This document shows, in pieces, positions 1 through 33,667 of a stretch of 33,667 nucleotides of DNA. Source of the stretch: Okeania hirsuta (GTDB lineage: Bacteria; Cyanobacteriota; Cyanobacteriia; Cyanobacteriales; Microcoleaceae); assembly GCF_003838195.1 (NCBI RefSeq), contig NZ_RCBY01000068.1, positions 1 through 33,667 on the forward strand, in the 5' to 3' direction. A program made the translations under genes and the position numbers. How positions within the stretch are numbered: the first letter of the stretch is position 1; each line of letters starts with the position of its first letter. The notes beneath the pieces are model-generated. The model was not told where the DNA came from and ran no database searches. It saw nothing but the letters and a program-made list of their open reading frames with translations.

Positions 1-674
1 TCCAACGTTGTAGTTTTGGAGCTATTTTTTCTATTGTACAATAGTTTTGAGATTTCTGAGGCACCCACAAAAGCGATCGCCGAGAGTGCCACTGAATTGA
101 AGCACTGAGGATAACTTCTGGCTTTTACCTGACTCTAGCAATAGAATAGATAACAGGACTTACGCAAATTCTTAGACAATACGCTATCTGTAGGGGGGCG
201 AATGCCATTCGCCCCTACTAGATACGGCGCTTGGTGCGTAAGTCCTGGATAAATTCAAAAAACTCCAACGTTATAGTTTTGGAGCTATTTTTTCTATTGT
301 ACAATAGTTTTGAGATTTCTGAGGCACCCACAAAAGCGATCGCCGAGAGTGCCACTCAATTGAAACACTGAGGATAATTTCTGGCTTTTACCTGACTCTG
401 GCAATAGAATAGCTCAATTAAAAAAAACTCCAACGTTGTAGTTTTGGAGCTATTTTTTCTATTGTACAATAGTTTTGAGATTTCTGAGGCACCCACAAAA
501 GCGATCGCCGAGAGTGCCACTCAATTGAAACACTGAGGATAATTTCTGGCTTTTACCTGACTCTGGCAATAGAATAGCTCAATTAAAAAAAACTCCAACG
601 TTGTAGTTTTGGAGCTATTTTTTCTATTGTACAATAGTTTTGAGATTTTTGAGCCACCCACAAAAGCGATCGCC
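1..674. repeat. 165-bp tandem repeat array, four copies
   Basis: Unit starts (ctccaacg) fall at about 1 (first base cut off by the window edge), 263, 428 and 593, so the period is 165 bp once the 94-bp insertion in copy 1 is removed. The last copy is truncated near 674. Each unit carries a short stem (ctccaa/ttggag), the perfect palindrome ctattgtacaatag, a HIP1 octamer gcgatcgc and, in copies 2 and 3, the small palindrome gagtgccactc. Copies 2 and 3 are nearly identical, which implies recent amplification. The array sits at the 3' side of the minus-strand nuclease gene. No ORF is supported in it; whether it is transcribed cannot be told. Confidence 0.93.
154..247. mobile_element. 94-bp MITE inside the tandem array
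   Basis: Perfect 13-bp terminal inverted repeats (caggacttacgca / tgcgtaagtcctg) enclose an internal near-palindrome built on gggcgaatg/cattcgcccc. It is flanked by the 5-bp direct repeat gataa (149-153 and 248-252). Removing element plus one gataa restores a repeat unit like its neighbours, so the site before insertion can be read directly. It encodes nothing and must be moved by a transposase elsewhere. Confidence 0.88.
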
Positions 675-712
675 TCAGTATTTCAATAATTTGAATATTT
701 TGTCAAAATTAA

Positions 713-1519
713 TTATTGTGCAAATAAATTATTAGCTTGTTCTTGAACTTTATCTTCAAACTCAGGTTGAGTAATGACACCATTTTTCAAGTCTTCAAAA
801 AGAGTTGATAAAATCTGGTCTTGCTCCTGTAATTTGAGTTTAAATGTAGCATCAAAATCAGCTTCAGTAATTGTACCTTCTTTCAAGTCTTGACTCATAT
901 CTCTCAGAAAAGACCTTTGTTTTTTCTTCAGGGAACGAAACACCCAAGGTGGAATAAATTCTGATTGAGATTCTTGCCATATTCCACGTTGATTTATCTG
1001 AGCATCCGCTTCTGCTAATAACAACATTATTGCAGTGTCTCTTGGACATTCGCTAATATAATCATAATAAATTCGACTCAAGCCTTCCTGGACTAAAATG
1101 TATTGTACAAAAGTACCATCTAATAAATAAACTTCACCAAAACAACGTGGCGATCGCCCTGGTCGTTTTTCTTCTCCAGTAACTTTAACTTTGACTTTAT
1201 TACCACTTTTTTCAACTAATTCTTGGAGTCGCTCTTTGCCTTTTTCTCCCCATTCAAATTGACTACGATATATTTGATTTTCATTTTTACGATTCATTTT
1301 TTCCACCTGTGAATCTCCCCATCCTTTAGAAGTTTCTGGAGTATCAATATAAACGAAACGTACAGTCATTTCCTGGTTATCTTCATCAGAAATAACATCA
1401 AAAGTATCGGCATCTGATACTTTTTTGACAGTGTAAGTTTTTAGGGTCTCAAAATATGATGGAGTAGGTAGTTTAACTTGACCCAGACGAGTTAAGATAT
1501 TGTTGATTATTTCTTTCAT
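713..1519 (-). CDS. Staphylococcal-nuclease-like protein with SHOCT-like C-terminal repeats
   Basis: A 268-residue protein with a thermonuclease (SNase) fold, predicted to hydrolyse DNA or RNA phosphodiesters with Ca2+. The core shows the calcium-site segment DADTFDV near residue 38 and VRFVYIDTPET near residue 55, which holds the Arg, Asp, Thr and Glu of the active site; RPGRSPRCFGEV further on probably supplies the second arginine. The last 65 residues hold two copies of a short helical motif (LKEGTITEADF and LKNGVITQPEF) resembling SHOCT domains, often oligomerising or regulatory. The extended frame starts with TTG; the adjacent ATG at 1519 is chosen. No signal peptide is evident, so a cytoplasmic role is likely. 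It neighbours the 165-bp array downstream and an IS605 element upstream and is probably transcribed alone. Confidence 0.85.
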   Translation of the reverse strand: MKEIINNILTRLGQVKLPTPSYFETLKTYTVKKVSDADTFDVISDEDNQEMTVRFVYIDTPETSKGWGDSQVEKMNRKNENQIYRSQFEWGEKGKERLQELVEKSGNKVKVKVTGEEKRPGRSPRCFGEVYLLDGTFVQYILVQEGLSRIYYDYISECPRDTAIMLLLAEADAQINQRGIWQESQSEFIPPWVFRSLKKKQRSFLRDMSQDLKEGTITEADFDATFKLKLQEQDQILSTLFEDLKNGVITQPEFEDKVQEQANNLFAQ

Positions 1520-1590
1520 CAATAATTAAAAATTGCTAGCTGTCTACTAATAATACTAGAAAAAATAGAGAAGTTATGTAAGTGAAGTCT

Positions 1591-1621
1591 CTCCCGTTAA
1601 ATCTCGCGATTATAACGGGAG
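1591..1621. repeat. IS605 right-end hairpin
   Basis: Stem ctcccgtta/taacgggag with the inner pairing aatc/gatt. On the minus strand it lies about 60 bp past the tnpB stop. In known systems the tnpB 3' end and the right end are transcribed as the guide (omega/reRNA), so this stretch is the likely scaffold and the sequence just beyond it the guide. Confidence 0.8.
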
Positions 1622-1682
1622 CTTCTAAAACAAAGATAATTGAACCCAAGTTTCAAAAGTTTCTTGCTTTGCTGGCGCAACG

Positions 1683-2906
1683 CTACGCGAACATAGGCTG
1701 ACCAACGTCTAAGCCTCCACAAGCAGACAAGATGATACCCACCTCGTTTAATGCTCTATTTAATATGTTAACTGCTGCATTCTCATCTCTATCTAAAACT
1801 GTTTTACATTTAGGACAAGAATGAGTTCTAACTGACAAAGTTTTAGGTACTTTATGACCACAATTTGAACAATTTTGTGATGTATTATGAGGAGTGACTT
1901 TGACTACATGAACACCGCGTTTGACCGCCACTGCATTCAATTTTTCAATGAAAGCACCCCAGGCTACATCATAGATTGATTTTGATAATTTGCTATTTCT
2001 GGCTAAACCTTTAATGTTAAGGTTTTCAACTGCAATTAAATCATACTCTTTAACTAATTTATGGGCAGTTTTGTAATGAAATTCTTCTCTTTGTCTAGCA
2101 ATATGTTGATGTAATTTAGCTATTCTATTTTGAGCCTTTTTCCAGTTATTAGAACCAATTTCTTTTCTAGCTGCTTTACTTTGTTTTCTAGCTAAATTAG
2201 ATTGAGATTTTCTATAAAAATTAGGAACAGAAACAGTGTCTCCAGTATTGGTCGTCAGAAACTCTTTGAGGCCGACATCAATACCCACAGCAGTTTTTAT
2301 ATTCTCTGTAGGAATTAGATTAGGAACTGACTTATCTTCCAAGCTAAAACTGACATAATAGCCATCAGCTTTTTTGGTTATAGTTGCAGTTTTGATCGTA
2401 AACCCATCTGGAATATGTCTATGAACTATTACTGGAATAGCACCAAACCTGCTAATAATAATTTGCTTGCCATCAAATTTAACTGCTGCTTTAGGATGAT
2501 TAACTCTACTAAAACAAAATGACCTTAATTTGCCAGACTTCTTGAATCTTGGTCTACCAAATCTCTTGCCTGTTTGATCTGGAACTAACCAACGTTTCCA
2601 GGCTTTATCCAACCTTTGTAAGTTAATTTGTTGAACTTCAGAATAGATGTCTTTGTATTCTGGAAAGAGAATTTTTGTTTGTTTAAGTGCTGATTGTTGA
2701 AAATAATAATCAGGCTTGCCAGGAATCTCGCCGATAGGACATGATACTATTGAGCATCGGTCTAATTGACACCTAGTTCTATTTAACCAGTCTAGTCTTT
2801 GACCATTAGCGTAATTCCAATGCCTCCTGAGCAACTCTAGCCAATAGTCAATTTTTGCTGACTGTTCAGAAGTGGGCTTGATTTTATAGCAATAAGTAAT
2901 TATCAT
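1683..2906 (-). CDS. tnpB: TnpB RNA-guided endonuclease (IS605 OrfB)
   Basis: A 407-residue TnpB, the usual full length. The split RuvC nuclease is complete: VGIDVGLK with Asp210, AVENLNI with Glu294, and LDRDENAA with Asp374. Between the last two lies the zinc ribbon CSNCG...CPKC (Cys346, 349, 364, 367). Known TnpBs use a transposon-encoded RNA to cut DNA matching the target next to a short TAM, which helps retain the element. The ATG at 2906 gives the typical MIITYCYKIKPT beginning. It diverges from tnpA, with 28 bp between the starts holding both promoters. The stop codon lies about 60 bp inside the right-end hairpin. It looks intact and potentially active. Confidence 0.95.
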   Translation of the reverse strand: MIITYCYKIKPTSEQSAKIDYWLELLRRHWNYANGQRLDWLNRTRCQLDRCSIVSCPIGEIPGKPDYYFQQSALKQTKILFPEYKDIYSEVQQINLQRLDKAWKRWLVPDQTGKRFGRPRFKKSGKLRSFCFSRVNHPKAAVKFDGKQIIISRFGAIPVIVHRHIPDGFTIKTATITKKADGYYVSFSLEDKSVPNLIPTENIKTAVGIDVGLKEFLTTNTGDTVSVPNFYRKSQSNLARKQSKAARKEIGSNNWKKAQNRIAKLHQHIARQREEFHYKTAHKLVKEYDLIAVENLNIKGLARNSKLSKSIYDVAWGAFIEKLNAVAVKRGVHVVKVTPHNTSQNCSNCGHKVPKTLSVRTHSCPKCKTVLDRDENAAVNILNRALNEVGIILSACGGLDVGQPMFA

Positions 2907-2934
2907 ATTTTGATTTTACATTTACTGCTATGTT

Positions 2935-3345
2935 ATGTCAAGCAACTATAATAAAGGTTTTAGGTCTGTTTATTCTCTTACTGTTCATATCGTATTTGTC
3001 ACCAAGTACCGAAGAAAAGTAATTACCTCTGAAATGCTGCAGCAGTTAAATAAAATATTTGATCAAACCTGTCAAAAGTGGGAGTGTGAATTAGTAGAGT
3101 TTAATGGTGAAGTTGACCATGTACATTTGTTAATCACATTTAACCCAAAAGTTCAACTGAGCAAATTTATAGCCAATCTCAAGACTGTTTCGAGTAGGTT
3201 GATCCGGAGAGACTTTGCTGATTACCTAGCTAGGTTTTACAGGAAACCTGTACTGTGGACGGGTTCTTATTTTGTTGCTAGCTGCGGAGGTGTAACTATT
3301 GAGCAATTAAAGCAATATGTTGAACATCAATCGACACCTACATAA
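2935..3345 (+). CDS. tnpA: IS200-like Y1 transposase TnpA
   Basis: A 136-residue Y1 HUH transposase that cuts and joins single-stranded transposon ends during excision and insertion. The metal-binding HUH motif is DHVHLLITF (His62, His64) and the catalytic tyrosine is probably Tyr128 in QLKQYVEHQ. The opening pattern (VYSLTVHIVFVTKYRRKV) and the length are those of a complete member. The ATG at 2935 is used; an ATG five bases upstream is in another frame. It is divergent from tnpB and followed by the left-end hairpin. Confidence 0.95.
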   Translation: MSSNYNKGFRSVYSLTVHIVFVTKYRRKVITSEMLQQLNKIFDQTCQKWECELVEFNGEVDHVHLLITFNPKVQLSKFIANLKTVSSRLIRRDFADYLARFYRKPVLWTGSYFVASCGGVTIEQLKQYVEHQSTPT

Positions 3346-3365
3346 CCTTGTTGTCGGCAATTCCC

Positions 3366-3396
3366 CTCCCGTTAAATCTCGCAATTATAACGGGAG
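3366..3396. repeat. IS605 left-end hairpin
   Basis: Thirty of 31 bases match the hairpin at 1591-1621, in the same orientation. It lies about 20 bp past the tnpA stop codon. Confidence 0.8.
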
Positions 3397-3504
3397 ACCC
3401 CGAGACCGTATCAAGTTGGTATTGAATCGATATTTCGGATATAGAAATGTATGGCAAACAAGGGCCTAAATAATTAATAATTAATAATTAATTGTTGAAG
3501 AGTC

Positions 3505-4881
3505 CTAATACAATTTGACCACAGGTAAACCTGTTTTGGGAATACTGGTCAGAAAACCTTGTCTTATGGAGTCTAATTTATAAGAGCAAATTAAACTCAA
3601 TATACTCAGTAAGACTGGTAGCAAAATAATTTTTACTGACAGATTAATTGCGATTAAAAATAAAGCTAAAATTGCTAAAACTGCTGTAAAATTTTGACAA
3701 AAATCTTTGATTTTGTCTATCAAAATTAGAGATTGCCGACAACTAGGGCAATGCTTTGTATGTCTGTGCCAGCGGTCGTATAATTGTTCATCATTTAATT
3801 CTAGAAAAGGTGTTTCTTTTATTCCTTGCCATTCAGGTTTCCCCCCCGCAAATTCATCTAACCATTTGCGAAAAGTAACTATACCAACATCAGCTAATGA
3901 AGGCATGAAATAGGATTTTTGCCAAGTTTTATTATCTGTTAATTCGCTGATAGGCCGAAAGTCTAACATTGATATATCTTGGTCACTTAACTTATAGCTA
4001 GATAAGTGTTTTAATCCTGTTTGTAAATACTTTGGTAGGAGTTCAAACCACAAGTTACGTTTTTGGGGAGCAGCATCAAAAATAAACCTACCAATATGTT
4101 TACAATAACCTGGTTTTGTTGGTACAAAATACAATAAAAACAAAGCAGATTTACCATTATAAAATTCATATATTGTTGTATTAGAACATGGAGGGCTGAA
4201 TTTTCGCGTAGCATCCATATCTTTGTTAAAAACATTATAACCAGAATTTTTTAAGGTAAAACCATCTTCAGCAGAAATTTCTCCGAATACTTTAAAACAT
4301 TGGATAGGAATAGCTCTTTCTGGAGAAAAACCAGAAATTCCTTCATGCAAAAACTGGGCGTGAGAAGGGTCAAAACTACTTTCAATAGAGACAGTATAGC
4401 TATAGGGAACTTCTGACATAAACCAATCTATTGAAGAGCTATCAACTTTATCTTCTGGCATCACAGCAGGCTGTTTTAAAATAGAATCTTCAACAGCAGT
4501 AGAACTATTATCTGGCCATACCCAAAGTAATCCCTGTAACACTTGAGTAGGATATGTTTGTACTTGCGATCGCTTACTATTACAAGCTGTTTCTAGAGCT
4601 TTTTCTTCACTCAACATTGGAATATTTGTACATTTACCTGTTCCATCAAAACACCAACCATGATGCCGACACATTAGGTCTCCATTCTTATCAATACTTC
4701 CTAAAGATAACTGTGCTAATTTATGGGGGCAAGTATCATCCATTGCTATCCATTTTTCCTGTTTATCCTGCCAAATTACTAACCTTTTACCAAGTAAAGT
4801 TATTGGAGTTGGATGAGAGGAGTCTAGATAATCTATGGGAGTTACTGGATACCATTGTTTAGTCCAAGAAAATTTAGTCAT
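3505..4881 (-). CDS. PaO-family Rieske non-haem iron oxygenase, membrane-bound
   Basis: About 458 residues of the pheophorbide a oxygenase / Lls1 / Tic55 family. The Rieske 2Fe-2S site is C51-x-H53 then C71-R-H-H74, spaced by 17 residues. The mononuclear iron site is DPSHAQFLHE (Asp171, His174, His179). Near residue 380 is HCPSC, the C-terminal CxxC typical of this family and a proposed redox switch. Two hydrophobic helices follow (from FTAVLAILALFLIA), anchoring it probably in the thylakoid or plasma membrane. The open frame begins at a TTG (4908), but the ATG at 4881 (MTKFSWTKQWYPV) matches family starts better. The substrate is unknown; chlorophyll-derived compounds are one option. It stands alone between an IS element and a repeat-rich spacer. 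Confidence 0.88.
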   Translation of the reverse strand: MTKFSWTKQWYPVTPIDYLDSSHPTPITLLGKRLVIWQDKQEKWIAMDDTCPHKLAQLSLGSIDKNGDLMCRHHGWCFDGTGKCTNIPMLSEEKALETACNSKRSQVQTYPTQVLQGLLWVWPDNSSTAVEDSILKQPAVMPEDKVDSSSIDWFMSEVPYSYTVSIESSFDPSHAQFLHEGISGFSPERAIPIQCFKVFGEISAEDGFTLKNSGYNVFNKDMDATRKFSPPCSNTTIYEFYNGKSALFLLYFVPTKPGYCKHIGRFIFDAAPQKRNLWFELLPKYLQTGLKHLSSYKLSDQDISMLDFRPISELTDNKTWQKSYFMPSLADVGIVTFRKWLDEFAGGKPEWQGIKETPFLELNDEQLYDRWHRHTKHCPSCRQSLILIDKIKDFCQNFTAVLAILALFLIAINLSVKIILLPVLLSILSLICSYKLDSIRQGFLTSIPKTGLPVVKLY

Positions 4882-5127
4882 AATGAAATTAATTAATGTA
4901 TTATACAAGGCGTGATAAATCTTTGCTACAAATATTTAGGTTACTGCTTAGTAGTCAGGAGACAGGAGTCAGGAGTCAGAATGAATAGGGTACCATTTCT
5001 TATGTAGTAATTTATCTTTTTCGTCCAATAGATATTTCCTACAAATTATTTTAATACTGCTTATTATTTGTAACATTCTTTTTTCACGCTTGGTATTAAC
5101 TAGCTATTAGCTTTTGGATAATTGATA

Positions 5128-5292
5128 ATATCAAATCCGGTTAAACAGCCATAGAATGGTTAAGTCTTTAGAATTCAGAATTTCCTACGGAATGCTCCGC
5201 AAACAGAATTCAGGAGAAGAAAAAATTAGAAAGATGAGCGTAGTTATGACAATTGGATATTTTTTTTATGTCCAATTAAGCGGATTTGATAT
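5128..5292. mobile_element. 165-bp MITE with 17-bp inverted repeats and 8-bp target duplication
   Basis: Left end atatcaaatccggttaa and the reverse complement of the right end match at 16 of 17 bases. Perfect 8-bp direct repeats aattgata flank it (5120-5127 and 5293-5300). It encodes nothing. Inside, at 5181-5206, is a copy of the REP-like core tttcctacggaatgct. Caution: the flanks are AT-rich and the repeat word is common here. Confidence 0.75.
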
Positions 5293-5394
5293 AATTGATA
5301 ATTAATCCATTTTCAAATAATTATCCATTGTTCATTATCCATTATCAATATAATGATGTAATCATATTTTACCACTTAATGACAGTTAAAATAT

Positions 5395-5548
5395 TACTTT
5401 TGACTTTTGACTTTTGAATTTTAACTTGAAAATTTGACTTTTGACTTTTGAATTTTAACTTGAAAATCACAGTAAATTTCTTACTTTTGACTTTTGAATT
5501 TTGAATTTTGACTTGAAAATTTGACTTTTGACCTTTGACTTGAAAATT
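5395..5548. repeat. Low-complexity tract before the RND gene
   Basis: Imperfect tandem array of short blocks (gacttttgaattttaact, tgaaaattt) over roughly 150 bp, ending at the start codon. It probably contains the promoter or 5' leader by position only. A 67-residue minus-strand frame here is an artefact of the repeat. Confidence 0.7.
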
Positions 5549-5549
5549 A

Positions 5550-8500
5550 ATGTTTACCAATTTTTTCATCAAAAAACCAGTATTTGCCTCGGTGTGTTCC
5601 CTACTAATTATCCTAATCGGATTAGTAGGTTACACCCGTCTACCAGTGCAAGAATTTCCGACTATTGAACCTCCAGTAGTTAGCGTGCAAACTAGCTACC
5701 CAGGAGCTAACCCAGAAGTAGTAGAAACAGAAGTAACAGAAATTCTCGAAGCAGAAATTAACGGTGTTGAAGGTGTCAAAACCCTAACCTCCAGCACCAG
5801 GGAAGGTTCAAGTTCCATAAATGTTGAATTTGAACTAGACCGTGACCTAGAAGCAGCAGCTCAAGATGTTCGTAGTCGAGTTTCCCGTGCTATGAGAAGA
5901 CTTCCCGATGAAGTTGATGCGCCAGTAGTTTCTAAACGCAGTAGCGATGATGAACGGATTATTTGGCTTGCTTTAACTGGGGAAAAATACTCGTCCTTAG
6001 AGTTAAGCAACTATGCTGATAAATTCATCAAAAATGTCTTAGAAACTGTTAACGGAGTGGGCAGTATTTTGATCGGTGGCGAACGTCGCTACGCTATGCG
6101 ACTATGGTTAGACCCCAAAAAAATGGCTGCCCGAAATATTACAGCATTAGATGTAGAAGAAGCACTCAGAGAAGAAAACGTAGAAATTCCCAGTGGGAGA
6201 ATAGAAGGGAAATCGACCGAGTATCCGATTCGGACTTTTGGTCGTCTGCAAACTACCGAAGAATATGAAAGCTTAATCATTAGACGAAATGATGATAATT
6301 CTCTCACCAGACTCAGGGACATTGGTAGAGCAGAAATTGGAGCAGAGAGCGATCGCACCCTTGCTCGTTATAATGGTAAACCAGCAGTAGGTCTTGGTAT
6401 CAGTAAATTATCCGGGGCAAATATCATAGAAGTTGCCAACGGAGTTAAAACTAGGATGGAAGAATTATCCAAAGATTTCCCGGAAGGAATGGAATATTAC
6501 ATCAGTGTTGACTACTCAACATTTGTAGAAGTAGCTATCAAAGAAGTTTGGAAAAGCTTATTTTTAGCAATTTGTTTAGTTGTCTTAGTTATCTATGCGT
6601 TTCTGAGAGACTGGAGAGCAACCCTCATACCCACCATCACCATTCCCGTTTCTCTCATTGGTGCTTTTGGGGTAATGTATTTCATGGGATTTTCCATCAA
6701 CACCCTCACCCTATTTGCCCTCACACTATCAACAGGTTTAGTGGTAGATGACACCATTGTTGTCTTAGAAAATATAGTTCGATATATTCAAGAAGAAGGC
6801 AAAACTCCCATGCAAGCAGCCATATTAGGAGTAGGAGAAGTAGTATTTGCCGTCATTGCCACCACAGTTGTATTAATTGCCGTATTCTTACCAGTCGCAT
6901 TTTCTGGAGGTTCTTCAGGGCAAGTATTTAATGAATTTGCTCTAACTATTGCAGTCTCAGTCGTATTATCCACCTTCGTTGCTTTGACTTTAGCACCAAC
7001 CTTATCAGGGCGAATCTTAAAAAGACATCAACCAAAAGAACATCAAAACTTCCTTTCCCGCGTAGTTGCTACTCCCCTAGATTTATTTGATTATGCTCTA
7101 AGTCGCATCTCAGCCATGTATGATTGGTCATTGCGTCTGTTGATGAGAATGAAACCATTAGTAATTTTAGGATTTGTCCTATCTTTCTGGTTAATCTTTT
7201 GGTTATATCAACAACTCCCCCAAGGATTTTTACCCACAGAAGACCGGGGGCGAGTATTTGTATCCGTGTCTGCACCAGAAGGTGTAAGTGTTCAATATAC
7301 TGATAACGTCATGCGTCAAGTAGAAGATAAACTCTCTCAAATACCTGAAATGAGAGGTTATTTCAGTATTGTTGGATTTGGTCGTTCTGCCCAAGCAAAC
7401 CGAGCTTTTGCTTTCACCAACCTCAAACCATGGTCGGAACGCAAGAAACCAGAGGAAGCACAACAAGAAATTGTTAAACGGTTGTTTGGAGCATTTGCTC
7501 CCATTACTGATGGACGAGTCTTTCCCATTAACCCCGGTTCATTGCCTGGAACTGGTCGCACTCAACCAGTACAGTTTGTGTTGCAGGGAAATGATTTAGA
7601 AGAACTAGCGCGAGTCTCTGAAGAATTTACTAATGAAGCGCAACAGTTACCCCAGTTGAATAATATTGATACAGATTTGAAGATTAATAAACCGGAGATC
7701 TCCGTAGAAATTGACCGCGCTCAGGCATCTAATTTAGGTGTATCGGTGGAGGATATTGCGCGAACATTGCAAATAATGATGGGAGGGGAAGATATTACTA
7801 ACTTTACCCAAGGAAATCAACGTTATGATGTAATTGTGCGAGCTGAGGAACAGTTTCGTAATAGTTTACAAAATATTGATGATTTGTATGTACGGACTGA
7901 GTCAGGAGTAATGATACCTTTGAGTAATGTGGTGAAGGTAAGTACGACAACCACTCCTCCTCAGATTAATCACTTTAATCGATTTCGTTCGGCAACTATT
8001 CAAGGAAGTCCTGCTCCAGGAGTAAGTCTGGGTGAGGCGTTACAAGCGTTGGACGATTTGGCAGACCGGATTTTACCTGCTGATATGCGAACCGACCTCC
8101 AGGGTGAGTCGTCACAGTTTCGAGATGCGGGTCAAGCGACGATGCTTCTTTTTGCCTTGGCAATGATCTTTATTTTCTTGACATTGGCAGCTCAGTTTGA
8201 GAGTTATATTGACCCGGTGGTGATTTTGTTGGCAGTACCGTTATCTTTGTTGGGTGCTTTTGGAGCGTTGTGGTTGGCGCAGTTGGAAGTGAATGTTTAT
8301 AGTCGAATTGGGTTGATTATGTTGATTGGTTTGGCAACGAAAAACTCGATTTTGATTGTGGAATTTGCTAATCAATTGTTGGCAGATGGTATGTCTATTA
8401 CTAAAGCTGCGGTTGAAGCATCCCGTTTGCGGTTTCGTCCAATTTTAATGACGGCGTTTTCTACCATTTTCGGGGTAATGCCATTAGCTTTTGCTTCTGG

Positions 8501-8792
8501 TGCAGGTGCTGCTAGTCGGGTTTCAATTGGAATGTCGGTTATGGGTGGTATGTTGGTTTCTACAATTTTGAGTTTATATGTAGTGCCGATATTTTATGTG
8601 ATGGCGAAAGGTTTACAGTCACGTTTATTTCATAAATCTGCTGAAGAGTTGGCAGGTGGTTATGATATCAATGGTTTTTCTAATGGTAATGGTAATGGTA
8701 ATGGTAATGGTTATACTAACGGAAATGGTAATGGTAATGGTAATGGTAAGGCAAGTTATGTTAAGGATGGTGTGAAAGAAGTGAAAAAATAG
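5550..8792 (+). CDS. RND multidrug-efflux permease (HAE1/AcrB-like)
   Basis: A 1080-residue inner-membrane proton-driven exporter of the hydrophobe/amphiphile RND family. It has the duplicated layout: an N-terminal helix (FIKKPVFASVCSLLIILIG), periplasmic loop, helices 2-6, then a second half of the same pattern. The proton-relay acidic pair is VVDDTIVVLENI near residue 400, and the helix-10 lysine is GLATKNSILIVEF near residue 930. The C-terminal tail (about 1047-1070) is almost pure Asn-Gly, encoded by hexamer repeats of aatggt type, as if expanded by slippage. AcrB-type pumps work with a periplasmic adaptor and outer-membrane channel; neither is in this window, so partners must be encoded elsewhere. 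The start is ATG at 5550, directly after the low-complexity tract. The substrate is unknown. Confidence 0.93.
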   Translation: MFTNFFIKKPVFASVCSLLIILIGLVGYTRLPVQEFPTIEPPVVSVQTSYPGANPEVVETEVTEILEAEINGVEGVKTLTSSTREGSSSINVEFELDRDLEAAAQDVRSRVSRAMRRLPDEVDAPVVSKRSSDDERIIWLALTGEKYSSLELSNYADKFIKNVLETVNGVGSILIGGERRYAMRLWLDPKKMAARNITALDVEEALREENVEIPSGRIEGKSTEYPIRTFGRLQTTEEYESLIIRRNDDNSLTRLRDIGRAEIGAESDRTLARYNGKPAVGLGISKLSGANIIEVANGVKTRMEELSKDFPEGMEYYISVDYSTFVEVAIKEVWKSLFLAICLVVLVIYAFLRDWRATLIPTITIPVSLIGAFGVMYFMGFSINTLTLFALTLSTGLVVDDTIVVLENIVRYIQEEGKTPMQAAILGVGEVVFAVIATTVVLIAVFLPVAFSGGSSGQVFNEFALTIAVSVVLSTFVALTLAPTLSGRILKRHQPKEHQNFLSRVVATPLDLFDYALSRISAMYDWSLRLLMRMKPLVILGFVLSFWLIFWLYQQLPQGFLPTEDRGRVFVSVSAPEGVSVQYTDNVMRQVEDKLSQIPEMRGYFSIVGFGRSAQANRAFAFTNLKPWSERKKPEEAQQEIVKRLFGAFAPITDGRVFPINPGSLPGTGRTQPVQFVLQGNDLEELARVSEEFTNEAQQLPQLNNIDTDLKINKPEISVEIDRAQASNLGVSVEDIARTLQIMMGGEDITNFTQGNQRYDVIVRAEEQFRNSLQNIDDLYVRTESGVMIPLSNVVKVSTTTTPPQINHFNRFRSATIQGSPAPGVSLGEALQALDDLADRILPADMRTDLQGESSQFRDAGQATMLLFALAMIFIFLTLAAQFESYIDPVVILLAVPLSLLGAFGALWLAQLEVNVYSRIGLIMLIGLATKNSILIVEFANQLLADGMSITKAAVEASRLRFRPILMTAFSTIFGVMPLAFASGAGAASRVSIGMSVMGGMLVSTILSLYVVPIFYVMAKGLQSRLFHKSAEELAGGYDINGFSNGNGNGNGNGYTNGNGNGNGNGKASYVKDGVKEVKK
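8690..8750 (+). repeat. aatggt hexamer repeats encoding the Asn-Gly tail
   Basis: Two blocks of tandem ggtaat units separated by a short break (ggttatactaac). In frame they give alternating Asn and Gly. Confidence 0.85.
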
Positions 8793-9005
8793 GCGTTTAG
8801 TTATTAGAGTTTTGTGGAATGGGTATCTTGCCCGTTCCTGATATTTTCAGGTAGGTAGGATATCCACCCCACTTATATTCACCCCACTTCGGAGATTAAA
8901 ATCTCCAACTTGTTTTCATCCATCGGCTGAAGTCTGATAGCTTTCAACTGCCAAATTCAAGGTAATGGTATTAGTATCTAATTATTTTTTCACGGTATAG
9001 CCAGT

Positions 9006-9022
9006 GGGAGCATCTTGCTCCC
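9006..9022. repeat. gggagca-tct-tgctccc hairpin
   Basis: Perfect 7-bp stem with a 3-base loop. The same hairpin within the same longer context (agtgggagcatcttgctcc) recurs at 33488-33502. Confidence 0.75.
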
Positions 9023-9081
9023 GCCCTAATTCTTCCCGATCTCTACCTACCATTACTATGCAAGACTACCTTTTTTTCTAA

Positions 9082-9122
<41 letters not shown>

Positions 9123-9128
9123 CCCCTA

Positions 9129-9713
9129 CTACCGAGTGGCAAATAATCTACTCGCGTGAGGTTCTCCAGGCAAATCTTCAACAATTGCACCTTGCTGTTG
9201 CAACTGTTTCTTCATCTCTGCAGATAGTCCAATACCAAGAGAAAATCGAGTCTCCTTCACATCAACCCCATTCATCTTAGTCTTCTTGAGGTCGGCACCA
9301 CTTAAATTAGCATGACTCAAATTTGTATCAATTAAAATTGCTTTCTGTAAATTAGCGCGACTCATATCAGCATAACTGAGATTAGCATAACTCAAAATGG
9401 CCCCACTCAAGTCAGCAGCACTCAAATCTGCCCCACTCAAATCTGCCCCACTCAAATCTGCACGAGTCAGGTTCGCTCCACTCAGATTCGCCCCACTCAG
9501 ATTCGCACAATACAAATTAGCACCAATCAAAGTAGCATTGTACAAATTAGCACCAATTAAATTTGCTCTAAATAAATTAGCCCGGAATAAATTAGCACGA
9601 AACAAACTCACACCAGCTAAATTCACATTACTAAGCTCAGATCGAAATAAATCAATATCCCGAAAATTTCTTTCTCCGGAGGCATAACGTGCCAAAAATT
9701 CTTCAATTTTCAT
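9129..9713 (-). CDS. Pentapeptide-repeat protein
   Basis: A 194-residue protein. From about residue 22 to 155 it is built from A(N/D)LSx repeats (ANLFR, ANLIG, ANLSG, ADLSG, ADLSA), around 25 units, which fold as a right-handed quadrilateral beta helix. The N-terminus (MKIEEFLARYASGERNFRDIDL) is the cap found in many cyanobacterial members. No catalytic domain or signal peptide is visible, so it is likely cytosolic with a binding or scaffolding role; the precise function is unknown. The ATG at 9713 is used. A long plus-strand frame opposite is only a shadow of the repeat. The stop is close to the heptamer array. Confidence 0.9.
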   Translation of the reverse strand: MKIEEFLARYASGERNFRDIDLFRSELSNVNLAGVSLFRANLFRANLFRANLIGANLYNATLIGANLYCANLSGANLSGANLTRADLSGADLSGADLSAADLSGAILSYANLSYADMSRANLQKAILIDTNLSHANLSGADLKKTKMNGVDVKETRFSLGIGLSAEMKKQLQQQGAIVEDLPGEPHASRLFATR

Positions 9714-10603
9714 AATTTTATCTTAAAATTTTCTTGATGTTTTCATCTAAAACTTTAAATTTAGATGTGTTTCTCTTCTCTGTAAGTTTTAAATACATAA
9801 AGACAAGAAACTTATATAGCAGAAGGAAGAAGGAAGAAAGAAGAAGGAAGAAGGCTTTAGTTATCTAGGAGAGAAGACTTTAGTTATCTAGGAGAAAAGA
9901 AAAATCTTACGTTATCTGAGTTTTCAGCTTTCGATCTGTTCTAACTTTTCCTTCAACTGCCATATTAATTATCTTGGACTTTTTTTTAAATGTTAGGTGA
10001 TTTTTATAACAATATTTTACAAAAGTTATATTTGCTTGATATATACCAATAAAAGTTTAAATTTTATTAAAAAAGTTGATCGATACAAATACAAGAATTT
10101 ATGTACATCTAAGTTGCACTTTTTATAATTTTAAATCAACCTCTATATAGCAATCCTATATCATTAGTAAAAAATCAAAAAATAGATCGAAAATCTGAAA
10201 CTATCAGACCTTTTCCCTCCCCCTAATTTCCTTTTTACTGAATAATTAAGGTTTAAAGCCTTTCCCTTAAAGGAGAAAAAATAAAAAATTTTCGGCGTTG
10301 CTGAATTGAAGTATGAATGCGCGATTGTTTGGTTCTGGTCAAGCCCCCTAAATCCCCCATTCAACAAAAAGCGCAGCATCCTCTGGTTTCCCCCTTTCCA
10401 AGGGGGACTTTTAGAGTTTTATTCCCCCCCAAAATTGGGGGGTTAGGGGGGCTTGCATCATACCCATAATCAGCAACGCCAAATTTTCCTTTTAGTCAAT
10501 CCTATCCGTTTTCAAGGAGAGGTAATTATTAATTATTAATTATTAATTGTTGAACAAAAAGCCTATATATAATGAAAAATATTCTATTTTTGAGAAAAAA
10601 TTA
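9714..10603. other. Intergenic region upstream of trpB, no gene
   Basis: No supported gene. It holds a gaagaagg purine tract with a duplicated ctttagttatctaggag motif at about 9822-9897, an AT-rich stretch, the MITE at 10294-10480, and a run of aattattaattatt repeats just before trpB. The pentapeptide promoter (minus) and the trpB promoter (plus) must be here; neither was identified. Confidence 0.65.
10294..10480. mobile_element. 187-bp MITE with 8-bp target duplication upstream of trpB
   Basis: Ends ggcgttgctgaat and the inverse (cagcaacgcc) match perfectly for 10 bp and imperfectly for about 26. The element is flanked by perfect 8-bp repeats aaattttc (10286-10293 and 10481-10488). The interior has runs of C and G (ccccccc/ggggggg) able to fold as a long hairpin. 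It is non-coding; the transposase family is not determined. Confidence 0.85.
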
Positions 10604-11833
10604 GTGACTACTACACCTCTAAATCCTACTTCAACTCAACAACCAGATACTCTCGGCAGATTTGGCCAGTTTGGCGGTAAATATGTCCCCGAAACATTAA
10701 TGCCTGCCTTATTTGAGCTAGAAGCGGCCTACAAAAAATACAGTCAAGAACCCGCTTTCCAAAAAGAACTCCAACAACTTCTGCGAGACTATGTAGGTCG
10801 CCCTAGTCCTCTTTATTTTGCCGAACGTCTCACAACTCACTATGCCAGACCTGATGGTACAGGTCCACAAATTTACCTCAAACGGGAAGACCTCAACCAC
10901 ACTGGTGCCCACAAAATCAACAATGCTTTAGCTCAAGCTCTATTAGCTCTGAAAATGGGTAAAAAACGTGTCATTGCCGAAACAGGTGCTGGTCAACATG
11001 GTGTCGCCACTGCCACAGTTTGCGCTCGGTTTGGATTGGAATGTATCATCTATATGGGCGTTCACGATATGGAACGTCAATCTCTCAATGTATTCAGAAT
11101 GCTACTAATGGGAGCGGAGGTACGACCAGTGGAAGCTGGCACCGGCACTCTAAAAGATGCAACATCAGAAGCTATTCGAGATTGGGTAACAAACGTGGAG
11201 ACTACCCACTATATTCTTGGTTCTGTTGCAGGTCCTCACCCATACCCGATGATGGTACGAGACTTTCATGCTGTTATCGGTCAAGAAACCCGCACTCAAT
11301 GTTTGGAAAAGTGGGGCGGTTTGCCTGACATTTTGATTGCTTGCGTTGGTGGTGGTTCTAATGCAATGGGTTTATTCCATGAGTTTATGAATGAGTCGTC
11401 AGTCCGAATGATCGGTGTAGAAGCTGGTGGTGAGGGAGTTGAGACTAATAAACACGCTGCTACTCTGACTCTTGGTCGTGTTGGTGTGTTGCATGGAGCT
11501 ATGAGTTATTTGTTACAGGATAAGGAAGGTCAGATAATTGAACCTCATTCTATCAGTGCAGGTTTAGATTATCCTGGTGTCGGACCCGAACATAGTTTTT
11601 TGAAGGATAGTGGTAGAGCTGAATATTATAGTGTGACTGATAATGAGGCAGTGGCTGCTTTTCAACGTTTGTCTCAGTTGGAAGGTATTATTCCAGCACT
11701 GGAAACTGCTCATGCGATCGCTTATTTGGAAACTCTCTGTCCACAGTTAAATGGTAGTCCGCGTATTGTGTTTAACTGTTCTGGACGTGGGGATAAGGAT
11801 GTGCAGACAGTGGCTAAGTTTTTGGAGGGGTAA
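10604..11833 (+). CDS. trpB: Tryptophan synthase beta chain
   Basis: A 409-residue TrpB that joins indole and serine into tryptophan using PLP. The PLP lysine is in [13 protein letters not shown] (Lys104) and the phosphate-binding loop is [23 protein letters not shown] near the start is the family signature. The longest frame begins at TTG 10547, but the added 19 residues look unlike any TrpB. GTG at 10604 yields [15 protein letters not shown], matching cyanobacterial starts, and is preferred. It stands alone, away from trpA, as is usual in cyanobacteria. The spacer before it contains a MITE, so its promoter is probably in the 120 bp after the element. Confidence 0.96.
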
Positions 11834-11859
11834 TTAATTTGTAAATAATTAATTTGTCG

Positions 11860-11921
11860 GGTGCGTTAGACGGCTAAAATTTAGACTGTGAAAGGAATTT
11901 AACAATCCGTCATAACGCACC
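11860..11921 (+). terminator. Candidate terminator or stem-loop repeat after trpB
   Basis: Long imperfect stem ggtgcgttagacgg / ccgtcataacgcacc enclosing about 33 bases, followed by gtttta. It lies 27 bp after the trpB stop. The ggtgcgtta arm recurs in the hairpin at 14978-14996, so it may be a dispersed repeat used as a terminator. Confidence 0.5.
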
Positions 11922-12011
11922 GTTTTAGATATGTCAATTCAGTAAAGTTGAAAAATGTTCAGTAATTAATATTAATCATCAAAATACTATAGTTTGTCTA
12001 CTTTATAAATA

Positions 12012-12731
12012 CTAATTACCTTTCTTTGTTGTCTCCTTTTTTGCTTGATTAATAATTGCATCACAAATATAGTTGCATATTCCTTTAATATTCCACGAGT
12101 ATTTCCCATCATTACCTGGTAACTCTACCTCAAGTTTTTCTAACGGCATTTTAAATTCTTTTTCGAGTGCCATTTGCAATTCCATTAATACCAATTTAAA
12201 TTTTATATTATCTAGCTTATCGAAACTGAAAATTGTCTCTAGTTTAACTCTTTCTATATTTATTTTCAACTCCTGACTAATTACTTTTTTAACTCTTTCT
12301 AAAATTATACTTCTAAGTTTATTGGGTTTTTTTTCAGCATTTTTTCTCATTAACTTTAATGCTATTTCTGCAAACTTATATTCTTCAATGCTTTCTATTC
12401 TCTGACTATTTATTAACTGTTTTTCCATTTGATCGTAGAACTGAATCAAGTAGGATTTGATCATTTCTTTTTTGTGCCCTACAGGAATACTACCAATATT
12501 TTCTCCATACTTTTTTTCAATCTCAATTTCTTCTGAAGAAACATAATATTTAGGAACTGAATTTTCGAGAAAAAACATTAAATATGGATATTGTTGATTG
12601 TTTTTGGTTTTAACTTGACTCAACAAAACTATTTCTAGTTTATCTAGGTGAGTAAATGCAATTCTTATGTTAGACGGCGAATTAAATTTTTTGCAGTAAA
12701 CAAGATTGATTTTATCTAACTCTAATTTCAA
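12012..12731 (-). CDS. Unrecognised protein: novel N-domain plus degenerate acyl-carrier-like C-domain
   Basis: 239 residues, not recognised. Residues 1-130 are clearly homologous to the 135-residue gene at 13134-13541 (shared NLVYxKK, LEI(I/V)LL, KTKNNQ, FAEIA). Residues 138-235 resemble an acyl carrier protein in helix pattern (RVKKVISQELKINIERVKLE, then LVLMELQMALEKEF). The DSL motif that should carry phosphopantetheine is replaced by DNIK, so it should not be chargeable. The start codon is TTG at 12731, three bases after the previous stop; the paralog alignment supports a start close to here. It is probably co-transcribed with the two genes upstream. No signal peptide; likely cytosolic. 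Function unknown, and the ACP assignment rests on pattern alone. Confidence 0.65.
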   Translation of the reverse strand: MKLELDKINLVYCKKFNSPSNIRIAFTHLDKLEIVLLSQVKTKNNQQYPYLMFFLENSVPKYYVSSEEIEIEKKYGENIGSIPVGHKKEMIKSYLIQFYDQMEKQLINSQRIESIEEYKFAEIALKLMRKNAEKKPNKLRSIILERVKKVISQELKINIERVKLETIFSFDKLDNIKFKLVLMELQMALEKEFKMPLEKLEVELPGNDGKYSWNIKGICNYICDAIINQAKKETTKKGN

Positions 12732-12734
12732 CTT

Positions 12735-12977
12735 TTAACTTAATAATTTAACAATCATTTTTTTGAGAATAATCAAGTAAAATAAATCTCCAACTGTGGT
12801 AGAAAGCATATTATCTTGCATCTCCAATGGAAATTCTTTTTTCAGTGCTTTGACTAGAGGAGTATTAGAAAAGTTAGTCTCAGTTGTTAATCCCAAATCA
12901 TTGATAATATAACTATCTAAAGTTACTTTATCTAAGCTGACTTTTAAGTATTTACTAATCATATTTTGAAGTTTCAT
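12735..12977 (-). pseudogene. Degenerate acyl-carrier-like domain, probable 3' half of a split paralog
   Basis: The 80 residues from ATG 12977 have an ACP-like pattern (MISKYLKVSLDKVTLDSYIINDLGL, then LVKALKKEF and TVGDLFYLI) but TTE stands where DSL is expected. The frame stays open upstream without an ATG for about 50 codons to around 13110, with a charged, coiled-coil-like stretch (IEKKNRIVEAERIKTIEIAL). Upstream gene plus this one span 807 bp, near the length of the intact 239-residue paralog that follows. The simplest reading is one former gene split by a stop or frameshift between the domains. It could instead be a functioning small protein starting at 12977. Confidence 0.5.
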
Positions 12978-13133
12978 AAATTCTGGAAGCTGACTTTTAT
13001 CCCTGCCAGACTTTTCTAGTGCTATCTCTATAGTTTTAATTCTTTCCGCTTCAACTATGCGGTTTTTTTTCTCAATTTTTCTCCGTATTTCTGATTCAAT
13101 TCGGAATCTTTATTCCTGATATTTTCTATGTTT

Positions 13134-13541
13134 TTATGCTTCAAGTACCTTGACTTTTCTGATTGTTTTTTCTTGAATATATTGATTAATAAATCCTTCG
13201 GCAATTTCAGCAAATTCTGATTCAGAAATACTTTTTATTGTCTGACTATTTCTAGGCTTATCTCTTATTTCGTCATAACCATAAATTACGGATTGTTTTG
13301 CTTGATTTTTTTCAGCATAAACCGTATATTTAGGATTTCCTTTTTCTAACAAAATCAACAAATATTGATACTTTTGATTATTCTTAGTTTGGAGTTGATT
13401 TAACAAAATTATTTCTAGTTGGTCTGGGCGATTAAATATCTTGATATTTTGCTGAGATGGTAAATTAAATTTTTTCTTTTTCCGATAAACCAGATTATAG
13501 TTAGAAATATTTTCTCTGATTTGAGTAATTTTCCTGGGCAT
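13134..13541 (-). CDS. Paralog of the N-domain of the 239-residue protein
   Basis: 135 residues from ATG 13541, unrecognised family. It aligns along its length with the first 130 residues of the protein at 12012-12731 (NLVYRKKKKFNLPS versus NLVYCKKFNSPS; LEIILLNQLQTKNNQKYQYL versus LEIVLLSQVKTKNNQQYPYL; SESEFAEIA versus EEYKFAEIA). It is basic, with no membrane segment. It lacks the ACP-like domain, which follows in another frame at 12735-13110. It is probably the 5' part of a split copy, and the first gene of a three-cistron minus-strand unit. Confidence 0.6.
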   Translation of the reverse strand: MPRKITQIRENISNYNLVYRKKKKFNLPSQQNIKIFNRPDQLEIILLNQLQTKNNQKYQYLLILLEKGNPKYTVYAEKNQAKQSVIYGYDEIRDKPRNSQTIKSISESEFAEIAEGFINQYIQEKTIRKVKVLEA

Positions 13542-13827
13542 TTTTTCTAGGGGTTTAAAATGATTAAAAACTTAGCCGTTCAAATTGTACCATTTTGGAT
13601 TTCTATAATAAATATTTTGTAGTGATCGCCAAATTTTACCTTTTTCATCATCATTAATCAGAGGGCGTACTAATTATCTGATATTTACTTCTGTGTACGG
13701 AGATTCCATACCTCTAAAGTAGGGATGTTCCATGAAATGTCCCTGCTCATAAAATGTAGAAAAGTTGTTGATAAATGGTATTATATTTATTGTTAATACA
13801 ATATAATTTTTCATAAACGATATTATT

Positions 13828-14117
13828 ATGCCAGCTACACCAGAAAGTATCCACGCTTTTCTTAACTATTGTCGAGAATATATTAGTGGTACAAAAAGAA
13901 GTGATGGTTGGTTATTTCTAAATATATTTTTTCAAGCATTCAGATATGAAGGTTTAAAAGAAGTAGGTGCTAAATGTGAAGAGGTAGTTCCTGATGGTAG
14001 TCGCAAGGGAAAAACAGGATTTGCCGATTTATTTTGGCCTCGTAAAATCCCACTTTAGAACAAGTTATTAATGTGGCAAATGTAGCCGTAGAATTAATAA
14101 AAGAAAGTGGAGTTTAA
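13828..14117 (+). pseudogene. Remnant of a class I DNA methyltransferase (RM type)
   Basis: The first 76 codons (ATG 13828, stop 14058) match the N-terminus of large SAM-dependent DNA methyltransferases of the MmeI-like restriction-modification type: HAFLNYCREYISG, FLNIFFQAFRYEG, and KGKTGFADLFWP. In intact members the FADLFWP strand is followed by hundreds more residues. Here a stop follows, then another frame encodes PTLEQVINVANVAVELIKES up to a stop at 14117. This looks like an internal deletion joining the start of one gene to the end of that or another gene. Assigned from memory of the family; a short functional protein is unlikely. Confidence 0.6.
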
Positions 14118-14150
14118 AGAAGTTGCACATAGCAGAGAGTAGATTAACGA

Positions 14151-14699
14151 ATGAATCATAAATATTTAAAACAAACTTTCTGGAGTCTGGCAATATTGTT
14201 GAGTAGTTGTAATTATCAACAAGTTATTAAAAATTTGCCAGAAATGCCAGAAATTCAAAATTCTAGACAAACTCCTATCTCCAGACCAAGAGTAGCAATT
14301 TCACCTGATGTTAATGGGTTAGAAAAAACTGTATTTGCTCAAATAAATCAATACAGAAAATCTAAAAACTTACCACCTCTCCAGTGGGATAATACTATTG
14401 CTCAACAATCTAGAATTCATGCTCAACAAATGGCTAATGGAAAAACAACTTTTAGCCATGATGGTTTTAAGGAAAGAGTACAAGTAATTAGTCAACAAGT
14501 TCAACTCCAAAGTGCAGCAGAAAATCTAGCTAATAATTTTGGTTATAATAATCCTGGAGAACAAGCTGTTGAAGGTTGGATAGGTAGTCCTGGTCATCAT
14601 AAAAATATGGTAGGTGACTATAATTTAAGTGGTATTGGTATTGCTCAAAATTCTGAAGGAACATATTATTTTAATCAAATTTTTATTAAAACTAGGTAA
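14151..14699 (+). CDS. CAP/SCP-domain lipoprotein
   Basis: 182 residues. A lipoprotein signal (helix FWSLAILL then lipobox LLSSC) anchors it to a membrane. The CAP domain (about 58-180) shows VFAQINQYRKSKNLPPLQW, RIHAQQMANGKTTFSHDGF, AAENLANN and VEGWIGSPGHHKNM, including the His/Glu cluster of the CAP cavity. It is of the bacterial YkwD type; its molecular role is unsettled. The ATG at 14151 is clear. The stop codon TAA is formed by the terminal GTAAG of the MITE at 14696, so the last residues and terminator may differ from the ancestral gene, although the domain itself looks complete. Confidence 0.9.
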   Translation: MNHKYLKQTFWSLAILLSSCNYQQVIKNLPEMPEIQNSRQTPISRPRVAISPDVNGLEKTVFAQINQYRKSKNLPPLQWDNTIAQQSRIHAQQMANGKTTFSHDGFKERVQVISQQVQLQSAAENLANNFGYNNPGEQAVEGWIGSPGHHKNMVGDYNLSGIGIAQNSEGTYYFNQIFIKTR

Positions 14700-14911
14700 G
14701 CATTTCCTACGGAATGCTGCGCAAACAGCGGTCAGCTATCAGCTATCAGCTTTATTACCTTTAGTGGAGAATTTAAGCTTGCTGTTCTTGTGCTTCAATT
14801 CTTTGTTTAAAAATGTTGTAGAAGTTAAGCAAATGCTTGCTTCATTCATTAAAAAGCTGAATGCGAGCGCATTCCGCAGGAAGAGCTGACCGCTAATAGC
14901 TAAATGCTTAC
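14696..14911. mobile_element. GTAAG-ended MITE abutting the CAP gene
   Basis: 216 bp from gtaagcatttcctacgg to the inverted end aatgcttac. Left REP-like core at 14702-14729. The interior is clearly related to that at 31745-31940 (shared ttattaccttta and gttcttgtgcttcaattct). No target duplication is visible (aaaactag versus taatgaat), so one flank has been rearranged. An 86-residue frame across it is not a gene. Confidence 0.75.
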
Positions 14912-14973
14912 TAATGAATATTACATTCTTAGTGAAATTATGATTACAGGTTTAGATGAAATTTATTAATACG

Positions 14974-14996
14974 AAAAGGTGCGCTAATAACGCACC
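14974..14996 (-). terminator. Rho-independent terminator of the radical SAM gene
   Basis: Read on the minus strand: stem ggtgcg/cgcacc with a 7-base loop followed by tttt, about 10 bp after the stop codon at 15007. A short stem but well placed. Confidence 0.65.
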
Positions 14997-15006
14997 ATGA
15001 TTAACA

Positions 15007-16581
15007 TTAACCTGCTTTGACTAACTGTTTTTTCTCTGAAGATACTATAGGCGCACTTAAAGCTTCTTCCAGTTCAGCACGACCTAATTTTTCTTCTAAA
15101 ATATTCATTACTTCACGACCAAAATCATTAGAATTTCTTTGCCAAGCTTCTAAACAAACTTCTCCAAAAAATGCACCTAAAGGTTCTGGATTCCATAATA
15201 ACTTTCTGGCAGTCCAAGGCATTAAACTCATAGGATCATATCCTGGTTTGAGAACTTCATTTTTCAGGGCATAATCTTCTAAATGAGTATGAGGTTGTAA
15301 CCCAATAAAAAAGATAGCAGGTTCTACTTTTTCTGCTCCAAAAATTTTCTCTAATTCTCGGTGATAAGCAATAGTTTGTCGAATCGTTTCATAAGTTTCA
15401 TCTATTACATTAAATGAGTAATTCACCGAAACTAAATCATTAAAACCAGCAGCTTTTAAATCTCGACAATTTTCCAATACTACCCGCAAGTTATAACCCA
15501 TTCGCATTTTGCGAACCAGTTCCTGGGAACCACTGGTAATGCCAATTTCAAAATAATTCATCCCAGTCTTTGCCATGAGGTCGCACAACTCGGGAGTGAG
15601 GTTATCAGCACGAATATATGCCGCCCAGTGAATATCATCCATACCTGCATCAAGGATTTTTTGCAATAATTCAACCGCATCATCCATAAACCTACGAGCA
15701 GGAATAAACTGAGCATCAGTAAACCAGAAGTTACGAATACCGCGATCGTATAGTTGCTTCATTTCTGCAACAACTTCATCCGCAGGGTTGATCCGGACTT
15801 GTTTACCCTCAATAACTGTATAAACACAGTAACAACAGTTATGAGGACAACCACGTTTAGTTTGTACCCCTATATAGAAATCTTGGTCTTGTAAGTAGTA
15901 TACAAATTCTGGCCAAATACTATTAATATAGTCGTAGTTACAGGCAGTTTTTTCCACAGGAGCAGGTTTTTCGTGAATCAAGCGATCGCGTGGTGATGTT
16001 TCTCCTACCACATAGCATCGTTGATCGTTAAAATCTTCTGCTCGAAGAAGTCTTTCTAACAATACCTCTCCTTCTCCTACAGATACAATAGTACCAGTGG
16101 GTAGACTACGACCTAATTGTTCATAAAATACACTTACTGCTCCACCACCAACCACTGCACGAGTTTCAGGTCGATAATTTCTCGCCCTTTTGAGACCTTG
16201 TTTTATTAGTCCTACATTGCGCCAGAGTTCTGTATAATAGGAAACAGCTAACCGCAAACCTCCTATTGCACCTCTAAATTTAATCAGAGGGTTTTTCGCA
16301 TAGTAAAACTCGAAAGCATTTTGCAGAGGGTTTCCTCCACGACCTCCTACAGGTGCATATATCTGAATATCTCGCCAGGAAAACACTAATAGATTTGGTT
16401 TAAACTCATCAATACAATCATTGAGAGCTGTTTTATAGTCCAGAGGAGGTACTGCCCCAAGGTCAAATATTCGTTGTTCTACTTCTGGTAAGTACTTGTG
16501 GACATGATCTGATAGATAAACAACTCCGATGGGAAAAATCGGATTACAAGGAAGACGAACATAAAGAACTTTATTTTCCAT
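15007..16581 (-). CDS. Radical SAM protein with B12-binding-like N-domain (photosystem II high-light acclimation type)
   Basis: 524 residues. The N-terminal 200 residues are a Rossmann-like B12-binding fold (LLVFSWRD, AVVGGGAVSVF, VSVGEGEVLLERLL). The radical SAM core follows, with the 4Fe-4S motif GCPHNCCYC (Cys245, 249, 252), WFTDAQFIPARRF and FEIGITSGSQELVRKMRMGY. The overall layout and length match what I recall as the cyanobacterial 'photosystem II high light acclimation radical SAM protein' family; the reaction is unknown. The frame opens at TTG 16587, but ATG at 16581 (MENKVLYVRLP) is preferred. It is transcribed alone, with a terminator hairpin just after the stop. Soluble. Confidence 0.85.
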   Translation of the reverse strand: MENKVLYVRLPCNPIFPIGVVYLSDHVHKYLPEVEQRIFDLGAVPPLDYKTALNDCIDEFKPNLLVFSWRDIQIYAPVGGRGGNPLQNAFEFYYAKNPLIKFRGAIGGLRLAVSYYTELWRNVGLIKQGLKRARNYRPETRAVVGGGAVSVFYEQLGRSLPTGTIVSVGEGEVLLERLLRAEDFNDQRCYVVGETSPRDRLIHEKPAPVEKTACNYDYINSIWPEFVYYLQDQDFYIGVQTKRGCPHNCCYCVYTVIEGKQVRINPADEVVAEMKQLYDRGIRNFWFTDAQFIPARRFMDDAVELLQKILDAGMDDIHWAAYIRADNLTPELCDLMAKTGMNYFEIGITSGSQELVRKMRMGYNLRVVLENCRDLKAAGFNDLVSVNYSFNVIDETYETIRQTIAYHRELEKIFGAEKVEPAIFFIGLQPHTHLEDYALKNEVLKPGYDPMSLMPWTARKLLWNPEPLGAFFGEVCLEAWQRNSNDFGREVMNILEEKLGRAELEEALSAPIVSSEKKQLVKAG

Positions 16582-17037
16582 AATCAATGTTTCTTATCAC
16601 ATATATAACTTTTTGTAAGTATTTTTTTGAAGAAAGATAACAAATATGGTGGACTTATTTAATTTTAGTATTTATTTTCTTAAAATTTTGATACACAATC
16701 TTAATAATCGTAAAATATAGGTGTTGCTGATTTTAAGTATGAAATTTCTAATAATGTAAGTTTTGATACAAAAATTCAAGGGTGCAAATCATCACCTAAT
16801 TTCCCTAAAACCGATACCCGACTATATAGAGCTACATTCATTCCTAAGTATAAGAAGCTTTAATTAAACAAAAAGCTGAAAATTTGGAATAATCTTAAGA
16901 TTTTATTCAGATTTATATGGGCCATGTGATGCTAATATTGTTAGTCAGTATTCAAGATTACAACTGATTGGGATCGGTTGATGTTAACTTGTAGATATAA
17001 CTAAAACTTGTTTAAAGTAAAAACTTTTCAATAGACT
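16582..17037. other. Divergent spacer, no gene
   Basis: It separates the radical SAM gene (minus) from the DUF1830 gene (plus), so both promoters lie here; none is convincingly recognised. At 16721-16748 there is gtgttgctgattttaag, similar to the MITE end at 10294, but no matching opposite end was found. Otherwise AT-rich and featureless. Confidence 0.55.
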
Positions 17038-17406
17038 ATGACACAAATTCTTGATCCCTTACCATCTAACAGTTCAAATCAAATTCTTTGCTGCTACGTT
17101 AATGCAACAAGTCAAATCCAAATTGCGAGAATTAGTAATATACCAAATTGGTATTTTGAGAGGGTTGTATTTCCAGGGCAGCGTTTAGTTTTTGAATCTG
17201 TTATGGGCGCTTCTATGGAAATTCATACAGGCATGATGGCAAGTTCTATATTATCTGATACAATACCATGTGATCGCCTACAAATAAATCAAGGCCCTTA
17301 TTCCTCTATTTCTAAAACTGAACAGGGTATATCAAAATTAGTTAGTTTACCTCAAAGACGGAAAACCCCTGCAAAACCAGCAGCAGTTTTAAGTGCAGTG
17401 GATTAA
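17038..17406 (+). CDS. DUF1830 family protein
   Basis: 122 residues. The central part (about 18-85) carries the DUF1830 pattern: CCYVNATSQIQIARISNIPNW, then FERVVFPGQRLVFE, MEIHTGMMAS and IPCDRLQI. The family is restricted to cyanobacteria and has no assigned function. The C-terminal 35 residues are Lys/Ser/Pro-rich and probably disordered. No signal or membrane segment, so cytosolic. ATG at 17038. A strong terminator hairpin (17539-17577) follows about 130 bp later, so it is likely monocistronic. Confidence 0.85.
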   Translation: MTQILDPLPSNSSNQILCCYVNATSQIQIARISNIPNWYFERVVFPGQRLVFESVMGASMEIHTGMMASSILSDTIPCDRLQINQGPYSSISKTEQGISKLVSLPQRRKTPAKPAAVLSAVD

Positions 17407-17538
17407 TTTAATTTAGAAGTGTCGAGGATATATCAACTGAGTCACAATTATTCCATCAGAAAAAAGTTGATGTCCTAGATAATTAATACTCCCAACTAAT
17501 GCAGTTATTTTGTGTTTTTGTATTCAAAGGGATGTTAG

Positions 17539-17577
17539 AGAGGAAATGGGTTTATACCTGTTTCCTCTAAAGTTTTT
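17539..17577 (+). terminator. Rho-independent terminator after the DUF1830 gene
   Basis: Stem agaggaaa/tttcctct extended by gg/cc around a small loop, then a T-rich stretch (aaagttttt). It lies before the ATG of the next gene at 17628. Confidence 0.75.
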
Positions 17578-17627
17578 AATGAACAAATAATAAGTCTCTT
17601 AAATTAAAAATATTTAGTTAAGAAAAA

Positions 17628-18185
17628 ATGTCTCAAAATCAAGACTCAGAAATTTTTGTATTTAGAATTTCTCCTCTGATTAAAATAACCCTTTTAAGTT
17701 TGTATGTGGCATTGACTATACCTCTACCTTTTCTATCTCAAGTCACAAATGCGCCAGTACCTCCTATGATTTTAGGAGCGGGACTAGCACTAGGAGCAGT
17801 AGCATTATACGCAGCTTTAACAGAACGAGTAATTATTGATGACCAGGGAATTCAGGTATCCTATCCAGTCTGGGTGCCAGACCTGTTTCGCAAAGGTTGG
17901 TATTTGCCTTGGGCAGAAATAAAAGCTCTCAAACCTCGGACTACAGGTCAGGGAGGTTTAGTATATTACTTTGTAAGTAATTCTGAAAAAGGTTATTTGT
18001 TGCCCATGCGAATAGTGGGTTTTGCCAAGTTGGTGAGAATAGTTGAGGCCAAGACAGGTATAGATACAACTGATGTACGTCCTTTATCGCAGCCTTGGAT
18101 GTATTTGATTTTATTCGGTTGTACGATATTGTTACTATTAGTAGATGCCTGGACTATTTCCAACGCGATCGCTATTTCTTCTTGA
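17628..18185 (+). CDS. Conserved cyanobacterial membrane protein
   Basis: 185 residues with three hydrophobic helices: IKITLLSLYVALTIPLPFL, PPMILGAGLALGAVALYAAL, and near the end WMYLILFGCTILLLLVDAW. A soluble segment between helices 2 and 3 resembles a PH-like or photosystem-assembly type domain (ERVIIDDQGIQVSYPVWVP, LPWAEIKALKPRTTGQGG). I recognise it as a conserved cyanobacterial protein but cannot give a function. ATG at 17628. The stop TGA is part of the purine module TTGAAGAAGG that begins at the stop codon. The ABC ATPase gene lies 279 bp downstream on the same strand. Confidence 0.75.
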   Translation: MSQNQDSEIFVFRISPLIKITLLSLYVALTIPLPFLSQVTNAPVPPMILGAGLALGAVALYAALTERVIIDDQGIQVSYPVWVPDLFRKGWYLPWAEIKALKPRTTGQGGLVYYFVSNSEKGYLLPMRIVGFAKLVRIVEAKTGIDTTDVRPLSQPWMYLILFGCTILLLLVDAWTISNAIAISS

Positions 18186-18380
18186 AGAAGGAAGAAGGAA
18201 GAAGGAAGAAGGAAGAACCGAAGGACTAAAGGACTAAAAAAGTGTATGGGGAAGTATTCTATATAGAAGAAGCAAGAGGGAAGAAGGAAGAAGGAAGAAC
18301 CGAAGGACTAAAAAAGTGTATGGGGAAGTATTCTACATAGAAGAAGCAAGAGGGAAGAAGGAAGAAGGAAGAACCGAATT
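18182..18380 (+). repeat. TTGAAGAAGG module with 74-bp tandem duplication
   Basis: A purine tract of gaagaagg units starts at the stop codon of the membrane protein gene. Within it a 74-bp unit (starting ggactaaaaaagtgtatggg) is present twice, at 18231-18304 and 18305-18378, almost identical. The region ends with the motif gaggtattaaac at 18432-18443, also seen in the other copies of this module. Confidence 0.85.
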
Positions 18381-18400
18381 TTTGTTTCTAGGTATTTTTA

Positions 18401-18427
18401 TCACCCCATCACCCCATCACCCCATCA
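18401..18427. repeat. Nonamer repeat (tcaccccat)3
   Basis: Three perfect 9-bp copies, 38 bp before the ABC ATPase start codon. Confidence 0.85.
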
Positions 18428-18464
18428 GTGTGAGGTATTAAACTTATGAAGAAAAAGATAAAAA

Positions 18465-19220
18465 ATGGGACAGCAGCAGCGTCAACTATATTTAGACCGA
18501 GTAAGTTTGACCGCTCCAGTTAGCTCTAAGTATTTACTGAAAGATATTTCTTTTGCTGTAGAAAAAGGCGCTAGAGTTGCTATAGTAGGTACTTCTGGAG
18601 CAGGGAAAACATCTCTATTGCGATTATTAAATCGATTAAATTCCCCTACTTCTGGTTCTATATATTTGGATAACCAGGAGTATAGCAAGATTCCTGTTAC
18701 TCAATTACGACAACAAGTGACAATGGTTTTACAGGAATCAAAACTTTTAGGAATGTCTGTAGCAGAAGCGATCGCTTATCCTTTAAAACTCAGAGGAATA
18801 AGGCCACCTGAAATTCAGCAAAGATGTGAATATTGGATACAGCAGTTGCATATTCCTCCCGACTGGTTATCCAGGTCAGAATTACAACTTTCAGTGGGGC
18901 AAAAACAGTTAGTAGCGATCGCTCGTGCTGCTGTAATTCAACCTAAAATTCTATTATTGGACGAACCGACCTCATCTCTAGATGTTGGTACAGCAGATCT
19001 AGTTATAGGGGTATTGAAAACGTTAACAGAAAGTCAAGTAACGGTGATTATGGTTAACCATCAAATAGATTTAGCTCAACAGTTTTGCACACAATTGTTA
19101 CATCTAGAGCAAGGAGAATTAATTGAAGACTCTCCTAGTAGTAAAGTTGATTGGGTTAAGTTACGCCATAGTATTATTCAGGCACAAAGACAAAGACAAG
19201 AAACTGAAGAATGGAGCTAG
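18465..19220 (+). CDS. ABC transporter ATP-binding protein
   Basis: 251 residues, a single nucleotide-binding domain. Walker A GTSGAGKTS near residue 43, Q-loop VLQESKLLG, signature LSVGQKQLVAIARA (the usual LSGGQ with Gly replaced by Val), Walker B KILLLDEPTSSLD, and H-loop MVNHQ. It is closest in feel to the FetA/YbbL or phosphate-type importers and exporters, but the permease is not adjacent, so the substrate is unknown. The ATG at 18465 follows the nonamer repeat; an ATG 19 bases upstream is out of frame. It is convergent with the response regulator at 19370. Confidence 0.88.
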   Translation: MGQQQRQLYLDRVSLTAPVSSKYLLKDISFAVEKGARVAIVGTSGAGKTSLLRLLNRLNSPTSGSIYLDNQEYSKIPVTQLRQQVTMVLQESKLLGMSVAEAIAYPLKLRGIRPPEIQQRCEYWIQQLHIPPDWLSRSELQLSVGQKQLVAIARAAVIQPKILLLDEPTSSLDVGTADLVIGVLKTLTESQVTVIMVNHQIDLAQQFCTQLLHLEQGELIEDSPSSKVDWVKLRHSIIQAQRQRQETEEWS

Positions 19221-19369
19221 TATAATAGACTTGTCGCTAAATAAAGGGAAAAAATCACTCTAACCTAGACAGAGCAATAATTCCCAGCATTTTTACCATC
19301 CAATAGCTACAATCCTTACAGAACAAGGTTTTTGGGGAATTTTTAAGTTATAAAGCCACAAGTCTAATA

Positions 19370-20125
19370 TTAAGCAGGTGTAACTTTTTGAGGTTGTCTA
19401 TAGCTCTGATAATTCTGTTCCCATGTATTTATAGTTAAGATTTCTCGATTGAACCTATATCCTACATTCCTAACTGTCTGAATTAGACTAGGTTGGCGAG
19501 GGTCAATTTCGATTTTTTTTCGCAGAGATAGTACATGGGTGTCTATGGTACGAGGATTATCTATAGAGTCTGGCCATGCTCTGTGTAGTAATTGTGAGCG
19601 AGTTAGGGGTATTCCCCCTGATTGAGCTAAGACATAAAGGAGACTAAATTCTTGTGGAGTTAAATCAATTAAACTGCCGTTCAATTTAACTCTACGATGT
19701 ACTAAATCAATAATCAAGTCACCATAATCTATACTTATAGGTGGGCTACAACTAATGCTCCTCTGCCGACGTAGTAGTGCTTCTACTCTGGCCATAAATT
19801 CTTGCATACCAAAAGGTTTGGTGAGATAGTCATCTGCTCCAGATTTTAATCCTGCGACAATATCTGCTTCAGTTGTTTGCGAGGAGAGCATAAAAATTAA
19901 GGACTTTTGCTGTTGCTGAACCCACTGACAAAATTCGAGACTATTTCCATCAGGTAGGTCAGCTTCCATAATTACTAGATTTGGGCAATGACTATGTATT
20001 AATTGCTTGGCATGATGAATATTCGCTGACTGATGTACAGAGTGGTTTGTTTGCTGCAAATGCCAACCAAGCAGCGATCGCAAACGCGGATTTCCTTCTA
20101 AAATTAGAATACAAGCAGCTCCCAC
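19370..20125 (-). CDS. OmpR-type response regulator with Glu at the phosphorylation site
   Basis: 251 residues. Receiver domain (5-118) followed by a winged-helix DNA-binding domain (about 130-230: LTPQEFSLLYVLAQSGG, LLHRAW, TIDTHVLSLRKKIE, IQTVRNVGYRF). The phosphoacceptor position is Glu54 (VIMEADLPDG) instead of Asp, and the acidic pocket reads EGN (10-12) instead of EDD/EDN; the lysine (LTKPFG, Lys103) is kept. It may therefore act without phosphorylation, as a permanently active or ligand-gated regulator. The start is GTG at 20125 with AGGA six bases upstream. No histidine kinase is adjacent. NblR-like regulators are one possible group; the target genes are unknown. Confidence 0.88.
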   Translation of the reverse strand: MGAACILILEGNPRLRSLLGWHLQQTNHSVHQSANIHHAKQLIHSHCPNLVIMEADLPDGNSLEFCQWVQQQQKSLIFMLSSQTTEADIVAGLKSGADDYLTKPFGMQEFMARVEALLRRQRSISCSPPISIDYGDLIIDLVHRRVKLNGSLIDLTPQEFSLLYVLAQSGGIPLTRSQLLHRAWPDSIDNPRTIDTHVLSLRKKIEIDPRQPSLIQTVRNVGYRFNREILTINTWEQNYQSYRQPQKVTPA

Positions 20126-20871
20126 TTAATTCCTAATGGCTTTTCCTATAATTAGCTACTACTAAGTTAACATAAAGTCTAGTAAGAGTTTTGTAACATA
20201 GGTCACTGCTTAGATATTTCCTCTGCAAAACTAACAGTGATTATTTTTGAGCGACTTCCCACAAGTATACTTTAATCAAAACTAATCAACTTTTACTTCC
20301 TTGCGGTAAAACCTCCTACTTAATTTTTCTCGGTTGATTACTACTTCTTTCTTCTGACTTCTTCTCAATGTGCGATGAATCAATTGTCAATTAATTATTG
20401 GCCTTACAGCTATCAAAATCTAGTCTATATCAACAGTGTTCCAGGCAAAATTTTCCCTAATTCCTAATATTTTGCACGACCAAAATCAAAGTTATCTAGT
20501 GTATTCAACATTTCACTATATCACATATTTTATTTTTTTTCCAACTCAATATTTTTGAATTTATTTTGAAAATTAGCGGAAACTACAATAAATCTATTGT
20601 AGAAATAAGATGGACTGGTAATCAATAGATTTATAAGTCTACTAAAGAGTTGAGAGGGTTGAGGAAATTGTTTTAAAATAAAAGCAGCAAAAATAATAGT
20701 CAAGAAAATGTTCAGCTATAAGTGTTCCTGTAATGTGTAATACCAACTTTATAGTTAATTAACACTAATCTAAAAAAAACACTAGAAGTTGCACTAAAAA
20801 TCAAATTACATTAACCTAAAGACTAGGTTTTAACTGAAAATATAACCATTAATTCTGAGAATAAAAAGGTC
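20126..20871. other. Divergent spacer of 746 bp, no gene
   Basis: It must hold promoters for the response regulator (minus) and the DUF6761 gene (plus). The only structure seen is a 10-bp inverted repeat aaatctattg (20590-20599) / caatagattt (20623-20632). No coding frame, tRNA or long repeat was recognised. Confidence 0.5.
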
Positions 20872-21126
20872 ATGTTAACCGACGCTCTAACAATTCGCCA
20901 CTATCAAAAACTCACTGACGCCCTCGTCGAAATGTGGAACCGTGGTTACCGCTATGAGGAGATGCGTATATATTTAGATGGCTACCTAGCATCTTTGAGA
21001 ATCTCAAAAGCGATCGAACCATTTTTAATTAATAGATTGGAGGAAGAAACAACTCGCTACATATACGACCCTTCAAATTTTGAAATGCCAGCATTACAAA
21101 CTGAAACTGAAGTAGATTATTACTAA
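20872..21126 (+). CDS. DUF6761 family protein
   Basis: 84 residues, small and acidic towards the end. The pattern TIRHYQKLTDALVEMWNRGY, then MRIYLDGYLASLR and AIEPFLINRLEEE is highly conserved across cyanobacteria and was named DUF6761, as I recall. It is probably all-helical and cytosolic, with no known function. The ATG at 20872 is clear. A bidirectional terminator follows 22 bp after the stop. Confidence 0.8.
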   Translation: MLTDALTIRHYQKLTDALVEMWNRGYRYEEMRIYLDGYLASLRISKAIEPFLINRLEEETTRYIYDPSNFEMPALQTETEVDYY

Positions 21127-21148
21127 ATTAAAGTAGTTGTAATTAAAA

Positions 21149-21187
21149 AATGAAGGGTATTGAATAACGCCCTTCATTCTTTTTTTT
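21149..21187. terminator. Bidirectional Rho-independent terminator
   Basis: Stem aatgaaggg/cccttcatt with a 12-base loop. It is followed by a run of eight T on the plus strand and preceded by six A, which read as T on the minus strand. It lies between convergent genes (DUF6761 and glutaredoxin) and serves both. Confidence 0.88.
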
Positions 21188-21217
21188 AATAGTTTTAGAT
21201 TGACAAATACAGAGTGT

Positions 21218-21553
21218 CTAAGAGGCTAAAGCAATTGCTACCTTTTGCTCTAGTTCTTCTTTATTCTTATTGAACATTTCAATTATCACATCAGAGCCAC
21301 CGATAAATTCGCCACTAATGTAAACCTGGGGAATTGTTGGCCAGCTAGAATATTCCTTAATTCCTTGACGAATTTCTGGATCTTCTAACACATCAAAAGT
21401 TTCATAGGTAGCTCCTAAAATATTCAATATTTGTACAACATTGTTAGAGAAACCACACTGGGGCATCAACTTATTACCCTTCATAAAAACCATAATTTTA
21501 TTCTTAGTAACTAAGTCATCAATTCTGGCTTTCAATTCTGGAGTTAGAGTCAT
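21218..21553 (-). CDS. grxD: Monothiol CGFS glutaredoxin (Grx4/GrxD type)
   Basis: 111 residues. It contains the iron-sulfur-binding CGFS active site (PQCGFSNNVVQILN, Cys33), the upstream lysine (FMKGNK), and the glutathione-binding WPTIPQVYISGEFIGGSDVI. Such proteins carry 2Fe-2S clusters and act in iron-sulfur trafficking and iron sensing. The frame stays open upstream to 21706, but those 51 residues are not family-like. ATG at 21553 has gaggaa about 8 bases upstream. The bolA gene precedes it on the same strand by 217 bp; BolA and CGFS glutaredoxins form heterodimers, so the pair makes functional sense. Confidence 0.94.
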   Translation of the reverse strand: MTLTPELKARIDDLVTKNKIMVFMKGNKLMPQCGFSNNVVQILNILGATYETFDVLEDPEIRQGIKEYSSWPTIPQVYISGEFIGGSDVIIEMFNKNKEELEQKVAIALAS

Positions 21554-21770
21554 AGCTATTTCCTCAAATAGAAGATGTTCATCTAAGCATTCAGCATTTA
21601 GCTGATACCAACCTATTGCTGATATCTTTACCTTAACTAAATAGCCGAGTGCTGTTTGATTTATAGATACTATTAACTTGCCTGATATATTGAGGCAAAT
21701 TATCAAAGTTAATCAATTATGGCTAATATAACCAAATAATCCTGTCTGCGTTGTAACTCAAAAGCAAAAA

Positions 21771-22028
21771 TTAAGAAGTTTGTCCCACAGCTTCCCACTC
21801 TTGAGGAGTATAAGTTTTTAAAGCCAAAGCATGGATAGCTTCAGACGCCATAGGTTCTTGTACAGCAGCATAAACCATTTGATGTTGTTTAACTCGAGTT
21901 TTTCCTTCAAACTGAGACGAAACAACAGTCGCTTGTAAGTGGTCGCCACCCCCGGTTAAATCTTGGACTTGTACTTGAGCATCTGGCAACTCCGCTTTAA
22001 TCATTGATTCAACTTCTTCTAAATTCAT
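21771..22028 (-). CDS. BolA family protein
   Basis: 85 residues, the full length of the family. It shows the start [20 protein letters not shown], the double-glycine turn DLTGGGDH and the helix-turn [11 protein letters not shown] with the conserved His that ligates the shared 2Fe-2S cluster with a CGFS glutaredoxin, followed by [14 protein letters not shown]. Close to the cyanobacterial BolA of the YrbA type. ATG at 22028. It is followed by the glutaredoxin gene and probably shares its transcript. Confidence 0.92.
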
Positions 22029-22169
22029 TGTTCTTCCACTGTAAAGTTACTGTTATTCTACATATAGCAGGGAACAAGGAACAGGCAACAGGCAACAGTA
22101 GGAAAAGTATTTCTGTGTCTTATGGTTCATCATTAACATAAGTAAAACACTAACTCGTTCCTTGCTATA

Positions 22170-22850
22170 TTAATTAAGAGACTGGGATGAGTTAGGAGGT
22201 TGATTCTCTCCAGAGGATCTAGGATAGGGAATATCAACAAATCCTAATTCTAGTAATTGTTGGTAGGCTTTTTTTCCTAGATCGCGAGTGGGTTGCTGAG
22301 AGCTAATAATTTGAACAAGTAATGGTACTGCTAATTCAGGTTGGTTTTGCGCCCGGTGGACTAAAGCTAATTGATAAGTGGCCTGGTCTCTCATTTGAGC
22401 AGTGTCCAATGCCTTAGTACGTTGGTCATCTGCCAGACGATTATCTATACCAGAAAAACTAGCAGCTAATTGACTATAGAAATTAGAAAGTTGATTAAAT
22501 ATTTGACGAGCTTCTTGAAGTTTCTGACTAGCTAAATTATAATTCTCTGAGGTAATGGCATTGTCAGCTTCACTCATTAAACGTTGTCCTCCCTGAAGAC
22601 TGAGAAGACTATTTTGTTCATTTAAAGGACGAACATTTTCGGGTTGTGTGGGTTGTATTGGAACTGGAGAAGAAGGAAGGTTTTGTGGATCTGTAGAGTT
22701 TTCTGGTGAAACTTGAATCGGAATTTCTTGCTCTGCGGAATTTTCAGATTGAGCATTAAGTGGTTGTTGTAAAAGAATGAAAGCTGCCGTAATTAGGAGA
22801 GTAAAGCCGAATTTGGAGCGAATTAAAGGAATAGGTTGAGTAAATATCAT
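22170..22850 (-). CDS. Exported helical (TPR-like) protein, unknown function
   Basis: 226 residues. A signal peptide or anchor (GFTLLITAAFILLQQPLNA, likely cleaved after NA) is followed by a Pro/Ser/Gln-rich linker (30-80). A helical region comes next, with ALDTAQMRDQATYQLALVHRAQNQPELAVPLLVQII resembling one or two tetratricopeptide hairpins. The C-terminus is again low-complexity. Likely periplasmic. I do not recognise the family beyond 'conserved in cyanobacteria'. ATG at 22850. Upstream on the same strand lies an orphan IS605-type palindrome at 22905. Confidence 0.7.
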   Translation of the reverse strand: MIFTQPIPLIRSKFGFTLLITAAFILLQQPLNAQSENSAEQEIPIQVSPENSTDPQNLPSSPVPIQPTQPENVRPLNEQNSLLSLQGGQRLMSEADNAITSENYNLASQKLQEARQIFNQLSNFYSQLAASFSGIDNRLADDQRTKALDTAQMRDQATYQLALVHRAQNQPELAVPLLVQIISSQQPTRDLGKKAYQQLLELGFVDIPYPRSSGENQPPNSSQSLN

Positions 22851-22904
22851 AATTATTTAGTGAGTTCGTATAAATAAAAAACTATCATAAATGTTGAAAG
22901 AGGA

Positions 22905-22934
22905 CTCCCGTTATAGTCGCGATATTTAACGGTG
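22905..22934. repeat. Orphan palindrome related to the IS605 ends
   Basis: Its reverse complement aligns with the 31-bp hairpins of the IS605 element at 1591 and 3366, with about three mismatches and one missing base (shared gttaaat, tcgcga and tataacgggag). No transposase is near, so it is a solo end or palindrome-associated non-autonomous copy. Confidence 0.65.
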
Positions 22935-23063
22935 AAAGTGTCAATTTTTAGATATACTATAACTTTTTCAAAAATATATGGTTTTGAAGAGGGTTGTAGG
23001 TTTTAGGTTTTAGGTTAATTTTTCCATCTTATAGAGAATTAAAAAGTGTTTCGGTCTGGAAAT

Positions 23064-23090
23064 GCTGTTTGCGGAGCATTCCGGTACGGA
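23064..23090 (-). repeat. REP-like core, solo copy
   Basis: Inverse of the core tttcc..cggaatgctccgcaaacag found at 5181, 14702, 24411, 28048 and 31750; slightly diverged here. Confidence 0.6.
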
Positions 23091-23137
23091 AAATGCTGAT
23101 AGTTAGTTAAACTCTAATGAATTGTGGACACCGCAGG

Positions 23138-23167
23138 TAACGATAATATAACAATATATTATCGTTA
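23138..23167. repeat. Perfect 13-bp stem hairpin
   Basis: taacgataatata, a four-base loop acaa, and tatattatcgtta. Followed on the plus strand by cttttcctttat. It lies about 100 bp beyond the HAD stop on the minus strand and could terminate that transcript, though no T-run follows in that direction. Confidence 0.8.
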
Positions 23168-23180
23168 TCTTTTCCTTTAT

Positions 23181-23271
23181 GGATTTAATACCTCAATGTC
23201 TACACGGTGTCTACAAGTTTTTTGGGTTTTATCCACTTTTTCCTTCTTGCTTCTTGCTTCTTCCTTCTTCA
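23181..23271 (-). repeat. TTGAAGAAGG gene-end module (HAD copy)
   Basis: On the minus strand it begins ttttgaagaaggaagaag, with TGA being the HAD stop codon. It continues to aaaaagtggata, then tagacaccgtgtagac and ggtattaaatcc. Confidence 0.75.
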
Positions 23272-23946
23272 AAAGAATGGTGGTAGTTGCCATAATTGGG
23301 GTTGAAATTCTGTTAAGGAATTAAGAATTTGATGGGCGGAATAAAATAAGGTTTTATCCATATCAGGATCGGGTACAACTACTACGGACATTCCTGCAGC
23401 TAAGGCAGCTTCCATTCCTGCTAAAGAGTCTTCAAATACTAAACAATTTTTGGGAGAAGCATCTAATCTTTTGGCAGCTATTAAGAAAATATCTGGTGCT
23501 GGTTTTCCATGTTTAAGATTAGGGTCATCTCCTACAACAATATGATTAAATAATTGGAACCATTCTTGATGATTTTTTGTTTTTAAATTAAATGGTTCTT
23601 TGGAAGAACTGGTAGCTACAGCTTGAGGTATTTTATTTTGATATAAATGTTGGGTAAGATGAACTGCACCTGGCATTGGTTTTGATTCAGGAAAGCGTTG
23701 ATATGTGAGGGTATTTCTTTGTTGAAGATAATCTTCGGGAGTGACAGGTAGTTCTAATAATTCTACAATTGCTTTGGCAGAATCAATTGATTTTCTACCA
23801 GTAATTTTACACTTAGTTTGTTTATCAAAAATTTTGCCATAACGGCTGGTAACTTCTAAGTTTACCTGAGCATGAATTGATTCTGTATCTAGAAGTAAAC
23901 CGTCTAAGTCATAAATAACATGAGTGATTTTTGGGAAATTATTCAT
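23269..23946 (-). CDS. HAD-family phosphatase, PGMB/HDHD1-like
   Basis: 225 residues of haloacid-dehalogenase subfamily IA with an alpha-helical cap. Motif I is YDLDGLLLDTE (nucleophile and acid/base Asp near residues 13 and 15), motif II is VATSSSKEPF, motif III the lysine in KHGKPAPDIF, and motif IV FEDSLAGMEAA. It resembles the pseudouridine-5'-phosphatase / beta-phosphoglucomutase branch; the substrate cannot be read from sequence. It lacks the phosphonatase-type nucleophile loop, so it is not PhnX despite lying downstream of the phn genes. ATG at 23946. Its stop codon lies in the purine module shared with other genes here. Confidence 0.87.
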   Translation of the reverse strand: MNNFPKITHVIYDLDGLLLDTESIHAQVNLEVTSRYGKIFDKQTKCKITGRKSIDSAKAIVELLELPVTPEDYLQQRNTLTYQRFPESKPMPGAVHLTQHLYQNKIPQAVATSSSKEPFNLKTKNHQEWFQLFNHIVVGDDPNLKHGKPAPDIFLIAAKRLDASPKNCLVFEDSLAGMEAALAAGMSVVVVPDPDMDKTLFYSAHQILNSLTEFQPQLWQLPPFF

Positions 23947-24405
23947 CGTTTTTTTTATAGTTATAATTAATTTTTTATACCGTTTGTATGAGTTTTTACT
24001 ATAAATATTTAGGGTATTTTTAGTAGTAAGTAGTCAGGAGAAATAAAATCTATTCTTTTAGTCAAATAGATATTAAAACAATTTATGCCAAATTCATAAA
24101 AAGTTGTAGACAATAATATTTTAATTGTACGCTCTTTATCAAGAGCAGTTCTATTTTAATTATCTTATTATTAAAGGTGGTTGATTTATTCTCAATCAGT
24201 CATAATTAATTGTGATAATTACTTAATTTTGTAATTTTGAACAATTAATCTAGGATAATATAACCGAAAAAATATTATATTATTTTTTTGCTCCGATTTA
24301 CTACCTGTTAATAACTAAATTTATTAACTTATATCAAGGGTAGTTTTCCTGTTTGAAATTGATAGGAAAATTGATGACTAATAAATTGTCAATATTACTA
24401 AATTA

Positions 24406-25279
24406 GTAAGCATTTCCTGCGGAATGCTGCGCAAACAGCTCTTAGGAGTCAGCGCTTCCCTGCGGGATGCTATGCAAACAGCAAATAATTAATAATTCTT
24501 TCTAAGGCTGAATGAGCGTAAGGATTCAGGTCCTATGGAAAAGCCTATAAATCTTGATAGATAAGCATTTCCGGCAATTATCTCCCAAATTATATTCTCA
24601 ATTAGAAATGGCTACAAACCTTTATTTTCGTCATTATTGAGAATGAGACTATTAAATTGCTGAGTTAGTCATTTTCAGAGTTCTCTCTATAACTGGGTTT
24701 GAGATACCTGAATCCTTACGAATGAGCGTACATTGGCAGTAACTTTTAATTCTCTATCAATTTTTCAATTGCTTTTACCGAATAATTAATAATTAAATAA
24801 TTAAATAATTAAACAATTTTAGGGTAAAAGCCTCCCCTTTCAAGGGGAAAAAAGCGGTCGAGGGATGGCGAGGTTTCCTCGCCATATCTAATCGACCAAG
24901 AGAATAAATTTTTTCCTTATTGGTCAATCCTCTCCCTAAAAGCTATGATTTATAAACATCTTTCTTGACATAAAAATTGACTTTTAGAGACAAGTTATGT
25001 GTGAGTGTTTCAGAGGCTTTTTCTTCAAAAATCATGTATTGAAAAGTACATTTTTTTTGAGGACTTAAGTAGTTTTGCCAAGCTTTATTGACTGCTTCTC
25101 CCTTCTCCCCTACTCCCTACTCCCCTGCTCCCCACAAGGTTTTCAGAAGTTCCTTATCAGGGATAGCCCTAAAAGGGAGAGGTAATTGTCCATTATCCAT
25201 TTCAATTATCCATTAATAAACTCCTCCTCTAATCAATAACTAATGGCTGTTTGCGCAGCATTCCGAAGGAAATGCTTAC
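24406..25279. mobile_element. 874-bp non-autonomous IS66-like element
   Basis: Left end gtaagcatttcctgcgg... and the inverse of the right end match over 34 bp with one mismatch; each includes the REP-like core. Perfect 8-bp direct repeats ctaaatta flank it (24398-24405 and 25280-25287). No transposase frame is present. GTAA ends with 8-bp duplications are the hallmark of IS66-family elements. A second element is inserted inside (24518-24719), and a diverged extra core lies at 24454-24482. Confidence 0.85.
24518..24719. mobile_element. 202-bp MITE nested in the 874-bp element
   Basis: Perfect 14-bp inverted ends gtaaggattcaggt / acctgaatccttac, flanked by perfect 8-bp repeats gaatgagc (24510-24517 and 24720-24727). 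Its ends differ from those of the host element after GTAAG, so it is a separate family. Non-coding. Confidence 0.88.
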
Positions 25280-25310
25280 CTAAATTATCATAGTTTTATC
25301 TTTTTCTTTT

Positions 25311-25430
25311 GGGTTTAATAACGCGCCATCTACAGGATGTTTACAATTGGTTGGGGTTTGAGTCCCTATCCACTTTTTACTTCTTCCTTCTTTCTTCTTT
25401 CTTCTTCTTTCTTCCTTCTTCCTTCTTCAA
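25311..25430 (-). repeat. TTGAAGAAGG gene-end module (HD oxygenase copy)
   Basis: On the minus strand it starts cttgaagaaggaagaagg inside the coding frame and ends past aaaaagtggatag, the TAG being the stop. It then shares aattgtaaac, tgtag and attaaaccc with the HAD copy and caaccaatt with the phnJ copy. Confidence 0.75.
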
Positions 25431-25965
25431 GAATTATCTGAGTAAAGTGTTTTAAATCTGGAGTTTTAAAACCAACAACTTTAGCTTGGTCATCCCAAAT
25501 TCTTAGTTTTACTGCATCTTTTGCATAGGGTTGATGAATAAATTGAGCAGCAGCATCAGAAGAAAATATTCCTCCTTGTAATTCTAAACTTTGTTGAGAA
25601 GCTGGTGATAAACTTGAAAAATAGTTAGGTTTTGTTGCACAAAGATAACGTTTTGCTTCAACATGAAGGCGAATTGGTTCTGTTACAGCTTCTCCAAATA
25701 AATGTTTTAAATATTTGATACTACGATATTCATGATGGTCGTTAATACCTTTGTTTGCAGCATCTTCTCCTAAGTCGTGAATTAGATGTCCTAAGTCGTG
25801 AAATAAGCAAGCCACAATTAGTTCATTATTAGCTTTTGCTGTTTTTGCTAAAGTAGCACATTGGAGAGCGTGTTCTAGTTGACTAATAGATTCTTGATTA
25901 TATTGAATATGACCTTTTGAGGAAAGAATTTGAATGATTGTTTTTATATCGGGTTTCATTTTCAT
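25366..25965 (-). CDS. PhnZ-like HD-domain diiron oxygenase (phosphonate-operon HD family)
   Basis: About 199 residues. The HD scaffold has HALQ (His32), FHDLGH (His56, Asp57, His60), DHHEY (His78), RLHVEAKRY (His101) and WDD (Asp158/159). The segment QYNQES supplies Tyr22 and Glu25, the Y-x-x-E pair that distinguishes PhnZ and relatives from ordinary HD hydrolases. PhnZ uses O2 to split 1-hydroxyphosphonates into a carboxylate and phosphate. The hydroxylase partner PhnY is not in the window. The open frame begins at TTG 25998; ATG 25965 (or 25959) is chosen. The last 17 residues (EEGRRKKEEERRKKEEV and on) are encoded by a repeat module, not by the family. It lies downstream of phnM on the same strand, 528 bp away. 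Confidence 0.83.
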   Translation of the reverse strand: MKMKPDIKTIIQILSSKGHIQYNQESISQLEHALQCATLAKTAKANNELIVACLFHDLGHLIHDLGEDAANKGINDHHEYRSIKYLKHLFGEAVTEPIRLHVEAKRYLCATKPNYFSSLSPASQQSLELQGGIFSSDAAAQFIHQPYAKDAVKLRIWDDQAKVVGFKTPDLKHFTQIILEEGRRKKEEERRKKEEVKSG

Positions 25966-26493
25966 TGTGTATTTATAAGTGATAAAAAATAATGCCAAAT
26001 ATCAAAAGTATTGCTACATATCTTTGAGGGTTAGGGAGTAGGGAGTAGGGTTCAAAGAAATAAGATATTTTGGTTTAATACCGGGAATCGTTACAAACAT
26101 TACTTAACAATTATTATTACTTAATAACTGAATTTTTTATGAAGTATAGCATTATTTTTGGGAATTAGTATAATTAGTTGTTAGGGGTTAATTAAAACAG
26201 ATTTACTCTTGACTTTATAATTCTAGTCAATGAAATTTTACCGTTATTTGATGGTGTTTTTTAGGGTTATCTATTTCAGTGAAATTATGACTTTTTTAAC
26301 CATTAACTAGATTTTTTGACTAGGGTGAAAATTTACCATAGCAACCTTCATACTAAGTTTTGAAATTTTGTTAAGGGGAATTAGCCCACAAATTTTTACA
26401 GCCTAAAATACTTGATTGATTTTACATTTAATTTTGGCAAAATTTCCGTGAAGTAAGACTTAAAAAAATCCTCCCTTCTGTAAAATCAACAGT
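25966..26493. other. Spacer between phnM and the HD gene, no gene
   Basis: AT-rich, with a heptamer tract gggagta (two copies) near 26033-26048. No coding frame or inverted-repeat-bounded element was recognised. If phnM and the HD gene are co-transcribed, the message would cross it. Confidence 0.5.
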
Positions 26494-27630
26494 TTAAGCA
26501 ACACGACGGCCATTAACGATCGCTGAAGTTAAATGGGGGACTATACCATCATCATGTACCGTAATTAAATCGGCACGTTTGCCAACTTCTAAACTTCCTC
26601 TATCGTGAGATAAATTAATAGTTTTAGCTGGATTAATTGTAACTAATTTCATAGCTTCATATAAAGGTTTACCAATTTTATGACTAATAATAAAAATAGA
26701 TTGTAATAGACTCCGAGGTACATAATCTGAAGAAATTACATCTACTAAATTTTGCTCTACCAATTCCATTGCAGATACATTTCCAGAATGAGAACCTCCT
26801 AATACTAAATTCGGCGCTCCCATCAATACTTGTAATCCAGAATTATGAGCTTCTTTTGCCGCTTCTAAAGTAGTTGGAAATTCTGCTAAAACTGCCCCAT
26901 TCTCTAAAGCTTCTTGCACATGACTTATTGTTGCATCATCGTGAGAAGCTAGGGAAATTCCATTTTGTTTTGCTAATTCAACTAATGCTTGACGATTTTT
27001 AGGAGCATATTGTTGTTGAGTTTCCTGACGATGGGCAATAAATTTATTCATTTCTGTTTCGCTAATTCCATACTTACCCATGTAATATTCTTTATATTTT
27101 TCCACACTCACAAATTGTCTTTGACCAGGAGTATGATCCATCAAAGACATGAGAGAAAGAAACGGATTATTTGCATATTTTTCTGCAGCAGTAAATATAT
27201 CTTCAAAGGAAATTTCACAACGTAAATGTAGCCGATGATCTGTCAGAAGTCTACCTGTTTTTTGCCCCTCAAAAATAGCTTCAATCATTTCACCAAAACG
27301 CTTAACTCGAACAGAATTAGGTTTAATATCTCCAATGGCGATCGCGTCACAAACTGTTGTAATTCCAGAAGTAATTAAGTCTCGGTCGTGGTAAGATACT
27401 GCTGCTGCTAAAGGCCATTTTACAGCAGGGCGAGGAGACATACATTTTTCTAGGTTATCTGTATGAAGTTCTATCAGTCCAGGCATTAAATATTCTCTTT
27501 GACCATCTTGACCAATATTAACTATTCCTGGCTGAATTTCGGCTATTTTTCCATCACGAACTATGAGAGTACCAATAGTTTCTTGGTCTGGTAACTGTAG
27601 GCGATAGTTTGTGTAAATTTGTTCGTTCAT
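26494..27630 (-). CDS. phnM: Alpha-D-ribose 1-methylphosphonate 5-triphosphate diphosphatase
   Basis: 378 residues, an amidohydrolase-fold enzyme. In the C-P lyase pathway it removes diphosphate from ribose-1-alkylphosphonate 5-triphosphate, giving the PhnJ substrate. Signatures: LMPGLIELHTDNLEKCMSPR (His-x-Asp metal site), SYHDRDLITSGITTVCDAIA, SLMDHTPGQRQ, SLASHDDATISHV, GAPNLVLGGSHSGNVSA and SSDYVPRSLL. Length and motifs are complete. ATG at 27630. It follows phnL by 1.4 kb on the same strand, the gap holding MITEs and an opposing gene, so it probably has its own promoter. The upstream spacer carries the Pho-box-like repeats at 27636-27665. Confidence 0.95.
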   Translation of the reverse strand: MNEQIYTNYRLQLPDQETIGTLIVRDGKIAEIQPGIVNIGQDGQREYLMPGLIELHTDNLEKCMSPRPAVKWPLAAAVSYHDRDLITSGITTVCDAIAIGDIKPNSVRVKRFGEMIEAIFEGQKTGRLLTDHRLHLRCEISFEDIFTAAEKYANNPFLSLMSLMDHTPGQRQFVSVEKYKEYYMGKYGISETEMNKFIAHRQETQQQYAPKNRQALVELAKQNGISLASHDDATISHVQEALENGAVLAEFPTTLEAAKEAHNSGLQVLMGAPNLVLGGSHSGNVSAMELVEQNLVDVISSDYVPRSLLQSIFIISHKIGKPLYEAMKLVTINPAKTINLSHDRGSLEVGKRADLITVHDDGIVPHLTSAIVNGRRVA

Positions 27631-27635
27631 ATTTA

Positions 27636-27665
27636 TTTAATCAACAGTTAATCTTAAATTAACCA
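27636..27665 (+). promoter_or_regulatory. Pho-box-like triple repeat
   Basis: Three octamers with exact 11-bp phasing, tttaatca (27636), gttaatct (27647) and attaacca (27658), fit the cyanobacterial PhoB/SphR consensus PyTTAAPyPy(T/A) at 8, 7 and 7 of 8 positions on the plus strand. A possible -10, tatagt, lies at 27686-27691. The orientation favours the Dabb gene at 27742. The boxes end 5 bp from the phnM ATG, too close to serve phnM in the usual way. Confidence 0.45.
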
Positions 27666-27741
27666 ATTGGAATTTTTAGTTTCTCTATAGTAACCTCTAT
27701 TTCTGTTAAAATACAGGAGCAGTTTTGAAAGATTGATTTAT

Positions 27742-28035
27742 ATGATAGTACATATAGTTTTATTTAAGTGGCATCCAGATACTTCAGCAGAAACTATTAC
27801 CTCGGTTATGTCTGCTTTAAAAGGAATGAAAGAGAAAGTGCCGGAAATAATTGATATATCTTGTGGGAATAATTTCTCGGAGCTTTCTCAAGGTTTTCAA
27901 AATGGTTTAGTAGTGCAATTTAAGGATCAAGTTGCTCTTGATGCTTATGCAAAAAATGCCTATCATCAAGAAATTATTAAGACTTTGATTAAGCCAATTT
28001 TGGCAGATAAAATTACTATTGATTATGAAGTTTAA
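27742..28035 (+). CDS. Dabb (stress-responsive A/B barrel) domain protein
   Basis: 97 residues, one dimeric alpha-beta barrel domain: the opening strand MIVHIVLFKW, KGMKEKVPEI, the strand ISCGNNFS, GLVVQFKDQVALDAYAKNAYHQEII and the last strand ADKITIDYEV. Proteins of this fold are small dimers with varied or unknown function; some act on polyketides or haem. The frame opens at TTG 27733; the ATG at 27742 is used. It is the only plus-strand gene within the phn region, divergent from phnM with a 111-bp shared promoter region. The TAA stop is the first part of the 8-bp target duplication of the MITE that follows. Confidence 0.85.
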   Translation: MIVHIVLFKWHPDTSAETITSVMSALKGMKEKVPEIIDISCGNNFSELSQGFQNGLVVQFKDQVALDAYAKNAYHQEIIKTLIKPILADKITIDYEV

Positions 28036-28040
28036 CTATT

Positions 28041-28241
28041 GTAAGCATTTCCTGCGGAATGCTGCGCAAACAGCTAGCTCGCAGTCAGCTTTTAGCTGTT
28101 TCATAAATAATGAATATACACTGCTAAGGTCAAGGTTAGTTTTTTTTACAATACTTTGAATTATCCTTAAATATCTCAATACTAATTCCTGCTATAAAAA
28201 GCAATGAATTAATAGCTTATAGCTGACCGCTGAATGCTTAC
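28041..28241. mobile_element. 201-bp GTAAG-ended MITE after the Dabb gene
   Basis: Ends gtaagcatt / aatgcttac, with the REP-like core at 28048-28074. Perfect 8-bp direct repeats taactatt flank it (28033-28040 and 28242-28249). The left duplication starts with the TAA stop of the Dabb gene. Non-coding. Confidence 0.9.
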
Positions 28242-28515
28242 TAACTATTTTCATTATTTCGAGGGAAGATCAATAAAAGTATGACAAAAGCCAAAAGGCT
28301 CATTAAGGCTAATTATTGATATTCTATGGTTTCTAATTTTTCATAAGCTCTAACTTTACTTTTGCGATAAAATACAAAACTTTCAACCTTCTCATTTTTT
28401 TCTTTTTCTAGATGTTGTTTTTAATAAAAACTACCCCATAGTCAAAAAATGATACTGTTCAATGAAAAATGTTTTAAATTCACTATTTTGGCTGGAAAAT
28501 TGTTTAAGTTTCATT

Positions 28516-28909
28516 GTAAGTATTCAGCTATTAGCTGTCAGTTCGAGCGCAATAAAACTTTCCTATGAAGGAAGTGTTTAAATGAATATAGACTTTAACC
28601 TCAAAGGAACCTGTTTTTGTAAGATTTAATTATCACTGGATTCTGACTTAATAATACCCCTTAATATCTAAGCATTCAGCCATAAGCAGTTAGCTCTCAG
28701 CTTTTTAATTAATAAAGCAGCCATCTGCTTAATTTCATAATACATTTTCAACTAATTATTGGAAATATCTCAATTACTTTTTCCTCCTTTAAAGGTAATA
28801 AAAAAAGCTGATAGCTGATGGCTGATAGCTGAATGCTTACCTGAATATAGGGTTTAATAAAGCTCAAAAGCAATAGTTGATGACTCATAGCTGACGGCTG
28901 AATGCTTAG
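28516..28909. mobile_element. 394-bp GTAAG-type MITE containing another MITE
   Basis: Ends gtaagtattcagc and gctgaatgcttag, flanked by perfect 8-bp repeats gtttcatt (28508-28515 and 28910-28917). Subtracting the inner element and its duplication leaves 213 bp, the normal size for this family here. Confidence 0.85.
28668..28840. mobile_element. 173-bp MITE nested in the 28516-28909 element
   Basis: Ends (c)taagcattcagc and gctgaatgcttac, flanked by near-identical 8-bp repeats cttaatat (28660-28667) and ctgaatat (28841-28848). Same family as its host. Confidence 0.75.
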
Positions 28910-29048
28910 GTTTCATTAAACATCTCCAAAAATCAAAAATAAAATCAATTATCGTACATAAATTATCAATTATTTCCCCCTACTCTGTACGGACGTTTCA
29001 TGCAAAATTCCTACTTCCTACTCCCTATTTTATGGAGATATCTATTAA

Positions 29049-29786
29049 CTAAATTCCAAACATAATTTCCCTGGTACAAAGTCTTCTTTTTACTTCTTCA
29101 TCATGGAAAATGCCGATTAAACCACACCCATTAACTAGGCGTTTTTCTAAAAGTTCAATTACTACTTGACGATTGACAGAATCTAGAGCTGATGTTGGTT
29201 CATCTAATAATAAAATTGGATAATCAACTGTTAAGCTTCTGGCGAGATTAATTCGTTGTTTTTCACCTCCAGAAAAAGTAGTAGGAGAAAGATGCCAAAG
29301 ACGTTTTGGTAAATTCAATAGATCGAATAATTCTGCCACTTTTTGATAGGCTACTTTTGGCTCAGTTCCTAATTCTAATAAAGGTTCTGCTGCTACTTCT
29401 AAAGCTGCCACACGAGGAATTACTCGTAAAAATTGGCTAACATAACCAATAGTATTTTTTCGTACTTCTAATATTTGATGGGGTGCTAATTTAGGAAGAT
29501 CGACCCAGGTAGATTTATGTTTGATTAAAACCGAACCTTTATCGACTCGATAGTTACCGTAAAGGCAACGCATAAATGTAGATTTTCCCGAACCAGACTT
29601 ACCAGATAAAGCAATACATTCTCCTGCTGTTAAACTGAGAGAAATATTTTTTAAGACTGATAATTTTACTCCGCCTTGGTTGTGTAAAGTAAAGCTTTTT
29701 TCTAATGCTTCTGCTTTTAATAATAAAGAGTTTTCTGGGAAAGTATTTTCTGGCTGATTATTTGCTGTTAGTAGTTGAATAGTCAT
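29049..29786 (-). CDS. phnL: C-P lyase ATPase subunit PhnL
   Basis: About 245 residues, an ABC-type nucleotide-binding protein of the C-P lyase machinery rather than a transporter. Walker A ALSGKSGSGKST, Q-loop VSQFLRVIPRV, signature FSGGEKQRINLARS, Walker B PILLLDEPTSALD, and switch GIFHDEEV. LRVIPRVAALEVAAEPLLE and the FHDEEVKRRLC ending are characteristic of PhnL. In E. coli PhnL is needed with PhnG/H/I for ribosyl transfer to the phosphonate and associates with the PhnK-bound core. The frame opens at TTG 29798; the ATG at 29786 is used. It is separated from phnK upstream by 1.15 kb of tandem repeats. Confidence 0.92.
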   Translation of the reverse strand: MTIQLLTANNQPENTFPENSLLLKAEALEKSFTLHNQGGVKLSVLKNISLSLTAGECIALSGKSGSGKSTFMRCLYGNYRVDKGSVLIKHKSTWVDLPKLAPHQILEVRKNTIGYVSQFLRVIPRVAALEVAAEPLLELGTEPKVAYQKVAELFDLLNLPKRLWHLSPTTFSGGEKQRINLARSLTVDYPILLLDEPTSALDSVNRQVVIELLEKRLVNGCGLIGIFHDEEVKRRLCTREIMFGI

Positions 29787-29827
29787 TTCAGTTATCAATT
29801 ATTAGTTATCAGTTATCAGTACATCTT

Positions 29828-29856
29828 GCTGTTTGCGCAGCATTCCGTAGGAAAGC
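29828..29856 (-). repeat. REP-like core, solo copy near phnL
   Basis: gctgtttgcgcagcattccg followed by taggaaagc: the inverse of the shared core, about 40 bp upstream of the phnL start, without GTAAG ends. Confidence 0.7.
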
Positions 29857-29940
29857 AAGAGGATTGAAATCTAGAATATTCTGTTTTCTCATCCCTTGAA
29901 AAAGGGAAGCTATTAACCATAATTTTTCGGTCATAAATCA

Positions 29941-30660
29941 TTTTTCATATTTGAGTACTGTAAGATGTTGATAGTGATTTTTTTTTTGTTTCTCGTAAGT
30001 TGGGTAAAACCAAAAAATATGGCAAATATAGCAATAGTTAAAAGTCAAATTATTGCGATGGCTGAAACTAGAAAATTTGATAATTATTTACCTAATATTT
30101 AACTATTGTATAGGTTTTGGCGAGATAATTTATCCTCTTAACGAAACCTATCATTATGATAATTTTTGCCTAATTATTTTGCTTGTATTTTGAGTAGTCG
30201 ATAAATTTCGACCACACTATTTTCTAGCTGATGATTAGTTATTAAGGTTTGAGTAGTCATCAATAATTTCTTATCTCTAAGTCAGGTGAGATACTAATGC
30301 TGAAAAATTTGCTTCTCACCATGTTGGGTCAACGCAAAAAAGGTTAGATAATTTGATAATTCCTTAGTCAATATTCAACTACTGTATAGTTGTTTTTGAT
30401 TGTCATATTGCTGAAACAAGCAAAGGGATGAGAATTTCTTCCTAATTTTTTTGCTTGTGCTTTGAGTAGTCGAGAAGTTTCGACCACACTATTTTCTAGT
30501 TGATGATTAGTTGTTAGTAGTTGAGTAGTCATCAATAATTTTTCATATTTGAGTACCGTGAAATGCTGATGCTGAAAAATTTGTTTCCCGTAGGTTGGGT
30601 CAACTCAAAAGATTTGACAAATATAGCAATAGGTAACAGTCAAAATTTGGCAGAAGTCAG
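29941..30660. repeat. Three tandem copies of a 270-330-bp unit
   Basis: Copies start near 29941, 30269 and 30541 (third partial). Landmarks repeated in order: tttcatatttgagtac, ctgaaaaatttg, gttgggtcaac, ctattgtatag/ctactgtatag, then gagtagtcga..tttcgaccacactattt and tagtcatcaataattt (offset 272 between copies 1 and 2 at the last landmarks). Diverged by roughly a quarter, so an old duplication. No coding frame is shared by the copies. Confidence 0.8.
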
Positions 30661-30938
30661 GAATAGGCAAAAGAAAAATGTACGTCAGACAAACCAGGAC
30701 AAAAAAAGATGTAATTTTGACTTTTGTCATAATTTTTTTTCCCTCGCTCTTTCTTCCTTAATATTATGTCCGTTGGCGCGCGTTTGTGTAAACCAAAGCG
30801 TGAATATATACAGGAAATTAAAGTTTTTTTCTTGCTCTTAAACCTTCCTACCTTTTCCCTTTTCCCTCTTCCCTCTTCCTTCTTCCTTCTTCCTTACCTT
30901 CACGCTTACAATACTGATGCTGCCGGACATGATATAAC

Positions 30939-31709
30939 TCATGGAATTAATGTTGAACTAACTAATTGTTGAGTATAAGAATGTTGAGGGTCATCTAATA
31001 CTTGATCAGTCAAACCAGACTCAACAATTTGCCCATTTTTCATTACTAATAAACGGTGAGCAAGTAATCTAATCACCCCTAAATCATGGGTAACTAAAAT
31101 AACACTTAAACTGAGATTTCGCACCAGAGAACGAATTAAATCTAATAAACGAGCTTGTACCGAAACATCTAAACCTCCAGTAGGTTCATCCATTAATATT
31201 AACCTCGGTTTTGTGACTAAAACACGAGCTAATTGTAAACGTTGTTGCATCCCTCCAGAAAACATTTTTGGTAAGTCATCTATTCTATTAATATCTATTT
31301 CTACTTGCCTTAACCAATAAGCTGCTTCTTCCCGAATTTTTCCATAATTTTTTACTCCTATATTCATTAAACGTTCGCCAATATTTGCTCCAGCAGTTAC
31401 ATTCATTCGTAAACCATCACGAGGATTTTGTTGAACAAATCCCCATTCATTTCGCATTAATAAACGACGACGAGTTTCTGATAGTTTTGGGAGTGTTAAT
31501 ACTTCTCCGCTAGAGGTAGTATAGGTGATATTTCCGCCTTCAATTGGTATGTTTCCTACAATAGCATTTAATAAAGTAGATTTGCCTGAACCTGATTCTC
31601 CTACTATTCCTAAAACTTGGGCAGTATAGAGATTGAAAGAAACACAGTCACAAGCTTTTATATTCCTATAAAACTTACTCAATTTTTCAACATTTAATAA
31701 TGGTTCCAT
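30939..31709 (-). CDS. phnK: C-P lyase ATPase subunit PhnK
   Basis: 256 residues, ABC-type. Walker A GIVGESGSGKST, Q-loop FVQQNPRDGLRM (the NPRDGLRM wording is typical of PhnK), signature MFSGGMQQRLQLARVL, Walker B RLILMDEPTGGLD, H-loop ILVTHDLGV. It resembles oligopeptide-type ATPases, as PhnK does. PhnK docks on the PhnJ subunit of the PhnGHIJ core and is needed for phosphonate breakdown in vivo. ATG at 31709. It lies 651 bp after phnJ on the same strand, with a MITE and an 82-bp duplication between, an unusually wide gap for subunits that must be made together. Confidence 0.95.
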   Translation of the reverse strand: MEPLLNVEKLSKFYRNIKACDCVSFNLYTAQVLGIVGESGSGKSTLLNAIVGNIPIEGGNITYTTSSGEVLTLPKLSETRRRLLMRNEWGFVQQNPRDGLRMNVTAGANIGERLMNIGVKNYGKIREEAAYWLRQVEIDINRIDDLPKMFSGGMQQRLQLARVLVTKPRLILMDEPTGGLDVSVQARLLDLIRSLVRNLSLSVILVTHDLGVIRLLAHRLLVMKNGQIVESGLTDQVLDDPQHSYTQQLVSSTLIP

Positions 31710-31744
31710 AATCCACCATGATGTAGTTTTAATTTAGCTTTTAT

Positions 31745-32009
31745 GTAAGCATTTCCTCCGGAATGCTGCGCAAACAGCAGTCAGCTATCGGTTGTCAGCT
31801 TTATTACCTTTAATGGACAATTTAAGCCCGTTGTTCTTGTGCTTCAATTCTTAGTTTAAAAATGTAGTAGAAGTAAAGCAAATACTTGGTTCATTTATTT
31901 TTATTGCGCTTGAGCTGACCACTAATAGCTGAATGCTTACATTTTAACACTGTCCTTAAGGAGAGAGTCTTTTTGCGCTATAGCTGACAGTTAATAGCTG
32001 AATGCTTAC
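31745..32009. mobile_element. GTAAG-type MITE with two right ends, phnJ-phnK spacer
   Basis: Left end gtaagcatttcctccgg with REP-like core (31750-31778). Inverted right ends gctgaatgcttac occur at 31940 and again at 32009. Using the outer end, 7-bp repeats cttttat flank it (31738-31744 and 32010-32016). The first 196 bp is clearly related to the element at 14696-14911. Confidence 0.7.
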
Positions 32010-32031
32010 CTTTTATTTATTTAATTCTCTT

Positions 32032-32193
32032 CCTTTTAGAGAAAGGTAATTATCAATTATCAATTCTTGAAACGGTGCTTACCGAATAATTAATAATTAA
32101 TAATTGTTAATTACCTTTTAGAGAAAGGTAATTATCAATTATCAATTCTTGAAACGGTGCTTACCGAATAATTAATAATTAATAATTGTTAAT
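32032..32193. repeat. 82-bp tandem duplication
   Basis: Two essentially identical 82-bp units starting ccttttagagaaaggtaatt at 32032 and 32114, each containing gaaacggtgcttaccg and taattaataattaataatt. The absence of differences suggests a recent event. Confidence 0.92.
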
Positions 32194-32312
32194 TAAATAA
32201 TTCAGCTTTATTCGTCTCCTCTTTCAAGGGGAAAAAAAGTGCTAGGATATTTCCTTATATTCAATTCCGTAACGGTTAAAACCCGAGGTAATTATCCATT
32301 ATCCATTAATGA

Positions 32313-32404
32313 AAATTGGTTGGGGTTATCAGACAGGAAGTGCTGTATTAAAGACTATGCTCATCCACTTTTTCCTTCTTCCTTTTTCCTTCTTCCTTCT
32401 TCAA
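32313..32404 (-). repeat. TTGAAGAAGG gene-end module (phnJ copy)
   Basis: On the minus strand it starts cttgaagaaggaagaagg inside the phnJ frame, ends aaaaagtggatga (TGA is the stop) and then shares accccaaccaattt with the copy at 25311. Confidence 0.72.
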
Positions 32405-33284
32405 GTTGTTTTTGCCGTTGATTACAATAATCTGTATCAGAACAGACCCACATTTTATTTCCTAGATCGTCTATCAGAATTTCATCCAAAAAACTTTCTG
32501 TAGAACCGCAAAACTCACAAGCTTTATCCCATTTTTCTACAGTAAAAGGATAATCTTCAAAATCTAAACTTTTCACCTGAGTATAAGGAGGTATTGCATA
32601 AATTCGCTTCTCTCTTCCCGCGCCAAAAAGTTGTAAAGCAGGTAAATAATTCATTTTAGGATTATCAAATCGTGGGATAGGAGTCGGACTCATTATATAA
32701 CGGTCATTTACCATTACTGGATAATCATGGGTCGTAGCAAAATCTCCTAATCTCGTAATATCCTCATACAATTTTACATACATTGCTCCATAATCTTCTA
32801 AAGCGTGCATTTTTCTAGTTTCTCTTTCAGAGGGTTCTAACCATCTCAATGGTTCCGGGATAGGCACTTGATAAACAATAATTTGACCTTCCTGAAGTGG
32901 AGTTTCTGGAATCCGATGGCGGGTTTGAATAATTGTTGCTTCTGTAGTTTTTTCTGTTGTTTCTATTCCACAAACTTTCACAAAAAAGCGACGAATATTC
33001 ACTGCATTTGTTGTATCATCCGCTCCTTGGTCAATTACTTTTAAAATGTCTTTTTTTCCAATGATTGAAGCTGTAACTTGAATGCCACCCGTACCCCATC
33101 CATAAGACATTGGCATTTCTCTGGAACCGAAAGGTATTTGATGACCAGGAATGGCGACTGCTTTGAGTAAAGCACGGCGAATAGAACGTTTTGTTTGTTC
33201 GTCTAAATAAGCAAAGTTAAAATCATTTTCTGGTGAGTTATTTACTTTGCCATTTGAGCTTTTTAGATTTTGGTTATTTAACAT
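32361..33284 (-). CDS. phnJ: C-P lyase catalytic subunit PhnJ (radical SAM)
   Basis: 307 residues. PhnJ cleaves the carbon-phosphorus bond of 5-phosphoribosyl-1-phosphonate by radical SAM chemistry. The iron-sulfur cysteines are Cys256, 259, 281 and 287, in the same spacing (3, 22, 6) as the E. coli 241, 244, 266 and 272. The N-terminal glycine-rich MSYGWGTGGIQVTAS is also typical and includes the glycine radical region. LEDYGAMYVKLYEDI and GAGREKRIYAIPPYT are family blocks. The first 20 residues are a variable Asn/Ser-rich extension. The last 14 residues (LEEGRRKKEEGKSG) come from the repeat module and are not native to the family. ATG at 33284. It is the first phn gene seen here; upstream subunits would lie past the window edge. 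Confidence 0.96.
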   Translation of the reverse strand: MLNNQNLKSSNGKVNNSPENDFNFAYLDEQTKRSIRRALLKAVAIPGHQIPFGSREMPMSYGWGTGGIQVTASIIGKKDILKVIDQGADDTTNAVNIRRFFVKVCGIETTEKTTEATIIQTRHRIPETPLQEGQIIVYQVPIPEPLRWLEPSERETRKMHALEDYGAMYVKLYEDITRLGDFATTHDYPVMVNDRYIMSPTPIPRFDNPKMNYLPALQLFGAGREKRIYAIPPYTQVKSLDFEDYPFTVEKWDKACEFCGSTESFLDEILIDDLGNKMWVCSDTDYCNQRQKQLEEGRRKKEEGKSG

Positions 33285-33667
33285 ATAGGGAATTTAAATT
33301 AATAGGGAATAGGGAATAGGGAATAGGCAACAGGCAACAGGCAACAGGCAACAGAAATTCGTAGCAAACATTTATCAAACTGTTATTAGGAGTCAGGAGT
33401 CAGGAGTCAGAATAAATAACTTAAATATCAGGTGGTGGTGTATTGTAATGGTCGTGCATTGTCATTATTTTTATTACAAGAACAGTGGGAGCATCTTGCT
33501 CCTGTGCCAGGTATTCCTTTCTGTTATTTGCTATATCTATAACCCACATTTTAATACTAGGGAATAAAATTAGGTAATTAATTTTGCCTAAGCAATTAAT
33601 TGTTAATTATTCATTATCATTTTCTTTGTGGGTTTAATACCCCACCGTCTACACGGTGTTCAAAATT
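33285..33667. other. Region upstream of phnJ, repeats only
   Basis: No gene within the window. Heptamer arrays: gggaata (about 33304-33325), ggcaaca (33326-33352) and ggagtca (about 33390-33408). A hairpin ggagca/tgctcc lies at 33488-33502, repeated from 9006. The right edge shows gggtttaataccccaccgtc and tacacggtgtt, the distal part of a gene-end module, suggesting that a further minus-strand gene 3' end lies just beyond the window. Confidence 0.7.

Follow-up and report, generated by a model that had tools for sequence, protein, structure and literature searches.

A stop-restoring, probably mobile element at gene ends and within genes of Okeania hirsuta

A purine-rich module shared by unrelated genes

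In a 33,667-nucleotide stretch of the Okeania hirsuta genome (NZ_RCBY01000068.1, positions 1 to 33,667, hereafter the window), unrelated genes run at their stop codons into the same purine-rich module, which raises the question of what places such a motif at gene ends. An initial annotation had described four genes of this kind, and the description holds: the module contributes a TTGA-derived TGA to the genes ending at 18185 and 23269, and in-frame tails to those ending at 25366 and 32361. The string TTGAAGAAGGAAGAAGG is found exactly at 18182 (+), 25430 (-) and 32404 (-), and with one mismatch at 23272 (-); when up to three mismatches are allowed, it has 19 matches, compared with 0.19 expected from shuffled sequence. 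The module forms the left part of a longer dispersed element, ~90-270 bp in all, in which TTGAAGAAGG is followed by a heptad array, then by a body, and last by AAAAAG (or AAAATG); the two ends are not inverted repeats of each other. At least 153 copies of the body are carried by this genome, a lower bound given that 150 of 5106 candidates were scored. One subfamily of 120 bp has spread recently: its members are nearly identical, and 14 of 50 copies are identical within differing flanks. We consider it probable, at roughly three chances in four, that this is a non-autonomous mobile element that inserts at N^ATAA, restores stop codons through its TTGA end, can be read through in one phase, and whose surviving copies have been filtered by selection. 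Genes were defined by ORF length alone throughout.

Five copies lie in the window. Copy A (18182..18457, +) extends from TTGAAGAAGG to AAAAAG, with a diverged body in which an inner 74-bp block is tandemly repeated; its TTGA provides the stop of the gene at 17628-18185, its right flank ATAAAAAATGGG is the start codon of the next gene, and it occupies the same position in genomes G001-G004. Copy B (23169..23272, -; right flank ATAACG) gives its TGA to a HAD-like gene (23269-23946), whose orthologues without the element in G016 and G021 end in TTTTTATAG. The complete copy C (25300..25430, -), inserted in the phase N|TT, adds a new LEEGRRKKEE..KSG tail, LEEGRRKKEEERRKKEEVKSG up to the stop, to an HD-domain gene (25366-25998); it is present here and in G002, and absent from G001, G003 and G004. 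Copy D (32308..32404, -), which retains the left end, the array and the first half of the body while its right half is degenerate, encodes the C-terminal tail LEEGRRKKEEGKSG of a PhnJ-like gene (32361-33284), and is also found in G002, G003 and G004. The suspicion that the right edge of the window is a fifth copy was correct, copy E (33618..33667, -) being the right half, in minus-strand reading, of a member of the young subfamily that is truncated where the contig stops. Two further arrays lack the TTGA end: a GAAGAAGG array at 9817..9854 (+) leads into another kind of body (family B), and a GGAAGAAGG array at 30851..30894 (-) is part of another repeat.

Insertion site, stop codon and reading frame

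At 11 sites, comparison with empty alleles reveals exact insertion, in no case with a target duplication; this set leaves aside one ambiguous match at 75% identity (L088) and any comparison between a gene's own tandem copies. The best empty allele reads ATAA at 8 sites (N^ATAA), ATAG at 2 and AGAA at 1, while more distant empty alleles of the counted sites read AGAT, ATGA, ACAA or ATAG, and the element-free relatives of copies B and C read ATAG and ATCA. Consistently, the right flank is ATAA in 93 of 101 two-ended rows, the first two letters being forced by the procedure that finds the end, and the preference on the left is weak. The empty alleles show that insertion occurs exactly between N and ATAA, without duplication of the target. 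The suggestion that the module is mobile was in this way confirmed by exact empty sites, together with identical copies in unrelated flanks.

When ATAA carries a stop as xxA TAA, the TTGA end of the inserted element changes the codons to xxT TGA, and the frame is closed as before. A filled site and its empty counterpart from two genomes illustrate this, with TGG ATT TGA at the filled site (L132) and TGG ATA TAA at the empty one (L204); at the junction of copy B, TTC TTT TGA is found where both outgroup orthologues have TTT TTA TAG. In these comparisons, insertion into a stop-bearing target rebuilds the stop. In the phase N|AT AAN, the array and body are predicted to be readable, yielding a new C-terminal tail or, for lengths divisible by three, an internal insert. 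In agreement with this model, the phase N|TT GAA GAA GGA is open and gives EEGRRKK-type tails at the ends of 2 of the 4 window genes; it also remains open through arrays in which several copies follow one another. Among own-genome rows with at least 80 open codons leading in (copies A and B standing outside this tally), 18 rows (17 left ends) are in phase 1, 5 in phase 2, all of them at a former stop, and none in phase 0.

The element reads straight through ORFs at 12 places in this genome. Length is divisible by three in all 30 read-through rows (26 left ends, 17 independent sites), a criterion that by itself favours such lengths, against remainders 0/1/2 of 46/25/28 in the other 99 rows. Relative to Pfam domains, the inserts are placed either inside, as in PPDK_N and PNP_UDP_1, or in the intervals between them, and they are missing from outgroup orthologues (17 of 20 loci aligned, L273 among them without a usable ORF). 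Their location inside conserved domains could recall a self-removing insert of the intron or intein type; yet a spliced insert needs no frame, whereas frame is kept in every read-through row and multi-copy arrays stay open, and no Rfam family reached threshold within the window, so that we give this explanation almost no credit.

Distribution of copies and alternative explanations

To place the element relative to genes, we compared 98 complete rows (96 distinct left ends; 3 of 101 were skipped for short flanks) with 4951 control ATAA sites. The rows comprise 60 intergenic, 12 at a sense stop, 15 in sense within genes, 6 in antisense within genes, 3 at an antisense start, 1 at an antisense stop and 1 at a sense start; one locus (L049) was scored at a sense stop through a misplaced right end and belongs to the read-through set in the other analysis. 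Genome-wide, the claim of gene-end placement is therefore upheld as an enrichment, the 12 sense-stop rows comparing with 51 control sites (1.0%), and holds for a minority of elements only. In the whole-genome search that had been proposed, the 17-mer gave 49 exact copies versus 6 for the reversed control, with a sense-ORF stop (>=80 aa) within -6..+4 of the module in 19 of the 49, a raw count without a null. These data do not describe a cassette proper to 3' ends, given the intergenic majority and the 13 of 101 sampled rows that lie in frame inside ORFs. Antisense copies inside genes are rare (6/98 versus 1819/4951 control sites), and sense insertions inside genes are not significantly depleted (15/98 versus 937/4951, p 0.43). 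We infer that out-of-frame and antisense copies in genes have mostly been lost, so that those remaining sit between genes, at stop codons or in frame. This pattern of retention agrees with the selective filter that the initial annotation had listed among its options, and accords with a transposable element under such a filter, not with a terminator or gene-end targeting.

Active targeting, whether of stop codons or of transcribed genes at their 3' ends, would also enrich copies at stops, and the young subfamily does exceed the ATAA background at sense stops (3/50, p 0.016). However, 37 of the 50 young copies are intergenic, the target tetranucleotide already contains a stop, and the sense-stop share tends to rise with age (3/50 young, 9/46 older, p 0.06), as a filter predicts, although this trend is not conclusive; we regard targeting as unlikely. 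Slippage is less plausible still: plain STRR-type heptamer repeats, expanding repeatedly at purine-rich gene ends without any mobile element, would explain why array length varies strongly among congeners and why arrays also occur with other bodies, features of what is probably a secondary tandem repeat of variable length within the element. Such slippage is hard to reconcile with arrays joined to a conserved body and a fixed right end, with empty sites exact for the whole element, and with identical copies in unrelated flanks, and we give it very little weight.

A functional RNA element at 3' ends (terminator, mRNA stabiliser or attenuator) would be in line with the position of copies A and B, held across the genus, and with folding, a young copy reaching z -6.4 and -6.0 on the two strands; older copies fold more weakly (L011, z -2.2 and -2.0). 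Cells of a 22-pair structure are paired at 79.9% in 53 copies, against at most 54.3% in slid versions, these copies having been hand-picked from 64 distinct bodies (11 omitted, mainly for indels) out of 193 rows, with bodies >100 nt, which carry a 35-nt insertion, excluded beforehand. In the same 53 copies, pairs changed on both sides are not above shuffles (133 of 500 as high), so that covariation is not significant, and RNAalifold on 21 copies returned 6 pairs, one of them changed on both sides. Of 7 terminator-like sites, one lies at copy B (23135-23170) and one at copy C (25352-25368), each on the other strand from the gene that ends there; none is sense-directed at the window copies, and the 7 sites found in 17500-33667 do not exceed the 9.1 in shuffles, which speaks against the terminator role initially envisaged. 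As most complete copies also lie away from gene ends, we hold an RNA function to be quite improbable.

For the selectively filtered mobile element, mobilisation probably occurs in trans by single-strand transposition of the IS200/IS605 kind. An autonomous partner would be expected to carry TTAT..GGGTTTAATACCC on one side and ..CTTCTTCAA on the opposite side; no autonomous element with the same ends was found in 63 loci around 84 Y1-transposase matches in five genomes of the genus (1.5-2.5 kb flanks). The window's own IS605-like genes were considered as partner and rejected, their ends being different. By eye, complementary guide tetranucleotides were not evident at the hairpin feet of the folded sequences, and the letters before the TTAT-side hairpin are T-rich and non-complementary to TTAT; one hairpin lies far from the element end owing to the array.

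Relation to known elements and significance

Elements derived from IS200/IS605 without autonomy share with this one the lack of target duplication, a fixed tetranucleotide by one end (TTAT when read on the opposite strand) and, less surely, hairpins, and the end TCAA is that of IS608; they differ in that here a same-end partner was not found in the loci searched, guide pairing is not evident and the hairpin-to-end distance varies with the array. A classical DDE MITE has terminal inverted repeats and a target duplication, both absent here. Cyanobacterial STRR and small dispersed repeats combine heptanucleotide tandem arrays with dispersed modules; in Okeania, the array is one component of a mobile element whose limits are exactly defined. 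The closest known kinds are Rickettsia palindromic elements and stop-donating REPs. Compared with the GTAG/CGTC-tagged REPs (RAYT), the Okeania element differs by its greater length and its fixed target; its stop is TGA, supplied by the end that lies away from the ATAA flank, and its GTAG, replaced by GTTG in some copies, is predicted to fall within a loop rather than to form a tag at the hairpin foot. Rickettsia palindromic elements are small dispersed sequences of ~150 bp that occupy unrelated ORFs in frame and add a peptide to the product (PMC10969869). The likeness, drawn by description and not by sequence, is the in-frame insertion into unrelated ORFs; here the phylum is different, in-frame copies are the minority noted above, and the ATAA target, the heptad array and the stop-regenerating end are features of the Okeania element. 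Our literature search found no description of it, the heptad string appearing only in one yeast paper and two peptide strings in none.

These results explain an odd gene-end motif by one rule, a stop-capable target combined with a terminus that restores the stop. More speculatively, the termini may have evolved to be coding-safe, the end mimicking its target stop for stop (ATAA to TTGA) and the entry and exit phase keeping ORFs open, which would allow near-silent colonisation of gene ends and interiors; the peptide would by now recur as an insert across many Okeania proteins and supply them with novelty. For annotators, KKWMGTQTPTNCKHRVDGGVLNPK-type segments of Okeania proteins should be recognised as deriving from a mobile element. 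Mobile DNA inside proteins, of the type known from Rickettsia, is thereby extended to a free-living cyanobacterial genus in which a single genome holds well over a hundred copies, and where the consequences for protein function are open to experiment.

The gene-end module and its element

The initial annotation placed a purine-rich module at the ends of four genes, and both the module and the four ORF ends proved to be as described: the 17-mer is exact at 18182 (plus strand), 25430 and 32404 (minus strand) and has one mismatch at 23272 (minus). The fifth copy suspected at the window's right edge is present, truncated by the contig end. Allowing up to three mismatches, the 17-mer matches the window 19 times, versus 0.19 expected by chance. 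Genome-wide (8.79 Mb in 716 contigs, the window being contig 645), there are 49 exact copies, versus 6 for the reversed control. As a raw count in this genome, 19 of the 49 modules have a sense ORF (80 aa or longer) whose stop codon ends within −6 to +4 of them, and in 3 further copies the ORF reads into the element and stops inside.

The 17-mer is one end of an element, whose common body follows 25 of the 49 exact copies. The layout is TTGAAGAAGG, then a (GAAGAAG)-type array that varies in length, then AAAAAGTGGATGGGGACTCAAACCCCAACCAATTGTAAACACCGTGTAGACGGTGGGGTATTAAACCC and an A-rich end in AAAAAG; by a sequence-only model built from 21 bodies, the genome contains no fewer than 153 copies. 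A young subfamily (TTGAAGAAGGAGACAGG..AAAATG, typically 120 bp) occurs as near letter-for-letter copies in unrelated flanks, and 14 of the 50 copies assessed are identical. Some 17-mer copies are joined to different bodies. A second dispersed family, which has ACGTTGTCT.AGTTTT in its body, comes after the same GAAGAAGG array at loci L003, L015, L024 and L036 and at window 9817-9930, several cases also having the TTGAAGAAGG end. At L229:1292-1377 and L122:2272-2356, a GGGG..CCCC hairpin is inverted (GGGATTTGAGTCCC replacing GGGGACTCAAACCCC), as if flipped in place. Copy A (18182-18457, plus) holds a 74-bp block repeated 2.5 times (18191-18378); elsewhere in the window lie a 165-bp unit with 2.5 repeats at 98% identity (257-674) and two identical repeats of an 82-bp unit (32032-32195, 100%).

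The body model matches 13 of 59 family genomes: each of the five genus genomes holds at least 66 copies, and eight that belong to three further genera hold 1-17. In a search of 59 genomes, this one included, copy numbers of the 17-mer are 44-75 in the four genus relatives and no higher than 4 in any other relative. Copies A and B (23169-23272, minus) sit at the same place in all four genus relatives (G001-G004) with very different array lengths, only the left end of copy B remaining in G001; copy D (32308-32404, minus) is shared with G002-G004.

Insertion beside ATAA and the stop codon

Both ends could be identified in 101 copies, which have 99 distinct left ends. In 93 of these copies the right flank is ATAA, the AT being forced by the search; on the left there is just a mild preference for A at position −1 (53%). 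Separate mapping of the two flanks yielded empty alleles, partly orthologues in related genomes and partly paralogous copies of a flanking repeat, for 11 sites. Eight sites had N^ATAA as their best empty allele, two had N^ATAG and one had N^AGAA, and target duplication was found at none of the 11. These empty alleles show that the element inserts precisely, in most cases next to ATAA (TTAT on the opposite strand). At copies B and C, relatives free of the element have a sequence other than ATAA, which slightly lowers our confidence in the overall explanation, to a probability of about 0.76.

The ATAA target may itself hold a stop codon (xxA TAA), in which case insertion yields xxT TGA, the TGA coming from the element's TTGA. 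Comparison of sequences displays this switch directly at locus L132, which reads TGG ATT TGA with the element and TGG ATA TAA in its element-free G004 orthologue, about 500 open codons preceding both. Copy B reads TTC TTT TGA, and the element-free outgroup genomes G016 and G021 read TTT TTA TAG; at copy A, TCA TAA probably became TCT TGA, the outgroup junction being slightly different. In this genome 23 copies are preceded by 80 or more open codons that run into them; 18 are in the N|TT phase, in which the element can be read as protein, 5 are in the xx|T TGA phase and none is in the third. All 5 xx|T TGA copies coincide with a former stop; the meaning of the preceding codon is kept in 3 (Gly, Ile, Pro), and one residue is added in 2. 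Such exact-stop sites account for 5 of 98 copies versus 25 of 4951 other ATAA sites at the same loci (p = 0.0002).

Copies predicted to be translated

In the N|TT phase, array and body are predicted to translate to [VI]EEGRRKKEEGRRKKWMGTQTPTNCKHRVDGGVLNPK(S/E)KD. The window's HD-domain and PhnJ-like proteins have tails consisting of the array and body start; their genes lie on one strand at 25366-33284 with a PhnM-like and two ABC genes, a set that looks like a phosphonate (C-P lyase) cluster. Copy C (25300-25430, minus) is polymorphic, being present here and in G002 and absent from G001, G003 and G004, whose C-termini differ.

The ORF stays open through the whole element in 13 of the 101 copies (12 distinct left ends). 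Across all loci examined, read-through occurs in 30 of 129 copies, a share inflated by the choice of some loci for peptide match; these represent 26 left ends and, by left-flank likeness, 17 independent sites. Every one of the 30 has a length that is a multiple of three, which the read-through criterion in itself favours; the other 99 have remainders 0/1/2 in 46/25/28 cases, or 17/19/27 without the 119-121-bp copies. Inserts break PPDK_N and PNP_UDP_1 domain matches and also occur between HisKA and HATPase_c. In Okeania SIO3B5, SIO2B3, SIO1I7 and SIO2C9, a PEP-synthase-like protein carries the element in frame at least twice in tandem; this insert is missing from Okeania SIO3I5 and SIO2F4, four Trichodesmium loci and the aligned Planktothrix loci. 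In SIO2C9 (locus L262) the protein's 1453-codon open frame holds a long tandem series of in-frame copies. The nucleosidase insert is present in all five genus genomes and absent from outgroups G010 and G016. A peptide model gives at least 142-150 matches per genome in the five genomes; many of these fall in long open frames, and many lie outside such frames. In one open frame of 2362 codons (G004 contig 99, ~58968-64336), the insert peptide is matched eight times or more.

Movement, known systems and placement

The element resembles IS200/IS605 relatives in its lack of duplication, the fixed tetranucleotide at one end and the good folding of a young copy (z −6.4), and we hold with moderate confidence that it works as they do. 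We stop short of classing it among them, because no autonomous element with the same ends was found in 63 loci around 84 Y1 matches of the genus, no guide pairing is evident in the element, and its covariation does not exceed that of shuffles. The window has an IS605-like pair at 1588-3400 (TnpB-like, 1683-2906, minus; Y1 transposase, 2935-3345, plus), flanked by inverted CTCCCGTTA..TAACGGGAG hairpins, with ends unlike the element's. Contig 129:1960-2325 (L151) of this genome carries a longer, weakly matching Y1 protein, and G001-G004 have similar weak matches; these proteins, with open frames of ~170-240 codons, are possibly RAYT-like domesticated transposases.

In the literature searched, no element was found that combines an ATAA target, a TTGA end restoring the stop in the same frame, and an array and body that can be translated, in a free-living cyanobacterium. 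GTAG-tagged REPs frequently provide the stop codon of neighbouring ORFs, and some are located inside ORFs (PMC3733652). Rickettsia palindromic elements are the known example of an element that often inserts in frame (PMC10969869).

The young copies found in sense orientation within genes have no open N|TT phase (stops at +62 in L080 and +59 in L093), which speaks against read-through as a design of the active form. Of 98 complete copies, 60 are intergenic, 12 lie at a sense stop (versus 1.0% of control ATAA sites), 15 are sense within genes (control 19%, no significant difference) and 6 antisense within genes (control 37%). A filter acting over time predicts a larger stop share among older copies, and stops hold 9 of 46 older versus 3 of 50 young copies (p = 0.06); this contrast, while not conclusive, is consistent with selection rather than targeting governing where the element is placed.
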